64,000 bases of DNA, taken from the NCBI GenBank assembly GCA_024123955.1, contig CP099652.1, positions 4,278,001 through 4,342,000 on the forward strand. The letters are read 5' to 3'. Under the pieces are notes generated by a model. It did no database searches. It saw only the letters and a list, made by a program, of their open reading frames with translations, and was not told where the DNA came from. A program made the translations under genes and the position numbers. The stretch comes from Oxalobacteraceae bacterium OTU3CINTB1 (GTDB lineage: Bacteria > Pseudomonadota > Gammaproteobacteria > Burkholderiales > Burkholderiaceae_D). Of the stretch, positions 1 to 64,000 are shown in pieces. How positions within the stretch are numbered: position 1 is the first letter of the stretch; every line of letters begins with the position of its first letter.

Positions 1-1575
1 CCTGCGTTGACCACCGTGCTCGCCCTGGCGTCGCCTTCACTGCCGCGCCCGCCGAGACCCTCCAGGCCGGCGATTGCCCGCGATTCCACATTGACAGCGC
101 GCGCGCCAGTGGTGGTGACGTTAACGCTGCTATTGGCGCTACGCCCGCGTGCGTAGCTGGCGCCGCTGGCGCCGGCGCCGACCAGTTCCAGCGTGGCGCT
201 GGCGTCACCGTCCTCATACTTCCAGCCCGCAAGCGCCCCGCCCATCTGGCCGCCCACCGCGCGCGCGCTGCCGGTCGCCAGGGCGCCGGCGTTGATCGTC
301 AACAGGCTGGTGGCGCTGGCGCCCCGAGCCGTGTTGCCCGGCCCGCCGGAGCCCGCGCCGAACTGCCCGCCGAGTGCCTCGGCCGAGCCCGACACCGCCG
401 CCGTGCCGGTCAGCATGGCGATGGCGGTGGCCGCGCCGGCCTCGCCGCCCAGCGTATAATAATCACCCTCGGTAATGTCGCCGCCGATGGCCTTGACGCT
501 GCCCTCGACGTCGCTGCCGGCGCGGGTCGATGTCAGCGACAGCTCGGCCCGCGCGTTACCAGCCGCCGGACTGGCGGTGCCGACCTTACCGCCGGCATTG
601 CCGCCCTTGGCTGTGACGGTGGCCCTCAGCGCACTGGCCTGGCCGTCGCTGAGCCGCAATAACGATGCGGCGTTGCCGCCGGCGTTATTGACTGGCTGTG
701 CCGGCATGTCAGGCGGGCCGCCGGCACCGTTGGAAATCGCGCCGCCGTTGCCGCCGATCGCATGCTGCAACAGCGACAACACGCCACGGGTCGCGCCGGC
801 CACCATGTTTTCCAGATACACCGCCGCACCGGCGCCGGCTGGCGCGTGGTAATTGTTGGCGCCGCCGCCATTGCCCCCGGTCGCCTGTGCCAGCACCGAC
901 ACGTTGCCGGTGCCGGAGTAAGCCGACGCGCGGGCCGTGGCCTTGCCGCCGTCGCCGCCCCGGCCGGCAAGCCACGCGTCCGTGTCGCCGCCGCTGCCGC
1001 CGGTGGCGTAGGCGCTGGCCGATGCCGCCCCGGACACGGAAACGCTGTTGGCCACGCTGGAGGCGTTGCCGCCGACGCCGCCATTGCTCAGCGTCAGGTC
1101 AGAATTGAGCTGGGCACCAGCCCCCACGCGGCCGCACGTTCGCTTCCGCGTGCGTGGCACCGGTCACGGACACCGCATTGACGCGCCCGAGCGCGGCCGC
1201 ACCGGCCCCGCCATTGCCGCCAAGGCCGCCGTTGCCGTAAAAGCACAGCCCGTCATTGACACAATCCGGGTCGTCCGGATTGAGGACCACGGGCGCCAGG
1301 CCGGCGCCGCCGATACCGCCGTTGCCGCCGGTCAAGGTCAAGCGGTTGAACGCGCCGACGGTCAGCGACGTGTCGGTCAAGTCCCGGGCCGCGGCCCCCG
1401 CGCCACCGTTGGGCGTGGTGGCAGTGCCTGGCGTGCCGACAGCGCCGCCGGGACCGGTCACCGTGCGGTCGGCCGCGCAGGCTTGGCTAACAAGGAGCGA
1501 CAACAACAGCGGCGCGATGCCGGCGATGTAGCGCGAGGAATGACGGAACGACGTGCATGACTGCGATAATTTCAT
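1..1575 (-). pseudogene. Gly/Ala-rich exported protein, frameshifted, 3' end outside window
   Basis: The protein starts at 1575 with a Sec signal peptide (hydrophobic core APLLLSLLVSQACAA) and continues as Gly/Ala-rich sequence of the same style as the neighbour at 1719-4469, of which it is evidently a paralogue. The starting frame stops at 1099. The frame one base over is free of stops from about 1135 down to the window edge and keeps the same composition (it reads LSNGGVGGNAS and so on). The switch lies near 1121-1140, which includes a run of five G on the coding strand; deleting one G would restore a single long frame. This may be a true mutation, a phase-variable tract or an assembly error. 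A PEP-CTERM tail beyond the left edge is expected by analogy but not seen. Confidence 0.65.
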
Positions 1576-1608
1576 TGATCTGACCCTGAAGTTGTTTTAT
1601 AGACAAAC

Positions 1609-1630
1609 GGGGCGGCTTGACCGCCACCCC
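1609..1630 (-). terminator. GC-rich hairpin between the two Gly-rich genes
   Basis: An inverted repeat (GGGGCGG against CCGCCACCCC, with a 5-base loop) lies in the 143-bp gap after the stop at 1719 and before the next start at 1575. Read on the minus strand it is followed only by a weak T-rich stretch (GTTTGTC), so it could be a weak terminator or simply a hairpin. Confidence 0.3.
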
Positions 1631-1718
1631 GACCATTGCAAAGAATGCCATCTTATCTTATTTAAATTGGATAATTTACAATGTCATAAAATTATTTATC
1701 AATGGACAATTCAGCGGC

Positions 1719-4469
1719 TCAAGGCCGCCGGGTTGTCCGGCGCCGCGCCACCAGCACCAGGGTGCCCAGGCCGAGCGCCAGCATCAGCCAGCTCGACGGT
1801 TCCGGCACCGGCGCCACGGCGGCACCGGTGCCGACCAGGTAGTTGAAGGCGAACGCGCCGGGCTGGAAGTACGAGTAGGTTGACGACACCCGCACGTCCT
1901 GCGCGCCGGGACCGAACAGGCCGAGGTCGAGCACCTTGTCGTTAAGGAACAGCATGGCGTCATCGGCAGACGTGAACAGCCGCGAGAACAGGCCGACGCC
2001 GTTGTTGGTGATCGACAGCTCGAGCGTGTCGAAGCCGTCGGCGAACGAGGCCGAGACAAAACCGAGCAGCAGGTGCTGGCCGGCGATGCCGTCGAAGCCG
2101 AACTGCCCGCTGGCCGTCAGCCGCGTCGGCCCCGGCAGCCCCCCATCGTTCCCCAGGGCGGCCGTGTCGGAGCTGAACGCCTGCATGCCGACCCCGGCCA
2201 CCGAAGTCACGGCAGCCGTCACGACCGGTCCGAGTCCGGCGATGTCGCCGACCGCGTCCGGGCCGGCGCTGACGTTCGAGACCACCACCTGCCCGGCGCC
2301 GCCATGGCCGGCCAGCTGGAATCCGGCCGCGTCGTAGTAATTGGCGCCGGACGCCTTGCTCGTCGCGCTGAACTGGATGATGGCCGGCCAGTCGCCCGCG
2401 ATCGGACCGGCCGCGCCGCTCACCCGTATGGCGCCGCTGGCGCCGACGCCGCTGGCCGTCGCCAGCGCTTGGGCGTCGCCGCCCCAGGCGGTGGCGCGGG
2501 CGATGCCGCGGCCGCCGCGCGCGAGGTTGACCGCCGTGGCCGACGCGCTTGCCGCGCCGTAGGCGTTCCATAAATCGGCCTTGATGCCGCCGCTGGCGCG
2601 CGCCTCGGCCGAGACGTCGACCACGCCGCCGCCGGACTGGCCGAAGGCGGTGGCGCTGGCGCCGGCGCTCATGAGCGGGTAGCCCTCAAGGAAGCCGGTT
2701 TCCCCGGCGCGGGCGATGGCGCGGATCGCCACCGCATGGTTGCCGCTGGTGACGCCGCGCGCACTGCTGGTGACGTTCCCGGCCGACGGCGGGGAACCGT
2801 ACCAGCCCCACAGCGCGTCGCCCGAACGCGCCTGGCTGACGCCGTCGATGTCGCCCGAGGCGGTGACGTCGAGCGCGGCGGTGGTCGCCGCGCTGTAGCT
2901 CGAAGCGTCGCTCGAGGCATCGACCCGCGCCCTGACGCTGGCAGTGCCGGCCGCCGACGGGCCGACGCCCGATTCCACCACCACGCCGGCGTCGCTGTAG
3001 CCGTGCGCGCTGGCGCTCACATCGACGCCCTGCGCGCCACTGGTGCGCGCGGTCAGGCGGCTGATCGCACTGCTGCCCACGGCGGTGGCGGCGCCCTGCG
3101 CGCCGGCGCCGGCCAGCACCACAAACGCACCCGCCTGGCCGATTCTCGGCTGGTAGTAGTTGTTCTCGGCGCCCGTCTGGCCGCCCGTGGCCGTGGCGCT
3201 GCCGCGCGCCATGCCCTGCGCCGAGATCGTCAACGAGGCAGTGGCGGCGCCGCCGTTGCCGCCGAACGTGGTTGGCCCGCCGCTACCGCCGTAGGCCGCT
3301 ACGCTGCCGCGCACGTCGGCCAGTCCGGTCAGCACGGCGACCGCGTCGGCCATGCCGCCCTCGCCGCCGCCGACGTAGACGCTGCCGGTACCGCCGAACG
3401 CCTCGACCGTTCCGTCGACGGCCGCGCCGGCGGCGGTCGATGTCAGGTCCAGCAAAGCCGAGCCGGCGCCACCGCTATAGCTGAAGTTCATTGCCAGGCT
3501 GGCGTCGCCGCCCACCGCCGACACGTGCGCGACGACGCTGGCTGCCGTGGCGTCGCTTAAGGTGAGCGCAGAGCGGGCGTTGGCGCTGCGCACGCCATCG
3601 GGCGGCACGGGGTTGGATGGGTCGGCGGGCCAGCTTGGACCGGTGCGGCCGGCGACGGCGCGCTGAATCAATGTCAGCTCGCCGCTCGTGCGCCCCGACA
3701 CTGCGTTGATCTGCTCGACGTCTGCCCCGACGCCGACGCCGCTGCCGAGGAAGGCCGTCGGCTGGCCGCCGTCGCCGCCGCGCGCTTCGGCCCGGACGCG
3801 GACCTTGCCGGTGTCCGATTGCCCGTAGGCGGTGGCGCTGGCGCCACCGCCGCCGCCGAAAATGCCCGCCGGGCCTTCCAAGCTGCCACCGACGCCGCCG
3901 ACGGCCAGTGCCGTAACGTCGACCGAGGCGGCGCCGCCCACGACCGCCGAAGCCGAGCTGCTGGCTGCGCCACCGATGCCGCCAATGCCGGTAGCGCCGT
4001 AGATTGGATTGAACGGCCCGTAGATATCGCCGTTGTCGAGCATTTCCGCCAACCCGCCGGGCGCGCCGCCCGATCCGCCCCGGCCGCCGTACACCAGCGT
4101 CGCCACCACCGTGTCGAGCGCGGCCGACGTGCTGGTGGCGATGACGCCGCTGGCCGCTCCGCCGAACCCGCCGGCGCCGCCGTTGCCGGCGAAGATAGTA
4201 TCGGAACGTACGCCGCCGGTGCCGCCAGTGCCGCCGGTGCCGCCGTATAGCGTCAGCGTCAGCGACTGCTGGGCTTGGCCAAGCACGGCCGACAACGGCA
4301 CGCCGGCGCCACCGGCCCCGCCATGCTGCCCGGGCGTCGCGCCGATCAGGCCGGAGGCGCCGTCAGCGCCGGTGTAGACGATATCGGCCGCGTAGGCCTG
4401 GCTCACGGAGAGGGCCAGCAACAGCGGGACCAGGTTTTTTTTCAGGTGCGATGGCAGCGTAGTCGTCAT
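1719..4469 (-). CDS. Gly/Ala-rich PEP-CTERM surface protein
   Basis: A 916-residue exported protein. The ATG at 4469 is preferred because the signal peptide (MTTTLPSHLKKN, then LVPLLLALSVSQAYAA) starts there; a TTG at 4505 in the same frame would add 12 unlikely residues. The middle is a long low-complexity array of Gly-Gly, Ala and Ser repeats (GGAGGAG, GGTGGTGG). The C-terminus has the full PEP-CTERM signature: VPEPSSW, a hydrophobic helix (LMLALGLGTLVLVA) and an RRR tail. In known systems exosortase cuts at this motif during export, giving surface or extracellular-matrix proteins; no exosortase gene lies in this window. Codons 10-12 contain a run of eight A, a possible slippage site near the N-terminus. 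The specific function is unknown. Confidence 0.85.
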   Translation of the reverse strand: MTTTLPSHLKKNLVPLLLALSVSQAYAADIVYTGADGASGLIGATPGQHGGAGGAGVPLSAVLGQAQQSLTLTLYGGTGGTGGTGGVRSDTIFAGNGGAGGFGGAASGVIATSTSAALDTVVATLVYGGRGGSGGAPGGLAEMLDNGDIYGPFNPIYGATGIGGIGGAASSSASAVVGGAASVDVTALAVGGVGGSLEGPAGIFGGGGGASATAYGQSDTGKVRVRAEARGGDGGQPTAFLGSGVGVGADVEQINAVSGRTSGELTLIQRAVAGRTGPSWPADPSNPVPPDGVRSANARSALTLSDATAASVVAHVSAVGGDASLAMNFSYSGGAGSALLDLTSTAAGAAVDGTVEAFGGTGSVYVGGGEGGMADAVAVLTGLADVRGSVAAYGGSGGPTTFGGNGGAATASLTISAQGMARGSATATGGQTGAENNYYQPRIGQAGAFVVLAGAGAQGAATAVGSSAISRLTARTSGAQGVDVSASAHGYSDAGVVVESGVGPSAAGTASVRARVDASSDASSYSAATTAALDVTASGDIDGVSQARSGDALWGWYGSPPSAGNVTSSARGVTSGNHAVAIRAIARAGETGFLEGYPLMSAGASATAFGQSGGGVVDVSAEARASGGIKADLWNAYGAASASATAVNLARGGRGIARATAWGGDAQALATASGVGASGAIRVSGAAGPIAGDWPAIIQFSATSKASGANYYDAAGFQLAGHGGAGQVVVSNVSAGPDAVGDIAGLGPVVTAAVTSVAGVGMQAFSSDTAALGNDGGLPGPTRLTASGQFGFDGIAGQHLLLGFVSASFADGFDTLELSITNNGVGLFSRLFTSADDAMLFLNDKVLDLGLFGPGAQDVRVSSTYSYFQPGAFAFNYLVGTGAAVAPVPEPSSWLMLALGLGTLVLVARRRTTRRP

Positions 4470-4504
4470 GGGAGGTGTCCGATAATTGATTGCAGGGAAT
4501 TGCA

Positions 4505-4533
4505 ATTATATTATCACGATTAGCATATGTATA
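4505..4533 (-). promoter_or_regulatory. Candidate sigma70 promoter of the PEP-CTERM gene
   Basis: On the minus strand a perfect -10 TATAAT (4510-4505) lies 17 bases from TATACA (4533-4528), a 4/6 match to the -35 box. A 7-base inverted repeat TTAGCAT/ATGCTAA (4520-4526 and 4534-4540) overlaps the -35 box and could be an operator. It separates this gene from the end of the pilus operon at 4567. Confidence 0.45.
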
Positions 4534-4566
4534 ATGCTAAAAAAACACCCCGGTGAGCGACTTAAA

Positions 4567-5706
4567 TTAGCGCGCCAACTGCTCCAGCTTGCGGTCGATG
4601 AAGGCCAGCAATTCCGGCGTCATGCCGGCCGCCCCGCGCGCGCGCGCGTAGGCGTCGCGCGCCTCGGGCAGATGCTGGTCGGCCTGCAGCGAAATGGCCA
4701 ACCCCATCCACCAGACGCCGTTGCCCGGCCCCAGTTGCAGCGCGTCGCGGTAGTAGCGCGCCGCCTCGGCGTGCCGCTGCTCGCGCTGCAGCACGCCGGC
4801 CAGGAAGGCCAGGTAATCGGCGCTGTTGCCGGCGTATGGCAGGGTCGCCATCAGCGTCTCCAGCGCAGGACCGCCGCGTTCCAGTTGCAGCCGCGCCAGC
4901 ACCATCGCCAGCCCCGGCTGGCGCGGATCGATGCCGAGGGACAGGCGCAGCTGGCGGATCGCTTCGTCGGTTCGCTTATTTTCCAGCAGCAGACTGACGT
5001 AGGTCTGGCGCGCCGCCTCGTTGCGCGGATCGATCTCCAGCGCCCGCTCCAGATCGGCCATCGCTACGCTCAGGCGGCCTTCCTGCAAGGCCACCAGCGC
5101 GCGGCGGTAGGCGCCGTCGGATTCGAGCTTGGGCGTCAGTTCGCGCCGGCTCACGCCCTCCGTTTGAGCGGCCTTGCGTTCGGGACGGTGCGCCTCGCCG
5201 TCGGGCACGGGGCGGCGTGGCCTGGACGCGATGGCTTCATCGGATACGGGCATGCTGCCGGACGGCAGCGTCGGCGTTGCCGCCGCGCGGGCCGACGCGG
5301 ATTTGGCCGGCGGGGTGTCAAGTTGGGCCGGCTGGGCAGGTTTCCGCGCCGGCTCGGCAAGTGCTTCGGCGGCCGGCGCGGATGCCCGTTCCGGCGTCAC
5401 CGGCTTGGCGGCTTCGATCACTGGCTCGGCTGGCGGCGGCACGCTCACGGCGCCCGGCGGAAGCTGGTTGAGCACCACCTTCGGCACCGGCGCCGGCGGC
5501 GCGCGGTGGCTATGCCAGTACTCCCAGCCATACCAGCCGCCAGCGGCCAGCACGGCGGCTGCCGCCACACCGGCGCCTGCCAGCATCAACGGCCGGCGAT
5601 CGCGTTCCGGCGCCGGCACCGCCTTCAATTCCTGGGGATGGACCGCGTCGTCGCCGGCGCCGCCACGCTTGTCCAGATCCTGCAGCATTTTATTGATCAG
5701 GCTCAT
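4567..5706 (-). CDS. mshN: MshN-like TPR protein of MSHA pilus locus
   Basis: A 379-residue inner-membrane protein and the last gene of cluster A. It begins MSLINKMLQDLDKR, the typical MshN opening, then has a single membrane helix (around AGAGVAAAAVLAAGGWYGW), a Pro/Ala-rich periplasmic linker, and C-terminal tetratricopeptide repeats (RALVALQEGR, ALEIDPRNEAARQ). The start is fixed by a 4-base ATGA overlap with the stop of mshM. MshN proteins are thought to help assemble or stabilise the pilus machine, and TPRs suggest protein contacts such as with the secretin. A paralogue with the same layout is at 21809-23458. Confidence 0.8.
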   Translation of the reverse strand: MSLINKMLQDLDKRGGAGDDAVHPQELKAVPAPERDRRPLMLAGAGVAAAAVLAAGGWYGWEYWHSHRAPPAPVPKVVLNQLPPGAVSVPPPAEPVIEAAKPVTPERASAPAAEALAEPARKPAQPAQLDTPPAKSASARAAATPTLPSGSMPVSDEAIASRPRRPVPDGEAHRPERKAAQTEGVSRRELTPKLESDGAYRRALVALQEGRLSVAMADLERALEIDPRNEAARQTYVSLLLENKRTDEAIRQLRLSLGIDPRQPGLAMVLARLQLERGGPALETLMATLPYAGNSADYLAFLAGVLQREQRHAEAARYYRDALQLGPGNGVWWMGLAISLQADQHLPEARDAYARARGAAGMTPELLAFIDRKLEQLAR

Positions 5707-6605
5707 TTGGTCAGCGTCCACGTCAAACCGCACGCCGCGACCAGCACGCCGACACCGGCGGCCAGCCACGGCCAGCGCAGGCCGGCGCGCGCGCCGACGA
5801 CGCCGTTGGTGTCGTGCGCCGCCAGCTTGACGTGGCGGCGCGTGACCTGCTGCCGGCCCTCGCCAAAGCACAGCATCAGCGACTTGTTGGCCATGATGTT
5901 GACCAACCGCGGAATGCCGCCGCTGGCGCGGAACAGCTTGCCGATCGCGCCCCGGCTGAACAGGCGCCCGCCCGTGTAGCCGGCCACGCGCAAACGGTGG
6001 GCCAGATAGTATTCGATGTCGTCCCGGCTCAGCGGGCCGAGGTGGTAATGGAAGGTGATGCGCTGCGCCAACTGGCGGATCGAATTGGCCTGCAAATGTT
6101 GGTTCAGCTCCGGCTGGCCGAACAGCACGATTTGCAGCAATTTGCGCTTTTCGGTCTCCAGATTGCTCAGCAGCCGCAACGCTTCCAGGCTCTCCACCGG
6201 GATCGCCTGCGCCTCGTCGAGCAACAGCATGACCTGCTTGCCGGCGTGCGCCAGTTCGATCAGGCGGTAGGTGATCGACTTGAGCATCTGGTGCTGGTCG
6301 ACATCGCGCGCCAGGGTCACCTCCAGCTCGTCGGCCAGGGCCAGCATCAACGTGCGCGGCTCCAGGTAGGGATTGGGAATATAGGCGGTAACGAACTCGG
6401 GCCCGACCGTGGCGATGAACTTGCGGCACAGCAGCGTTTTGCCGGTGCCGACCTCGCCGGTGATCTTGATGAAGCCCTCGCCGCTCTTGGCGGCCACCAG
6501 CAAGGTGTTCAGCGCTTCCTGGGAATGCGGGCTGGTGAAGAAATAGCTGGTATCCGGCGTGATGCTGAACGGCGCCTCGCGCAGGCCGAAGTGTTTGCTG
6601 TACAT
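5703..6605 (-). CDS. mshM: MshM/ExeA-like AAA ATPase
   Basis: A 300-residue ExeA/MshM-family ATPase. Walker A is GEVGTGKT at about residues 50-57 and Walker B VMLLLDE at about 125-131. The opening MYSKHFGLREAPFSI is typical of the family, and a membrane helix lies near the C-terminus (about 276-297). ExeA-type proteins act at the inner membrane and help the secretin assemble, often through peptidoglycan. It sits 2 bases after the mshL stop and overlaps mshN by 4 bases, so the three are co-transcribed. Confidence 0.85.
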   Translation of the reverse strand: MYSKHFGLREAPFSITPDTSYFFTSPHSQEALNTLLVAAKSGEGFIKITGEVGTGKTLLCRKFIATVGPEFVTAYIPNPYLEPRTLMLALADELEVTLARDVDQHQMLKSITYRLIELAHAGKQVMLLLDEAQAIPVESLEALRLLSNLETEKRKLLQIVLFGQPELNQHLQANSIRQLAQRITFHYHLGPLSRDDIEYYLAHRLRVAGYTGGRLFSRGAIGKLFRASGGIPRLVNIMANKSLMLCFGEGRQQVTRRHVKLAAHDTNGVVGARAGLRWPWLAAGVGVLVAACGLTWTLTK

Positions 6606-6607
6606 GG

Positions 6608-8410
6608 TCAGTTGCGCTCCCTGGCGCGGCGCGGATCGAGCTCCTTGATGCGGCGCCCACTGTCGAGCAAGTCCTGGTTCCAGTCGGAGCTGGACTCGAC
6701 GATGGTCGGCTTGATCAGCACCACCAATTCGCGTTTCTGGATCACTTCGCTGGAGGCGCGGAACAATGCGCCGACCACGGGAATGTCGCTCGCGCCCGGC
6801 ACGCCGGAACGGTCCGACGTCGTCGCCTGGCGCATCAGGCCGCCGATGGCGACCACCTGGCCGTCCTGGCCGCGCACCATGCTGTCCATCTCGGAAGTCG
6901 ACGACGCCGCCAGCGGCAGGCTGAAGTTACCCAAGGCACCCAGATTGACGCCCTTGTTGACGGTCGAGACCTGGCTCACCGACGGGTGCACGTGCAAGAT
7001 GATGTTGCCGTGGTCGTCGATCTGCGGCGTCACGTCCAGCACCACGCCGGAGAAGAACGGTTGCAAGGTCAACGTCGGCGTGGTGACGCCGGTGCCGGTG
7101 CCGCTGGTCGTTGTCGTGGTGCTGATGCCGGTCACGAAAAACTCGTCGGTGCCGATCTTGAGCAGCGCCTTCTGGTTGTTCAGGGTCGCGATGCGCGGGC
7201 TCGACAGAACGTGCACGGTACCCTGCCCTTCGAGGAAGGAAATCAGCGCCGCGAAATTGCTGGTCTGGAACGCCAGGCCGAACAGCGAGCCGACCGCGTC
7301 GGACACGGCACCAATCGACGCGCCCGGCACGCCCACCGCGCCGGCGGCGCCGTTGCTCGACAGCGACCCCGACGCGCTCAGGCCCAGCGGCGTCAGCGAC
7401 GTGCCCGGCTGCACCAGGCCGGCCGAGATGCGGCTGTTGGTGCTGAGCTTGCCGAAAGCAGCCCAGTTGATGCCGCTCTGGAAGTTGCTATTCAACTCCA
7501 CCTCAAGGATCTTGGCCTCCAAAATCACCTGGCGGTCGACCGACAATTGGGTCGCGCGCAGATACTGGTCGACGTTGCGCAGCTCGTCGGGCATGGCGCG
7601 GATCACGATCACGCCTGACTGCGGGCTGATCGTCACGCTGCGGCCGTCCTTGCCCGTTTCGATGATCGCCTCCAGCGCCGTCTTGAGCTCCAGCCAGAAA
7701 TCGCTGGCGGAGGTCGTTTGCACGTTGGCCGCGTCCCGCTGGCTCTGGTTGCCGCCGGAGTTGTTGCCATTGTTGCCGTTGTTACCGTTGTTGCCCGAGT
7801 TGTCGCTGTTATTGCCCGAGTTATTGTTGTTGCCGGAATTGTTTTGCGAACCGCTGTTGCTGGTGCCGGCGCTGGCCACCGACGTCGACGACACGCGCAG
7901 GCTCGACACGCCCTTGCGGATCGCGGTCAGGTAATTGACCTTGAACATCTTGGTCTGCATCGTCAGCGGACGGATGTAAATGCGCGTGCCTTCGATCTTG
8001 TAGTCGTAACCGTACAACTCGCGCACCGCGTCGAGCGCCTCGACCAAGGTCACATCCTTCAGGTTGGCGGTAATGTTGCCCGTCACCTCAGGGTTGATCA
8101 GCATGTTGTAGCGGGTGCCGGCCACGATGGAGTTGAAGAACTGCTGCACCGGCACGTTGTTGAACGACACGTTGAAGCGTTCCTCCAGCACGGCGCGCGC
8201 CTTCGGCAACTGCTCGGTCAATTGCGACACCGGCGGCAGCAAGGCGCTGGCCACGGCGTCGGCCTGCGCGGCGGCCGGAGGCTTGGCCTTGAGCGCGGCA
8301 TCGACCTCGGCGTTGATCTTGTTATAGGTATCGCGCTTGGGCGGCGTCGAGCAGCCGTTCAGCAGCAGCGTCGTCATGATGGCGATGGTCAGTATTTTTT
8401 GCATATGCAT
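6608..8410 (-). CDS. mshL: MshL secretin, outer-membrane pilus pore
   Basis: A 600-residue lipoprotein secretin. The signal peptide ends in the lipobox LLLNGC, so it is probably anchored as a lipoprotein. N-terminal STN/N0-like and secretin-N domains (residues about 80-170) are followed by an Asn/Gly/Ser low-complexity linker (about 190-225). The C-terminal secretin domain (about 290-590) carries family sequences such as VLSSPRIATLNNQKALLKIG and VAIGGLM. It forms the ring through which the pilus leaves the cell. ATGs at 8410 and 8404 are both possible; no strong ribosome site separates them. It lies between mshK and mshM. Confidence 0.88.
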   Translation of the reverse strand: MHMQKILTIAIMTTLLLNGCSTPPKRDTYNKINAEVDAALKAKPPAAAQADAVASALLPPVSQLTEQLPKARAVLEERFNVSFNNVPVQQFFNSIVAGTRYNMLINPEVTGNITANLKDVTLVEALDAVRELYGYDYKIEGTRIYIRPLTMQTKMFKVNYLTAIRKGVSSLRVSSTSVASAGTSNSGSQNNSGNNNNSGNNSDNSGNNGNNGNNGNNSGGNQSQRDAANVQTTSASDFWLELKTALEAIIETGKDGRSVTISPQSGVIVIRAMPDELRNVDQYLRATQLSVDRQVILEAKILEVELNSNFQSGINWAAFGKLSTNSRISAGLVQPGTSLTPLGLSASGSLSSNGAAGAVGVPGASIGAVSDAVGSLFGLAFQTSNFAALISFLEGQGTVHVLSSPRIATLNNQKALLKIGTDEFFVTGISTTTTTSGTGTGVTTPTLTLQPFFSGVVLDVTPQIDDHGNIILHVHPSVSQVSTVNKGVNLGALGNFSLPLAASSTSEMDSMVRGQDGQVVAIGGLMRQATTSDRSGVPGASDIPVVGALFRASSEVIQKRELVVLIKPTIVESSSDWNQDLLDSGRRIKELDPRRARERN

Positions 8411-8414
8411 TCGT

Positions 8415-8792
8415 TTAACGTTGATGAACGGGCGTCTTCCCGCCCGTTCCGGTGTCGGGGAACAGGGTCAGCACCTGCTTCGCCCGTCCGTGTTGCAACA
8501 CCACTTGGTTCTTGCCGATCTGGACCAGCACGGCGCCATTGATCTTGTCGCCCTTGCGCAGCGTCTGGCCGTCGATGACCGCCACCTCGCGTCCGCGCGT
8601 GCCGATCAGGATCGACTGCAAGCGCGGGCCGGCGCTGACCGTCGGCGTATCGGCGGCGCCCGGCGCCAGCAGGCGCGATTCCGGCGGCGGCTGGGTCGGA
8701 TCGGCCAGGGTCTGCGCTTGCACCGGCGACGCGGCCAGCACCAGCGCCGACAGCGCGCCGGCCAAGCAGGCATATCGCACCGCGGCGCTCAT
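8415..8792 (-). CDS. mshK: MshK/PilP-like periplasmic pilus protein
   Basis: A 125-residue exported protein. The start ATG at 8792 (MSAAVRYACLAG) overlaps the TGA of mshJ in an ATGA junction; an in-frame ATG at 8804 is less likely. A signal peptide ends near VQAQ, then comes LADPTQPP and a short beta-rich domain (LQSILIGTRGREVAVIDGQ) typical of PilP/GspC-like proteins. Such proteins link the inner-membrane PilN/PilO complex to the secretin. Confidence 0.75.
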   Translation of the reverse strand: MSAAVRYACLAGALSALVLAASPVQAQTLADPTQPPPESRLLAPGAADTPTVSAGPRLQSILIGTRGREVAVIDGQTLRKGDKINGAVLVQIGKNQVVLQHGRAKQVLTLFPDTGTGGKTPVHQR

Positions 8793-9538
8793 AGTTTCAT
8801 CCATTTCTGATCCAGGCTCAGCGTATAAAGCGTCAAGGTCAGGCGCGAATTCGGATACTGTTGCGCATCCAGGCTGGCCTTGCCCCAGAACAGTTGCACC
8901 GGCAATGCCTCCAGCGCGGCCATGTAGCTGACCATGTCCAGATAGCTGCCCTGCAAGACGATCTCCACGCCGTGCCGGTACAGTAGCTCGCGCGGCTTCT
9001 GCGCGGCGACCGCCGGCTGGATTGACGGATTTGGCTGGACTGCGGCGGCAAGCGGCGGTGTGCCTGCGGCCACAGGCGGCGTGGATTCCGCGAAGCGTTC
9101 GTTCATGCCCGCCACCGGCAGGGTCTTCATCGCCATCAAGCGCAGTTTTCCGTGGCCACTCAGCAGGTTTTCCAGCAACGGCGCGATCTTCTCCGGCGCC
9201 ACCAGTCCTTTTTGCACGGCCAGCAAGCTGGCGCTGATACGGTCGATTTCAGCGCGTGCCGCCTGCAATTTGGCCCGTTCCTGCGCATCCGGATCGATAT
9301 TGAAGCCTTGGGCCTTGCCCGTGATTTCCATGTCGATGCCGGCGATCTGGTTTTGCTGCTGCTTGATCTGCGCCAGCAGCAGCTTTTGCCTGGCCAGCAT
9401 CGGTTCAACCGCGATCGTATATATGAGGAACAGGAGCGCCGCCGTCACCGCCACGAACACCATGGCGCGCTCGCGCAGGGTCATCGCGTCCAGCTTGGTG
9501 CTCAGCTTGAGCCATTGCTGTTGCAGTTGCTGCTTCAT
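8789..9538 (-). CDS. mshJ: MshJ/PilO-like inner-membrane protein
   Basis: A 249-residue bitopic protein: a short cytoplasmic N-terminus, one membrane helix (AMVFVAVTAALLFLIYTIAV, about 26-45), a coiled coil (LLLAQIKQQQNQIAG), and a periplasmic domain ending QNSRLTLTLYTLS-like. The gene order PilM-N-O-P and the size support PilO/GspM. The start at 9538 overlaps the pilN-like stop by 4 bases. Confidence 0.78.
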   Translation of the reverse strand: MKQQLQQQWLKLSTKLDAMTLRERAMVFVAVTAALLFLIYTIAVEPMLARQKLLLAQIKQQQNQIAGIDMEITGKAQGFNIDPDAQERAKLQAARAEIDRISASLLAVQKGLVAPEKIAPLLENLLSGHGKLRLMAMKTLPVAGMNERFAESTPPVAAGTPPLAAAVQPNPSIQPAVAAQKPRELLYRHGVEIVLQGSYLDMVSYMAALEALPVQLFWGKASLDAQQYPNSRLTLTLYTLSLDQKWMKL

Positions 9539-10251
9539 TGTTCGGTCCTCGCCGCAGCGCTCGATTGCAGGCTGAATTGCACGAACGGCGCCGTCGTCGC
9601 CACCGGTGCGGGCACGGCTGCCGGAGCGGCGGTCGGCACGGCTACACCTTCGATGGTCGCCGGCGCGGCGGGCGGCGGCGCGGCGACCGGCGTCAGTTGC
9701 GCGTCCGGCCGTGAAATATCCAGGCTGGCGAAGCTCTTGCCTTGCATAACCCGCTCCGACTTCAAGCGCGCGATATAGGCCGGTATCAAGGTCGGCTGCA
9801 TGGCACGTCCCTGCACGCCGATATCGTTGCCCGCGCCAACGATCGACACGCCTGTCAACCACAGCCCGCTGACGTTCTGTCGCGAAAACGCGCGGAAATA
9901 TTCGGCATAGCCTGCCGCGTTGCCAAGCGTGCCGTCGCGCAGCACCGATTCCACTTGTTGCAGCGACTTCAATTCCGCCTCGGCCTGGGCGACCTCGCTT
10001 GCGATGGTGGCGCTTTTCTGCCGTGGCGCGAATTGCTTGCTGGCCTCCGCCAGACGGCGCTCGCGGTCGGCCAGCAAGGTTTTGCCGGACGCGGCGGATG
10101 TTTCCAGCTCGGCCACACGCTGGCCGGCGTACCACGTCAGCAGCAGCGCGCCGGCGACGATCACGCCCAAGGCCTCGGCCATCGGCAAGGCCGTGAATAC
10201 TTTCTTCTGCTTGAGGAAGATGGGGTTGAACAGGTTGATCTGCTGACTCAC
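9535..10251 (-). CDS. PilN-like protein of MSHA locus
   Basis: A 238-residue bitopic inner-membrane protein beginning MSQQINLFNPIFLKQKK, a hallmark opening of PilN/MshI2-type proteins (the INLF segment docks on PilM). One membrane helix (about 25-44) is followed by a coiled coil (KSATIASEVAQAEAELKSL) and a periplasmic domain. The last 60 residues are Ala/Pro/Thr-rich. It overlaps the PilM-like gene by 4 bases upstream and mshJ by 4 bases downstream. Confidence 0.78.
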   Translation of the reverse strand: MSQQINLFNPIFLKQKKVFTALPMAEALGVIVAGALLLTWYAGQRVAELETSAASGKTLLADRERRLAEASKQFAPRQKSATIASEVAQAEAELKSLQQVESVLRDGTLGNAAGYAEYFRAFSRQNVSGLWLTGVSIVGAGNDIGVQGRAMQPTLIPAYIARLKSERVMQGKSFASLDISRPDAQLTPVAAPPPAAPATIEGVAVPTAAPAAVPAPVATTAPFVQFSLQSSAAARTEQ

Positions 10252-11192
10252 AGCACCACCTCCTCGTGCCGCAGGGCCGCGCCCAGGGTCAGGAAGAAAC
10301 GCTGTTGCTGCTCGACGTCAAGCAGCGCCGGCGCCTTGCTCAGGTCGAACACATCCTCCAGGCCCATTGCCTCGACCGGCATGTAGAGATTGGCCGCCAG
10401 ATATTCGTGCAAGCCCTGCGCGCCGGTCGGCGCCAGCAGCAGCTTGATCACGTTGACATAGTTGAACTGGCGGTCGAAGTGATCCAGCGAGCGTTGCAGC
10501 TCCAGGGTAATCTTGTCGAATAAGGTTTGCTGCTTGTCGGTGTCTGGTTCCAGCAGTTGCGGCAAGGTCACGTCGATGCGGCGCGACAGGTACAGCTCGC
10601 CCTTGAAGGTGATCGTCAGCAGGCCGCCGTCGCCGTCGAACGACAGCATCGCCAGGCCACGGCCTTCGGTTTCCAGCAGCACCGAGATGTTCCGCTGCGC
10701 CATTTCCGGAATGTCGATGACGTTCAGTTCGATCTTGGCCTCGGCGAACAGGCCCTGGCGCGACTGGATCAGCGCGTTGCGGGCGGCGATGGCGAACATC
10801 GAATGGGCGCGCGACGGCGCGTTCGGGTCGACCGGAATGTCTAGCACGTCGATGGTGGCGTCGTCGACATGAAAATCGAGCATATCCTTCAAGCGCCAGC
10901 GCACCGCCGTTTTCAATTCGTCCTGCGGGACGTTGGGTGCGTCGACGGTCAGCATCTGGTATTCGCCGCCGCTCAGCATGGTGCCGAAGAGGAAATTGGC
11001 GGCCTTCAAATCCTTGCTCACTTTTTCCAGCGATTCGGAAGTCAGGCTGGCAGTGGACGGATAGAACGACGACAGCTCGACCACCGCCTTGGCGTCGCGC
11101 ACGCGCTGCACGCGGCCAGCGCAGATACCGTCGCGCTGGAACGAGACGGTCAGCCAGCCATCCTTCTTTTTGCTTCTTTTGAGGAATCCCAT
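10248..11192 (-). CDS. mshI: MshI/PilM-like cytoplasmic ATPase-fold protein
   Basis: A 314-residue protein with no signal or membrane helix, matching PilM/MshI: an actin-like (FtsA-type) protein that binds the PilN N-terminus at the inner membrane and helps couple the motor to the machine. Visible features are MGFLKRSKKKDGWLTVSF at the start and paired subdomain segments (YQMLTVDAPNVPQDELKTA; GRGLAMLSFDGDGG). It is the first gene of the second half of cluster A, after a 136-bp gap that may hold its own promoter. Confidence 0.78.
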   Translation of the reverse strand: MGFLKRSKKKDGWLTVSFQRDGICAGRVQRVRDAKAVVELSSFYPSTASLTSESLEKVSKDLKAANFLFGTMLSGGEYQMLTVDAPNVPQDELKTAVRWRLKDMLDFHVDDATIDVLDIPVDPNAPSRAHSMFAIAARNALIQSRQGLFAEAKIELNVIDIPEMAQRNISVLLETEGRGLAMLSFDGDGGLLTITFKGELYLSRRIDVTLPQLLEPDTDKQQTLFDKITLELQRSLDHFDRQFNYVNVIKLLLAPTGAQGLHEYLAANLYMPVEAMGLEDVFDLSKAPALLDVEQQQRFFLTLGAALRHEEVVL

Positions 11193-11244
11193 ACCAGCAA
11201 CCTAGATGATTACCAGCACACGAGGTTTACGCGCTAGTTGGTTG

Positions 11245-11276
11245 ATTATATTCAAGTTACACCGCTCGTTTGCCAA
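11245..11276 (-). promoter_or_regulatory. Weak candidate promoter for mshI to mshN
   Basis: In the 136-bp gap between mshP and mshI the minus strand has a perfect TATAAT (11250-11245). The only -35-like box, TTGGCA (11276-11271), is 20 bases away, which is too far for a standard promoter. It may be a weak or activator-dependent start for the mshI-mshN half of the locus. Confidence 0.3.
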
Positions 11277-11328
11277 AAATTAATAGTAATGCCACAAAAA
11301 CACACACATTGTCATGTGGCTTGTTTCT

Positions 11329-11811
11329 TTATAGCTGCGCATCGATCCGCCGTGACACATAATCCGGGCCTGGCGCGGCGTTTGGGCAGTTGCCAGTCGC
11401 CGGGTCGGGCTGGTTACAGGCGACCGACCGAATGGCGATGCCGCCTGCGGTGGAATCAGGTTGAGTCGCATCGGCGGAGCCATAACCCAATTCGGGACCG
11501 GCCAGGCAAGACACCGTCACGGTGAAGGCGCTTAACGTAGCGGCCGGCAGGCCGAAGCTGACCGCCGAGGGACAGCCCAATGGATTGCCGGCCAACGCCC
11601 CGTCTGGCTGCAAGCTAGTGAAGAGCGCCCATTCCATACCCGCACGCGCCGCCTGATATGCACGCGCGCCCTGCTCATCCTGCGAGGCGCTGCTTTGCTG
11701 CGCAGTCGTCAGCGACACTACGGCCGCCGCCAACCCTGCGAGCACCACCAGTAAAAAGATGGCGGTCACCAGCGCGACGCCGCCCGATTTTCTTATCATT
11801 CGCAGCTTCAT
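11329..11811 (-). CDS. mshP: MshP-like minor pilin protein
   Basis: A 160-residue protein with a class III-like leader and hydrophobic helix (SGGVALVTAIFLLVVLAG). The usual Glu at position 5 of the mature helix is replaced by Thr, as in other non-canonical minor pilins. The segment QQSSASQDEQGARAYQAARAGMEWALF is typical of MshP/PilX-type proteins. It overlaps the mshO stop by 4 bases and closes the pilin part of the cluster. Probably a tip or priming-complex subunit. Confidence 0.75.
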   Translation of the reverse strand: MKLRMIRKSGGVALVTAIFLLVVLAGLAAAVVSLTTAQQSSASQDEQGARAYQAARAGMEWALFTSLQPDGALAGNPLGCPSAVSFGLPAATLSAFTVTVSCLAGPELGYGSADATQPDSTAGGIAIRSVACNQPDPATGNCPNAAPGPDYVSRRIDAQL

Positions 11812-12743
11812 GGCGTATTGTCGACTTGGACCTGATGGGTGAGCGTGATGGTTTCAACGGCGTTGCCACCATTGATATCTGGGCGGCCCAGCGCGAGATT
11901 CAAACCAATCAGCGAGCTCTGCTGAGTTCCGAAACCGTTGACGGAAAAATTACAAGCGACCACGTTGTTGGCCATCAGATTGCCGGCGGCCGCAGTGGGA
12001 GTCGGCTGGACGGCGAGGAAGTTGGCGGCCACTGACCGCGTTAAGGTGCCTCTGCCATTTGCCAGTCCCTGGCATCGGAAGGTCACAGGTTCCGTCACCA
12101 CTTGGAAACGCTGGCCGGGCGACGTATTGGGATTGGTCGACGCGAATGGATTGATCTTATTGCCAGGCGCGTCACCGTCTTTATACCGCTCATAAGAAAT
12201 GGTGCGGTCCCCTGGATTTGCATTAGTGACGCGTGCGAGATTATCGCGAAAGTAGGCATCGGCACCGACATTGGAAAACCCCGGCCCCAAGTTATAGATA
12301 ACAATATAATTGTTCGCCCCCGCTGGCGAGAAAGTCAACGCAGGCGTTGGCATTGGGCCCACCACATGAAACGGCGCTGCGACAGGATTCGTGAAACTCA
12401 ACGGCGTGCCGTTGACGGTATTGGCCTCGACCGAGAGATACCTGCCCCCCGATATCGTCGGGATAAACTCCAACCACCAGACGCCGTTGTTCACCGTCAG
12501 GCGCACGCTGTTGGGCAAGGCGCTGCGCAGTTCACGCGCCATTCGGCGCAAGGCCAGATCGGCCGCGTCGGTAAGCTCGGCGCGGGCGGCGGCGTCGGTG
12601 TAGTTCTGCACTGGGCGACGGATGAATAGCACCATGATGCCAGCCAGTATGCCGGTAACGACCATGACGACGATCGCCTCCACCAGCGTGAAACCACGCT
12701 GGCGAGTTGCAAAATGCCGCAAATGTCGAAGGCTGCTTTTCAT
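11808..12743 (-). CDS. mshO: MshO-like minor prepilin
   Basis: A 311-residue prepilin with leader and cleavage site QRG-FTLVEAIVVMVV (Glu at +5). It is much longer than the major pilin, with a large C-terminal domain, as is usual for MshO. ATG 12743 is chosen because it lies 4 bases after the mshD stop; an in-frame start at 12782 would overlap mshD. Probable minor or tip pilin. Confidence 0.78.
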   Translation of the reverse strand: MKSSLRHLRHFATRQRGFTLVEAIVVMVVTGILAGIMVLFIRRPVQNYTDAAARAELTDAADLALRRMARELRSALPNSVRLTVNNGVWWLEFIPTISGGRYLSVEANTVNGTPLSFTNPVAAPFHVVGPMPTPALTFSPAGANNYIVIYNLGPGFSNVGADAYFRDNLARVTNANPGDRTISYERYKDGDAPGNKINPFASTNPNTSPGQRFQVVTEPVTFRCQGLANGRGTLTRSVAANFLAVQPTPTAAAGNLMANNVVACNFSVNGFGTQQSSLIGLNLALGRPDINGGNAVETITLTHQVQVDNTP

Positions 12744-12747
12744 GGAC

Positions 12748-13401
12748 TTAAAGGGTTGGCGCGTACCGCGTGCGGTAGCCATCCAGCTGTATGGTTTCGC
12801 CGGGGCCGTAAGTGGTGCGGATGGTGATCTTCAACACCTGCAAGTTGTTGGCCGTCGAGACGATGTTGCGGCCGTTCGGTCCGAGCGCGCCATTGCCGTT
12901 AGGCGATCCCGCCGGACCCAGTACATTGATTTCCACAGTCGTCGTAATCGGACCCAGCGAGCTGTTTCCCATTGTATTAAGGTTTTGATCCTGACCCAGC
13001 GCGCGGCCGTTCACGTCCCGATCCACCCCATCCGCGCCGGCGAAGGCGCGTCGTTCGACGCCCGGCGTCGTCACATAATCGGCGACGCTGGCATAGGGAC
13101 GCAGCGCGCCGCCCGGACGCTGGCCGAACCCTGCGGCACCGGCTGCCGTGGCGCATCCGGCTTGGGCAACTGCCGTACCGTAGTTGGCGTCGGCGGGAGC
13201 GCAAAAAGTGAGGCCGGCCGATTGCACTTCCTCCATGTAGGCTTCGGCGATCAGCATGGCCTGCTTGCGGCGCAGCGGGTCGGCACTGGATTTGGTGCCG
13301 ATGTTTATAACGCCGATGATGCCGGCGGCGGCGACACCCATGATCACCATGAACATCACCAGTTCGATGATGGTGAGGCCGCGCTGGCGTTTAATAGACA
13401 T
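12748..13401 (-). CDS. mshD: MshD-like minor prepilin
   Basis: A 217-residue prepilin: MSIKRQRG-LTIIELVMFMVIMG, with Glu at +5. Conserved text includes QAMLIAEAYMEEV, seen in MshD/GspI-like minor pilins. The ATG at 13401 lies inside the end of mshC (11-base overlap), and the leader is the correct length from that start. Confidence 0.78.
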   Translation of the reverse strand: MSIKRQRGLTIIELVMFMVIMGVAAAGIIGVINIGTKSSADPLRRKQAMLIAEAYMEEVQSAGLTFCAPADANYGTAVAQAGCATAAGAAGFGQRPGGALRPYASVADYVTTPGVERRAFAGADGVDRDVNGRALGQDQNLNTMGNSSLGPITTTVEINVLGPAGSPNGNGALGPNGRNIVSTANNLQVLKITIRTTYGPGETIQLDGYRTRYAPTL

Positions 13402-13954
13402 ATCCGGTTTCGGGGTCCACAGTGAACTGGTAAACACTGGCACCGCTGGTAAATGTCAAAGTCAATGGCGCACCCAAGCTGGACCGGCCCATGGGATCAA
13501 AGAAGAAGTTGCCGGCGGCGGGAGTTCCCGCGACCGCCATGTTGGCGGGAGTCCCTTCGCACATCCAGTTGGCGATATAGGCGTTGCCGAGCGTGCAGGC
13601 GGCGCGGGTGGCCGTGCTACCAGTGTTGCTGCTGCCCGGCGCGAAAGCGAGTGCAGCGGCGGCGTTGCAGTTATTAGTGAAACAGACAGCAACTCTGGCT
13701 GGCGTCGCCACGACGAATACCCGACGGTTTTGCGCGATGGCTAGCTTCTGCGCATAGCGGATCACGGACTTGACTTGATCGGAATATGCGCGCCCTGCGA
13801 ACGTATCGCCATCAAAAAATCGCGACGCCGCAATGGCGCCGAGGATGCCCATCACCACTATCACGGTCACCAACTCAACCATGGTGAAGCCGCCGGCGGT
13901 CTGCGGGTGAGGAGCAGCGCCAGCGAGGCGCCGCTGATGGTGATGGCGAGTCAA
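13391..13954 (-). CDS. mshC: MshC-like minor prepilin
   Basis: A 187-residue prepilin with an unusually long, His/Arg-rich leader (MTRHHHQRRLAG) before AGG-FTMVELVTVIVVMG. A GspH-like pattern (DQVKSVIRYAQKLAIAQNR) follows, and the C-terminus reads FTVDPETGYVY. It lies between mshA and mshD as in other MSHA loci. Confidence 0.78.
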   Translation of the reverse strand: MTRHHHQRRLAGAAPHPQTAGGFTMVELVTVIVVMGILGAIAASRFFDGDTFAGRAYSDQVKSVIRYAQKLAIAQNRRVFVVATPARVAVCFTNNCNAAAALAFAPGSSNTGSTATRAACTLGNAYIANWMCEGTPANMAVAGTPAAGNFFFDPMGRSSLGAPLTLTFTSGASVYQFTVDPETGYVY

Positions 13955-13978
13955 AGCGAGACCATGCCGGCGTGACGC

Positions 13979-14509
13979 TTACTGACAGTTAGCGACAGTA
14001 GGCGCGTTGCTGAGGATCGGCGCAACGTTGGCGCCGGTAGACTGCGTGTACATTACAAAGCAATTCAAACCAGTTGGGGTCGTGGCCACGCTGTTTGGCT
14101 GGATCACAACAGCACCCGCAGGCACTGCAGGGTTGTTGGCGCCGAGGGCGGTACCTGCGGGAAGAATCGTGTAGTCCGAATTGCTCAGGCCTGCGGCGAC
14201 GGCAATCGATGCTGCGGCCGGGTACCCGTTGACCATGGTCACGCCGACGCCCTCCATCTGCATGACATTATTAACAACTGCGGCTGGATTGATCAGGAAC
14301 TGGCCCCGAGCCAGCGCCGATGCGGAAGACATCGCTCCGCGCGCGGCCGATATGGACGCGGCACGGGCATCACCACCCAAGCTCGTAAACCGTGGCAGCG
14401 CCGTCGCCGCCAAAATGCCGAGGATAACAATCACGACGATCAATTCGATCAGCGTGAAGCCCGACTGGGCTGCTGGTTTACGGAATGCGCTCATCGCTGC
14501 CTTGTTCAT
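13979..14509 (-). CDS. mshA: MshA-like major pilin
   Basis: A 176-residue type IV prepilin: leader cleaved at QSG-FTLIELIVVIVILG, Glu at +5, then the Ala-rich helix LAATALPRFTSLGGDARAA. Two cysteines near the C-terminus (LNCFVMYT and ANCQ) form the expected disulfide (D-region) loop. A good ribosome site (GGAGA) precedes the start. Its size, position and loop make it the best candidate for the main filament subunit of cluster A. Confidence 0.82.
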   Translation of the reverse strand: MNKAAMSAFRKPAAQSGFTLIELIVVIVILGILAATALPRFTSLGGDARAASISAARGAMSSASALARGQFLINPAAVVNNVMQMEGVGVTMVNGYPAAASIAVAAGLSNSDYTILPAGTALGANNPAVPAGAVVIQPNSVATTPTGLNCFVMYTQSTGANVAPILSNAPTVANCQ

Positions 14510-14560
14510 TACATTTCTCCAAGTCGTCCATTAAGTTGAAGAAAGACAGCGCGGATTGCG

Positions 14561-15100
14561 TCAGTCCTTCACTTGCTCAAAGGCCACACCGAGGGGGGCT
14601 GGTGCGCCTGACGGCTTGGCGGGGCGATGGGGCAAGCGAAGTAATTTTACCTTGAATTTCAAACGTTTCGTGGGAGCATCTAAGAAGCCACTGCTGATAT
14701 TTAACAAATAAATCACCGATTTATCAGTTCGATCAAACGCCCAATTCCCTCCCCCGATGTCGTCGTCGCTAGGGGAAAAGTAAGCGCCGGCGTAATTGAC
14801 GGGCTTATCTTTCAGCCAATCAAACGGATTTTGTTCGGCCAAGATCGTTAAATCTTCCGTTCCACCGGGCAATTTCCCCTGCGCAACCTTAATTTCTAAG
14901 GCGGTTCGCAAGTTCGCCACCGTTGTTCGCATCGCGGCCACCTCGGCCTCGCCTTGATAATGCCAAATCCGTTGCAGCAAAACCGTGGTCAATATGCCCA
15001 CAATGACGATGACCAGGGCAAACTCCAGCAAACTTGCGCCCCGTTGTTTCTGCGTCACAAATGTTGGCAAGAAAATCAGTAACCGCCTCGTTTTCGGCAT
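14561..15100 (-). CDS. MshB/MshF-like pseudopilin
   Basis: A 179-residue protein with the prepilin-like site QRG-ASLLEFALVIVIVG (Glu at +5), then a domain with a helix AEVAAMRTTVANLRTALE. The ATG at 15100 shares its A with the mshG TGA; a GTG at 15103 is also possible. Position between mshG and mshA fits MshB or MshF, but the sequence alone does not decide which. Confidence 0.6.
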   Translation of the reverse strand: MPKTRRLLIFLPTFVTQKQRGASLLEFALVIVIVGILTTVLLQRIWHYQGEAEVAAMRTTVANLRTALEIKVAQGKLPGGTEDLTILAEQNPFDWLKDKPVNYAGAYFSPSDDDIGGGNWAFDRTDKSVIYLLNISSGFLDAPTKRLKFKVKLLRLPHRPAKPSGAPAPLGVAFEQVKD

Positions 15101-16329
15101 CACTTATGCAAGGCGGCTTTGCCCAGATCCCAAATCGGCAGGAAGATGCCCAGCGCCAGCACCAACACCATCATGCCCAGGAAGACAATCAGGATCGGTT
15201 CGATCTGCGCCGACAGCGTCTTGAGCTCGTAGTCGACCTCGCGTTCGTACATCTGCGCGATCTCGTCCATCAAATCGTCGATGGAACCGCTCTCCTCGCC
15301 CACCGCGATCATTTGCAGCACCACGGGTGTGAACACGCCGGCCGCCGCCGCCGTCCGCAAAATGCTGTCGCCGCGCTCGACGCCGTCGCGCATCTGCTCG
15401 ACGCGGGCGCACAGGTAGGCGTTGTCCACCGTCTGCGACACCACCGTCAACCCTTGCACAATCGGCACGCCGCTGCGGTTGGACAGCGCGAAGCTGCGGG
15501 CGAAGCGCGCCATCGTGGCCTTGAGGATGATTTTGCCGGCGACCGGAATCTTCAGCTTGAACTTGTCCCACTGATACAAGCCGCGCTCCGTGCCAACCCA
15601 GGCGCGGAAGCCGAACACGCCGGCCACAACAGCGACCGCCATCATCGGCCAGTAACGCACGGTGAAATTGGAGGTGCCGATCAGTATCCTGGTCATCAAC
15701 GGCAACTCGGCGTGCAGCGATTTGAACACGCCGACAAACGCCGGTATCACGAACATATTGACGACCACCATCGCAGCGACCATGGCCATCAGCACGAAAC
15801 TCGGATAACGGGTTGCCGTCTTGACGCGCTCGCGCATGTCGCGGTCGAACTCCAGGTGATCGAACAAGCGCAGGAATACCTCCTCCAGCCGCCCGGTCAT
15901 CTCGCCCACCCGCACCATGGACAGGTAAAACGGCGAAAACACGTCCGGATGGCGTCGCATGGCGGCCGACAGCTCGCGTCCCGAGTCGAGCGACTCGCGC
16001 AAATCCTTGATGACCTTGCCGAAAGACTTGCTGACCGCTGATTCCTGCAAGCCCGCCAGCCCGCGCATGATGGGCACGCCGGACTTGAGCAGGGTATACA
16101 ACTGGCGGCTGAACAATTGCACGTCCATCGACGTGACCTTCTTCTCCAGCAGCCGCGACAGCCAGCTCTCGCCACTGGCGGCGACCGCTTTTTGCGTGAC
16201 GGTGATCTCGATCGGCGTCACGCCGGTATTGAACAGTTGATCGGCGACGGCGCCGCTGTCCGGGCCCTCCAGCACGCCCTGCATCAGTTCGCCGCGCGCG
16301 TTGCGGGCTTTGTAGGCGAAGAACGGCAC
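15100..16329 (-). CDS. mshG: MshG/GspF-like inner-membrane platform protein
   Basis: A 409-residue polytopic protein with the two repeated T2SSF domains (first about 70-195, second about 270-395) and three membrane helices. Typical segments: SRQLYTLLKSGVPI, MVRVGEMTGRLEE, and the duplicate MIAVGEESGSIDDL. It is the platform on which the MshE motor acts to extrude pilins. The GTG at 16329 is one base past the mshE stop, with GAGGA just upstream. Confidence 0.85.
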   Translation of the reverse strand: MPFFAYKARNARGELMQGVLEGPDSGAVADQLFNTGVTPIEITVTQKAVAASGESWLSRLLEKKVTSMDVQLFSRQLYTLLKSGVPIMRGLAGLQESAVSKSFGKVIKDLRESLDSGRELSAAMRRHPDVFSPFYLSMVRVGEMTGRLEEVFLRLFDHLEFDRDMRERVKTATRYPSFVLMAMVAAMVVVNMFVIPAFVGVFKSLHAELPLMTRILIGTSNFTVRYWPMMAVAVVAGVFGFRAWVGTERGLYQWDKFKLKIPVAGKIILKATMARFARSFALSNRSGVPIVQGLTVVSQTVDNAYLCARVEQMRDGVERGDSILRTAAAAGVFTPVVLQMIAVGEESGSIDDLMDEIAQMYEREVDYELKTLSAQIEPILIVFLGMMVLVLALGIFLPIWDLGKAALHK

Positions 16330-16330
16330 G

Positions 16331-18037
16331 TCAATCCTCGGTCTGGTTACTGATGCGCATCGCTTCGGACACCGTCGTGCGGCCCTGCACCACCAGCTGC
16401 ACCGCGTGCCGGCGCAAGGTTTCGCCGGCCATCTGCGTCGCCGCCACCTTGAGGAAGTGGGCCGGATCGGGATCGTTGGCGGCATCGACCACCGCCCGCG
16501 TCATCTCCAGCAGCTCGTAGACCCCGGTACGGCCGCGATAGCCCATGCCGTTACAATGCGAGCAACCCTTGCCGTGGAAATAGCGCGCCTTGTCCACCTT
16601 ATCGTTGAGTTCCATGCTCAGCCACTCGCGCTCGGTCGGCGTCAACTCGTACGGCGTGGTGCAGCTTTCACAGATCATGCGCACCAGCCGCTGCGCCAGC
16701 ACCGCCTGCAGGGAACTGCCGACCATGTAGCGCGGCACGCCCATGTCCATCAGGCGAAGCGGCGTGCTCATCGCATCGTTGGTGTGCAAGGTCGACAACA
16801 CCAAGTGCCCGGTCATGGCGGCCCGCAGGCCGATTTGCGCCGTTTCCTGGTCGCGCATCTCGCCGACAAGCACGATGTCCGGATCTTGCCGCAGCGCCGA
16901 ACGCAGCACGCGCGCGAAATTCAGGTCGATCTTGTCGTTGACTTGCACTTGATTAATGCCGGCCAGCCGGTATTCGACCGGGTCCTCGACGGTGATCAGT
17001 TTCTTCTCGACGGAATTGAGCTCCGACAGCGCGCAGTACAAGGTAGTGGTCTTGCCGCTCCCGGTCGGCCCGGTGACCAGCACCAGGCCGTTCGGACGCT
17101 GGATGATGGCGCGGAACTTTTCCACCAGCGCGCGCGGCATGCCGATGGCGTCGAGCCGCAGCTGGGCCCCGCCCTGGCTCAGCAGACGCATCACGACCGA
17201 TTCGCCGTACTGGGTCGGCATGGTCGAAATACGCACGTCGATGCGCTGGTTGCGCACCCGCACGGCGAAGCGGCCGTCCTGCGGCAGGCGCTTCTCGGAA
17301 ATATCGAGGTCGGACATCAGCTTCAGGCGCAGCGCGAGCGATGGTGCGATCTTGATATCGGTTTCGGTCTGCAGGTGCAGCACGCCGTCGATGCGGAAGC
17401 GGATTTGCAGCCGCCCTTCCTGCGGTTCGATGTGGATGTCGGAGGCGCGCACCTGGGCGGCGTCGTCGAACACCGACTGCAAAAGCTTGACGATGGGCGC
17501 CTCTTCCAGGTTCGGATTGGCGGCAGCGAGCGCGCCGAAGTCGACCGAGACGTCGCCCAGATCCTGCTCCAGCTCGCGCGCCAGGTCGGAGATATCCTCG
17601 GTGCGGCGGTAGATGCGGTCGATGACGCCGAGCACCTCGGTCTCGTTGACGACGGCCAGTTCGATGTTCTGTTTGACGATGCGGGCGATCTCGTCATACG
17701 CGAACAGGTCGGTCGGGTCTGACATGCCGACGAGCAGCACGCCGCGCCGGTCCTCGAGCACCAGCGCGCGGAAGCGGCGCGCCTGCGTCTCCGGCAGCAT
17801 GCGGACGATCTCGGGATTGACGTTGAAGAACTTCAGGTTCAGGTACGGGATGCTGAGCTGGCGCGCCAGCGCATTGGCGATCTGCTCCTCGGTGACGTAG
17901 CCGTTCTCGATGAACACGCGGCCAAGCTTGCGGCCGCTGCGCTTTTGGTCGGCCAGCGCCAGCCCCAGTTGTTCTTCCGACAGCAGCTTTTGCTGTACGA
18001 GAATTTCCCCCAGCCTGACTTTTTCCGGCCTTGCCAT
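16331..18037 (-). CDS. mshE: MshE pilus assembly ATPase with MshEN domain
   Basis: A 568-residue GspE/PilB-family motor and the first gene of cluster A. Residues 8-60 hold a two-part MshEN pattern (RLGEILVQQKLLSEEQL, then KLGRVFIENGYVTEEQI), the domain known in MshE to bind cyclic di-GMP. The motor core has Walker A GPTGSGKT (323-330), a Walker B region DIVLVGEMRD (about 387-396) and a zinc site of C456/C459 and C492/C495. The ATG at 18037 follows AGGAGC at good spacing. Confidence 0.9.
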   Translation of the reverse strand: MARPEKVRLGEILVQQKLLSEEQLGLALADQKRSGRKLGRVFIENGYVTEEQIANALARQLSIPYLNLKFFNVNPEIVRMLPETQARRFRALVLEDRRGVLLVGMSDPTDLFAYDEIARIVKQNIELAVVNETEVLGVIDRIYRRTEDISDLARELEQDLGDVSVDFGALAAANPNLEEAPIVKLLQSVFDDAAQVRASDIHIEPQEGRLQIRFRIDGVLHLQTETDIKIAPSLALRLKLMSDLDISEKRLPQDGRFAVRVRNQRIDVRISTMPTQYGESVVMRLLSQGGAQLRLDAIGMPRALVEKFRAIIQRPNGLVLVTGPTGSGKTTTLYCALSELNSVEKKLITVEDPVEYRLAGINQVQVNDKIDLNFARVLRSALRQDPDIVLVGEMRDQETAQIGLRAAMTGHLVLSTLHTNDAMSTPLRLMDMGVPRYMVGSSLQAVLAQRLVRMICESCTTPYELTPTEREWLSMELNDKVDKARYFHGKGCSHCNGMGYRGRTGVYELLEMTRAVVDAANDPDPAHFLKVAATQMAGETLRRHAVQLVVQGRTTVSEAMRISNQTED

Positions 18038-18217
18038 ACCCGCTCCTAGATGAGACAAAACGCGCCGCTACTAATGCCGCACGACAACTTGCGGCCATTC
18101 TAGTGCAGATTACCCCACTTCCCCAATGCCAAGCTCGCCTATCTGCACAGGATGTCGCTTTCTTCGCACGAATGCGCTACAGTTGTGGTTCGTTTCCTGT
18201 GGCCACTATTCCCTTTC
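18038..18217. other. Divergent intergenic region between clusters A and B
   Basis: This 180-bp spacer separates two long operons read outward (mshE to the left, the ABC ATPase to the right), so promoters for both should lie here. The ribosome site of mshE (AGGAGC) is clear. I see no convincing paired -35/-10 boxes and no strong inverted repeat. Confidence 0.5.
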
Positions 18218-18934
18218 ATGACCGTACCTGCGCTGCGCCTGCAACAAGTTGTTCAACGCTATGGCCACACCAGCGTGCTGCGCGGCGTGAATCTGGAACT
18301 GCAACCGGGAGAATGCTTCGGCCTGGTGGGCGTGAACGGCGCCGGCAAGACCAGCCTGATCAAATGCGTGCTCGATTTTTGCGCGCTCGACGGCGGCAGC
18401 ATCGACATCTTCGGCCAGCCGCACCACCGCCCCGCCAGCCGCCAGCCGCTGGGCTTTCTGCCGGAACGCTTCACGCCGCCGTACTACCTGACCGGCGCCG
18501 ACTTCATCCGCTATCTGCTGACCCTGCAAGGCCTGCGCTACGATGCCGCGGAAGTCGGCGCGATGATGCGCGCGCTCGACCTCGACCCCGACGCGCTCAA
18601 TCGCACCGTGCGCGGCTATTCCAAAGGCATGACGCAAAAGCTGGGCCTGGCCGCCTGCCTGCTCGCGCGCAAGCCCCTCTATATATTGGACGAGCCGATG
18701 AGCGGCCTCGATCCAAAGGCCCGCGCGCTGTTGAAAGAGCAACTGCGCAGCCTTCACCGCGCCGGCAGCACGCTGTTCCTGACCTCGCACGCGCTGGCCG
18801 ATGTCGACGAGCTGTGCGACCGCATGGCCATTCTGCATGACGGCCGGATCCGTTTTAGCGGCACGCCGGCGGAATGCCGCGCGCAATACGGCGCCGCCAG
18901 CCTGGAGCAAGCCTTCCTGGCCTGCATCGCGTGA
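18218..18934 (+). CDS. ABC transporter ATPase, first gene of cluster B
   Basis: A 238-residue ABC-type ATPase. Walker A GVNGAGKT at 38-45, signature YSKGMTQKLGLA (the variant typical of ABC-2 exporters), Walker B LYILDEP with DP downstream, and switch His in LTSHAL. Its partner is evidently the permease at 30707-31477 in the same cluster. In Myxococcus xanthus, PilH and PilI form an ABC transporter inside a type IV pilus locus, so a role in filament biogenesis or export is plausible but inferred. The ATG at 18218 lies next to the conserved N-terminus. Confidence 0.85.
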   Translation: MTVPALRLQQVVQRYGHTSVLRGVNLELQPGECFGLVGVNGAGKTSLIKCVLDFCALDGGSIDIFGQPHHRPASRQPLGFLPERFTPPYYLTGADFIRYLLTLQGLRYDAAEVGAMMRALDLDPDALNRTVRGYSKGMTQKLGLAACLLARKPLYILDEPMSGLDPKARALLKEQLRSLHRAGSTLFLTSHALADVDELCDRMAILHDGRIRFSGTPAECRAQYGAASLEQAFLACIA

Positions 18935-18939
18935 GCAGC

Positions 18940-19878
18940 ATGTACCAATCCCATTTCCAGTTGCGCGAATCGCCATTCGGCATCACGCCGAACCCGGCCT
19001 TTTTCTATTCCGGCAACACGCGCGGCGAAATCCTCGAAGCGTTGCTGTATGCGGTGTGCCACGGCGAAGGCATCATCAAGGTGACCGGCGAGGTGGGCGC
19101 CGGCAAGACCATGTTGTGCCGCATGCTGGAGAGCCGGCTGCCGCCGCATATCGAGGTGATCTATCTGGTCAACCCGAATCTGAACCCGGTCGATGTCCAG
19201 TTCGCGATCGCCGCCGAACTGGGCCTGCCGACGCGCGGCTTCCGGGTTGACGAGGTCCAGCGCGGCCTGCACGCGCATTTGATCGCGCGCCACAGCGAGG
19301 GCCAGCAGGTCGTGCTGCTGGTCGAGGAGGCGCAGGCGATGCCGCTCGAAACGCTGGAAGCGATTCGCCTGCTGACCAATCTGGAAACGGCGCGCAGCAA
19401 GCTGCTGCAGATCGTGCTGTTCGGCCAGCCGGAGCTTGACCAGCATCTGGCGCTGTCGAGCATGCGCCAGCTGCGCGAGCGCATCACGCACAGCTTCCAC
19501 GTGCCGGCCATGGAACCGGCGCTGGTGGCAGAGTTCCTCGACTTCCGCCTGCGCGCGGCCGGCCACGACGGCCCGGCCGTCTTCAGCGCGGCTGCCGCCA
19601 AAATGATCGGCGACAGTTCGGAGGGCATCGTCCGCCGCATCAACATCCTGGCCGACAAGGCGCTGCTGGCAGCCTTCGCCGACGACGCCGGCGTGGTCGA
19701 CAAGCGCCATGTGCGCGCGGCGATCAGCGAATCGCATTTTGGCCGTGGCGGCGCGGACACATTGTTAAATCGGCGCGCGGGCCGCTTCTTTAATCGGACT
19801 GTTGCAATCGGGTGTTTGCTGGGGCTTTTAATTGGAGCAATATGCTTGAGCGTCCTTGCGGTGGCACCGAATTTGTAA
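18940..19878 (+). CDS. MshM/ExeA-like ATPase of cluster B
   Basis: A 312-residue paralogue of MshM (MYQSHFQLRESPFGITPNP). Walker A is GEVGAGKT at about 50-57. Walker B reads VVLLVEEAQ, with Glu where the first acidic residue is normally Asp. A membrane helix lies near the C-terminus (about 288-309). Alternatively translation begins at GTG 18931, which overlaps the preceding TGA. Probably assists insertion of the cluster B secretin, the next gene. Confidence 0.8.
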   Translation: MYQSHFQLRESPFGITPNPAFFYSGNTRGEILEALLYAVCHGEGIIKVTGEVGAGKTMLCRMLESRLPPHIEVIYLVNPNLNPVDVQFAIAAELGLPTRGFRVDEVQRGLHAHLIARHSEGQQVVLLVEEAQAMPLETLEAIRLLTNLETARSKLLQIVLFGQPELDQHLALSSMRQLRERITHSFHVPAMEPALVAEFLDFRLRAAGHDGPAVFSAAAAKMIGDSSEGIVRRINILADKALLAAFADDAGVVDKRHVRAAISESHFGRGGADTLLNRRAGRFFNRTVAIGCLLGLLIGAICLSVLAVAPNL

Positions 19879-19940
19879 GATCATGCTAGCTATATTGCAT
19901 ATGCACAACATCCTGCGTTCCCCCCGGGCCGGAAGAAACA

Positions 19941-21812
19941 ATGAATAAATTCGCCTTGACCATCGTCCCCGTGGCTTGCAGTGTGTTACTTGGCGCCTGC
20001 GCCACGCGTACGCTGCCGACCTCGCCCGCCCACGTTAGCGAAGCACCGCGCCCGGGCGGCTCGATTCCGGAGCCGGTGAGGCAAAGCGCGGTACTGCCGC
20101 CGCCCAAGCCGGCCGCCAAGGTCGAGACCTACAGCGTCACCGTGCACAAGGTACCGGTGCAATCGCTGCTGTTCGCGCTGGCGCGCGACGCCGGCCTGAA
20201 CGTGGACGTCCATCCCAGCATCGAGGGCATGGTCACGCTCAACGCGCTGGACCAGACCCTGCCCCAGCTGCTGAGCCGCATCCAGCGCCAGGTCGATATG
20301 CGTTATGAAATCAACAATGGCATTTTATCGGTGCTGCCGGACACGCCGGAGTGGCGCAACTACAAGATCGACTACGTCAACATTGCGCGCAGCACCAGCA
20401 GCAGCGTCAATATCGCGACGCAGATCTCCACCACCGGCGGCGGCAGCGGCGCCTCCAACCCGGTCGGCGCGACCGCGTCGGGCGGCGGCAACACGGGCGG
20501 CAACACCCAATCGTCGAACAGCAACAGTGGCACCGCCAACGGCAGCAACAACTCGACGACGGTGGTGAACAACCGTTCCGACAACAATTTCTGGTTCACG
20601 CTGGAAAAGAATATCCGCGACATGCTGCGCAACTCCAACCTGGCCGACAACCCGGTCGATCCACTGGCCGGCATCCAGCCGAACATCCAGCAAAGCACGG
20701 CGGACGGCTCGCAACAACCCGGCCGTGGCCAGCAGACGCCGGCGGTTCTTGACGGCGGCGCCTTCGGCCAGTCGCGCACCAATAACACCCGTACCAACTC
20801 CGTCATCGTCAACGCCGAGGGCGGCTTGATCGCGGTGCGCGCGACCAGCCGCCAGCACGAGAAAATCCGCGAGTTCGTCGATATCGTGCTGGGCGCCGCC
20901 AAACGCCAGGTGCTGATCGAGGCGACTGTGATCGAGGTCCGCCTCAACAACAATTACCAGCAGGGCATCAACTGGTCGACCTTGTCGCGTTCGGGCCGCC
21001 TGGGCATGACCCAGGGCCAGGTCGGCACCACCACGCTGCCGAGCGCTGTCAATCCCGGCAGCAGCCAAGGCATTTTCCTGCTGAAATATAACAATCCCGT
21101 CACCAGCCTGGGCAGCATCGCCGCGACGCTGGAGCTGCTTGAATCGTTCGGCAAGGTCAAAGTACTGTCGAGTCCAAAAATCAGCGTGATGAACAACCAG
21201 ACGGCGCTGCTCAAGGTGGTCGACAACAATGTCTTCTTCTCGATCAAGGTCACGCCGGCCGTGCTGGGCCTGAACGGCACGCCGACCTCGCCGGCCACCT
21301 ACGAATCGAAGCTGGAGACGGTGCCGGTCGGCTTTGTCATGAGCGTGACGCCGCAGATCGCCGACAATGACGACGTCACCATCAACGTGCGCCCGACCAT
21401 CACGCGCATAGTCGGCACCGTCGAGGATCCGAATCCGGCGCTGGCCGCCGCCAACGTGCACAGCCTCGTGCCGGTGATCCAGGCGCGGGAGCTGGAATCG
21501 CTGATGAAAGTACCGAGCGGACAGATCGCCGTGATGGGCGGGCTGATGCAAGACTCGGTCGACAACGCCAAGGATTCAGTGCCGTTGCTGGGCAGCATGC
21601 CGGTGATCGGTGACCTGTTCTCGTTCCGTAACGAGAAAAGCACCAAGACCGAACTGGTGATCTTCATGCGCCCGATCGTGGTCAAGGACGCCAGCGTCAA
21701 CGGCGACTACAAGGATTACCGCTACCTGCTGCCGGGCGAAAAGCCGGACAACGAACCCTACCCCGTGCCGACAGCCCCCCCTGCCCCCACCACCAACGGG
21801 AACGGATCATGA
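19941..21812 (+). CDS. MshL-like secretin of cluster B
   Basis: A 623-residue lipoprotein secretin. Lipobox LLGAC after a short signal peptide, an STN-like domain (VTVHKVPVQSLLFALARDAG, about 65-130), and a Gly/Asn/Ser linker (about 165-215). The secretin core (about 300-590) carries VLSSPKISVMNNQTALLKVV and the end motif TELVIFMRPIVVKD. The outer-membrane channel of the second machine. It overlaps the next gene by 4 bases. Confidence 0.88.
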   Translation: MNKFALTIVPVACSVLLGACATRTLPTSPAHVSEAPRPGGSIPEPVRQSAVLPPPKPAAKVETYSVTVHKVPVQSLLFALARDAGLNVDVHPSIEGMVTLNALDQTLPQLLSRIQRQVDMRYEINNGILSVLPDTPEWRNYKIDYVNIARSTSSSVNIATQISTTGGGSGASNPVGATASGGGNTGGNTQSSNSNSGTANGSNNSTTVVNNRSDNNFWFTLEKNIRDMLRNSNLADNPVDPLAGIQPNIQQSTADGSQQPGRGQQTPAVLDGGAFGQSRTNNTRTNSVIVNAEGGLIAVRATSRQHEKIREFVDIVLGAAKRQVLIEATVIEVRLNNNYQQGINWSTLSRSGRLGMTQGQVGTTTLPSAVNPGSSQGIFLLKYNNPVTSLGSIAATLELLESFGKVKVLSSPKISVMNNQTALLKVVDNNVFFSIKVTPAVLGLNGTPTSPATYESKLETVPVGFVMSVTPQIADNDDVTINVRPTITRIVGTVEDPNPALAAANVHSLVPVIQARELESLMKVPSGQIAVMGGLMQDSVDNAKDSVPLLGSMPVIGDLFSFRNEKSTKTELVIFMRPIVVKDASVNGDYKDYRYLLPGEKPDNEPYPVPTAPPAPTTNGNGS

Positions 21813-23458
21813 GCTTACTGATGCAGGCGCTAAAGAAGGCCGAGCGCGCCAAACAAAGCTCGGCGGTCGAGGACGAGGTGGACAAGCCGTCGGAGGAATT
21901 CGACGCGGTGCTGGCGCTCACGCCCGAGCCGGCGCCGCACGCCGCCGTGCCGCCAGCCAAGCGCGAGCTCAGTCTGGACCTGGAGCCGATGGCCGAATTC
22001 AGCCTGGAACCGCTGGCGCCCGAAGCGCCGGCCGCCAGCCTGACGCCGCGTCCCTCGCCAAGCCCGTTGCCACCGCCCAGCGATCATCTGGACGCCGGCC
22101 TGACGTTCGACCTGACGCCCGATCCGTCCGCGCCGGTGGCGCCAACACCGGCCGCGGCGGCGCCGCAGCGCGCGCAGCCGCAAGCGCCGCTGTCGGCCAC
22201 GGCCTCCGCACCGACCGCCAGCGCCGCCGCCGGGCAAAATACCCGGGCCAACGCCCAGAACAACGACGGCACCAACGCCGCCAGGCCCACGGCGGGCGCC
22301 AGAGCATCCGCCCCGGCCAAACCGCAGTCCAGCGACAAGGCCGCCGGCAAGCCGCGCGGCGCGGCGCGCGCCCGCGCGGCGGCCGCCACGACAGACGAGC
22401 CGGTCGGCATGGATCCGGAACGCCTGCGCCTGATCGGTCTGCTTTCGATACTGGCGCTGATCGTCCTCGGCTTCGGCTATTACTATTGGCAGGCGGTGGT
22501 CGCACCCGGCGCCGGTTCACGCCTGCCGCCGGTGCCGATGCCGCCTCCGGGCGCTACCGGCGCCACGCCGGTGCAGGTGATCGGCGCCGCCGCCGGCCAA
22601 CCTGATCCAGGCGGCCAGCCAGCCACCGGCGCCCCCGGCGGCTTCGCCGACCCGATGGCGGTCGATCCGAGCGGCAGCGCCATGCTGGCGCCGTCGGTCA
22701 ACCGTGGCGGCCGCGACGACCTGGAGCTGCGCCTGGCCCGTACCGAACAGGAACTGGCCGCCGCCCAGCAGGCGATCCAAACCCAGCTGGCAGCATCGAC
22801 GCCGCGCGCGGAACGACTGCCGCCCGTTGCCGCGCCCGACAACAATGCCGAGATCCGCGTCGCCCGCGCCGTGCAGCCGGCCAGGATCGCGCCGGCCGTG
22901 GAAACCGCTTATCAATCCTTCAGCAACGGCGACCTGCCCAACGCGCAAAAGCAGTACGAGTCCGCACTGCGCCAGGAACCGACCAGCCGCGACGCGCTGC
23001 TGGGCCTGGCGATGGTGCATACCCGCCAGAACCAGGGCGCGCAAGCGGCGTCGTATTACCTGCGCATGCTTGAACTCGATCCGAACGACTCCACCGCAGT
23101 CGCCGGCCTGGTGAGCATGCGCTCGGGCGACGCCGCCCAAAGCGAAGGCCGCCTCAAGGCCATCCTGACCACCAACCCGGAGGCCGGTCCGGCGCTGTTC
23201 GCGCTGGGCAACCTGTACGCGCAGCAGAACCGCTGGTCCGACGCCCAGCAAACCTTCTTCCGCGCCTACAGCGCCTCGCCCGACAATCCGGACTACGCCT
23301 ACAACCTGGCCATCGGCCTGGACCGTCTGAACCAGGGCCGGCTCGCGCTGACCTACTATCAGCGCGCGCTGGTGCTGTCGCAGGACAAGGCGGCTGCCTT
23401 CGACCAGAAGGCGCTGCGCCTGCGCATGCACGAGCTGGGCGCTCCGGCGCAGCCATAA
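21809..23458 (+). CDS. MshN-like TPR membrane protein of cluster B
   Basis: A 549-residue protein starting MSLLMQALKKAERAK, like MshN. A long Pro/Ala-rich disordered N-terminal half leads to one membrane helix (about 212-229, LIGLLSILALIVLGFGYYYW). The C-terminal periplasmic part is built of TPRs (ALRQEPTSRDALLGLAMVHT, ALFALGNLYAQQ). Longer than its cluster A counterpart (379 residues) because of the linker. Confidence 0.78.
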   Translation: MSLLMQALKKAERAKQSSAVEDEVDKPSEEFDAVLALTPEPAPHAAVPPAKRELSLDLEPMAEFSLEPLAPEAPAASLTPRPSPSPLPPPSDHLDAGLTFDLTPDPSAPVAPTPAAAAPQRAQPQAPLSATASAPTASAAAGQNTRANAQNNDGTNAARPTAGARASAPAKPQSSDKAAGKPRGAARARAAAATTDEPVGMDPERLRLIGLLSILALIVLGFGYYYWQAVVAPGAGSRLPPVPMPPPGATGATPVQVIGAAAGQPDPGGQPATGAPGGFADPMAVDPSGSAMLAPSVNRGGRDDLELRLARTEQELAAAQQAIQTQLAASTPRAERLPPVAAPDNNAEIRVARAVQPARIAPAVETAYQSFSNGDLPNAQKQYESALRQEPTSRDALLGLAMVHTRQNQGAQAASYYLRMLELDPNDSTAVAGLVSMRSGDAAQSEGRLKAILTTNPEAGPALFALGNLYAQQNRWSDAQQTFFRAYSASPDNPDYAYNLAIGLDRLNQGRLALTYYQRALVLSQDKAAAFDQKALRLRMHELGAPAQP

Positions 23459-23480
23459 GAAACATCACCCACCACTATCG

Positions 23481-25187
23481 ATGGCAGAACACGCAAAACT
23501 CCCGCTCGGCAAACTGCTGATCCAAAAAGGCGTCATCAGCGAAGACCAGCTGCGCATCGCGCTGATCGAGCAAAAACGCAGCAACGAGCCGCTGGGGAAA
23601 CTGTTGATCACGCTGGGCTTCGTCACCGAGGCCACGGTGCGCATGGCGCTGTCGGAAAACCTGAACCAGCAAAGCGCCGACCTCACCAGTCTGGTGGTCG
23701 ACGCCATCGCCCTCAAGCTGATCCCCAAGGAAGTGGCCAAGCGCTACCGCGTGTTCCCGATCGTCTACGAGCGCCAGACCGACAACCTGATCCTGGCCAT
23801 GTCCGACACCAGCAACATCGTCGCGCTCGACCAGATCAGCGCCATGCTGGTCAAAGGCATCACCATCAGCCCGCTGCTGGTGAACGAATCGGACATCTCG
23901 CGCGCCATCGACCAGTACTACGGCTTCGAGCTGTCGATCGACGGCATCCTGCACGAAATCGAAACGGGCGAGGTGAACTACGCCAGCCTGGGCACCACCT
24001 CCGACGAGTACAGCCAGCCGATGGTGCGCCTGATGGACGCCATCCTGGCCGACGCCGTGCAAAACAGCGCCTCCGACATCCACTTCGAGCCGGAGCAATC
24101 GTTCCTGCGGATCCGCTACCGCATCGACGGCATCCTGCGCCAGATCCGCAGCCTGCACAAATCGTACTGGCCGGCGATGGCCGTGCGCCTCAAAGTCATG
24201 TCGAACATGAACATCGCCGAGACGCGCGCGCCGCAGGACGGCCGCATCTCGATCAAATTCTCGGGCCGGCAGATCGACTTCCGCGCCTCGGCGCAGCCGA
24301 CCACGCACGGCGAGAACTTCGTGCTGCGCGTGCTCGACCGTCAAAAGGGCCTGGTGCCGCTCGACGGCCTGGGCTTGGGCGAGGCCGAACTGAGCCTGCT
24401 AAAGCTGATGATCGCCCGCCCCGACGGCGTGATCCTGGTGACCGGTCCGACCGGTTCCGGCAAGACCACCACCCTGTATTCGATCCTGAACCACATCAAC
24501 ACCGAGAGCGTCAACATCATGACGCTGGAAGACCCGGTCGAATATCCGATGAACATGATCCGCCAGACGTCGGTCAACGAATCGGCCAAGATGGGCTTTG
24601 CCGAGGGCATCCGCTCGATGATGCGGCAAGACCCCGACATCATCCTGGTCGGCGAGATCCGCGACAAGGAAACCGCCGAGATGGCCTTCTCGGCCGCGAT
24701 GACCGGCCACCAGGTGTATTCGACCCTGCACACCAACTCGGCGATCGGCTCGATCCCGCGCCTGCTCGACATCGGCGTCGTGCCCGACATCATGGCCGGC
24801 AACATCATCGGCATCATCGCCCAGCGTCTGGTGCGCAAGCTGTGCACGGCATGCCGCGAACCGCATATCGCCGACGATGTCGAACGCCGCCTGCTGGGAC
24901 TGCCGGAGACGGCCGGTCCGCAAACTTTGTACCGCGCGGTCGGCTGCGACCATTGCGCGCACCAGGGCTACAAGGGCCGCATCGCCATCATCGAACTGCT
25001 GAAGATGACGCCGGCGCTGGACGAAATGGTGGCGCGCCGCGCCTCCTCGCGCGAGCTGAAGACGGCGGCCGCCAACAGCGGCTTCCACAGCCTGATCGAC
25101 GACGGCGTGCGCCGCGTGCTCGAAGGCGTGACCACATTGGAAGAAGTTGGACGCGTAGTGGACCTCACCGAAAGGCTGGCCAACTGA
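23481..25187 (+). CDS. MshE-like assembly ATPase of cluster B
   Basis: A 568-residue GspE-family motor. Walker A GPTGSGKT at 322-329, Walker B region DIILVGEIRD, and a zinc site of two CxxC pairs (KLCTACREP and GCDHCAHQ). The N-terminus keeps the two-part MshEN layout (LGKLLIQKGVISEDQL, LGKLLITLGFVTEATV), but both copies read PLG where MshE of cluster A has RLG and KLG. Cyclic di-GMP binding is therefore less certain here. Confidence 0.88.
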   Translation: MAEHAKLPLGKLLIQKGVISEDQLRIALIEQKRSNEPLGKLLITLGFVTEATVRMALSENLNQQSADLTSLVVDAIALKLIPKEVAKRYRVFPIVYERQTDNLILAMSDTSNIVALDQISAMLVKGITISPLLVNESDISRAIDQYYGFELSIDGILHEIETGEVNYASLGTTSDEYSQPMVRLMDAILADAVQNSASDIHFEPEQSFLRIRYRIDGILRQIRSLHKSYWPAMAVRLKVMSNMNIAETRAPQDGRISIKFSGRQIDFRASAQPTTHGENFVLRVLDRQKGLVPLDGLGLGEAELSLLKLMIARPDGVILVTGPTGSGKTTTLYSILNHINTESVNIMTLEDPVEYPMNMIRQTSVNESAKMGFAEGIRSMMRQDPDIILVGEIRDKETAEMAFSAAMTGHQVYSTLHTNSAIGSIPRLLDIGVVPDIMAGNIIGIIAQRLVRKLCTACREPHIADDVERRLLGLPETAGPQTLYRAVGCDHCAHQGYKGRIAIIELLKMTPALDEMVARRASSRELKTAAANSGFHSLIDDGVRRVLEGVTTLEEVGRVVDLTERLAN

Positions 25188-26389
25188 TGCCCCAATACTT
25201 CTACCGCGCGATGGACGCCGGCGGCCAGATCTCGCCCGGCAACATGGACGCCGCCAACGAGCCGGACCTGGAGCTGCGCCTGCACCGCATGGGCCTGGAC
25301 CTGATCGACTGCCGCGTCTCGCGCGCCAAGGTCGTGGCGTTGAAACGCGTCATCACCCGCCGCGACCTGATCAACTTCTGCTTCCACATGGAACAGCTGA
25401 CCGGCGCCGGCGTGCCCATCCTCGAAGGCTTGAACGACCTGCGTGAAAGCATCGACCACCCGCGCTTCCGCGAGATGATCACCGGCCTGATCGAAAACAT
25501 CGAGGGGGGCCAGCAACTGTCGGCCGCCTTGGCCGCGTATCCGGAAGTGTTCGACCTGACCTTCACCAGCCTGATCACCGCAGGCGAGCAAAGCGGCAAG
25601 CTGGCCGAGGTCTTCAAGAACCTGTCGGAAAGCCTGAAGTGGCAGGACGAGCTGGCCTCGCAGACCAAAAAGATCGTCATGTACCCCGCCGCCGTGGGCG
25701 TATTCGTCACCGCCGTCACCTTCTTCCTGATGATCTACCTGGTGCCGCAGCTGACGTCCTTCGTCAAAAACATGGGCAACACCCTGCCGCTGCACACCAA
25801 GGCGCTGATTTTCGTCTCCAACATCTTCATCGATTACTGGTACGTGCTGGTGGCGGTGCCGCTGATCGCCTTCTTCGTCGGCCGCGCCTGGCTGGCGCGC
25901 AGCGAGCAGGCGCGCTACGCCGCCGACGGCTTCAAGCTGCGCGTCTGGATGATCGGCCCGGTGCTGCACAAGATCATCCTGGCCCGCTTCGCCACCTTCT
26001 TCGCGATGATGTACGGCTCCGGCATCACCATCCTCGAATGCATCCGCCTGTCCGAAGGCATCGTCGGCAACCGCGTGGTCGCGGCCGGCCTGCGCCGCGC
26101 CGGCCAGCTGATCTCCGAGGGCCAGGGCATCACGGCGGCGTTCCAGCACACCGGCATCTTCCCGCCGCTGGTGATCCGCATGCTCAAGGTCGGCGAGACC
26201 ACCGGCGCGCTCGACGGCGCGCTGCGCAACGTCAGCTACTTCTACAACCGCGAAGTCAAGGAGATGATCGAGAAGGTGCAGGCGATGATAGAGCCGGCCA
26301 TGACCGTGATCCTCGGCGTGATGGTCGGCTGGATCATGCTGTCGGTGATGGGCCCGATTTACGACACGATCAGCAAGATCAGAACCTGA
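25187..26389 (+). CDS. MshG/GspF-like platform protein of cluster B
   Basis: A 400-residue protein with the duplicated T2SSF domain: FCFHMEQLTGAGVPILEGL and LITAGEQSGKLAEV in the first copy, FAMMYGSGITILECI and MLKVGETTGALDGAL in the second. Three membrane helices. The ATG shares its A with the stop of the upstream ATPase (TGATG), which shows tight coupling of motor and platform. Confidence 0.85.
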   Translation: MPQYFYRAMDAGGQISPGNMDAANEPDLELRLHRMGLDLIDCRVSRAKVVALKRVITRRDLINFCFHMEQLTGAGVPILEGLNDLRESIDHPRFREMITGLIENIEGGQQLSAALAAYPEVFDLTFTSLITAGEQSGKLAEVFKNLSESLKWQDELASQTKKIVMYPAAVGVFVTAVTFFLMIYLVPQLTSFVKNMGNTLPLHTKALIFVSNIFIDYWYVLVAVPLIAFFVGRAWLARSEQARYAADGFKLRVWMIGPVLHKIILARFATFFAMMYGSGITILECIRLSEGIVGNRVVAAGLRRAGQLISEGQGITAAFQHTGIFPPLVIRMLKVGETTGALDGALRNVSYFYNREVKEMIEKVQAMIEPAMTVILGVMVGWIMLSVMGPIYDTISKIRT

Positions 26390-26396
26390 GGCTGCC

Positions 26397-27980
26397 GTGA
26401 CGAGCAAACACCTACTCTATCTCAGCAGCGAACAACTGCACGCCTACCAGTGGCGCAACGGCCGCTTGACGGGCGGCGTGCGCTTCAACAACGACCGCGC
26501 CGGCGTCGACGATTTCATGGACTATATCGACCATGGCAACCACGCGCCGGTCTACCTGCTGGCCGACCTGATCGAGGAAGACTTCCAGCGCGTCCACGTG
26601 CCGCACGTGGGCGCCCGCGCCGGCGCCAAGCTGATGCAGCGGCGCCTGTTGCAGCAATACCGCGAGACGCCGTTCCGCCACCACGAGGTGCAAGGGCGCG
26701 AGGCGCTGGGCCGGCGCGACGACATCGTGCTGTTGTCGGCACTGACCAATCCGTCGTCGGTGCAGCCGTGGGCCGAAGCGCTAGAGCAACTGAAAATACC
26801 GCTGGCCGGCCTGTACTCGACCACCTTGCTGAGCGAGGCGCTGGTGCGCAAGCTGGCCATGCGCGACGAGCACCTGCTGCTGGTGACACAGCAATCGGCC
26901 GGCTGGCGCCAGAGCTACTTCCAGAACGGCCAGCTGAAATTCTCGCGGCTGACGCCTGCCATCGACCGCGACGGCGACGCCGTCAACATCGGCACCGAGA
27001 CCGGCAAGACCCAGCAATTCCTGACCAGCGTGCGGCTGATGGCGCGCGGCAATGTGCTGGAGACGGCGGTGATCGCCCCCGCCGCCGCCATTCCCGCATT
27101 GGAAGCGCAATGCGAGGAAGGCGCCGAGACGGCTTTCCGCTTCGTCCCGCTGGAGGGCGTGCGCGACCGGCTCGGCATCAAAACCGGCGACGGCGACGTC
27201 GCCGACATGGCCCTAACGCTGACCGATCCGCTGATGCTGGCCTTCCTGGCGCGCACGCGTCCGCCCAGCCACTACACCTTGGGGCCGTTGCAACGCTACT
27301 TCAAGCTGTGGCGCGCGCGCGTCAACCTGTATCTGTTCAGCGGCGTGCTGGCGGCGGGCTGCGCGGTACTCGCCGGGATCAACCTGTGGCAATCGGGCGA
27401 CGCCCGCACCGACACCGCGCGGCTGTCCGCCGAGGCGTCCTCGTACGACCAGCGCTACAGCGCCGTCATGGCAGCGATGCCGCCACGCGTGACCACCACC
27501 GCCAACATGCGCGCGGCCGTCAACGTCGAACGCATGCTGGTGACGCAGGGGCCGGGGCCGGAACAATTGATGGGCATCGTCAGCGCCGCGCTCGAACAGG
27601 CGCCGCAGGTCCGGCTGTTGCAGCTGGACTGGAAGGTCAATCTGCCGGCCACGCAAGTCAGCGGCCAGGCCGGCGCGGCCGACATGGGCGGCGCCGGCCA
27701 GGTGGCGCCCATGTCGTCGCTGCTGGCGGGCATACCCGGGCGGCCGCCGCAGGCGCTGCTGCTGGAGGCGGAAATCATGACCGAGCAGGACGACTACCGC
27801 AACGCCGTCAATACGATGAACCTGTTCGCGCAGCAGCTCGCCAGCCATCCGCGCCTGATCGTCGAGGTCGACAAGCCGCCGCTCGACACGCGCTCCTCCG
27901 TCAAGCTCAATGGCAAGGCCGGCGTGCAGGCGGTCGAGACGCGCGCCAAATTCTCCCTGAACCTGGTGTGGCAGCCATGA
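26397..27980 (+). CDS. Fused PilM-PilN (GspL-like) protein
   Basis: A 527-residue protein starting at GTG. The N-terminal ~300 residues are soluble and PilM/actin-like in layout (YLLADLIEEDFQRVHVPHV, ETAVIAPAAAIPALEAQCE). One membrane helix follows (about 310-330, YLFSGVLAAGCAVLAGINLW), then a periplasmic coiled coil and a PilN-like domain ending FSLNLVWQP. In cluster A the same functions are split between two genes; the fusion is the GspL arrangement of type II secretion. It would bind the motor ATPase on the cytoplasmic side. Confidence 0.68.
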   Translation: MTSKHLLYLSSEQLHAYQWRNGRLTGGVRFNNDRAGVDDFMDYIDHGNHAPVYLLADLIEEDFQRVHVPHVGARAGAKLMQRRLLQQYRETPFRHHEVQGREALGRRDDIVLLSALTNPSSVQPWAEALEQLKIPLAGLYSTTLLSEALVRKLAMRDEHLLLVTQQSAGWRQSYFQNGQLKFSRLTPAIDRDGDAVNIGTETGKTQQFLTSVRLMARGNVLETAVIAPAAAIPALEAQCEEGAETAFRFVPLEGVRDRLGIKTGDGDVADMALTLTDPLMLAFLARTRPPSHYTLGPLQRYFKLWRARVNLYLFSGVLAAGCAVLAGINLWQSGDARTDTARLSAEASSYDQRYSAVMAAMPPRVTTTANMRAAVNVERMLVTQGPGPEQLMGIVSAALEQAPQVRLLQLDWKVNLPATQVSGQAGAADMGGAGQVAPMSSLLAGIPGRPPQALLLEAEIMTEQDDYRNAVNTMNLFAQQLASHPRLIVEVDKPPLDTRSSVKLNGKAGVQAVETRAKFSLNLVWQP

Positions 27981-28669
27981 GCACTCATCCCGTCACCGGC
28001 AAAAAGCCGGCGCGCGCCAAGGTCGCGCTGCCCTACTGGATCAACGAGTTCGATCTGATCCGCACGTCCGTGCTGACCGCCGTCGCCGCCGTGACGATCG
28101 GCATGACCTGCGTGCTCGTCACCGGCTGGCGCCAGCAGGACGCCGAAGCCGAGCTGCAACGGGTGCAGCGCGTGCGCGACGCCGCCTATTCGCGCTATGC
28201 GCATGTGGACAACGAGAAGCGCGACATCCGCAACTTCCAGCAGCGCTATATCGAGTTGCGCGAGCGCGGGCTGATCGGCGAAGAGAAGCGCCTGGAGTGG
28301 GTCGACGCGATCCGGCAGACGCAGGAACAGCGCAGGTTGCTGCCGCTGAGCTATGAGATCGATCCGCAACAGCCGGTCAGGCTGGAGTCGGCGCTCGATC
28401 TGGGCGAGTACCAGTTGCAAGGCAGCCGCATGCGCTTGCACATGGAGTTGTTGCACGAAATGGATTTGTTCGATTTCCTGGGGGATTTGCGCGAGCGCAG
28501 TTTCTTTGCGGTGCAGGATTGTTCGATCAAGCGTCTGGCGGTGGCGGCCGGGGAGGCCGGGGCGGTGGCCGGACCGACCTTGGGGGCGGATTGCACGCTG
28601 AACTGGATTACGATGGCGCCGGCGCCGAAAGTGGCGCCTGCTGTTGAGCGCAAGAAGGGCAAGGCATGA
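27977..28669 (+). CDS. PilO/GspM-like protein of cluster B
   Basis: A 230-residue bitopic protein: cytoplasmic stub, one membrane helix (about 34-51, VLTAVAAVTIGMTCVLV), a coiled coil (DAEAELQRVQRVRDAA) and a periplasmic domain. No strong family motif can be read; the call rests on size, topology and its place between the PilM-PilN fusion and the PilP-like gene, each with a 4-base overlap. Confidence 0.6.
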   Translation: MSTHPVTGKKPARAKVALPYWINEFDLIRTSVLTAVAAVTIGMTCVLVTGWRQQDAEAELQRVQRVRDAAYSRYAHVDNEKRDIRNFQQRYIELRERGLIGEEKRLEWVDAIRQTQEQRRLLPLSYEIDPQQPVRLESALDLGEYQLQGSRMRLHMELLHEMDLFDFLGDLRERSFFAVQDCSIKRLAVAAGEAGAVAGPTLGADCTLNWITMAPAPKVAPAVERKKGKA

Positions 28670-29217
28670 TGAGCGCCAATATGGGCGAGCACTACGGCGC
28701 GCGTTGGCATGCGCTGGCCGCCGCACTGATTTTATCGACCGCGTGTCACGGCGCTTACGCCACACCGGGGCGCTTGTTCAATACGCCCGCCGAGCGCTCG
28801 GTACTGGAGGCCAGTCGCGGCAAAGTGGTCAAGGACGGCGTCGGCGCGCAGGCGCAAGCGCCGACCCGGCCGGACGCCCCGCCGCCCAGGGAACCCAACA
28901 CGGCGCCCCCTTCCGGCCCCGACGGCGTGCAGCCGGGACTGGCCAAGCCCGGCACGGCGGCCGGCATCGATGGCGCCGCGCCGCCGGCGCCGCCCGCGCC
29001 GGCGCAGCTGGAGATGAACGGTGTCGTCCGCAGCAGCAGCGGGCGCAGCACGGTTTGGCTGAACAACACGCCGCAGAGCGGTCCGCAGAACCAATTCAGC
29101 AACCGTCACAACAAGGCGCTGACGGTCACCCTGCCCTCCGGCAGAAAAATCCTGCTGCGGCCCGGCCAGCGCTACGACCTGGCCGATGGCCGCGTCAAGG
29201 ATGTCAATGAACCGTGA
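28666..29217 (+). CDS. PilP/MshK-like periplasmic protein of cluster B
   Basis: A 183-residue exported protein. A signal peptide (ALAAALILSTACHGAYA) is followed by a Pro/Gly-rich linker and a small C-terminal beta domain (LEMNGVVRSSSGRSTVWLNN; VTLPSGRKILLRPGQRYDL), like the PilP/GspC homology region that contacts the secretin. Its start overlaps the PilO-like gene by 4 bases and its end overlaps the next gene by 11. Confidence 0.6.
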   Translation: MMSANMGEHYGARWHALAAALILSTACHGAYATPGRLFNTPAERSVLEASRGKVVKDGVGAQAQAPTRPDAPPPREPNTAPPSGPDGVQPGLAKPGTAAGIDGAAPPAPPAPAQLEMNGVVRSSSGRSTVWLNNTPQSGPQNQFSNRHNKALTVTLPSGRKILLRPGQRYDLADGRVKDVNEP

Positions 29218-29959
29218 ACGCCTTCAGCCCTCGCGGCGGCGCCGCCGTCCAGCCTTGCCGCGTCGCCAGCGTGGCGCCGCGTTGCTGCTGTTGCTGGTGG
29301 TGCTGGGGCTGGGCGCGGCGTCGTTGTTGATGAGTTTATTCAGTCCGCCATCCGGCGAGTTGCGTCCGCAGGCGCTCACGCGCGAGTCGCTGGCGCAGGC
29401 GCGCGAGGCGCTGCTGGGCTATGCCATCGTGCACCGGCGCCTGCCGCGCCCGGCGCTGTCGGCCACCGACGGCCGCGAAAGTCCAAGCCCCTGCACCAGC
29501 GACGCCGATTGCACCGGCTTTTTGCCGTGGATAACCCTGGGCCTGGTGCCGGGCGACGGCTGGAACAAGCTGCTGCGCTACAGCGTCTCACGCGACTTCG
29601 CCAACGGCAATCTCGACGAGCCTGTGGAGGCGGACAAGACCGTGTTCGACCGCAACGACGACGGCGCCGTGTTTTACCGCGTTGGCACGGCCAATTGCCG
29701 CGTCGACGACCGCTGCTCGCCGGCGGTCATCTACTCCAGCGGCAAGCATCTGGGCGTCAGCGTCGACGGCATCCCGCAACTGAGCGGCGTCACGGACAAC
29801 CTCGACGAGCAGGCCAACGAAGTGGCCGTGCGCGAGTTCATGGCGCGCGCCGCCACCGGCGAGCCGCGCAGCATCGGCGGCAGCTTCAGCAACGAGGTCA
29901 GCTGGATACCGCTGCCGCTGATACGCAAGCGCGTGCGCGCCTCCACGCCCAAACGCTGA
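29207..29959 (+). CDS. Pseudopilin-like protein lacking Glu5
   Basis: A 250-residue protein with a basic leader (RRRRRPALPRRQRG) and hydrophobic helix AALLLLLVVLGLG. It resembles a prepilin except that position +5 is Leu, not Glu. The body is related to the next gene: both contain SATDGRE and an FLPW/YLPW-x-TLG segment in register. Loss of Glu5 is known in tip pseudopilins such as GspK, so a tip role is a reasonable inference. ATG 29207 is the likely start. Confidence 0.65.
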   Translation: MNRERLQPSRRRRRPALPRRQRGAALLLLLVVLGLGAASLLMSLFSPPSGELRPQALTRESLAQAREALLGYAIVHRRLPRPALSATDGRESPSPCTSDADCTGFLPWITLGLVPGDGWNKLLRYSVSRDFANGNLDEPVEADKTVFDRNDDGAVFYRVGTANCRVDDRCSPAVIYSSGKHLGVSVDGIPQLSGVTDNLDEQANEVAVREFMARAATGEPRSIGGSFSNEVSWIPLPLIRKRVRASTPKR

Positions 29960-29981
29960 GCGCGCCCCCGAATCGACCAAC

Positions 29982-30707
29982 ATGACTTCTTATCCCTACA
30001 TGCATTCACGCCACCGACAATCCGGTTTTACCATCGTCGAAATCGCCATCGTCCTGCTGGTCGTCGGCCTGATGATCGGCGGTCTGGTGGCGCCGCTGTC
30101 GTCGCAACTGGAACAGCGCCGCGTGAGCGAGACCGTACGCGCCATGGACGAGGCCAAGGAGGCGCTGTTGGGCTTTTCCTTGCGCAACGGCTACCTGCCC
30201 TGCCCGGCCATCTCGGCCACCGACGGCCGCGAGGACCGCGCCGGCGCGGTCTGCAACAAACGCTTCGGCTACCTGCCGTGGGCAACCCTGGGCGTGGGCC
30301 GGCTCGACGGCTGGGGCCGCGTGCTGGCCTACAGCGTCACGCCGGCGTTCGCCGACAGCATCGCCTTTTTCACGCTCCTGACCAGGCGCGACATCACCAT
30401 CGCCACGCGCAACGCCGGCGGCGGCGACCTCGTGCCCGCCACCGACGTCGACGATATTCCGGCCGCGATCATGTCGTTCGGCCGCAACGGTTATGGCGGC
30501 ACCAGCGACCAAAACACCCGCATCCTCGACGCCGGCAACAACAACGTCGACGAAAAAACCAACCTGCAAAGCGGCGGCGTGGCGCTGATCAGCCGTCCGG
30601 CCAGCACCGACCCGCGCGGCGCCGGCGGCGAGTTCGACGACATCGTCACCTGGATCTCGCCCAACATCCTGTACAACCGCATGGTGGCGGCGCAAAAGTT
30701 GCCGTGA
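29982..30707 (+). CDS. Pseudopilin with Glu5
   Basis: A 241-residue prepilin: QSG-FTIVEIAIVLLVVGLMIGG with Glu at +5. It shares SATDGRE and YLPWATLG with the preceding gene, so the pair probably arose by duplication. Two Cys (LPCPAIS and AVCNKR) may form a disulfide. The stop overlaps the ATG of the ABC permease. Confidence 0.72.
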   Translation: MTSYPYMHSRHRQSGFTIVEIAIVLLVVGLMIGGLVAPLSSQLEQRRVSETVRAMDEAKEALLGFSLRNGYLPCPAISATDGREDRAGAVCNKRFGYLPWATLGVGRLDGWGRVLAYSVTPAFADSIAFFTLLTRRDITIATRNAGGGDLVPATDVDDIPAAIMSFGRNGYGGTSDQNTRILDAGNNNVDEKTNLQSGGVALISRPASTDPRGAGGEFDDIVTWISPNILYNRMVAAQKLP

Positions 30708-31477
30708 TGCGCACCCTGGCCGCCCTCACCATCGCCCGTTACACCCTGCTCGAAGCGCTGCGCAACCGGCTGCTGTGGTTGCTGCTCGTCATGGCGCTGG
30801 GCGCGGTCGGCGTCAGCGGCTTCCTGAATGAACTGGCGCTAACCGAGAGCCGGCAACTGCAGGCGGCGCTGCTTGGCGCGGTGCTGCGGCTGGCGGCGGT
30901 GTTTCTGATCGCCACCTTCGTCGTCACCAGCATGGTGCGCGAAGCCAACGACAAGGGACTGGAACTGCTGATGGCGCTGCCGCTGCCGCGCGCCGTGTAT
31001 TTGCTGGGCAAGCTGGCCGGCTTCGCCGCGCTGGCGGTGCTGCCGGCCGCGCTGTTCGGCGCGCTGGCGCTGTTTTTCGCGCCGCCGGCGCAGGCGGCGC
31101 TGTGGGCCGTGTCGCTGCTGTGCGAATGCTGGATCGTCGCCGCCTTCAGCCTGCTGTGCGTGCTGACCCTGAACCAGGTGCTGCCGGCGCTGGCCGCCGC
31201 CTTCGCTTTTTATCTGCTGGCGCGCGCCGTCGGCACGCTGCAATTGCTCGGCCACGGCGCCGGCGCCGCGCACAGCGCCGGCCAACAGGCGCTGGGCGCC
31301 GCCCTCGACGCCCTGGCGCTGCTGCTGCCGCACCTGGACCGCTTCACCCGCAGCGACTGGCTGGTCTACCACGACGGCGGCGCCGCCGACCTGGTGGCCA
31401 TCGCCGCGCAAACCGTCATTTACGTGGCGCTGATGGCGGCCGCCGGGTTGTTCGATTTGTACCGCAAGCAGATATGA
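30707..31477 (+). CDS. ABC-2 type permease of cluster B
   Basis: A 256-residue inner-membrane protein with about six helices (LLWLLLVMALGAVGVSGFLN; LAAVFLIATFVVTSMV; LAGFAALAVLPAALFGALAL and others). The cytoplasmic loop EANDKGLELLMALPLPRAVY is typical of ABC-2 exporter permeases. It has no ATPase domain and pairs with 18218-18934 at the start of the operon. Embedding it between pseudopilin and TPR genes with zero or 4-base overlaps argues for a shared job. Confidence 0.8.
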   Translation: MRTLAALTIARYTLLEALRNRLLWLLLVMALGAVGVSGFLNELALTESRQLQAALLGAVLRLAAVFLIATFVVTSMVREANDKGLELLMALPLPRAVYLLGKLAGFAALAVLPAALFGALALFFAPPAQAALWAVSLLCECWIVAAFSLLCVLTLNQVLPALAAAFAFYLLARAVGTLQLLGHGAGAAHSAGQQALGAALDALALLLPHLDRFTRSDWLVYHDGGAADLVAIAAQTVIYVALMAAAGLFDLYRKQI

Positions 31478-32232
31478 GCATGCGCGCACAGCTCAAGCCG
31501 GTGGGCGCGGTGCCGCGCGCGGTCTTCGCGCTGCTGGCGCTGACCCTGGTGCTGCAAATACTATGGCAGGCCGGCGCAGCGCCGCCGCGCGCGCGGGCCA
31601 GGGATTTGCCGCCGGCGCCGTCGCTGGCGGCGCTGCGGCTGGCGGCGCTCGGCGAGCCGGTGGCGCTGTCGAAACTGACGATGCTGTACGTGCAGGGTTT
31701 CGACGAGCAGGCCGGCATGAGCATCGCCTGGCGCGACCTCGACTACGGCAAGGTGGCGCTGTGGCTGCAACGCGTGCTGGAACTCGATCCGCACGGCCAA
31801 TATCCGCTGCTGGCGGCCAGCGAGGTGTACGGCGCGGTGGCCGATCCGGCGCGCGCGCGCGTCATGCTCGACTTCGTTTATGCCCGTTTCGCCGAGGACC
31901 CGAACCGGCGTTGGCCATGGATGGCGCACGCGGCGCTGGTCGCCAGGCACCGGCTGCACGACTTGCCGCTGGCGCGCCGCTACGCACAGGCGATCCGGCT
32001 GCGCGCGACCGGCCCGCAAGTGCCCGCGTGGGCGCGCGAAATGGAAGTGTTCATCCTGGAAGACATGAATGAGCTCGACAGCGCCCGCGCGCTGATCGGC
32101 GGCCTGTTGCGCGACGGTTTGATCACCGATCCGCACGAGCTGAAGTTTTTATCGGACCGGCTCGATCAACTGAATCATCCACTGGATCGATCAAACGGTA
32201 CGAACCGGCGCGACGGCGGTCCCAAGCCATAA
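31474..32232 (+). CDS. Membrane-anchored protein with helical repeats, unknown function
   Basis: A 252-residue protein: one N-terminal helix (AVFALLALTLVLQILWQAG), then helix-rich sequence with TPR-like pairs (VALWLQRVLELDPHGQYPLL, ALIGGLLRDGLITD). I do not recognise a named family. It overlaps the ABC permease stop by 4 bases and is the last gene of the contiguous cluster B run before the small gap at 32233, so it may be a scaffold or an accessory of the ABC transporter. Confidence 0.55.
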   Translation: MSMRAQLKPVGAVPRAVFALLALTLVLQILWQAGAAPPRARARDLPPAPSLAALRLAALGEPVALSKLTMLYVQGFDEQAGMSIAWRDLDYGKVALWLQRVLELDPHGQYPLLAASEVYGAVADPARARVMLDFVYARFAEDPNRRWPWMAHAALVARHRLHDLPLARRYAQAIRLRATGPQVPAWAREMEVFILEDMNELDSARALIGGLLRDGLITDPHELKFLSDRLDQLNHPLDRSNGTNRRDGGPKP

Positions 32233-32285
32233 ACCTTGCTGTAATATAGCATCCACATAGCAACACCCAAGAAAGGAAACACCCC

Positions 32286-32858
32286 ATGCGTACGCCCCCC
32301 CCGACCCTGTTGCGCCAACGCGGCTTTACCCTGGTTGAAATCGCCATCGTGCTCGTCATCATCGGTCTGCTGCTGGGCGGCGTGCTGAAGGGACAGGGCT
32401 TGATCGACAGCGCCCGCGTCAAGAATATCATCCAGCAATCGACGTCGCTGACGGCGGCCGTCAACGCCTACCAGGACAAGTTCCGCGCGCTGCCGGGCGA
32501 CGACGTGCAAGGCACCAGCCATGCGCCCGGCGCCACCGGCAACGGCAACGGCGACGGCCAGATCGCCGAATACCAGCTGGCGCCGCAGCATTTGGCGCTG
32601 TCGGGCTTCATCACCGGCTCGTTCAACGGCACCACCGACTTCATGACCAGCGCCCAGGGCGGCGCGGTCTATATCTACAACGACGTGGTCGGCGGGCGCG
32701 GCGGCAACGGCGTGCGGCTCGACAATCTGCCCGATTCGTTCGCCGAGCAGGTCGACAGCAAGCTCGATGACGGCAAGTTCAACACCGGCTCGGTGCGCGC
32801 GACCGGGCCATACACCAACGACGGCAGCGTCATCCAGCGCACGGCGTTGTTCTTCTAA
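32286..32858 (+). CDS. Pseudopilin, candidate major subunit of cluster B
   Basis: A 190-residue prepilin: QRG-FTLVEIAIVLVIIGLLLGG (Glu at +5), then KGQGLIDSARVKNIIQQ and a domain with ALPGDD. A strong ribosome site (AAGGAAA) precedes ATG 32286, and the 53-bp spacer upstream contains a -10-like TAATAT at 32242. Separate, strong expression would fit a major filament subunit, which is an inference. Confidence 0.7.
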   Translation: MRTPPPTLLRQRGFTLVEIAIVLVIIGLLLGGVLKGQGLIDSARVKNIIQQSTSLTAAVNAYQDKFRALPGDDVQGTSHAPGATGNGNGDGQIAEYQLAPQHLALSGFITGSFNGTTDFMTSAQGGAVYIYNDVVGGRGGNGVRLDNLPDSFAEQVDSKLDDGKFNTGSVRATGPYTNDGSVIQRTALFF

Positions 32859-32919
32859 CGTCAAGCCGGGTTACTATGCTCCTGCCAGCCTGATCCAACG
32901 GTCACCGGGAGCCCTACAC

Positions 32920-35900
32920 GTGCCAGCGCCAGACAAACCCAGTTCCCCCCTGCCGTCGATCCGCGCGCAGATCGCCCTGCTGGTGTTGGCGTGCGCTTTG
33001 CCGGCGGCGGTCGGTTTCGGCGCCGTGGTGCGGCAGTTCTACGGCCGCGAACGCGCCACCCTGATGGAGGACACGCGCCAGGCGGCGCGCATGGTGGCGG
33101 CCGCCATCGACCGCGACCTGATCCAGAGCGAGGGCGCGGCCGTGGCGCTGGCGACCTCGCCCAGCATCCGCGAAATCGACAAGGGCGCGCTGCGGGTCCA
33201 GGCCGGCGGCCTGCTGGGGCCGCAGTTTCCCGCGTCGCAATTTTTATTGAGCGACGAAACCGGCGGCGTGGCCATGCACGTCGGCGCGCCGCTGCCGGAA
33301 ACCTTCAACCAGGTCAACAACAGCAAGCGGCTGATGCCGCTGTTCCACACCGCCCGCCCGCAGTTGTCGATCATCTACGTGGCCGGCAGCGCCTTGTTGG
33401 CGGTCGACGTGCCGGTCTTCATCGACACCCACGTGGCCTACGCCATGACGGTGCTGCTCAAGCCGGACCGACTGGCGGCCATCCTGCGCGACGAGAAGAT
33501 CAAGCCGTACCAGTCGATGACCCTGTACGACGGCGATGGCACCATCGTGGCCCAGGCCGGCGGGCCGCGCCAGGTGCTGGGACAGCCGGCCGACGCCACC
33601 TTGCGCGCCCGCCTGCTGCAAGCGTCCGACGCGCTGCTGGTGACCGAGGACACCGAGGGCACGCCGGTCTATCTCAGCTATAGCCGCTCGCCCGCCAGCG
33701 GCGCCACCATCGCCATCGCCACGCCGCAGGCCAAGGCGCTGGAGGAATTGCTGCGCGCCGTCACCACCATCTCGCTGGCGATGGGCCTGGTGCTGCTGGC
33801 CGGCTTTTCGCTGGCATGGATGGTCGGCGGGCGCATCGCGCGCTCGGTGCGCGACCTGGTCGGCCCGGCCGAGGCGCTCGCCAGCGGCGCGCCGTTCACG
33901 CTGCAACCGATGAGTTTTCGCGAGGCCCAGGCGGTCGCCGACGCCTTCCACGCGCTCGAGGGCGACCTGCGGGCCCACCGCCACGAGCTGGAAAAGCTGG
34001 TCGACGAGCGCACCGCGCAGCTGGAAAAATCGCGCGCCCAGCTCGAAACCCTGTACGCCACCGCGCCGGTAGGCCTGAGCTACGTCGACAGCGAATTGCG
34101 GGTGATCCGCATCAACGACTACATGGCCGCGTTGAACGGCCAAAAAGTGGTGGCGCATCTGGGCCGCCACCTCAGCGACATGATCACCGACACCGGCGTG
34201 CGGCAAGGAGTGCTGGCCGATTACCGCACCGTGCTCGACACGGGCCGGCCGCTGACCGGCATCGAGCGCTCCGGCTACACGGCGGCCAACCCCAAACAGC
34301 TGTCGCACTGGGTGCTGAGCTACTACCCGCAGTTCGACCAGGACGGCAAGGTCAGCGCCATCACCAGCCTGCTGCTGGACGTGACCGACCAGAAGCGCGT
34401 CGCCGCCGAGCTGCTGCAGTCGCGCCAGCTGTTCAGCTCGGTCGTCGAGCACATGCCGGCGATGATCTTCCTCAAGCGCGCCGCCGACCTGCGCTACGAT
34501 ATGTTCAACCGCTACGGCGCCCTGCTGCTCGGCCACACCAGTGGCGAGCCGCTGATCGGCAAGAACGACTACGATTTCGTGCCGGCCGAGCAGGCCGAGC
34601 TCTACGCCATTGGCGACCGCGGCGTGCTGGCCTCGAACCCCGGCGAGATCACCGAGATCGCCGAGGAGCCGATCACCAACAGCGCCGGCCAGACGCGCTA
34701 CCTGACCACCCGCAAGGTGGCGCTGCGCGACGAACACGGCGTGGCCACCCACGTGCTGGGCATCGCGCTCGACATCACCGAGCGCAAGCAGGCCAAGGAG
34801 GCGCTGCGCGCCACCGTCGAGCGCCTCGGCGAGAGCGAACAATTCGTGCGCACCGTGACCGACAACCTGCCCGGCATGGTAGCCTACTGGGACGCCGGCC
34901 TGTGCTGCCGCTTCGCCAACCGCTACTTCCTCGAGTGGCACCAGATGAGCCCGGAGCAAATGATGGGCGCGCGCATGGCCGACGTGCTCGGCGAGCGGCA
35001 ATACGCCGACAATGCGCCCTACGTACAGGCCGCGCTCAACGGCGAGCCGCAGGGCTTCGCCAGCGAGCTGGCTTGGCCTTCCGGCCAGCTGAGCCATACC
35101 TGGGTCAACTACATCCCCGATGTCGGCCAGTACGGCGAGGTACGCGGTTTCTTCGTGCTGGTGTCGGATGTGACCGAACTGAAGGAGACCGAACTGCACC
35201 TGCAGGAATTGAACGTCGAACTGGTGCAGGCGCGCGACCGCGCCGAGGCCGCCAGCCGCGCCAAGAGCGAGTTCCTGGCCAATATGAGCCACGAGATCCG
35301 CACGCCGATGAACGCCATCATCGGCCTGGCGCGGCTGTTGCAGGAGGCCGGGCTGGGGCCGCGCGAGCGCGGCTACCTGGACAAGATCCAGCTGGCCACG
35401 CACTCACTGCTGAGCCTGGTGAACGACGTGCTCGACTTCTCGCGGGTCGAGGCCGGCCAGCTCGCGCTCGAGCACGCGAACTTCCAGCTCGAACAGATCC
35501 TCGACAGCATCAGCGTGCTCATCAGCGGCAGCGCCTCCGACAAGGGCGTCGAACTGGTGTTCGACATCGACCCGAGCCTGCCCAACGAACTGGCGGGCGA
35601 CCCGATGCGGCTGCAGCAGGTGCTGCTCAACTTGCTGAGCAACGCCGTCAAGTTCACCGCCGAGGGCGAGGTGGTGCTGTCGGTGCGGCGGGCCGCCACG
35701 GCGCGCCCGGACGAGCGCGCGCTACTCATCGAGTTCCGCGTGCGCGACACCGGCGTCGGCATCCCCGCCGAGCAGCAGGCCCACATTTTCGACGCCTTCT
35801 CGCAGGCCGACAGCAGCACCAGCCGCAAGTTCGGCGGCGTCGGGCTGGGGCTGGCGATCTGCCGCCAGCTGGCCGACATGATGGGCGGCGCGATCGAGGT

Positions 35901-37488
35901 GCGCAGCGAGGCCGGCCACGGCGCCGAGTTCCTGTTCGCCTGCCCGTTCGAATGCCTGGCCGCGCCGGCGGCGCCGACCGTCCCGCTGGCGGCCGCCGCG
36001 TTGTCGCTGCTGATCGTCGACGACAGCGCCAGCGTGCGCGCCGCGCTGCAACGGGCCTGCGCCCACCTGGGCTGGCGCGCCGCGGTCGCCGCCGACGCCC
36101 AGGCGGCGCTGGCCATGCTGCACGAGAGCCATCAATCGGGACACCCCTACGACCTGTTGTTGCTTGACCGCGACATGCCCGGCATGGACGGGCCGGCGCT
36201 GCTGCAAAACATCCACGCCAGCATGGCGCTGCCGCTGCCGCCGGTGCTGATGATGGTCAACGAGCACCTGGCGGCGGCCGAGGCCCAGCACGCCGGCAGC
36301 CTGGGACTGGCCGGCATCCTGTCCAAGCCGGTGAGCCCGGCGCGGCTGCTCGAACGCGTCGCCGCGCTGATGGCCCGCGGCACTGCCGACGGCGGCGACG
36401 GCGAGGACGGCGCCGCGGCGGCGCCGCTGTCGCCGCTACACGGCCGCCTTGCCGGCATGCGCATCCTGCTGGTCGAGGACAACGAGATCAACCAGGAAGT
36501 GGCGCAATACATCCTGCTGCACGCCGGCGCCACCGTGGACGTGCGCGCCAACGGCCAACTGGCGGTGGACCTGCTGACGGCCGAACCGACGCGCTATGAC
36601 GTGGTGCTGATGGATGTGCAGATGCCGGTGCTCAACGGCTATGACGCCACGGCGGCGTTGCGCGCGGCCGGCCTGACGTTGCCGGTGGTGGCGATGACCG
36701 CCAACGTCATGGAGGACGACCGCCGCCGCGCCCAGGCCGCCGGCATGGACGCCCACGTCGCCAAGCCGATCGACGTCGAAGACCTGATCGCCGTCCTGAC
36801 CGGGGTGATGCGCTCGGCACCGCCGGTGCCGGCCGCCACGGCGCCCCGGTCCCCGGCCGAGGCGGTCCCGGCGCCGGCCACGGCCGCCGGCGCGCCCGCC
36901 ACCGCCCTGCCCGGCATCGACGTCGACGCCGCGCTGGCACGCCTGGGCGGCGACCGCAGCGCCCTGGACGCGCTGCTGCGCCGGTTCGAGCAATCGCAGG
37001 GCGGCACGGTCGACGAGGTGCGCGCGCTGCTGGCGGACGGACGGCGCCAGCAGGCAGCGCAGGCACTGCACCGGCTGCGCGGCGTGGCCTCCAACCTGGG
37101 CGCGGGCGACGTTTCCCGGCTAAGTTCGCTTGCAGAAAACGCCCTTCACCAGGACAATGACGCCGACGATGGCGCGCTCAATGCCGCGCTCGACCAGCTG
37201 GCGACGGCGCTCGGCGTGGTCACCGCGTCCGTGCGCGGCATGGCGGCGGCGGACGCCGATATGCCCGGAGGCAACACCGATGCGTCCGATTTACCGCAAA
37301 AGCTGGCGGAGCTTCAAGGTTTGCTTCAGAATAACAACTTGAAAGCTTTGGAGCACTTCCGGGAGCTGCGGCCCGCCCTCCCAGCGACGGCGCAAGCGGT
37401 CGCCCTGGCGGAAGCAGTTGAAACACTCAATTTCAGCACTGCGGCTAAACTGGTGGAGATTATGTTGCAGCGAAAGGAAAGTGCATGA
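32920..37488 (+). CDS. Hybrid sensor histidine kinase with PAS, two REC and HPt domains
   Basis: A 1522-residue membrane kinase. GTG 32920 is chosen for the GGGAG 8 bases upstream. Layout: TM1 (about 12-32), periplasmic sensor, TM2 (about 283-305), linker, three PAS domains (about 375-490, 505-625, 640-760), HisKA with the phospho-His in MSHEIRTPM (about 790), HATPase (N box NLLSNAVKFT, about 905; DTGVGIP), REC1 (from 1029; acceptor in LLLDRDMPG), REC2 (from 1181; acceptor in VLMDVQMP) and C-terminal HPt with His in LHRLRGVASNLGA (about 1383). Its stop overlaps the start of the diguanylate cyclase by 4 bases, which is the evident output partner. Confidence 0.88.
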   Translation: MPAPDKPSSPLPSIRAQIALLVLACALPAAVGFGAVVRQFYGRERATLMEDTRQAARMVAAAIDRDLIQSEGAAVALATSPSIREIDKGALRVQAGGLLGPQFPASQFLLSDETGGVAMHVGAPLPETFNQVNNSKRLMPLFHTARPQLSIIYVAGSALLAVDVPVFIDTHVAYAMTVLLKPDRLAAILRDEKIKPYQSMTLYDGDGTIVAQAGGPRQVLGQPADATLRARLLQASDALLVTEDTEGTPVYLSYSRSPASGATIAIATPQAKALEELLRAVTTISLAMGLVLLAGFSLAWMVGGRIARSVRDLVGPAEALASGAPFTLQPMSFREAQAVADAFHALEGDLRAHRHELEKLVDERTAQLEKSRAQLETLYATAPVGLSYVDSELRVIRINDYMAALNGQKVVAHLGRHLSDMITDTGVRQGVLADYRTVLDTGRPLTGIERSGYTAANPKQLSHWVLSYYPQFDQDGKVSAITSLLLDVTDQKRVAAELLQSRQLFSSVVEHMPAMIFLKRAADLRYDMFNRYGALLLGHTSGEPLIGKNDYDFVPAEQAELYAIGDRGVLASNPGEITEIAEEPITNSAGQTRYLTTRKVALRDEHGVATHVLGIALDITERKQAKEALRATVERLGESEQFVRTVTDNLPGMVAYWDAGLCCRFANRYFLEWHQMSPEQMMGARMADVLGERQYADNAPYVQAALNGEPQGFASELAWPSGQLSHTWVNYIPDVGQYGEVRGFFVLVSDVTELKETELHLQELNVELVQARDRAEAASRAKSEFLANMSHEIRTPMNAIIGLARLLQEAGLGPRERGYLDKIQLATHSLLSLVNDVLDFSRVEAGQLALEHANFQLEQILDSISVLISGSASDKGVELVFDIDPSLPNELAGDPMRLQQVLLNLLSNAVKFTAEGEVVLSVRRAATARPDERALLIEFRVRDTGVGIPAEQQAHIFDAFSQADSSTSRKFGGVGLGLAICRQLADMMGGAIEVRSEAGHGAEFLFACPFECLAAPAAPTVPLAAAALSLLIVDDSASVRAALQRACAHLGWRAAVAADAQAALAMLHESHQSGHPYDLLLLDRDMPGMDGPALLQNIHASMALPLPPVLMMVNEHLAAAEAQHAGSLGLAGILSKPVSPARLLERVAALMARGTADGGDGEDGAAAAPLSPLHGRLAGMRILLVEDNEINQEVAQYILLHAGATVDVRANGQLAVDLLTAEPTRYDVVLMDVQMPVLNGYDATAALRAAGLTLPVVAMTANVMEDDRRRAQAAGMDAHVAKPIDVEDLIAVLTGVMRSAPPVPAATAPRSPAEAVPAPATAAGAPATALPGIDVDAALARLGGDRSALDALLRRFEQSQGGTVDEVRALLADGRRQQAAQALHRLRGVASNLGAGDVSRLSSLAENALHQDNDADDGALNAALDQLATALGVVTASVRGMAAADADMPGGNTDASDLPQKLAELQGLLQNNNLKALEHFRELRPALPATAQAVALAEAVETLNFSTAAKLVEIMLQRKESA

Positions 37489-38402
37489 GTTGGACCGATC
37501 TGGCCAGGAATGGACGCATACTCGTGGTGGACGACGCCATGGAGAACATCCAGATCCTGCACCATGCGCTGCGCGACGAACAGGAAGTGCTGTTCGCCCT
37601 CGACGGCGAAAAGGCGCTCGACATCGCGCTGGCCCAGCAACCGGACCTGATCCTGCTCGACGCCGTCATGCCCGGCATGGACGGCTACGCCGTCTGCGGC
37701 GCGCTGCGCGCCTCGCCCCGTCTGCAGGACATCCCGATCATCTTCGTCACCGCCCTCAGCCAGCCCGAGGACGAGACCCGCGCGCTGGAGGCCGGCGCGG
37801 TCGACTTCATCAGCAAACCGTTCAACATCGCCGTGGTGCGCGCGCGCGTGCGCAGCCAGCTGACCATCAAGCGCCAGGCCGACGCCATGCGCGAGCTGAG
37901 CCTGACCGACGGCCTGACCGGCGTGGCCAACCGCCGCCACTTCAACGACACCATCGACGCCGAATGGCGCCGCTGCGCCCGCGCCGGCCTGCCGCTGTCG
38001 GTGATCATGATCGACATCGACCACTTCAAGCTCTACAACGACCACTACGGCCACCAGGCCGGCGACGCCTGCCTGCAGCAAATCAGCGCGGCGATGAAGG
38101 GATGCGCCTCGCGCCCGCAGGATTTGCTGGCCCGCTACGGCGGCGAGGAGTTCATCCTGCTGCTGCCGCAGGAAGGCCCCGAGGGCACGCAGGTGGTCGC
38201 CAGCCGCATCCTTGACGAAGTGCGCAGGCTCAACCTGGCGCACGCGGCCTCGCCGACGGCGCCCTACGTGTCGATCAGCATGGGCCTGGCGACGGCGATG
38301 CCGCCGCTCGACAGCCAGGACTCCATCGCCGTGGTGCGCGCCGCCGACGCCCGCCTGTACGTCGCCAAGCAGGCCGGCCGCAACCGCTACTTCGCCGACT
38401 GA
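37485..38402 (+). CDS. Response-regulator diguanylate cyclase (REC-GGDEF)
   Basis: A 305-residue protein: REC domain (acceptor D59 in LILLDAVMPG, Lys in FISKPF) joined to a GGDEF domain. The active site is GGEEF at 219-223, and the inhibitory site RPQD lies exactly five residues before it, so product feedback is likely. It makes cyclic di-GMP when phosphorylated, presumably through the kinase upstream. It sits directly after cluster B, whose neighbouring cluster A motor carries an MshEN c-di-GMP domain. Confidence 0.9.
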   Translation: MSWTDLARNGRILVVDDAMENIQILHHALRDEQEVLFALDGEKALDIALAQQPDLILLDAVMPGMDGYAVCGALRASPRLQDIPIIFVTALSQPEDETRALEAGAVDFISKPFNIAVVRARVRSQLTIKRQADAMRELSLTDGLTGVANRRHFNDTIDAEWRRCARAGLPLSVIMIDIDHFKLYNDHYGHQAGDACLQQISAAMKGCASRPQDLLARYGGEEFILLLPQEGPEGTQVVASRILDEVRRLNLAHAASPTAPYVSISMGLATAMPPLDSQDSIAVVRAADARLYVAKQAGRNRYFAD

Positions 38403-38433
38403 GCATGACGCGCCGCACAGTAGGATCGATATA

Positions 38434-38462
38434 TTGATCTTATTGCAATTCGCCCCTAGAAT
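38434..38462 (+). promoter_or_regulatory. Candidate sigma70 promoter for the OmpA-like gene
   Basis: TTGATC and TAGAAT are separated by 17 bases, about 35 bp before the GTG at 38497. The ribosome site AAGGG is 6 bases before that start. Confidence 0.5.
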
Positions 38463-38496
38463 CGGACTGATCATTCATTCTTGACAAGGGACCCAC

Positions 38497-39510
38497 GTGC
38501 GCACGCCTCGACTTCTCGCCTTCACGCTAATCACCGGCATTGCCGGTCTCGCACCCTTCGCCCACGGCCAGATGCCGGCGCAGGACACGGTCAAGGGCGC
38601 CAAGGACCACCCTTTGCTGTCGCGCTTTGAAGGATCGAAGCTGGTCGGTTACGGCCTCAAGGAATTCGACGAAGTGCTGCTCCCGGCGGGCAAGCGTATC
38701 GCCAACAAGGACGGCAAGGCCGCGTTCGAGAGCGCGCTCCAGCTCGAAGGCAAGTACACCCGCATCGCCTACAACTATCCGAAAGAGCGATCGTCGCTGG
38801 AAGTGATGCGTAACTACCAGGCAGCGCTCGACAAGGCCGGCCTGAAGGTGCTGTTCACCTGCGTCAAGGAAGCCTGCGGCGGCAACTTCGGCGAATACTT
38901 CCTCGACAACCGGGTCGGCGACAACTTCATCAAAGGCGGCGAAGCGAACTGGTCACCGTTCAACAACGGCCGCAACGACAGCCGCTACCTGGTCGCCAAG
39001 GGCACGCGGCCGGACGGCGCACTGGTCCACGTCGGCGTGTACGTGGTCTCGCCGGTGCAGGACAAGAACGGCGGCGTGTATCTGGAGATCGTCGAAGCCA
39101 AGGCCATGGAGGGCGGCAAGGTCTCGGCCAGCCTGAACGCCGCCGACATGGCCAAAGGCATCGCAGCCGAAGGCAAGGTCGCGGTGTACGGCGTCTACTT
39201 CGACACCGACAAGGCCGAGGTGAAAGCCGAATCGAAAGCGGCGCTGGCCGAAATGGCCAAGCTATTGCAGCAGGATCCCAAGCTGAAGGTGTACGTGGTC
39301 GGCCACACCGACAACCAGGGAGGGTTGGCGCACAACGTCGATCTGTCGCAAAAGCGGGCCGACTCGGTGGTCAAGGCCTTGGCGGCGGACTACAAGATCG
39401 ACGCCAAGCGCCTCAGCGCCAAAGGCGTCGCCTCGTACTCGCCGGTAGCCTCCAATGACGCCGACGCCGGCCGCGAAAAGAACCGCCGCGTCGAGCTGGT
39501 GAAACAGTAA
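38497..39510 (+). CDS. OmpA-domain outer-membrane protein with DUF4892-like part
   Basis: A 337-residue exported protein starting at GTG, with a signal peptide ending FAHGQ. The N-terminal region (about 30-210) resembles DUF4892 proteins (EGSKLVGYGLKEFDEVLLP). The C-terminal OmpA peptidoglycan-binding domain (about 225-337) has VYFDTDKAEVK, VVGHTDNQG and NRRVELVKQ. It would tether the outer membrane to the cell wall. Its own promoter separates it from the kinase/cyclase pair. Confidence 0.8.
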   Translation: MRTPRLLAFTLITGIAGLAPFAHGQMPAQDTVKGAKDHPLLSRFEGSKLVGYGLKEFDEVLLPAGKRIANKDGKAAFESALQLEGKYTRIAYNYPKERSSLEVMRNYQAALDKAGLKVLFTCVKEACGGNFGEYFLDNRVGDNFIKGGEANWSPFNNGRNDSRYLVAKGTRPDGALVHVGVYVVSPVQDKNGGVYLEIVEAKAMEGGKVSASLNAADMAKGIAAEGKVAVYGVYFDTDKAEVKAESKAALAEMAKLLQQDPKLKVYVVGHTDNQGGLAHNVDLSQKRADSVVKALAADYKIDAKRLSAKGVASYSPVASNDADAGREKNRRVELVKQ

Positions 39511-39543
39511 GCCACCGAGCACTGTCTGAACACCGTGGAGACA

Positions 39544-39580
39544 CGTAGGGCGGTTAGCGCAAAGCGCGTAATACGCCATG
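39544..39580. repeat. Palindromic repeat after the OmpA-like gene
   Basis: The segment GTAGGGCGGTTAGCGC, then AAAGCGCGTAATACGCC, is an imperfect hairpin. It resembles a widespread interspersed palindrome found between genes in many proteobacteria (the GTAGGG...GCGCGTAA type). It has no T run, so it is not a classical terminator. Confidence 0.5.
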
Positions 39581-39616
39581 CATGCATCGCCGTGGCGCAT
39601 CCATGGCTGACTCGAC

Positions 39617-40123
39617 CTAACGGTTAGTCAACGGCGCGAGTTGCTGGAGGCAGCGATTTTGTTCAGAAAATCGTTGGTTTTGGGGGATTTTCTGAATGCA
39701 CGCGATGGCCGACCGTATGCGCCGCAGCCGAAGTTCGGTATGGTTGACAACACATTGTTCTGCCCAAGTGGAAGGCCAACGGCCGCCCGCACCGGTCAGG
39801 GAGCCGATCAGCTCGCACTCTTCATGACGATACAGTGCCCAGGCCGCTTGTTGTGATGTCAGCGCCTTAATCAGTCGCTCGTCGACGGGCGTGGCATGGC
39901 TGGAGGACGCGACAACCAAGCTCACGAGTTCAGCGTGCTTCGCCGCCATCTGCTTGTCGGCCTTTTCCAGCTTTTGATTCAGCAGCAGCCCCATCTGCAT
40001 TGCGCTACCCTCCGGCCAGCATTCGGGCTTGTCCGTGCAGTCAACCGGCTTTGCCAGCGCCGAAAGCGGCAGGGCGACGAGCAAAACGAGTAAATAGTAC
40101 CGCGTCATCACAGGACCCATCAT
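39617..40123 (-). CDS. LprI-like (DUF1311) exported protein
   Basis: A 168-residue protein with a signal peptide (MTRYYLLVLLVALPLSALA). The Cys pattern and the segment LTSQQAAWALYRHEECELIG resemble the lysozyme-inhibitor LprI N-terminal/DUF1311 family. ATG 40123 has AAGGA 6 bases upstream. Probably periplasmic; the exact role is unknown. Confidence 0.65.
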   Translation of the reverse strand: MMGPVMTRYYLLVLLVALPLSALAKPVDCTDKPECWPEGSAMQMGLLLNQKLEKADKQMAAKHAELVSLVVASSSHATPVDERLIKALTSQQAAWALYRHEECELIGSLTGAGGRWPSTWAEQCVVNHTELRLRRIRSAIACIQKIPQNQRFSEQNRCLQQLAPLTNR

Positions 40124-40436
40124 GTTAAATCCTTAGCCGGCTTTGTTGCCACAATAAACTCTTTCCTCGAAACTGGAGGGAGGCCGGTAGATTGGAAAGT
40201 GCATCATTTGATTTATAAAACCAAGCATCAATATAAGAAGCATATCCAGACGCATAGTCGTTCCCGACGACTTTTGCATGACATCCTGTGGCGGAGCAGG
40301 AGCGACATCTCCCACGCGGCCGTCGGGCCTAGCATATCAACTTACTCAGTTGCAAAACCACCAATTCTCAATGTTAGCGATCACGCCCCAAGAAGATTTC
40401 CGACGTCGCCGAAAGGTCAACCACTTTGCGACTCGA
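40124..40436. other. Intergenic stretch with a doubtful small minus-strand ORF
   Basis: This 313-bp gap holds one possible small gene on the minus strand (40133 to about 40258, roughly 41 residues, start MRLDMLLILMLGFINQMM), preceded by GGGAA. It has a short hydrophobic run but no recognisable family. Nothing else stands out. Confidence 0.2.
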
Positions 40437-40919
40437 TTAGAGCCATTTCTCCACCCATCTCAGCCCAATTTTTTGTTTAGTTAAACGAACAGCCTCTGGA
40501 AAATTTGCCCATTGACTAATTGCTATTGGAGTCGCTAATTTCCTTGACCGCAAAACTACAATTTTTAGCGATCGACTGTATGTGGCGGAATCAATGTCGC
40601 TCCACAGGATAATAAGAGAGCGATAGCGGCTATTTTCAACATTAATGCCCCGCTCAATGAAACGAAAGGTTGTGAATAGGGTTTCTCTGCCATAGCGGAA
40701 AATAAAAAGTACAGATGCACAACTAAGCACCACCGTCGCAGGAAAAATAACGTAGGCAGCGACTAAGCCCCAAGTGGGGAACTTCCCGGCGAGAGTATGT
40801 AGCGATAGTGTCATCCAAACAGCCACTAATGTTAGGAAAACAAAAACCGGCAAACCAGCCAATAGGAAAAAGATGGCAACTGGTCTAGGAAAACGAATTG
40901 TGATATCTGTCATTGCCAT
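40437..40919 (-). CDS. Hypothetical two-helix membrane protein
   Basis: A 160-residue protein with two N-terminal membrane helices (IFFLLAGLPVFVFLTLVAVW and LVAAYVIFPATVVLSCASVLF) and a basic cytoplasmic C-terminus with beta-rich, PH-like spacing (IILWSDIDSATYSRSLKIVV). The family is not recognised. ATGs at 40919 and 40913 are both possible. Base composition is AT-richer than the surrounding genes. Confidence 0.5.
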   Translation of the reverse strand: MAMTDITIRFPRPVAIFFLLAGLPVFVFLTLVAVWMTLSLHTLAGKFPTWGLVAAYVIFPATVVLSCASVLFIFRYGRETLFTTFRFIERGINVENSRYRSLIILWSDIDSATYSRSLKIVVLRSRKLATPIAISQWANFPEAVRLTKQKIGLRWVEKWL

Positions 40920-41059
40920 GCCCGACAAAGTTTATAAAGGCCGTAGTTCGAGCGCTGGGGTAACTCAAGTTGGAGCGATCAGCGACGATGCGGTCGGCAA
41001 CTGTACGAGGGCTTGAAATTAGTCAACCGTCCGCTGTTGGCTGCGGATTCAATCGGTCA

Positions 41060-41458
41060 TTACTCAAGTTTTACATGCCTCAACGACCTATCAATCTCTT
41101 CAGCAACGCACTGAAAAGCCGACTGGGTGGAGCGTAATAACAGATATGGTTGCAGATTGCCGAATTTTAGCCGTTGCAATACCTCTTCCTCTTTCCCGGA
41201 AAATTGCTTCTTCAAAGTCTCATCCTCAAGAATGCTTTTCCGGGAACATAGGCAAATTTTCTCGACACTGATCGGATGCCCCTTCAATGCGACCTCGTAG
41301 GTGGGGTCGCTAACGAATTGAGGAACCACCTGCGCGCAGGTCTCATCATTGACATCTGCAAATTTTTTCAATTGCTCAGGAACTTGATTTTGAGAAAAAC
41401 CGGGAGCCACTAATGACACCGTCAGGAGAAAAGAAAATAGATTTTTCTTTGAATACAT
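41060..41458 (-). CDS. Hypothetical small exported protein
   Basis: A 132-residue protein with a signal peptide (KKNLFSFLLTVSLVAPGFSQ). Four Cys (ETCAQ, KICLCS, FQCVAE) suggest a disulfide-bonded periplasmic fold. No family recognised. Its upstream sequence is strongly AT-rich, unlike the rest of the window. Confidence 0.5.
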   Translation of the reverse strand: MYSKKNLFSFLLTVSLVAPGFSQNQVPEQLKKFADVNDETCAQVVPQFVSDPTYEVALKGHPISVEKICLCSRKSILEDETLKKQFSGKEEEVLQRLKFGNLQPYLLLRSTQSAFQCVAEEIDRSLRHVKLE

Positions 41459-41546
41459 TTAAATTTTAATGATTTTAAAAAATTTTAACTTATAAAATTC
41501 CGAACCGCTTTTTTCCGAGGGAGGACCATTTGCCCAACACTTTAAA

Positions 41547-42125
41547 TTACATAGCCAGCAGCACGGCGTCAAAATAATGGTTGCCCCCATCATCAACGTG
41601 CGTATGTTCGAGATGCATTCCCGCACAAGCCAACTGTCGTTGGTACTCAACCGCCCCTAGCGATAATGACGGCTGACCAGTTTGGAGGTCGCTCCAATCA
41701 CATCGCGCACGAGGCGCGCTAAACAGAAAGCGGCCACTCGGCCGAAGCGCTCGTCCGACCTTTTCAATCAATTTCCGTTGGTCTTGTTCGGAAAGTAGAA
41801 ACATAAGCCCCACGGCAACTGCACCGTCAAAATTTCGGCCAAAAAAATTGCTACTCTGTACCGTCTCGCAGGTTGCCGGGGCTTCGGGAAAGCGCCGGTG
41901 GAACGTCGCTAGCAGCGTTGGCGACGCATCAATTCCGAAGACCATAAAGCCCGCTTCGACTAATATTTGAGAAACCGGTGCGCCCGACCCGCAACCAATA
42001 TCGACCACTTCACTGCCAGGCCTCAGACCTTTAGCCCACTGCCTGACCACATCGCTACCGATATCGGAACGGGCGCCAATAAACTCTTCCGCAACTGCCT
42101 CCCAGCTTCTATGTGAGCCTTCCAT
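41547..42125 (-). CDS. Class I SAM-dependent methyltransferase
   Basis: A 192-residue soluble enzyme. The SAM-binding motif is VVDIGCGSGAPVSQIL (about 41-56), followed by the acidic residue in VFGIDASP and the post-motif NFDGAVAVGLMFLLS. A good ribosome site (GAGGAA) precedes the ATG. The substrate cannot be told from the sequence. Confidence 0.8.
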   Translation of the reverse strand: MEGSHRSWEAVAEEFIGARSDIGSDVVRQWAKGLRPGSEVVDIGCGSGAPVSQILVEAGFMVFGIDASPTLLATFHRRFPEAPATCETVQSSNFFGRNFDGAVAVGLMFLLSEQDQRKLIEKVGRALRPSGRFLFSAPRARCDWSDLQTGQPSLSLGAVEYQRQLACAGMHLEHTHVDDGGNHYFDAVLLAM

Positions 42126-42207
42126 TAATGACTTTCCTCGTCAAGTATGCGCTGATTGAGCGGCAGCTTGTGGCCGCTAGCTGGCGATGAACTACCCTGG
42201 CTTCATC

Positions 42208-42465
42208 TTAGGCTTCCAAGGGTTTGCCATCGATAAGTATACGAAACCGTTCACCGGAAAACCCGGCCCGGTGGCTACCGTAAACGGCCTTCCCTATAGA
42301 TTCATACCATTTGGAATCGGTGGCGTCGACAGCGACTATCATGTCCGGGCTTTCGGCGGAGATTTTCTCAAGAGCTTCCGCGACCTCAGTTGTTGAATGT
42401 AATCTGACGCCGTTCAAGTCTACGCCGTCATTATCGGAAATCCGCAAAACAATGATTTTGTCCAA
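42208..42465 (-). CDS. Small ExbD/TolR-like domain protein
   Basis: An 85-residue protein starting at TTG with AGGG upstream. The order of strands and helices (IIVLRISDNDGVDLNGV, EVAEALEKISAESPDMIVAV, YESIGKAVYGSHRAGF) resembles the periplasmic domain of ExbD, but no membrane helix or signal is present. It may be a detached domain or an unrelated small protein. Confidence 0.35.
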   Translation of the reverse strand: MDKIIVLRISDNDGVDLNGVRLHSTTEVAEALEKISAESPDMIVAVDATDSKWYESIGKAVYGSHRAGFSGERFRILIDGKPLEA

Positions 42466-42490
42466 ATCGATTCCCTAGTAGATAGATTCT

Positions 42491-42817
42491 TCAGTCCAAC
42501 ATTGGTGAGCCGTGGCTCCTTGCCGCGCTCGGGCTGTCAGCAAGCATACCAGCTTGCTCAAAGACAAAGCTCACCAATTCCCACATCGCCTTGGGATACG
42601 AGCGTCGCAAGTCAAGCCCGTAGTACAGCTTCAATCCAGCAGGTCTATCATGAACAATCCATTGAGAGAGCTTCAGCAGTCCGAAGTAGCAACCATCGCC
42701 GCGCCGCTTTGCCAGCCGACCCAGCAGAATGTCGGGGTTGCCGGCCCAGTCGGCACCGACTTTCTGATCCGGCGAGGCAAGGTGCGGAATTTCACGCCAA
42801 TTGACGCGTCGTCTCAG
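42491..42817 (-). pseudogene. 5'-truncated ORF of unknown family
   Basis: The minus strand reads as convincing protein (GRLAKRRGDGCYFGLLKLSQ, KLYYGLDLRRSYPKAMWELV) down to a stop at 42493-42491. The frame is closed by a stop at 42818-42820, and no ATG, GTG or TTG is placed to start the conserved part. It appears to have lost its 5' end at the junction with the TonB-receptor remnant. Family not recognised. Confidence 0.4.
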
Positions 42818-42950
42818 CTACAGCAGAGGGCAGTGGCGCTTCGCGGTCAACGCCAGCAATCCGGGCCGCAAGACCTACGTTGCCTCGTGCAACGATGACT
42901 ACTTTTATGGCGAACCCGGGCGGATGATCGTCACGGTCCGCAACAAATAG
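42786..42950 (+). pseudogene. Remnant of a TonB-dependent siderophore receptor C-terminus
   Basis: From 42813 the plus strand reads LSYSRGQWRFAVNASN, then KTYVASCNDDYFYGEP, to a stop at 42948-42950. This matches the last strands of siderophore TonB receptors (WRFAVNxxNLFDKxYVASC...FYGE). The preceding stretch VRNFTPIDA fits the same family but lies in another frame (42786-42810), so the fragment is also frameshifted. The rest of the receptor is absent. Confidence 0.6.
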
Positions 42951-43005
42951 GGGCGTCCGAATGTGGTGGTGGAACGACCGGAACACCGATTAGCCTCACG
43001 GCATC

Positions 43006-44199
43006 GTGGAAGTTGCTGGTATCCTTGCGGATCACGACATCTTCCGACTTGCCACTGTGATATTGCTCGACCCCACAACCATCGTTCTGACGTCGACCCT
43101 GATGGCGGCAGCGATGACCATCGTGTTGTTCTCCGCCTACCGCAGCTTCCCTGCCGACGTGCGAGGGTTGGGCCATCAGTCGCTCGGCATGTTGTCGCTG
43201 ACGATGAGCGGCTTGCTATTCTGCGCAGGGCCGCTGATGCCGGAAGCGCTGTTACTGTTCTTGGCCAATAGCACCATGCTGGGCGCCGCCGGGCTGATGC
43301 TGATCGGCACCCAGGTATTCTACGGCCGCAAGCCGAGTTGGTGGTGGCTGGCGCTGGCGTGGGTGGCCGGCATGGTCTGTCTGGTCGGCTGGTATGTGAT
43401 CACCCAGGACTACGCGTTGCGGGTGGCGGTGTTTTCATTGTTGACGCTGTCGTTCTACGTGGCGCAGCTGGTACTGCTGTTACGCCATGGCGAACGCCAC
43501 TTCTCCAGCTGGTTCTTCGGCGCGCTGTTGCTGGTGCAATCGCTCGTGCTGCTGTTGCGGCTGTTCGCGGCGCTCAGCGGCGCGGTCGGCACCAGCAACG
43601 CCAGCAACGGGACAGTACAGGGAATTTTCCTGTTGACCGCCAATTTCATGACGCTGATGATGGCGGTCGGCTTCATGACCATCGCCACGCGGCGCCTGCA
43701 GGTTGTGATGGAGCACCGCTCCAACTCGGACCCACTGACCGGGGTGCTGAACCGGCGCGGGTTCGCCGCCGCCTACTGCCGCGAGGTGGCGCTGATGAAA
43801 CGCCACGGCGAGCCGATGACTGTGCTCAGCATCGACCTCGATTACTTCAAGGCGATCAACGACCAGTACGGCCATGCAGTCGGCGACCAGGTGCTGATGC
43901 ATGCGGCGCGCACCACCGTGTCGGCCCTGCGCGAGATCGATCACGTGGCGCGCTTCGGCGGCGAGGAATTCATCGTCCTGCTACCGGGCACCACGGCCGA
44001 TCGGGCGAAAGCGATAGCGCAACGCATTCAGGCATTGCTGTTCGCGGCGCGCGGAGGCGACCTGCCGGACTATACGGTCAGCATCGGCATCGCCAGCCAG
44101 CAAGCGCCAGACGAGAGCCTGGAAGCGCTGATGGCGCGCGCTGACGCCGCCCTCTACCGCGCCAAGGCCGCGGGCCGCAACCGCAGCGAGGCGGCGTGA
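43006..44199 (+). CDS. Membrane diguanylate cyclase
   Basis: A protein of about 397 residues with six or seven membrane helices (about 25-225) and a C-terminal GGDEF domain: RSNSDPLTGVLNRRGF, active site GGEEF at about 318-322, and inhibitory site REID five residues upstream. It makes cyclic di-GMP at the inner membrane. The start is uncertain: GTG 43006 gives the longest form, TTG 43063 would give LLDPTTIVLTST at the front; neither has a strong ribosome site. Confidence 0.82.
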   Translation: MEVAGILADHDIFRLATVILLDPTTIVLTSTLMAAAMTIVLFSAYRSFPADVRGLGHQSLGMLSLTMSGLLFCAGPLMPEALLLFLANSTMLGAAGLMLIGTQVFYGRKPSWWWLALAWVAGMVCLVGWYVITQDYALRVAVFSLLTLSFYVAQLVLLLRHGERHFSSWFFGALLLVQSLVLLLRLFAALSGAVGTSNASNGTVQGIFLLTANFMTLMMAVGFMTIATRRLQVVMEHRSNSDPLTGVLNRRGFAAAYCREVALMKRHGEPMTVLSIDLDYFKAINDQYGHAVGDQVLMHAARTTVSALREIDHVARFGGEEFIVLLPGTTADRAKAIAQRIQALLFAARGGDLPDYTVSIGIASQQAPDESLEALMARADAALYRAKAAGRNRSEAA

Positions 44200-44290
44200 G
44201 CGCGAAGGCTCGGCGCCCGGCCCAAAGCGGATTGCAAAGCCGAAACTCTAACGCCTTGTGACTCTTAGCGCCGTCGGCACCCGCCCAATC

Positions 44291-44665
44291 TTATTCTTTC
44301 TTTTTCATCAAGCCGGCCAATGAGGCAAACGGATTATGCGTTGCCGGCGCGACCTCGGCCGATTTCAAACCAGGTCCCCGGTCGGCCTCAAGATAACGCG
44401 AGTGTTCGTTATCATGGCAGTAAAGGCACAGCAATTCCCAGTTGCTGCCATCAGGCGGATTGTTGTCATGATTGTGGTCGCGATGGTGCACTGTAAGTTG
44501 TGACACATTGGTATGCGTGAATTCGCGCATGCAGCGTCCACACACCCATGGATACATTTTCAGCGAGCGCTCGCGGTAGCCCAGCTCGCGCTGGTCGGCA
44601 GCGCGCCGTGCGTCAGCGACAATTTTGTCCAGCCGCGCGGCGTCCGGTTTTTTCCCAACGGTCAT
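44291..44665 (-). CDS. HNH endonuclease, YajD-like
   Basis: A 124-residue protein with a zinc Cys pair CGRC, the HNH core VHHRDHNHDNNP, and a second pair CLYCHDN. This is the layout of YajD-type HNH nucleases. ATG 44665 follows AAGGAA. No phage or restriction genes adjoin it. Confidence 0.78.
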   Translation of the reverse strand: MTVGKKPDAARLDKIVADARRAADQRELGYRERSLKMYPWVCGRCMREFTHTNVSQLTVHHRDHNHDNNPPDGSNWELLCLYCHDNEHSRYLEADRGPGLKSAEVAPATHNPFASLAGLMKKKE

Positions 44666-44717
44666 GGTTATTCCTTTCCCGAATAGACGATCATAGACTG
44701 CCCCCTTAGCTATGCTG

Positions 44718-45179
44718 CTAGTACGGACTGGAGGCGGGCCGACCGGCCGCGTCGGTCCATATGTCATCCGGAAGGGAGCGATCGCGAAGGCAAACCCTGT
44801 CATGCTCTGGATACGTGATTCGATCGACCGGAGCACGTGTTCCAACAACCAGGCAACGCGTTTCAACAGCACTGCGATTTTCCAAATAGTGCCCAAGCTG
44901 CACTCCCGCGCGGAAGGTGGCGGCGCTGCCGGCACGCATCAGCGTCTCGGACGTGCCCTCGATTACGGTGATCTCACCTGCAAGGACGTAGACCATCTCA
45001 TCCTCCGCACTATGCCAATGCTTGATGGAAGACCTGCAGCCAGGCTGCAGGACCTCGATGAATGCGCCAAACTGCGTAAGCTCGCCGGCTTCGCTAATCC
45101 AGAGCGTTTGATTCGGCGCCGTGGAACCCTCTACAGCGCTAACCTCGCGAATCAGTTGATCCGTCGTGAAGACAGGCAT
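44718..45179 (-). CDS. Cupin-domain protein
   Basis: A 153-residue single-cupin protein: motif 1 HWHSAEDEMVYVLAGE (metal ligands His/His/Glu) and motif 2 ending LGHYLENRS. The ribosome site GGAGG precedes the start. The substrate is unknown. Confidence 0.78.
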   Translation of the reverse strand: MPVFTTDQLIREVSAVEGSTAPNQTLWISEAGELTQFGAFIEVLQPGCRSSIKHWHSAEDEMVYVLAGEITVIEGTSETLMRAGSAATFRAGVQLGHYLENRSAVETRCLVVGTRAPVDRITYPEHDRVCLRDRSLPDDIWTDAAGRPASSPY

Positions 45180-45222
45180 TAGTGACCTCCCTGGATGGTG
45201 CGTATGTTTGAATAACTGCCCA

Positions 45223-46254
45223 CTACTCCGCCTTGCGCGAAAACCGCTTGGCCTGCCGCGACGGCATCTGCTCGTTCAAGAACGCCACCGTCACATCCAC
45301 GGTCGGCTGCAGCCACGGATCGAACAACCAGAACGAATGCGGCGTATCCGGCAGCAGCACCACCTTGCTCGGCACGCGCAGTTGCGTCATCTTCTCGACC
45401 ATCTCCTCCCGGCCAACCGCGAAGCGCGGCTGCGCGCTGCCGATGAACAGCACCGGCGGCATGCTCGAATTCACATACTGGATCGGCGACGCCTCTCGCC
45501 ACAACGCCGCCTTCTCCGCATAGCGCCCGCCGAACCAGTACCCGGCCGCCGACACCGGCTTCTTCGGATCGTCCTCATTGACCCGCGCCGCCTCGGACGT
45601 AAAATCGGACAAGCCATCGATATTGACCACCGCCTGCACCGCGCTGGACACATCGCTGGTCGCCGCCCCCGGGTCGAACTGGTTCATATGTCCGGTCACC
45701 CCGGCAAGGCTGGCGATCTGCCCGCCGGCCGAGCCGCCCGCCAGCGCGATGCGCCGGGGATCGAGCCCATACTCGCCGGCGTGCTCGCGCACCCAGCGCA
45801 CCGCCGCGCGCACGTCGTGCACCGCCGCCGGATACATCGCCTCCCCCGCCAGCCGGTAGGAGACCGTGACCGACGCGTAGCCATTGCGCGCCAGCCGCAA
45901 CGCCATCGGCACGAACTCCGAGCGGAAACCGGAACGCCAGCCACCGCCATGCACAAATACCACCACCGGCAAATCCTGCTTGGCGTTCGTCGGCAGATAC
46001 ATATCCAACTTCAGACAATGCGTACCGTATTGAATATACGTCTGGTCGGCCACCACCCGCACATCGGCCGGCACGCCGGCGCTGGCGATGCGGATCGCCG
46101 GATACTTGGGCGCCAGTTTCTCGTAGGTGTGCTGCGCGTCGTAAGTGTTGGTGGGGTCCGGCGTCGGCTCGACGCAGTCCTCGGCGGCATGCACCGCGCC
46201 ATGCATCACCAGCGCGGCGCAAGCGGCCGCTAATATGCGAAAACCGCGCATCAT
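45223..46254 (-). CDS. Exported alpha/beta hydrolase (carboxylesterase/lipase-like)
   Basis: A 343-residue secreted hydrolase with a signal peptide (ILAAACAALVMHGAVHAA). The oxyanion motif is HGGGW, the nucleophile elbow GGSAGG with Ser at about 175, and the likely catalytic His is in LLPDTPHSF. This is the BD-FAE/HSL-like layout. ATG 46254 overlaps the stop of the acyl-CoA dehydrogenase upstream (ATGA), so it is co-transcribed with the two dehydrogenases and may free an acyl substrate for them. Confidence 0.78.
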   Translation of the reverse strand: MMRGFRILAAACAALVMHGAVHAAEDCVEPTPDPTNTYDAQHTYEKLAPKYPAIRIASAGVPADVRVVADQTYIQYGTHCLKLDMYLPTNAKQDLPVVVFVHGGGWRSGFRSEFVPMALRLARNGYASVTVSYRLAGEAMYPAAVHDVRAAVRWVREHAGEYGLDPRRIALAGGSAGGQIASLAGVTGHMNQFDPGAATSDVSSAVQAVVNIDGLSDFTSEAARVNEDDPKKPVSAAGYWFGGRYAEKAALWREASPIQYVNSSMPPVLFIGSAQPRFAVGREEMVEKMTQLRVPSKVVLLPDTPHSFWLFDPWLQPTVDVTVAFLNEQMPSRQAKRFSRKAE

Positions 46255-47390
46255 GAATGCTGCCCAAACCCGCGTTGCGCGATAAACCGTTCCAGGTGGT
46301 GATCGACATCGCCGAGCGTCGCCTCGATCGTCGTCAGGCGCTTGAAGTGGTGCGCCGCCGGCAGCTCGTCGGTCACGCCCATGCCGCCGTGCAGTTGCAC
46401 CGACTGTTGGCCGATAAATTTGGCCGCGTGCCCGATGCGCACTTTGGCCGCCGACACCACGCGGCGCCGCTCCTCGATGTCGCCGCAGGACATGCGCGCC
46501 GCCGCCAGCATCGCCATCGAACGCGCCTGCTCCAGGTGGATGTACATGTCGGCCATGCGGTGCTGAACCGCCTGAAAGCTGCCGATCGGCGTGCCGAACT
46601 GCTTGCGTGTCTTCATATATTCCAAGGTGGCGGCGAACAGCGCGTCCATCACGCCCAGCGCCTCGGCGCACAGCAAAGTTGTGCCGTAATCGGCCGCCTC
46701 GTCGAGCATCTCGCAACCGCCGCCCAATTTACTGAGCAGCGCCGATGCCGGCACCGCCACATGGCTGAACTGCACGGTGGCCGCGCGCAGGCCGTCGATG
46801 GTGCGGTAGTCGCGCACCGTCACGCCGGGGGTGTCGGCACGCACCACGAACAGGCTGATACCGTTGGCGTCGCGCTGGGCGCCCGCGCTGCGGGCCGAGA
46901 CGATCAATGCGTCGGCCTGGCCGCCGTGGATCACCACCGTTTTGGTGCCGTCGATGCGATAGCCTTCGCCGTTGATGCCGGCGATGGTCTTGATGTCGGC
47001 CAGGTCGTGGCGCGATTGTTTTTCACCCAGCGCGCAGGCCAGTTTAAGTTCGCCCTTGGCGACATCCTCCAGCAGGCGGTGCTGGTTGCCCGCCAACGCC
47101 AGGAAGCGCGCACCCCATACGGTGGAAAAATACGGCTCGACCACCAGGCCGCGCCCCAGCTCCTGCATCACCACCAGCATGTCGACGGCGTTGCCATCGA
47201 ATCCCCCCTGCGCCTCCGGCACGGGCAAGGCCAGCATCCCCAATTCGGTCAGCGTGTTCCAGGCGACGTCCGAAACGCCAGTCGCCGAGTGGACGATGCG
47301 CTTGCGGACGTCGAACCCGTAGTCCTTGTCGATCCAGCGGCGCAGGGCATCGGCGAACTGCAGCTGCTCTTCTTTAAAATTGAAATCCAT
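46251..47390 (-). CDS. Acyl-CoA dehydrogenase, second subunit type
   Basis: A 379-residue flavoenzyme of the acyl-CoA dehydrogenase family: N-terminal helical domain (FKEEQLQFADALRRWIDKDY), mid-domain VIHGGQADALIVSA, and the C-terminal QLHGGMGVTDELPAAHHFKR. It is paired with another dehydrogenase 9 bases upstream. Such pairs are known to form mixed tetramers in steroid side-chain breakdown (FadE26/27 type); a similar role here is only inferred. Confidence 0.82.
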   Translation of the reverse strand: MDFNFKEEQLQFADALRRWIDKDYGFDVRKRIVHSATGVSDVAWNTLTELGMLALPVPEAQGGFDGNAVDMLVVMQELGRGLVVEPYFSTVWGARFLALAGNQHRLLEDVAKGELKLACALGEKQSRHDLADIKTIAGINGEGYRIDGTKTVVIHGGQADALIVSARSAGAQRDANGISLFVVRADTPGVTVRDYRTIDGLRAATVQFSHVAVPASALLSKLGGGCEMLDEAADYGTTLLCAEALGVMDALFAATLEYMKTRKQFGTPIGSFQAVQHRMADMYIHLEQARSMAMLAAARMSCGDIEERRRVVSAAKVRIGHAAKFIGQQSVQLHGGMGVTDELPAAHHFKRLTTIEATLGDVDHHLERFIAQRGFGQHS

Positions 47391-47399
47391 GCCGTTCCC

Positions 47400-48590
47400 T
47401 CACAGTCCCAGGATCATCTGGGTGATGATGTTCTTCTGTATCTCGTTGCTGCCGCCGTAGATCGACGTTTTGCGGAAATTGAAGTAGTAGGCCGCCAGCG
47501 GCGCGGCGGCGTCGTCGCCGGTGACGGCGTGGTCGGACCGGCCTTCCAGGTAGTCGGTGTCGAAGGCGAAGGCGTCCGGCCCTAGCGCTTCGACCATCAA
47601 CTCGGTCAGCATCTGCTGGATCTCGGTGCCGCGCACCTTCAGCAGCGACGCCTCCGGTCCCGGCGTGTGCGATTCGCGCGTGATCACGCGCAGCACCGTC
47701 GTCTCCAGCGCCATCAGCTCGATCTCGAGGTTGGCGACCTTGGCGGCGAACACCGGGTCCTGCAGCAACGGCTTGCCGTGCTTGAAGTGCTCGGACGCGA
47801 TCTTCTTCAGGAACAGCAACTCGCGCTTGGAGCGGCCGACGGCGGCGATGCCGGTGCGCTCGTGGCCCAGCAGGTATTTGGCGTAGGTCCAGCCCTTGTT
47901 TTCCTGGCCGATCAGGTTCTGCACCGGCACCTTGACGTTGTCGAAGAAAACCTCGTTCACCTCGTGGTCCTCGTCGAGCATGATGATCGGACGCACGGTG
48001 ATGCCCGGCGAGTCCATGTCGATCAGCAGGAAGGAGATGCCCTCCTGTTTGCGCACGGTGCTGTCGGTGCGCACCAGGCAGAAGATCATGTCGGCGTGCT
48101 GGGCCAGCGTGGTCCAGGTCTTCTGGCCGTTGACGATGTAGTGGTCGCCCACGCGCTCGGCGGTGGTCTTGAGCGACGCCAGGTCCGAGCCGGAACCGGG
48201 TTCCGAGTAGCCCTGGCACCACCAGTCCTCGCAATTGAGGATGCGCGGCAGGTAGTAGGCTTTCTGCGCGTCGTTACCGAAGGCCATGATGACCGGCGCC
48301 ACCATGTTGACGCCAAACGGCAGGATCGGCGGCGTGCCGGCGCGGCCGCACTCCTCTTCCCAGATGTGGCGCTGCGTCTGCGTCCAGCCGGGGCCGCCAT
48401 ATTCGACCGGCCACGACGGCGCGGCCCAGCCCTGGTTGGCGACGATCTGGTGCCAGCGCACGTAATCGCGGCGTCCCAGGCGGAGATGGTTGCGCACCTT
48501 CTTTTGCAAGTCGGCCGGGAGGTTGGCGTCGAGGAAAGCCCGCACCATGTCGCGGAAAGCCAAGTCCGCCGCCGTGTAATTCAAATCCAT
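47400..48590 (-). CDS. Acyl-CoA dehydrogenase, first subunit type
   Basis: A 396-residue dehydrogenase. Recognisable parts: QGYSEPGSGSDLASLKT (flavin and substrate contact region), NGQKTWTTLAQHADM, and the C-terminal YGGSNEIQKNIITQMILG. ATG 48590 has GGAGA in place; the longer frame to 48623 lacks conserved sequence. First gene of a three-gene operon. Confidence 0.85.
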   Translation of the reverse strand: MDLNYTAADLAFRDMVRAFLDANLPADLQKKVRNHLRLGRRDYVRWHQIVANQGWAAPSWPVEYGGPGWTQTQRHIWEEECGRAGTPPILPFGVNMVAPVIMAFGNDAQKAYYLPRILNCEDWWCQGYSEPGSGSDLASLKTTAERVGDHYIVNGQKTWTTLAQHADMIFCLVRTDSTVRKQEGISFLLIDMDSPGITVRPIIMLDEDHEVNEVFFDNVKVPVQNLIGQENKGWTYAKYLLGHERTGIAAVGRSKRELLFLKKIASEHFKHGKPLLQDPVFAAKVANLEIELMALETTVLRVITRESHTPGPEASLLKVRGTEIQQMLTELMVEALGPDAFAFDTDYLEGRSDHAVTGDDAAAPLAAYYFNFRKTSIYGGSNEIQKNIITQMILGL

Positions 48591-48701
48591 GCTGTCTCCA
48601 TGTGGTTCGCCGCTGAAAAGCACGACCGTTCAAATAATTCTACCGCAATATGCAATGCGCACGTGCCCATTTACATAGGGCGACAGAATCGGCGGCTTTG
48701 T

Positions 48702-49160
48702 TCACTTTACCGTGATTTTCTTTACTACCGTGTGGGCAGCCGTTAACACATGGCCTGCGTGATCGTGCGGCAGCATCGGCGCGACCGCCTTGCCGCTGGC
48801 TTTTTCGACCAGCAGCGAATGCGGCTCGCCGCTGGCGAACAGATGGCGTTCGCCCCATTGGCGCAGCGCCACCACCACCGGAAACAGGCTCTCCCCCTTC
48901 GGCGTGAGCACGTATTGCTGGTACGAAGTGCCGTCCGACGCCGGCTGGACTGTCAGCACACCCTGCTCGACCAGCGCGCTCAGCCGGTCCGACAGGATGT
49001 TCTTGGCCACGCCCAGGTTGCGCTGGAAGTCGCTGAAGCGGCTGATGCCATCGAAGGCGTCGCGCACGATGAGCATCGACCAGCGGTCGCCGACCAGGTC
49101 CAGCGAGCGGGCCACCGGACAGGCGTCATCCTGCATCGACTTGCGTTTTGCCATGGGCAT
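48702..49160 (-). CDS. HxlR-family transcription regulator
   Basis: A 152-residue MarR/HxlR-type winged-helix regulator: CPVARSLDLVGDRWSMLIVR, then RFSDFQRNLGVAKNILSDRL and the wing YVLTPKGESLFPVV. The N-terminal Cys (DDACPVAR) is typical of HxlR redox- or quinone-sensing members. Divergent from an MFS exporter, which it probably controls. ATG 49160 or 49154. Confidence 0.85.
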   Translation of the reverse strand: MPMAKRKSMQDDACPVARSLDLVGDRWSMLIVRDAFDGISRFSDFQRNLGVAKNILSDRLSALVEQGVLTVQPASDGTSYQQYVLTPKGESLFPVVVALRQWGERHLFASGEPHSLLVEKASGKAVAPMLPHDHAGHVLTAAHTVVKKITVK

Positions 49161-49177
49161 GTCCTCGAATTCTTTGG

Positions 49178-49233
49178 TTGCATTTTAAAACTAGAATGAC
49201 TAGACTTCAACTGGTTTTGTTTTGCAACCAGTT
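49178..49233. promoter_or_regulatory. Overlapping divergent promoters and operator of hxlR-MFS pair
   Basis: Rightward: TTGCAT (49178), 17 bases, TAGACT (49201). Leftward: TTGAAG (49210-49205), 17 bases, TAAAAT (49187-49182). The two promoters face each other in the same 35 bp. An inverted repeat AACTGG/CCAGTT (49209-49214 and 49228-49233) overlaps the leftward -35 box and is the best operator candidate for the HxlR protein. Confidence 0.55.
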
Positions 49234-49244
49234 TAGAGGCCACG

Positions 49245-50492
49245 ATGCATTCCCCATCCCGCTCCATCCAAGGCTCCATGCCCCGTCCGTTGGTCGCGTT
49301 GTTCGCCTGCGCCAGCGGGCTCAGCGTAGCCAACGTCTACTACGCCCAGCCGCTGCTCGACGCGCTGGCCGCCGATTTCGCCATAGGCCGGGCCGCCATC
49401 GGCGGCGTCATCACCGTCACGCAGGTCGGCAGCGTGCTCGCCCTGCTGTTGCTGGTGCCGCTGGGCGACCTGCTGCCGCGCCGGCGTCTGATGCTGGCGC
49501 AACTGGTGGCGTTGACGGTCGCACTCGCCGGCGTCAGCCTGGCGTCGAACGCTGCGGCGCTGATGATGGGTATGCTGGCGGTCGGCCTGCTGGGCACGGC
49601 CATGACGCAAGGCCTGATCGCTTACGCCGCCAGCGCCTCGGCAGAATCAGAGCGCGGCCGCGTGGTGGGCGCCGCGCAGGGCGGCGTGGTGGCCGGGTTG
49701 CTGCTGGCGCGTGCATTGGCCGGACTGATTGCCGACATCGCCGGCTGGCGCGCCGTGTACGCCAGTTCGGCGCTGGCCATGATCGCGATGGCGGCGCTGC
49801 TGTGGCGCACATTGCCCGTGCTGCCCGCGGCGGCGCGGCCGCTGCCCTATGCGCAGTTGATCGGCTCGATGTTCACCTTGTTGCGGCGCAACCGCGTGCT
49901 ACAGGTGCGCGGCACGATCGCCATGCTGATGTTCGCCGCGTTCGGCATCCTGTGGAGCGCGCTGGTGCTGCCGCTCAGCGCGCCGCCGTACAATTACTCG
50001 CATACGGCCATCGGCGCGTTCGGGCTGGTGGGCTTGGCCGGCACGCTGGCCGCGTCGCGCGCGGGACGGTGGGCGGATCGCGGCTGGGCGCAAAAGACCA
50101 GCTGCGGCGGGCTGCTGCTGTTATTGCTATCGTGGTTGCCGCTCTGGCTGTTCGGCGTCAGCAGCGGCTCGCTTGCGGTGGCGGCACTGGTCATCGGCAT
50201 CCTGGCGCTGGACCTTGGCGTGCAGGCGCTGCAGGTGACCAATCAAATTTTGATTTTCCGCGCCAGTTCGGCGGCGCACAGCCGGCTGGTGGGCTGCTAC
50301 ATGTTGTTCTACGCGGTGGGCAGCGGCAGCGGCGCGATCGCCGCGACGTCGATGTACGAGGTAGCCGGCTGGACCGGCGTGTGCCTGCTGGGTGGCGCCG
50401 TCAGCGCGGCCGCCCTGCTGTTCTGGGCCGCGACTCTGCGCCAACCGCAATGCAACCCACAGGGTCAGTGCCGACATTCGGACACGAACTGA
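49245..50492 (+). CDS. MFS exporter with repeat-derived C-terminus
   Basis: A 415-residue major facilitator with about 12 membrane helices, resembling drug or metabolite exporters (FACASGLSVANVYYAQPLLD at the front; LGDLLPRRRLM in the first conserved loop). The last nine residues (GQCRHSDTN) and the stop codon lie inside the inverted repeat that starts at 50462, so the natural end may have been altered by that insertion. Likely regulated by the HxlR protein next to it. Confidence 0.82.
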   Translation: MHSPSRSIQGSMPRPLVALFACASGLSVANVYYAQPLLDALAADFAIGRAAIGGVITVTQVGSVLALLLLVPLGDLLPRRRLMLAQLVALTVALAGVSLASNAAALMMGMLAVGLLGTAMTQGLIAYAASASAESERGRVVGAAQGGVVAGLLLARALAGLIADIAGWRAVYASSALAMIAMAALLWRTLPVLPAAARPLPYAQLIGSMFTLLRRNRVLQVRGTIAMLMFAAFGILWSALVLPLSAPPYNYSHTAIGAFGLVGLAGTLAASRAGRWADRGWAQKTSCGGLLLLLLSWLPLWLFGVSSGSLAVAALVIGILALDLGVQALQVTNQILIFRASSAAHSRLVGCYMLFYAVGSGSGAIAATSMYEVAGWTGVCLLGGAVSAAALLFWAATLRQPQCNPQGQCRHSDTN

Positions 50493-50537
50493 ACGACATT
50501 GCTGTTGTGCTCGTGTCCGAAAGTCGGCACTGACCCC
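50462..50537. repeat. Inverted repeat, CGGACACGA family, copy 1
   Basis: Arms of 26-27 bases at 50462-50487 and 50511-50537 are complementary with one mismatch (GGGTCAGTGCCGAC core outside, CGGACACGA inside), around a 23-base loop. A related element with the same inner core and outer GGGGTCA is at 61029-61201. The layout is like REP or MITE elements. No transposase is present in the window. Confidence 0.75.
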
Positions 50538-50547
50538 AGGGGTTTAT

Positions 50548-52371
50548 TTACTTCATCGTGTACGTTTGGGGCGCCGTGTCGACCGCGTAGTTATTGGCCG
50601 CGTCCCAGTACGTGAAGCTGTAGCGGACCACGTCGCCGATCTTCAGGCCGCTGGCGGTGTAGCTGTTGGCGCCGCCACTTTGCGTCATGCGGACATTCAT
50701 CTGGCCGCCGCCGTTGACGGTGTAGTGCACGTCGGCCCAGGACGAGGAGTTCCAACCGAACTTCAACATCGTCGCGCTGGTCTGGGTGACGGCTGGCGTG
50801 GGCGTAGGCGTTGGCGTTGGAGTTGGCGTCGGGGTTGGAGTTGGTGTCGGCGTTGGTGTCGGCGTTGGTGTCGGCGTCGGGGTCGGGGTCGGGGTCGGCA
50901 CGCCGGTATCCCAGATGATGTCGTCGATCGCCATCTGGAAGGCGGCAGTCGGCAAGGCCGTGCTGTCGCTGGCGATCTGGAACACGTCCGCCACCGATTG
51001 CAGCGCGACCAGCGGACCGGCCAGGTCGGCCACCGGGATGGTGGCGGTGCCCCAATCGCCGTTGCGCACCAGGCCGTAGGTGGTGGCGTTGGCCGGGAAC
51101 TTGACCGAGTGCTGGTTGGTGTAGGTGTCGCCGATGCCGATCGTGAAGGCGACGTTGGCCGGGATCTTGATCTTCAGCTTGACGGTGCCGTTGCGGAAGT
51201 TGCTCAGGTCGCGCACGGCGCGCGATTGCACGCTGCCGCCGAACCATTGGCCAGGCGTGTTGTAACTCCACGACATCGAGTTGCTGCCTTCATACGGCGG
51301 CAAGTTGCCGGCCGAGACCGACGCGTTGTTCCATACGAAAATGTCGGACGTGGTGCCGGCCACCAGCTTGTTGTTGACCACAGTGTTGTCGGTGAACACG
51401 CCGAACTTGCCCACTTCCGGCACGGTCTGGTTGCCGAGTTTGACCGAGCCCTTGCCGTCCAACTGGTAGACGCGCACATAGTCGACGTACATCGTGCCCG
51501 GCAGCGGCGCGGTCACTTGCGCCGGCGCGGCGGCGTCGGTGAAGTTGCCGCCGACAGCCAGGTTGAACAGCAGGTAGAACGGCGCCTGCAGCGCGGTCGA
51601 GTTGACCGGCAGCGGGCCGTTGTACATATCGTGTTCGACGCCGTTGTCGACCACCGTGAAGCGCATCTGCGATTCGGTCCAGTAGAAGCGGTAGACGACG
51701 AAGCGGTTGGCCAGCGACTGGCCCGGCACGTACCAGCTCTTGGTCTGCCACGCGGTCGAGGCGGCGCAGCTTTCGTTGCCCGGCACGCAGGCGGCCTGCT
51801 GCCAGGTGATCACGTTGGAGGCGGTGAAGTTGTCGATGCCCGGCGTCGGCGAGGCGGAGGCCCGGCTGCTGGCCTTGTGCCCCATTTCCATGATGTCGAT
51901 CTCGCCTTTGCGCGGCCACGCCTGTGGGCTGGTGCCCAGCATCCACGCGGCCGGCCACAGGCCGATGCCGAGCGGCGGCGTGGCGATGCGCGTCTCGATC
52001 ATGCCGTACTGCACCTGCACCTTGTTGGCCGAATCGATTTTGCCGGAGGTGAAGACGTTGCTGCCGATGGTCTGGTTCTGCGCCTTGATCGCCAGCGCGC
52101 GCGTGGCCGACTCGAACGGCACGTTGACGATGGAGAGGTTGTTGGGGCTGTAGTATTCCAGCTCCTGGTTGCCGTAGCCGCACAGGCCGATCTGGCAGCC
52201 GTTGCCGTCGTAGGTGTTCCACAGGCTCGTGTTCAGCGTCGGACCATTGAATTCCTCGGACCACAACAGCGCGCCGATGACGGGACTGGTGACGCTGGCC
52301 GACACCGGCGCGCCGTACGCCAGCACGATGCTGGTGGCGACGGCGGACAGAACGAATTTCTGTTTATTCAC
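50548..52371 (-). CDS. GH16 beta-glucanase with CBM56-like C-terminal module
   Basis: A 607-residue secreted enzyme starting at GTG with GAGGAG upstream and a signal peptide ending VSAS. The GH16 catalytic domain (about 35-325) has the active site E157-I-D159-I-M-E162. A middle carbohydrate-binding-like beta domain (about 330-490) follows. A Pro-Thr linker of about 17 dipeptides joins the C-terminal module (FGWNSSSWADVHYTVNGGGQ) typical of CBM56, a beta-1,3-glucan binder. It probably cleaves laminarin-like or fungal wall glucans. Confidence 0.88.
   Translation of the reverse strand: MNKQKFVLSAVATSIVLAYGAPVSASVTSPVIGALLWSEEFNGPTLNTSLWNTYDGNGCQIGLCGYGNQELEYYSPNNLSIVNVPFESATRALAIKAQNQTIGSNVFTSGKIDSANKVQVQYGMIETRIATPPLGIGLWPAAWMLGTSPQAWPRKGEIDIMEMGHKASSRASASPTPGIDNFTASNVITWQQAACVPGNESCAASTAWQTKSWYVPGQSLANRFVVYRFYWTESQMRFTVVDNGVEHDMYNGPLPVNSTALQAPFYLLFNLAVGGNFTDAAAPAQVTAPLPGTMYVDYVRVYQLDGKGSVKLGNQTVPEVGKFGVFTDNTVVNNKLVAGTTSDIFVWNNASVSAGNLPPYEGSNSMSWSYNTPGQWFGGSVQSRAVRDLSNFRNGTVKLKIKIPANVAFTIGIGDTYTNQHSVKFPANATTYGLVRNGDWGTATIPVADLAGPLVALQSVADVFQIASDSTALPTAAFQMAIDDIIWDTGVPTPTPTPTPTPTPTPTPTPTPTPTPTPTPTPTPTPAVTQTSATMLKFGWNSSSWADVHYTVNGGGQMNVRMTQSGGANSYTASGLKIGDVVRYSFTYWDAANNYAVDTAPQTYTMK
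50794..50892. repeat. Hexanucleotide tandem array encoding the Pro-Thr linker
   Basis: About 17 six-base units (GGCGTT/GGAGTT/GGTGTC variants on the plus strand) code the alternating Pro-Thr linker of the GH16 enzyme. Such arrays can gain or lose units by slippage without breaking the frame. Confidence 0.75.
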
Positions 52372-52600
52372 AATGACTCCTCGTATCGATACTTCCTCAA
52401 ATTCGAACCGGACAATGATCCGGCCCGCTCCATGCCGGCACGGTCGGTGTCGGCGCTTGCGTTGCGGCGAGAGGGAAAGGACGCGGCGCCGTCTTCAAAA
52501 AAAGCGGACGCACGGGCGCCTTCGCTACGAGGCGTTTTGCTAGTCACTACAGTCCCCTTGCCGGTCCGGATCGCTGTCCGGACACTATTTCTGAATGGAT

Positions 52601-52656
52601 TTGGAAACGATTCCAATTCCTGCAGAAAATATATTCCGATAAACTTTTTTTGTCAA
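52601..52656 (-). promoter_or_regulatory. Promoter and LacI-type operator of the GH16 gene
   Basis: On the minus strand: perfect -35 TTGACA (52656-52651), 17-base spacer, -10 TATATT (52633-52628), then a 16-base palindrome TTGGAAACGATTCCAA (52616-52601), which would fall at about +5 to +20. That palindrome has the form bound by LacI-family sugar repressors. The leader to the start at 52371 is about 250 bases long. Confidence 0.75.
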
Positions 52657-52759
52657 CGCCAAAGCGCAAACGTGCGCCGGATGATGCGCGTCAAACGCGC
52701 GGTCCGGACACGCACTTATGCTGGCGACTGAGATCAATTTGATCAGCGCGGAGAGTCCG

Positions 52760-53185
52760 ATGTCCAATTTCTACAAGTATTTCAAAGAGAATATGGAGGC
52801 CCTCGGGCTGCCCGGGCCGGACAGCCTGTTTGGCACATTGCAGAGCAGCCTGACCACGCTCACGGTGCTATTGGCGAGCATCGACAAGTTCGGCAAAACG
52901 GCCACCATCGCCGATCTCATCGGAGCCGGCACGCGGCTGGAAAAGCTGGGGATGATCGGTACGCTGTCGGCAGCGTTCTACGCCGGCGCGTGCATCGGCA
53001 GCCTGGCCGTGGCCACAGGGCGGTCGATGTCGGGCGGCGCCAGTGTGGCCGACGTTTTGCTCTATGCGCGCACGCACCATCTGCACCGTCCGTGGCTGGC
53101 GGCGGAACTTTATCGCTCACCGGGGATATACCGGTCCAAGGTGGCGGGCAAGGCGACGCACAAGTACGCGGCCATTCAGAGGTGA
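52760..53185 (+). CDS. Hypothetical protein with a Gly/Ala-rich hydrophobic segment
   Basis: A 141-residue protein; ATG 52760 follows GGAGAG. A soluble N-terminal helical part (NFYKYFKENMEALGL) leads to a Gly/Ala-rich hydrophobic stretch (MIGTLSAAFYAGACIGSLAV) and a basic tail. No family recognised. It shares an upstream region with the GH16 gene and is followed after 5 bases by another small membrane gene. Confidence 0.5.
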   Translation: MSNFYKYFKENMEALGLPGPDSLFGTLQSSLTTLTVLLASIDKFGKTATIADLIGAGTRLEKLGMIGTLSAAFYAGACIGSLAVATGRSMSGGASVADVLLYARTHHLHRPWLAAELYRSPGIYRSKVAGKATHKYAAIQR

Positions 53186-53190
53186 GCGAC

Positions 53191-53361
53191 ATGAGAGACG
53201 ATCTGTTACTGATATTGACCGCGCTGGTGTGCGCCGGCTTCGCGTGGGCGTTCTGGCACTATCTGGGCGAGCAAGGGCTGGGTGCGCTGACGGTGATCGC
53301 GCTGATCGCGCTGGTGGCCGACAACCACCGCCTGCGCCGCCGCCTGCGCGGCAAACCCTGA
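53191..53361 (+). CDS. Small two-helix membrane protein
   Basis: A 56-residue protein with two helices (LLLILTALVCAGFAWAFW; LGALTVIALIALVADN) and an Arg-rich end (RLRRRLRGKP). It starts 5 bases after the preceding stop, so the two are probably one operon. Function unknown. Confidence 0.5.
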   Translation: MRDDLLLILTALVCAGFAWAFWHYLGEQGLGALTVIALIALVADNHRLRRRLRGKP

Positions 53362-53365
53362 TCCC

Positions 53366-55507
53366 TTACTCGATCGTGATGGCCAGGTCGCGGCCTTTTA
53401 CCGCCGAGTTGCCGGCGTAGTCCTCAGCGGTGATGCGCAACGTGTACTTGCCCGCAGCAAGCGTGCCCACCTTCCACGCGCCCGGCGTCAGCTTGCCGTG
53501 CATGAGCGAATTGTTGATCGCGTACGCAAAACGCGTCTCCGCATTGCCGTGCACGGTGATCCCGCTGCCCTCCATGTACGCCAGCTTGACCGCTTCCCGA
53601 TTGCGCGGAATCCTGTCGTACAACTGCGTGATCAGCGGCTGCTCCATGCCGGGAATAACTTCCCCGTCCGCATTGAGCAGCTGGTAACCAAGTTTGTACA
53701 ACCCCAGCCGCCGACGCGCCTGCACGCCTTCCATCTGATCGAACGCATCCACGACAATCTGCACCTCGCCCAGGCTTCGCCGCACCAGCAAGCGCCCGCC
53801 GGCCGTCTCCTTGAGCGGCTTGCCGCCCGCATCGCTCAATGTGACGCTCTGGATTTTTGGCGCGATGGTGTCCTCCAGATCGATAAACGGCAGGCTCAGC
53901 GGATTGAGCGCGTCGCCGTTCGGGATATAGTCGAGATGCACGTGCGCCATGCGGTTGACGCTGCCGAGCGTTTCGCCGACGAGGAACCGCGTGCCGCGCT
54001 TGACGCGTACCGCGTCCGGCGCTCCCTTCTCGTCCTTCACCACCTGGAAACGCGGATCGATCACCTTGTCGCGCCCGTCGCGCCCCACGCGCATGTGGAT
54101 ATACTGCAGGCCATTGAACGCGATGCCCTCCGACAGCTCGCCATAGCCCCACGCCGGGCGCGGATCGGTGACCTTGCCTGCCGTGACCGCCAACACCGGC
54201 GTGCCGATGGCCGCCTGCACATCCAGCCCGGAGTGGAAATGGTGGCGGCTCTCGCCTTTGAAATCGCCGCGCACCTCGCCCATCAAGCCGACCACCTCGT
54301 GCCGCTTGTCCTGCGGCTTGACCGGCCACAGCATGGTGGCGCCGTGCGAGGGCGCGGGCGGCGCCGGCTCGTCCGGCGGCGCCGGCTGGCCCGCCACCGC
54401 AACGCCCACATGATGCAAGCGATAGGTGGCCCCGTCCGTCACAAACAACGAGCCGTCCCGGGCCACCGCGATGCCGCGCGGCGCGTACAGGCGCACGCTG
54501 CCGTCGGGGCCGTAGCCCGGCTCGGCCATATGATCGACATCGACCAACGTCACCACTTCGCCAGCCGGCGTGATCTGCGCCAGGCGGCCATGCGAATTAC
54601 TGCCCAGGTAAAGATAGCCGTCGCGCGTCAGCGCGAGCGCGACCGGCGAGCGCAACAGCGACGCGCGCTCGTCGTCCTTCGCCTCGGCGATGGTGGTGAC
54701 GACGCCGCTCCTGTCGAGTTTGCGGATCGCGTGGTTGCCGGTGTCGGCGATGTAGAGGTCGCCATTGGCGGCGACCGCCAGCCCCGTCGGAAGGTCGAAC
54801 AAGGCCTGCGCCGCCGGACCGTCGGCCTTGCCGGTGCGGCCGCCACCGGCGATGGTGGTGACGTCGCCATTGCGCGCGATGCGGCGGATGCGGTCGTTGT
54901 AGGTATCGGTCACATACACGACGCCATCAGCGTCGACGGCCACGCCGATGGGACCGTTGAACCGCGCGGCCGCGCCCCCGCCATCCTTGTCGCCCGCCAA
55001 GCCGTCGCCGGCCAAGGTCGAGACCTTGCCGTCCGGCGTGATCTTGCGGATCGCGTTGTTGCCGGTGTCGGCGACATACAGATTGCCGGCGCCATCGATC
55101 GCCAGACCGGAGGGCGTGTTGAACGAGGCCGCCGTGCCGAGTCCCTCCGCATACCCCTCTACCCCGCCGGCGAATGTCGTGCTGACGCCGTCCAGGCCGA
55201 TCTTGCGGATGCTGTTGTTGTCGCCGCCATCGGCCACGTACAAATTGCCCGCTGCATCGAGTACCACACCGAACGGATCGGCAAAACGGGTGCGGCGTCC
55301 GCTGCCGTTGCTCATGCCCGGCAAGCCATCGCCGGCGATGGTTGTGACACGCGCGCTCCACTGCCGCTGCGTGCCCTTGGCGGCCAGCGCAGCCGCCCCG
55401 CCCTTGTCCGCAGGCGGCTGCACCAGTGTGTAAGCGACGCCGCCACCGATGGCCGCGCCACCGAGCGCCAGCACGGCCAAAATTAATTTCAATCGATTTG
55501 GAGACAC
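53366..55507 (-). CDS. NHL-repeat beta-propeller fused to M23 peptidase
   Basis: A 713-residue protein with an N-terminal signal anchor (LILAVLALGGAAIGGGVAY). Residues about 55-365 hold five or six NHL repeats (LYVADTGNNAIRKI, VYVTDTYNDRIRRI, LYIADTGNHAIRKL), a propeller fold. A Pro-rich linker leads to an M23/LytM domain with the zinc motif H425-SGL-D429 and a later HVH (about 521-523), so the metal site looks complete. A C-terminal beta domain follows. It is probably a periplasmic cell-wall hydrolase with a binding propeller. The GTG start lies only 11 bases past a strong terminator. Confidence 0.8.
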   Translation of the reverse strand: MSPNRLKLILAVLALGGAAIGGGVAYTLVQPPADKGGAAALAAKGTQRQWSARVTTIAGDGLPGMSNGSGRRTRFADPFGVVLDAAGNLYVADGGDNNSIRKIGLDGVSTTFAGGVEGYAEGLGTAASFNTPSGLAIDGAGNLYVADTGNNAIRKITPDGKVSTLAGDGLAGDKDGGGAAARFNGPIGVAVDADGVVYVTDTYNDRIRRIARNGDVTTIAGGGRTGKADGPAAQALFDLPTGLAVAANGDLYIADTGNHAIRKLDRSGVVTTIAEAKDDERASLLRSPVALALTRDGYLYLGSNSHGRLAQITPAGEVVTLVDVDHMAEPGYGPDGSVRLYAPRGIAVARDGSLFVTDGATYRLHHVGVAVAGQPAPPDEPAPPAPSHGATMLWPVKPQDKRHEVVGLMGEVRGDFKGESRHHFHSGLDVQAAIGTPVLAVTAGKVTDPRPAWGYGELSEGIAFNGLQYIHMRVGRDGRDKVIDPRFQVVKDEKGAPDAVRVKRGTRFLVGETLGSVNRMAHVHLDYIPNGDALNPLSLPFIDLEDTIAPKIQSVTLSDAGGKPLKETAGGRLLVRRSLGEVQIVVDAFDQMEGVQARRRLGLYKLGYQLLNADGEVIPGMEQPLITQLYDRIPRNREAVKLAYMEGSGITVHGNAETRFAYAINNSLMHGKLTPGAWKVGTLAAGKYTLRITAEDYAGNSAVKGRDLAITIE

Positions 55508-55518
55508 GTTACGCAGCC

Positions 55519-55548
55519 CAAAAAAAAAGCCCGCTACGAGAGCGGGCT
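55519..55548 (-). terminator. Rho-independent terminator after prc
   Basis: An 8-base perfect stem AGCCCGCT/AGCGGGCT with a 5-base loop is followed, on the minus strand, by nine T. It ends transcription from prc (stop at 55686) and sits directly before the NHL-M23 gene. Confidence 0.85.
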
Positions 55549-55685
55549 AAATCTATTTCCTTGGAGGGAGAATAGAGGAGACAGAAGAATGATGCCTGAG
55601 GGTCCGATATATATCCAATTTATCTTCATAATGGTGGATATTCACCAAAGGCATAACATGTATCTTTGCGGCAATACGCCCCGTA

Positions 55686-57941
55686 TTATTTCAAGTCGGC
55701 AGCGTAAGGCAACACGCGCGACGCCATGCGCGTATCGGTCTTCAGCAGGCCAACCTCGTCAGACAGAATGTGCACCGCTTCGTTCAGCAGCACGTCCTTG
55801 GCCGCCTTGGCCGCCTTTTCCGCTTCCAGCTCGGCCGCCAGGGTACGCTCGGCGCCTTGCAGGCCGTCGTCGCTGCGCAGCGCGCCTTTGACGGCGGCCA
55901 CTTTCGGCACCGGCGCCGCCTTGCCGCTGGCCGGCTTGGCCGCGATCGCCTTGTTCAGCGCGTCCTTCGGATCGGGCACCAGGATAGGATCGTCCGCGCC
56001 AGGGGTGTTGGCCAGCAGACGGGCCTCGCGCAGCTTGGCGCGCGCCTCCTGCTGCTCACGCTCCTTGCGGCGCACGGTTTCGTTCAGCGAAATCGAGTTT
56101 TCCTTGCGCTGCTTCTTGACCAGGGCGATGTCCTCGGCCAGGTACTGGAAGTCCTTGTCCTTGGCGACGCGGGCGTCATGCTTTTTGTCCAGCATCGGCA
56201 CGATTTCCTTCAGCTCGCCGGCCGGAATGTAGACCGCCGGCTTGATCGAGGTCCACGGCAAGGCGTTGTCATAGCTCGACTCGCCGAACGAATCGGCGTC
56301 CGACATCGTCGGCAGCTTGATGTCCGGCGTGACGCCGCGCAGCTGCGTGGTGCCGCCGTTGATGCGGAAGAACTGCGCCACGGTGAACTTCAACTCGCCG
56401 TACTTGACCTTTTCGCTCTGCGAGAAGCGGTCCAGGCCGAACAGGGTTTGCACCGTGCCCTTGCCGAAGCTCGGCTCGCCGATGATGATGCCGCGGCCGT
56501 AATCCTGGATCGCCGCCGCGAAAATCTCCGACGCCGAGGCCGAGCCGCGGTTGATCAGCACGCCCATCGGGCCGTCCCACGCCATGCCGGCATTGGTGTC
56601 GCTTTCCACTTCGACCTTGTTGTCGGCGGTGCGCTGCTGCACCACCGGTCCCTTGTCGATGAACAGGCCGGTCAGTTCGACCGCCTCGTTGAGCGAGCCG
56701 CCGCCGTTGTTGCGCAGGTCGATGAGCACGTTGTCGACCTTATCTTTCTTCAGCTCGGCCAGCAGGCGGGCGACGTCGCGCGTGGCGCTCTTGAAGTCCT
56801 TCTCGTTCTTGCGGCGGGCCTCGAAGTCCTGGTAGAACGTCGGCAGGGAAATCACGCCGACGCGGCGCTTGGCGTTGCCGTCCTTGACCTCGTAGATGGT
56901 CTTCTTGGCCGACTGCTCTTCCATGCTGATCTTCTGGCGCACCAGCGAGACGAACGAATGCTTGCCGTCCGGGCCGGCGTCGGCCGGGATGATCTCCAGC
57001 TTGACGGTCGAATCCTTGGGACCGCGAATCAGCGCGACGACGTCGTCCAGGCGCCAGCCCATGACCTCGGTCAGCGGGGTTTTCTCGTCCTTGGAGACGG
57101 CGACGATCTTGTCGCCGACCTTGATCTTGCCCGACAGGCCGGCCGGGCTGCCCGGCACCACTTCGCGCACGACGGTGTAGTCGTCGCGGCTTTGCAGCAC
57201 GCAACCGATGCCCTCGAGCGACAGGCGCATGGCGATGTCGAAGTTCTCGGCCGCGCGCGGACCCAGGTAATTGGTGTGCGGCTCGATCGACATCGCGTAG
57301 GCGTTCATGAAGATCTGGAACACATCCTCGTTGGTCGGCTTGCGCGACGGGATCAGGTAGTTCTCGTAGCGCTTGTCGAGCGTCTCGCGGATGCTCTTGT
57401 CATCCTTGCCGGCCAGCTTCAGGCGCAGCCACTCGTTCTTGACGCGCTTGCGCCACAGGTCCTTGACCTCGGCGTCGCTCTTGGTCCATTCGGCCTTTTC
57501 GCGGTCGTACTGGTAGCTCTCGTCGGAGTTGAACTCGAACTTGCCGGTCTTGACCAGCTCGCGTGCATAGGCGATGCGCTCGGTCAGGCGCTGCTGGTAC
57601 AGGTTGAAGATGGCGAACGGCACGCTCAGGTTCTCGCCGTTGATGGCGTCGTCCAGACGGGTGCGCACGATGGCGTACTGGTCGACGTCGGCCTGCGTGA
57701 AGAACAGTTTTTCGGAGTCGAGCGACTTGAAATAACGGTCGAAGATCTTTTCGGACATCGCGTCGTCGAGCGGCACGGCCTTGTAATGCAACTTGCCCAA
57801 CACCCGCGACGCCCAAACGGCCGCCTGGGTTTGGCCCGCCTGGGGCTTGAGTGGGGTATCTGCCGCTTTTTCCGGCGCGGCTGCGCCGGCCTGGACTGAC
57901 AGGGCCGACATCATGGCCACCAACAGCATTTGCTTCTTCAT
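55686..57941 (-). CDS. prc: Tail-specific C-terminal processing protease Prc
   Basis: A 751-residue periplasmic protease with a signal peptide (MLLVAMMSALSVQAGA). A helical N-terminal domain with PHTNYLGPRAAENFD, a PDZ domain (about 240-330, VVREVVPGSPAGLSGKIKVG), and the S41 catalytic domain follow. Catalytic Ser469 lies in GSASASEIF, with Asp480 and Lys494 (FGKG) at the same spacing as in E. coli Tsp. The C-terminal Ala/Lys-rich region is also typical. ATG 57941 has CGGAG upstream; the longer frame to 58046 lacks a signal-like start. Confidence 0.9.
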   Translation of the reverse strand: MKKQMLLVAMMSALSVQAGAAAPEKAADTPLKPQAGQTQAAVWASRVLGKLHYKAVPLDDAMSEKIFDRYFKSLDSEKLFFTQADVDQYAIVRTRLDDAINGENLSVPFAIFNLYQQRLTERIAYARELVKTGKFEFNSDESYQYDREKAEWTKSDAEVKDLWRKRVKNEWLRLKLAGKDDKSIRETLDKRYENYLIPSRKPTNEDVFQIFMNAYAMSIEPHTNYLGPRAAENFDIAMRLSLEGIGCVLQSRDDYTVVREVVPGSPAGLSGKIKVGDKIVAVSKDEKTPLTEVMGWRLDDVVALIRGPKDSTVKLEIIPADAGPDGKHSFVSLVRQKISMEEQSAKKTIYEVKDGNAKRRVGVISLPTFYQDFEARRKNEKDFKSATRDVARLLAELKKDKVDNVLIDLRNNGGGSLNEAVELTGLFIDKGPVVQQRTADNKVEVESDTNAGMAWDGPMGVLINRGSASASEIFAAAIQDYGRGIIIGEPSFGKGTVQTLFGLDRFSQSEKVKYGELKFTVAQFFRINGGTTQLRGVTPDIKLPTMSDADSFGESSYDNALPWTSIKPAVYIPAGELKEIVPMLDKKHDARVAKDKDFQYLAEDIALVKKQRKENSISLNETVRRKEREQQEARAKLREARLLANTPGADDPILVPDPKDALNKAIAAKPASGKAAPVPKVAAVKGALRSDDGLQGAERTLAAELEAEKAAKAAKDVLLNEAVHILSDEVGLLKTDTRMASRVLPYAADLK

Positions 57942-58444
57942 CGGCTTTACTCCGGAACGTAATAACTCATTTATCGGTAACGCAATTCGGTAATGCAATT
58001 CAGTACAGCGGTTCGGTAATACGGATGCCGAGGTAACACGCCACACGATTTTATTCTACAGGATAGCAGCCGCGCCACCGCCTCGTGACAGCAGAGTTTC
58101 CCTGTACAAGCTTAAGAGTAACTGAAAATCGTTTTCTGTCCAGCAATTGGACGGGAATCCGCCACGACAATCCCCGCCCCGCCGTCAAAACATTTTATTT
58201 AAGTTACTGTTTTCAAAAAGAAAAACACTAAAGATTCCATCAAAACATATTGCTTTGCAGCAAAATTATGCTATCATGCTGTCTAGTACAGTTAATTACC
58301 CGGCCTGCCAGGCAATGATTCGGCAGTGCCCGCACGCCTCCACTGGTGAGGCGCTTTAGTTCGTAGCCGCCTTACCCAGTCGCTCCCAGGAGCGCGCTCG
58401 TCTACGAGCATTCCAATAGCAAGACTTTTTCTCTAAAGAGATCC
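57942..58444. promoter_or_regulatory. Divergent prc-chemoreceptor region with candidate promoter
   Basis: This 503-bp gap has no gene. On the plus strand TTGCTT (58250) and an extended -10 TGCTATCAT (TATCAT 58272-58277) are 16 bases apart, a fair promoter for the chemoreceptor with a leader of about 165 bases. That leader contains a hairpin CGCCTC/GAGGCG (58335-58353). I did not find a flagellar sigma28 box. No clear promoter for prc was found on the minus strand. Confidence 0.4.
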
Positions 58445-60472
58445 ATGAGCACATTTACTATGAATACCCGTAACTGGGGTGTTGGCACCAAGATTACCGT
58501 TTTCACTTTCGCGCTGATCAGCGTGATCCTCGCGGTCCTGCTGACCCTGATCAATATGAGCACCTCGTCCATGCTCAAGGAACGCGCCAAGTCCAACGTC
58601 GCCAATTCCCTCAACGGCATCAGCAACACAGTCGAGGTGTTCAACAACGCCATGACCAACGAGGCGTCCAGCTTCGCCCGCCTGTTCGCCGCCGGCTTCG
58701 GCGCCGGCAAGTTCTCGCTCGATCCGTCCACCAAGGTCGAAATCGCCGGCAAGCCGACCCCGACCCTGGCCCATGACGGCAAGCCGCTCAACATGGACTT
58801 CAGCATCCCGGACAAATTCACCAACGAAACCGGCGTCATCGCCACCATCTTTGCCGCCGATGGCGACGAGTTCGTGCGCGTGAGCACCTCGCTGAAGAAG
58901 GAAAACGGCGACCGCGCCGTCGGCACCCAGCTCGACCACGCCCACCTGAGCTACGCGCCCCTGCGCGCCGGCAACAGCTACATCGGCCTGGCCACCCTGT
59001 TCGGCAAGCAATACATCACCCAGTACGACCCGATCAAAGACGGCAGCGGCAAGGTCATCGGCGTGCTGTTCATCGGCCTCGACATCTCCAAGAACATGAC
59101 GATGCTCAAGGAGAAAATCAAGGCCATCACCATCGGCGACACCGGCTACATCTACGTGCTGAACGCGGCGCCGGGCAAGGACCAGGGCAAGATGCTGATC
59201 CACCGCTCGCGCGAAGGCGAAAACCTGTTCGAGCGCAAGAGCGCCGACGGCCGCCTGTTCATCCAGGAAATGCTCACCGCCAAGCAAGGCAGCATGACGT
59301 ACGACTGGCCAGACGCCGACGGCAAGGAGCCGCGCGAAAAAATGGTCGAGTTCAAGACCTTCAAGGATTGGAACTGGCTCATCGTCGGCGGCACCTACAC
59401 CGAGGAAATCACCCGCGAGGCCGAGAGCCTGCGCAACACCTACGCCGCGCTCGGCCTGACCGCGCTGGTCATCTTCGCCGGCGTGCTGTTCCTGCTGGTG
59501 CGCGCTGTCGTCTCGCGTCCGCTGGCCCGCGCCGAGGAAGCGGCCACCCGCATCGCCCAGGGCGACCTGGACGTGCACCTGGAAATCGACAACAAGGATG
59601 AAATCGGCCTGGTGCTGCGTGCCCTGAACGGCATCAGCAGCAACCTGTCGAACGTGGTCGGCCAAGTGCGCACCGGCGCCGAACAGATCACCACCGCCTC
59701 GGCCGAAATTGCCAGCGGCAACCTGGACCTGTCGTCGCGCACCGAAGAACAGGCATCGAGCCTGGAAGAGACCGCCGCGTCGATGGAACAGCTCAGCAGC
59801 GCCGTCAAGCAGAACGCCGACAACGCCGCCCAGGCCAACCAGATGGCGCTGGCCGCCTCCGGCATCGCCGCCAAGGGTGGCGAAGTGGTCGCGCAAGTGG
59901 TCGACACGATGGGTTCGATCAACCAATCGTCGCGCAAGATCGTCGACATCATCTCGGTCATCGACGGCATCGCCTTCCAGACCAACATCCTGGCGCTGAA
60001 CGCGGCCGTCGAAGCGGCCCGCGCCGGCGAGCAGGGCCGCGGCTTCGCGGTCGTCGCCTCCGAGGTGCGCAACCTGGCGCAGCGCTCGGCCACCGCCGCC
60101 AAGGAAATCAAGGCGCTCATCGACGACTCCGTCAGCAAGGTCGACATCGGCAGCCGCCAGGTCGAACAGGCCGGCACGACGATGCAGGAAGTGGTCGACA
60201 GCGTGCGCCGCGTGACCGACATCATGTCCGAGATCAGCAGCGCCAGCGAAGAGCAGCGCGCCGGCATCGGCCAGGTGCATGAAGCGATCGCCCAGATGGA
60301 CCAGGTCACGCAGCAGAACGCCGCGCTGGTGGAAGAAGCGGCCGCCGCCGCGCATGCGCTGCAGGACCAGGCGCACGAGCTCGAGCAGGTGGTGCGCATC
60401 TTCAACCTGGGCAGCCACAAAGCCGCGCCGGCACTCGGCAGCGACAAGCGGGAATACCTCGCGCTCAAGTAA
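58445..60472 (+). CDS. Methyl-accepting chemotaxis protein
   Basis: A 675-residue chemoreceptor. TM1 (about 19-38), a large periplasmic Cache-type sensor (about 40-325, with [18 protein letters not shown] and [14 protein letters not shown]), TM2 (about 338-357), HAMP, and the cytoplasmic signalling domain with the hairpin tip [20 protein letters not shown]. Methylation-helix regions are present ([20 protein letters not shown]). No C-terminal CheR-tether pentapeptide is seen. No che genes lie in the window. Confidence 0.9.
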
Positions 60473-60503
60473 GCTGTTCAAGTAGTTCCGAGCGTCTTTG
60501 CGA

Positions 60504-60538
60504 AAAGCCGCCATCGTGAAAACGGTGGCGGCTTTTTT
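60504..60538 (+). terminator. Rho-independent terminator after the chemoreceptor
   Basis: Stem AGCCGCCA/TGGCGGCT with a short A-rich loop, followed by six T, lies about 35 bases after the chemoreceptor stop. Confidence 0.85.
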
Positions 60539-60563
60539 GTGCGGTCGGCCAACGCGTCCTTAC

Positions 60564-61007
60564 CTACTTGAGTGGAAACAGACCCGGCCGCCCCTTGGAT
60601 GGTTTGGCGACGTGCTCGAACCTGGCGTTTGCCCGGTCAAAACACTGTCGCGTCAGGTTGGAAAAGTCGCCCTTGTCTCGTGGGTAGTCGGTGAAGAACG
60701 CCACCTTTTCATCGGCGGAAACAAAGACCAGCAGCGTGACGCCCTCATGCTTCCCGACTTCGGAAAACTCCTGGCTGTTCCACTTGAAGCCGAGCGTCGC
60801 GTGGGTCATTTCGTTGTCCGAATAGGGGCCCAGTATGCAGACTCTTTTCCACGGCTGTGAAAGCGCGCGGTCCAAATCGACGGTGCGCCGGTCGGACTCG
60901 TCAAAGTCCTCGAATATCGCCTTGGCGATCGGGTCAAGGCGCGAGCACGCCACGGCTGCCGCCGCCACAAACACAAAAAAACAAAGCCGCCTTACTTTTT
61001 TCAACAT
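60564..61007 (-). CDS. Hypothetical lipoprotein
   Basis: A 147-residue protein with a signal peptide and lipobox-like end (VFVAAAAVACS). The mature part has two Cys (VCILGPYSD, RQCFDRA). No family recognised. ATG 61007 follows GAGG; an in-frame upstream start at 61022 is less likely. Confidence 0.6.
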   Translation of the reverse strand: MLKKVRRLCFFVFVAAAAVACSRLDPIAKAIFEDFDESDRRTVDLDRALSQPWKRVCILGPYSDNEMTHATLGFKWNSQEFSEVGKHEGVTLLVFVSADEKVAFFTDYPRDKGDFSNLTRQCFDRANARFEHVAKPSKGRPGLFPLK

Positions 61008-61028
61008 AAAAATCCTCGCCAAAGGCCT

Positions 61029-61201
61029 GGGGTCAAGTCTGACATTCGGACACGATCCCAGCCGTCAAACTGCCGCGCCTGTATTCATTGATGGACACGC
61101 AGCATACTAGATTGCAGATATAACAATTCCTCACAATCTCACTCTGGGCATTTTTTTCACCTCTATAGTTCAGTTCGTGTCCGGATGTCAGACTTGACCC
61201 C
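61029..61201. repeat. Inverted repeat element, CGGACACGA family, copy 2
   Basis: Arms of 27 bases at 61029-61055 and 61175-61201 (outer GGGGTCAAGTC, inner CGGACACGA) are complementary with one mismatch. They enclose 119 bases with no ORF of note. Related to copy 1 at 50462-50537 but with a longer interior; the form is like a MITE or a pair of REP units. Confidence 0.75.
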
Positions 61202-61287
61202 GTAGGATGGCAAGCGCAAAAATGACGGCTTGACCTTATGCGACATTTGTCACATTATTGCCATATCCGTCGCAATCAAGCTTCATC

Positions 61288-63414
61288 ATGTCCATCCAAT
61301 CGATTACCCAGCGCGCTTTGTTGAAAGCTCTAACGCGTCAGATCCGACCCGCCCTCAGCATCCTTGTTGCGCTACCGACGGCAGCGCACGCCCAGGAAGA
61401 ATCACCATTGCCCGCGACAGCGACGGTAACAGTCACAGCAACGAAAGCACCGGTGATCAAAAAACTCGATAAGACCGTCTACGATGTGGCCAATGTGCCG
61501 AGGGCGGCGAACGGCACCGCCCAAGATGTTCTGCAATCGACACCCGAACTATCGGTGTCCGCCGACGGGCAAATCGCGGTCAAAGGCAATCCGCAGGTCA
61601 CGGTGCTGGTCGACGGCAAGCCGACGGCGATGATGTCCGGATCGGCGGACGAGCGGGCGACGGCGCTGCAGACCATGAACGGCGCCGATATCGCCAGCGT
61701 GGAAGTCATCACCAATCCCTCGGCCGCTTACAACGCCAATGGCGGCGCAATCCTGAATATCGTCTTGAAGCGCAACCGCAAGCCCGGCGCCCACGCCCAA
61801 ATCCAGGGCGGCGCGGCGGACCACGGCCTGTGGAACGTCGGCGCGTCGGGCGACTTGACCAACAAGGATGTCGGCGTGCATGGCAACCTGGCGCTGCGCC
61901 ACGACGGCACCGACAAAATCCGCGCATCGACGGTGGACTGGAATAATCCCTTGGCCGGCGAACCCCGGCGTACCCGCCAGACGTCGGAGGTCTTCGTTCG
62001 CCGCATCGTCCAAAGCGCGGGCCTGGGCATCGACTACACGCTTAACGATACCGACAGCATCAGCCTGTCGACGAAATATAACCAGCGCCGCTCGCGTCCG
62101 GTGTATGACGTGCTCAACGAGAACCGCACTGGCGCCGGGGAGAGTATCTATCACCGAATCTCCACCGGCCCCAACGAGCAGTCCGACGGCAGCGCCAGCC
62201 TCAACTACAGCCACCAGGACGGCGGCACCGCGCTCAAGGCGGCGTTCCAGCACAGCGAAACGAAGGGCCTGATCGACAAATCCTACCGTGACGTGTTCGT
62301 CTCCCCGCTAAGCCCGACCGACCACAGTCGCGGCGCCACCAGGTTGACGCGCCGCCTGAATCAGGCCACCGTCGACTGGAGCCGCCCGTCGGCATACGGC
62401 AAACTGGGCATGGGCCTGGATATGCAGGACAAGGTCGACAACATCGACAACTACCAGGCATCCGTCGAGCCCGCGACAGGCGCCGAGACTGCCGATCCCG
62501 CCACCACCAACGGCTACGCGGTGAGGACCACTGTGGCCGCAGCCTATCTGACCGACCAGATCACGCATGGAAAATGGGAAGCGCTGCTGGGCGGACGCGC
62601 CGAGCGCATGGCGCTGCGCGTGGACCCGGCGGACAGCGGCATGTCGACACAACATCGGCAGGCGTTCAACCCCAGCCTCCACCTGCGCTATGCCATGAGC
62701 GACAAAACCGACGTGACCCTCAGCTACCGCCGCAGCCTGCAAATGCCCGATCCGCGCGATCTCAACCCGTTCACGACCTATGTCGATGCGCAAAACCTGA
62801 GCCGTGGCAATCCCGGCCTGAAGCCGCAACAGCTGACCTCCTGGGAAATCGGCGCCGATGCGAGCGCGGCCCAACTCACCGGCAGCCTCACCGCTTTCTA
62901 TCGCAGCAGCAGCGATACGGTGACCGATGCGCGCAGTGTTGCCGACAATGTGATTCTCACGTCGAAGCAGAATGGCGGGCAGGCCAGCTCGGCGGGGGGC
63001 ACCGGCGCCGTCACCTGGACGCCCGACGCGACGCTGCAATTGGGCATGGACGGCGGCATCTATCGCGTGATGCTGCGCACACCGGACCTCTCCCGCCCGG
63101 TGCGCCAGAACGATATCGCCGGCTATCTCAACCTGAGGGTGGCATACAGCTTGGGGCAGGACAATCTGTCCCTCGATGCGCATGGCCAGTCTTCGGGCAT
63201 CTCCCCGCTCGGCCGGTTCGGCGCGACCAGCAGTGTCAACCTGACCTGGAAGCACGCGATGACCAAGTCGCTCAGCCTGACCGTCAACGCCAACGACATT
63301 TTCGATGGCGGCAGGCGCACCTACACGACCGACACGAGCACCTTCCGCCAGACCGCATTCGATCATTTCGTCGCGCGGAGAATCTACGTGGGCCTGGTGA
63401 AAAAGATCGAGTGA
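61288..63414 (+). CDS. TonB-dependent outer-membrane receptor
   Basis: A 708-residue exported protein; ATG 61288 begins the signal sequence (MSIQSITQRALLKAL, ending AHAQ). A plug domain (about 50-165) with VLVDGKPTAMMSG and IASVEVITNPSAAYNANGGA is followed by a barrel of the OMP_b-brl_3 type (DVTLSYRRSLQMPDPRDLNP, NPGLKPQQLTSWEIG). The substrate is unknown; the DUF2946 and SCO1-like neighbours make a copper link possible. No TonB box can be named with confidence. Confidence 0.82.
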   Translation: MSIQSITQRALLKALTRQIRPALSILVALPTAAHAQEESPLPATATVTVTATKAPVIKKLDKTVYDVANVPRAANGTAQDVLQSTPELSVSADGQIAVKGNPQVTVLVDGKPTAMMSGSADERATALQTMNGADIASVEVITNPSAAYNANGGAILNIVLKRNRKPGAHAQIQGGAADHGLWNVGASGDLTNKDVGVHGNLALRHDGTDKIRASTVDWNNPLAGEPRRTRQTSEVFVRRIVQSAGLGIDYTLNDTDSISLSTKYNQRRSRPVYDVLNENRTGAGESIYHRISTGPNEQSDGSASLNYSHQDGGTALKAAFQHSETKGLIDKSYRDVFVSPLSPTDHSRGATRLTRRLNQATVDWSRPSAYGKLGMGLDMQDKVDNIDNYQASVEPATGAETADPATTNGYAVRTTVAAAYLTDQITHGKWEALLGGRAERMALRVDPADSGMSTQHRQAFNPSLHLRYAMSDKTDVTLSYRRSLQMPDPRDLNPFTTYVDAQNLSRGNPGLKPQQLTSWEIGADASAAQLTGSLTAFYRSSSDTVTDARSVADNVILTSKQNGGQASSAGGTGAVTWTPDATLQLGMDGGIYRVMLRTPDLSRPVRQNDIAGYLNLRVAYSLGQDNLSLDAHGQSSGISPLGRFGATSSVNLTWKHAMTKSLSLTVNANDIFDGGRRTYTTDTSTFRQTAFDHFVARRIYVGLVKKIE

Positions 63415-63449
63415 ATGGGGGCACACCGGTTTTAACCTATAATTAGCAC

Positions 63450-63809
63450 ATGGGTAACCTCTTCAAACACCGGCGCCGCACCAGTCTGATCGTCTGTATC
63501 GCGATCTTGCTGAATCTGTTGACGCCGGCGCTCGGCCAGGCGATGTCGACGCTGCTGCGCGATCCGCTGACGCTGGACATTTGCAGCGCCACGCCGGCCA
63601 AGCGCACGCAGGACATGCCGGCCGCCGGCATGAAGCACTGCGTGTTCTGCGCCACCCACGCCACCCCGGCCGCGCCGCCGCCATCCATTCCGGCGCTGGT
63701 CGCGCTGCTGGACGGCCACGATGCCTACCCATCCCTCGGTTATCTGTCGCCTTCCCCGCTGGCCGCCTGGTCCGGCGCCAAGCCGCGCGGCCCGCCGTCG
63801 CTGTCCTGA
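63450..63809 (+). CDS. DUF2946 family protein
   Basis: A 119-residue exported protein with signal anchor (SLIVCIAILLNLLTPALGQAM) and the family feature HCVFC followed by a Pro/Ala-rich tail. DUF2946 genes often lie with copper-type TonB receptors and SCO1 proteins, as here. It starts 35 bases after the receptor stop. Confidence 0.72.
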   Translation: MGNLFKHRRRTSLIVCIAILLNLLTPALGQAMSTLLRDPLTLDICSATPAKRTQDMPAAGMKHCVFCATHATPAAPPPSIPALVALLDGHDAYPSLGYLSPSPLAAWSGAKPRGPPSLS

Positions 63810-63886
63810 CCCTCGCTTGACGCGCACGATACGCCCATGTTGGGTGCCGCGCGTGCGCACGCCTTTTCATCATCGACAGGATATCT

Positions 63887-64000
63887 ATGCAACGACGGTA
63901 TTTCATTTCCACGCTCGCGGCCATGCTGGTGGCGGCGGCGCCAGCCATGGCCGCGCCGGCCTTCAACGGCATCGACGTCACCGGCGCCGCCATCGGGCCG
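63887..64000 (+). CDS. Probable SCO1/SenC family protein, N-terminus only
   Basis: Only 38 codons are in the window. A signal peptide (FISTLAAMLVAAAPAMAA) is followed by PAFNGIDVTGAAIGP, which matches the opening of SCO1/SenC copper chaperones before the thioredoxin fold. AGGA precedes the ATG. The copper-binding CxxxC lies beyond the edge, so the call rests on this opening and the context. Confidence 0.55.
   Translation, partial: MQRRYFISTLAAMLVAAAPAMAAPAFNGIDVTGAAIGP

Follow-up and report, generated by a model that had tools for sequence, protein, structure and literature searches.

The window, a 64,000-nucleotide stretch of the Duganella-like genome of Oxalobacteraceae bacterium OTU3CINTB1, carries a 14-gene unit on the + strand (18218–32858) that combines an MSH-type pilus machine with ABC transporter genes. 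Comparison across genomes shows, at the level of gene content, that three transporter-linked genes, encoding an ABC ATPase, an ABC-2 permease and a membrane-anchored TPR protein (the trio), are acquired and lost together and depend on the machine. The same comparison shows that the permease–TPR half of the trio, as annotated, sits nearly always immediately upstream of a pilin gene, p3. Because the trio comes and goes as a set and is tied to the MSH-type machine, it probably has a working role in filament building, and its most likely task is to serve pilin biogenesis. We give about even chances to the more specific reading that an MSH-type type IV pilus machine carries in the trio a dedicated accessory beside p3, which acts on the pilin or on an adjacent step in the manner of PilG-PilH-PilI.

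Gene order and class of the machine

The first gene of the unit encodes the ABC ATPase (18218–18934, 238 aa; PF00005, 1.7e-21), for which an alternative upstream ATG lies at 18152. It is followed by genes for an MshM/ExeA-type AAA ATPase (18940–19878; PF13401, 2.1e-26; TIGR03015 at 208 bits, short of its 324.5 cut-off), an MshL-type secretin (19941–21812; PF00263, 4.1e-36), an MshN-like TPR protein that has a single hydrophobic segment (21809–23458; TPR models and hydropathy), an MshE-type extension motor (23481–25187; PF00437, 5e-128, 427 bits) and an MshG/GspF-type platform protein (25187–26389; PF00482, 2e-49; TIGR02120 at 288.8 bits, short of its 424 cut-off). The next three products have no Pfam match. 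A GspL-like protein of 527 aa occupies the MshI position (26397–27980) and was matched in 49 of 61 genomes searched, its own genome counted; a 230-aa protein in the GspM/MshJ position (27977–28669) is called GspM-like from that position and one hydrophobic segment; and a 183-aa protein (28666–29217) is assigned to the MshK position from its place alone. Then come p1 (29186–29959), p2 (29982–30707; pilin-like, PF07963, 6.5e-5), the permease (30707–31477), the TPR protein of the trio (31480–32232) and p3 (32286–32858; PF07963, 3.7e-7), the pilin of the MSH-type machine. For p1, which lacks a Pfam match, the pilin-like assignment comes from N-terminal sequence and hydropathy; we take the protein to be of the GspK/PilX type, with an N-terminus that lacks Glu5. 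In 11 of 34 genus loci where its position was covered, p1 gave no tblastn match.

From the ABC ATPase to p3, some neighbouring genes overlap and no gap between them exceeds 62 bp, which is consistent with a single transcription unit, as predicted from the spacing. Permease, TPR protein and p3 are contiguous, and the ATPase opens the unit, its end separated from the permease start by 11,772 bases. An earlier note on this DNA had the named parts, their strand, their interval and the 11.8 kb between the ABC pair right, but it counted the permease as the eleventh gene when it is the twelfth and overlooked the third transporter-linked gene. Of the three pseudopilins that it listed, p2 and p3 have the PF07963 match, whereas p1 is called pilin-like from its N-terminus. 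Its description of a 'second' MSHA-like machine is borne out, since a separate, divergent MSHA-type cluster lies on the − strand at ∼4.6–18.06 kb; the motors of the two are 38% identical. Downstream on the + strand, domain matches identify a hybrid sensor histidine kinase with PAS, HisKA, two receiver and Hpt domains (32971–37488, start approximate), followed by a receiver-GGDEF diguanylate cyclase (37485–38402; PF00990, 161 bits), which may supply the motor with c-di-GMP.

The machine had been described as neither a standard type IV pilus, nor MSHA, nor a type II secretion system (T2SS); this description is not supported. The assignment to MSH is made on three grounds: the score of the secretin at the cut-off for MshL, the c-di-GMP motif of the motor, which is of the MshE type, and the agreement of the gene set with the published MSH model (at least three of mshA, E, G, L and M, and four genes in all), judged by reading the model against the gene set. 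TIGR02519 (MshL) was the top scorer among the models that the secretin matched, with 249.4 bits against a cut-off of 250.2, and two relatives scored 251.0 and 242.7 bits. The motor exceeded the cut-offs for MshEN (56.2 bits, cut-off 23.1) and for NF053729 (65.8 bits, cut-off 38), a sequence motif from which c-di-GMP binding is predicted, and genes for both the MshG platform and the MshM ATPase are present by their PF00482 and PF13401 matches. Neither secretin nor motor reached the family cut-offs for GspD/GspE (TIGR02517, 153.6 versus 351.35; TIGR02533, 519.7 versus 630.25) or for PilQ/PilB of the type IVa pilus (TIGR02515, 105.6 versus 284.35; TIGR02538, 525.9 versus 675.65). A comparison of p3 with the PDB MshA chain gave a weak match, confined to profile positions 4–24 (E = 0.07).

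The transporter has the features of an ABC-2 exporter: the motifs of its ATPase are intact, and its permease has six segments. In alignment A4, the ATPase retains Walker A (NGAGKT), signature (YSKGM), Walker B (LDEP) and H-loop (SH) motifs, and its profile scored best among solved structures with the nucleotide-binding domains of ABCA-type phospholipid transporters, then with NosF. The six hydrophobic segments of the 256-aa permease are seen by hydropathy. Its PF12698 match (5e-7; 29.5 bits, cut-off 31.6) falls just short, as do the ABC2 Pfam models, and its sole hint among solved structures is PmtD (E = 0.003), by name an exporter of phenol-soluble modulins. Neither the permease nor the TPR protein has an NCBIfam match, and the latter has no Pfam match. 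The predicted structure of the TPR protein (pLDDT 84) has an N-terminal helix at residues 13–32, the one membrane helix, followed by helical repeats. Among the best 120 of its 6655 matches, those with a name are called hypothetical, uncharacterized or tetratricopeptide repeat protein. A process can now be attached to this unstudied protein family.

Distribution of the trio and the machine

The GspL-like gene was used as marker of the machine and the TPR gene as marker of the trio. ATPase, permease and TPR gene occurred together in 24 of the 34 loci of the same genus that have the GspL-like gene, so the arrangement is not due to chance. Seven further loci were cut by contig ends, two lacked all three genes at the locus, and one lacked the ATPase on a contig that ends before the permease site. 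In a sample of 300 genomes from the order, the GspL-like marker was found in 66 of 72 TPR-positive versus 88 of 228 TPR-negative genomes (Fisher p = 1e-16, kinship ignored), and in a sample from the class in 34 of 36 versus 14 of 193 (p = 6e-27, kinship again ignored).

These counts bear in two ways on the functional link between transporter and pilus that had been proposed earlier. The ABC module is rarely found in relatives without the pilus, as the marker counts for TPR-positive genomes show, but the machine is commonly found without the ABC pair: the TPR gene is missing from 88 of 154 marker-positive order genomes, or 75 of 141 once 13 weak marker matches are removed. The link thus holds in one direction, with the transporter depending on the machine. 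We read this as one-way dependence, rather than as a failed link, because the ATPase and the TPR/permease genes come and go jointly at least 10 times. Since the machine so often lacks it, the trio appears to be an accessory committed to the pilus and not a core part.

The ATPase and p3 were searched for in 80 marker-positive, TPR-negative genomes, made up of 78 of the 88 in the order sample (10 with weak marker matches were omitted) plus G009 and G006. An ATPase scoring above 200 bits was present in 69 of 72 TPR-positive genomes versus 4 of these 80. Presence of ATPase and TPR gene agreed in 145 of 152 genomes, and the seven discordant genomes are all drafts. On a tree of 72 machines at least 10 changes in the state of the trio were counted, with several states at contig ends assumed; when the test was repeated with the 61 rows for which both states had been checked, the ATPase and the TPR gene agreed in 61/61 and changed in the same direction in 10/10 independent pairs (p = 0.002). 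G009 and G006 illustrate such a joint absence. The gap before exeA is 160 and 39 bp, respectively, without the ATPase, versus 778–967 bp in six ATPase-bearing relatives, and the p2–p3 gap is 4 and 3 bp without permease and TPR gene, versus 1461–1677 bp with them, the machine being intact between the two trio-less sites ∼11 kb apart. Here absence of the ATPase was judged genome-wide and that of the other two at the locus.

The set also holds together when dispersed. In genus g77, G218 has the ATPase and the permease hundreds of kb apart on one contig and G142 has them on separate contigs, yet G249 lacks all three genes while keeping machine and p3. Against this stand four genomes rated 95–98% complete (G095, G120, G239 and G277) that have the trio with GspL-like marker and secretin absent; all four are draft assemblies, in 110 to 150 contigs, with exeA near a contig end in G239 and running directly into p1 in G095.

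Permease and TPR gene were adjacent (gap −12 to 473 bp) in each of the 69 genomes that carry the two on a single contig, and TPR gene and p3 lay 48–325 bp apart in 67 of the 68 genomes in which they share a contig. In loci L166 and L184, permease, TPR gene, p3 and ATPase stand together as a compact quartet. The p3 family was present in 144 of the 152 genomes with marker and/or TPR gene, versus 2 of 80 control genomes (the first 80 of the 140 with neither). It was retained in 74 of the 80 marker-positive, TPR-negative genomes, and from this and the 88 of 154 marker-positive genomes without the TPR gene we conclude that machine and p3 do not generally depend on the trio. The p3 of a trio-negative relative in the genus (L066) is 81% identical to that of the window. 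In other families, the cluster is flanked by mla (phospholipid) genes on one side and by kdsD-lptC-lptA-lptB-rpoN on the other, with gene families verified at one locus each.

Candidate roles of the transporter

By analogy with Myxococcus xanthus, the trio would work like PilG-PilH-PilI, with an ATPase-driven permease acting on the pilin or on a directly neighbouring step, which might be freeing the pilin from the inner membrane, checking its quality or delivering it to the platform. The TPR protein of the trio would be an adaptor, and c-di-GMP from the neighbouring cyclase would turn the motor on. In the general view, and in a review's treatment of prepilin transport, Sec inserts prepilins with no ABC transporter involved, which counts against a role at the pilin. 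A tentative and unlikely elaboration is that the transporter lifts or checks the membrane-embedded pilin helix before it reaches the platform, with the TPR protein as hand-over adaptor, a solution that would have been acquired or kept in both MSH-type and Myxococcus type IVa pili.

It is possible, though on the unlikely side, that the trio, as the earlier note suggested, instead exports a lipid, a glycan or another small molecule, with which the filament would be decorated or the envelope around the machine conditioned. The scores of the ATPase with ABCA-type transporters and NosF would suit such a substrate, as would the mla and kdsD-lptC-lptA-lptB-rpoN borders in other families, and optional presence is what is expected of a decoration. 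However, mla and lpt are housekeeping loci that show location only, no glycosyltransferase or lipid-modifying family was matched by domain searches within the shared unit, and the one hint for the permease among solved structures is the modulin exporter PmtD.

An ATP-driven signalling or force-transmitting complex, similar to FtsEX or NosDFY, that gates or tunes the machine via the TPR protein seems improbable. NosF is among the nearest solved relatives of the ATPase, and the predicted membrane helix and helical repeats of the TPR protein would make a fold common in protein binding, but the permease resembles a plain six-segment ABC-2 unit. To regard the transporter as a passenger, itself unrelated cargo that common regulation or common inheritance keeps beside the pilus genes, is strained and very improbable. 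Machines are often without it, and the recurring neighbourhood of the cluster in other families favours co-inheritance; yet three observations speak against it: on the tree the trio genes change state together at least 10 times, all ten pairs being concordant; they are jointly absent from two sites flanking an intact machine; and widely separated pieces are jointly present or absent (G218, G142 and G249).

Pilin biogenesis remains our preferred role. Why a type IV pilus needs an ABC transporter seems, from the relevant part of a review (PMC6060248), to be open for Myxococcus PilGHI. The loci described here offer a natural experiment, with close machines with and without the transporter, at least 10 changes on the tree and a named partner pilin, p3. 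Environmental genera now provide a setting in which the role of the transporter can be tested by gene removal.

Comparison with known systems

The machine resembles T2SS in its GspL/GspM-like inner membrane pair and its pseudopilin-like proteins, but its secretin and motor score far under the T2SS cut-offs. It resembles the MSHA (MSH) pilus in the MshL-type secretin, MshM, the MshN-like protein, MshE with its c-di-GMP motif and MshG, and differs from it in having another pilin family and an ABC transporter; in place of its 527-aa GspL-like protein, the MSHA cluster next to it encodes a PilM-like protein of 314 aa. The term 'ABC transporter' is absent from the main text of a survey of the superfamily (PMC6668835). 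Rearranged MSH-like gene clusters are described in the betaproteobacteria Sideroxydans ES-1 and Gallionella ES-2 (PMC3770913), in an account whose available portion mentions no ABC transporter. At a Gallionellaceae locus (L148), permease, TPR gene and p3 adjoin the machine, and the ATPase was not seen there.

In M. xanthus, PilI, PilH, PilG and PilA are encoded in one operon, according to an extract of PMC3546991. The role of PilG-PilH-PilI is given in a passage of PMC3924187 as 'pilus assembly and pilus subunit (PilA) export', and an excerpt of PMC3724824 calls them essential, pilin translocation needing them; the 2018 review states, in the part cited above, that an ABC transport role of PilGHI is without experimental support (PMC6060248). 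Unlike PilGHI, the trio belongs to an MSH-type machine, has a TPR protein as its accessory and usually has its ATPase away from the permease as the first machine gene, and many machines related to the MSH-type one lack the module. Compared by gene make-up, both systems combine one pilin with an ABC transporter (ATPase and permease) and a single accessory protein, and the 256-aa permease is similar in length to PilI, for which a section of PMC5544727 describes a deletion reaching codon 250. The parallel to PilH/PilI drawn in the earlier note is thus sustained at this level, with ATPase, permease and accessory encoded together with a pilin and the four genes side by side in L166 and L184.

The gene unit and its counterparts in relatives

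The machine, an MSH-type pilus gene set in a single contig genome of 6.87 Mb, forms one tight unit on the + strand. Its order is ABC ATPase, MshM/ExeA, secretin, MshN-like TPR protein, motor, platform, GspL-like protein, GspM-like protein, a protein at the MshK position, the pilin-like proteins p1 and p2, ABC-2 permease, a membrane-anchored TPR protein (31480-32232; 'TPR' hereafter) and a third pilin-like protein, p3 (32286-32858), with adjacent genes from ATPase to p3 either overlapping or separated by no more than 62 bp. Downstream of p3 are a gene for a hybrid histidine kinase and, after it, one for a receiver-GGDEF cyclase. The parts and layout in the earlier note's description of this interval stand; its gene count does not, and the TPR gene had been overlooked. 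A separate MSHA-type cluster diverges from the unit on the − strand, with a motor 38% identical to that of the machine; adjoining this standard cluster is the gene for a large protein rich in glycine and alanine that bears a PEP-CTERM sorting tail (1719-4505, − strand).

Of 61 genomes searched, 49 including that of the window gave a match to the GspL-like marker; the loci of the 48 others were inspected, 34 of these being genus loci. ATPase, permease and TPR (the trio) were all present in 24 of the 34, and contig ends cut seven. Where present, the trio genes keep constant sites, the ATPase as first gene and the permease and TPR between p2 and p3. Two loci (G009 and G006) lack all three genes, with the machine between both sites intact: exeA is preceded by gaps of 160 and 39 bp, respectively, compared with 778-967 bp in six ATPase-bearing relatives, and p2 is separated from p3 by 4 and 3 bp, compared with 1461-1677 bp in relatives. 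In one further locus (G002) the ATPase is absent and the contig stops short of the permease site. For p1, tblastn gave no match in 11 of the 34 genus loci. Among named records, the nearest that carry the TPR protein are from Duganella, Rugamonas and Pseudoduganella, so the window probably comes from a Duganella-like bacterium within the Oxalobacteraceae. At one locus (L070, genome G020) the GspL-like gene was matched as two pieces and partial matches to exeA, secretin and MshN were repeated, suggesting a frameshift or local disruption.

The neighbourhood differs in other families of the order. There, the loci inspected have a sigma-54 response regulator separating ATPase from exeA and, 5' of the permease, a divergent kinase-like protein, whereas both positions are empty in the window, which instead has the hybrid kinase and GGDEF regulator after p3. 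In these families (loci L087, L204, L205, L110 and L108) the ATPase is divergent from mla genes, checked in L204 as MlaF, MlaE and MlaD. After p3 comes kdsD-lptC-lptA-lptB-rpoN, sometimes with a Kef-type gene between (checked in L087).

Distribution of transporter and machine

Profiles for TPR (A1), permease (A2), GspL-like marker (A3) and ATPase (A4) were searched in samples of 300 genomes of the order and 229 of the class, each with one genome per species and many drafts. In the order, TPR was found in 72 genomes (E up to 1e-3), the permease in 73 (E up to 1e-10), two of these having a weak match that is not near a TPR, and the marker in 154 (E up to 1e-3). Both TPR and marker were present in 66 genomes; a further 6 had TPR only, 88 had only the marker and 140 had neither; the class counts were 34, 2, 14 and 179 (marker E up to 1e-15), and Fisher values on this co-occurrence ignore relatedness. 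Thus, the transporter is rarely found without the machine (6/72 and 2/36), but the machine is often found without the transporter (88/154 in the order). We take this as a one-way dependence of the transporter on the machine rather than as a breakdown of the functional link proposed in the earlier note, which would have counted pilus genes commonly lacking the ABC pair against that link. Among the eight TPR-positive, marker-negative genomes, a secretin is present in three (G180, G343 and G405) and another (G042) is 68% complete; in G095, G120, G239 and G277 neither secretin nor marker was found genome-wide. In G095 (L087) exeA directly adjoins p1, as if the secretin-to-MshK block had been excised, and G277, of the same genus, likewise keeps the trio. 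Either real loss or assembly collapse would account for these two.

The ATPase profile gave a clean separation, all counted matches scoring 210 bits or more and the other listed matches (E up to 1e-50) at most 191. The ATPase was present in 69 of 72 TPR-positive genomes and in 4 of 80 marker-positive, TPR-negative ones, giving agreement in 145/152. The three exceptions of the first kind are G042 and two genomes whose contigs start at exeA or secretin (G071 and G260); the four of the second (G233, G248, G293 and G323) are all draft assemblies (110 to 810 contigs) and belong to two genera in which the trio occurs in other members. On a quick tree with long branches (flagged in its output) of 72 machines, taken from fetched loci rather than a random sample, the trio state changes at least 10 times. 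With checked states only, ATPase equals TPR in 61/61 rows, and all 10 independent pairs are concordant (sign test, p 0.002), a comparison of ATPase with TPR and not of transporter with machine. In G218, a single contig, ATPase, machine and permease-TPR-p3 occupy three sites separated by hundreds of kb. The related genome G249 has machine and p3 and lacks the trio.

The pilin p3

p3 lies 48-325 bp after permease-TPR in 67 of 68 genomes with both on one contig (1868 bp in the other). It is present in 70/72 TPR-positive genomes, in 74/80 marker-positive, TPR-negative genomes and in 2/80 with neither. Since its distribution follows the machine, we regard p3 as the probable main pilin of that machine, joined by the transporter in a subset. 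Distant loci L166 and L184 carry permease, TPR, p3 and ATPase as a group of four with no machine alongside; in L166 (7907-12348) a T2SSE-family ATPase, which by sequence we take to be PilT/PilU-like, lies directly 5' of this quartet, and none of the MSH-type machine genes searched for was found within 10 kb. Machine genes were also not found within 10 kb in L171 and L179, the latter having TPR-p3 without permease. In genome G154 there are nine p3-family matches, spread over two contigs, C12 and C73, which L109 covers in part.

Possible function and known systems

The motor carries a c-di-GMP motif and the last gene of the unit encodes a cyclase, so by analogy with the MshE family pilus extension is likely under c-di-GMP control. 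The transporter's function, substrate and topology we infer. Its ATPase has intact catalytic motifs and is nearest, among solved structures, to ABCA-type lipid transporters and NosF; the sole such hint for the permease is PmtD (E 0.003), and the TPR protein is modelled as one membrane helix plus a helical-repeat domain. In Myxococcus, a single operon contains pilA, pilG, pilH and pilI (PMC3546991). Pilus assembly and the export of PilA are listed as requiring PilGHI (PMC3924187), which is also given as essential for pilin translocation (PMC3724824); a passage of a myxobacterial pilus review gives it as ABC transport without available supporting experimental data (PMC6060248). On these features and this literature, a pilin-linked role is the leading reading, at about even odds of being right; export of a lipid or glycan ranks next, as a distinctly less probable account.

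By gene content of the published model the window set qualifies as an MSH-type pilus, with its secretin right at the curated cut-off line; it scores below the T2SS and T4aP cut-offs. In gene composition, the trio plus pilin is the same as Myxococcus PilGHI with its pilin.
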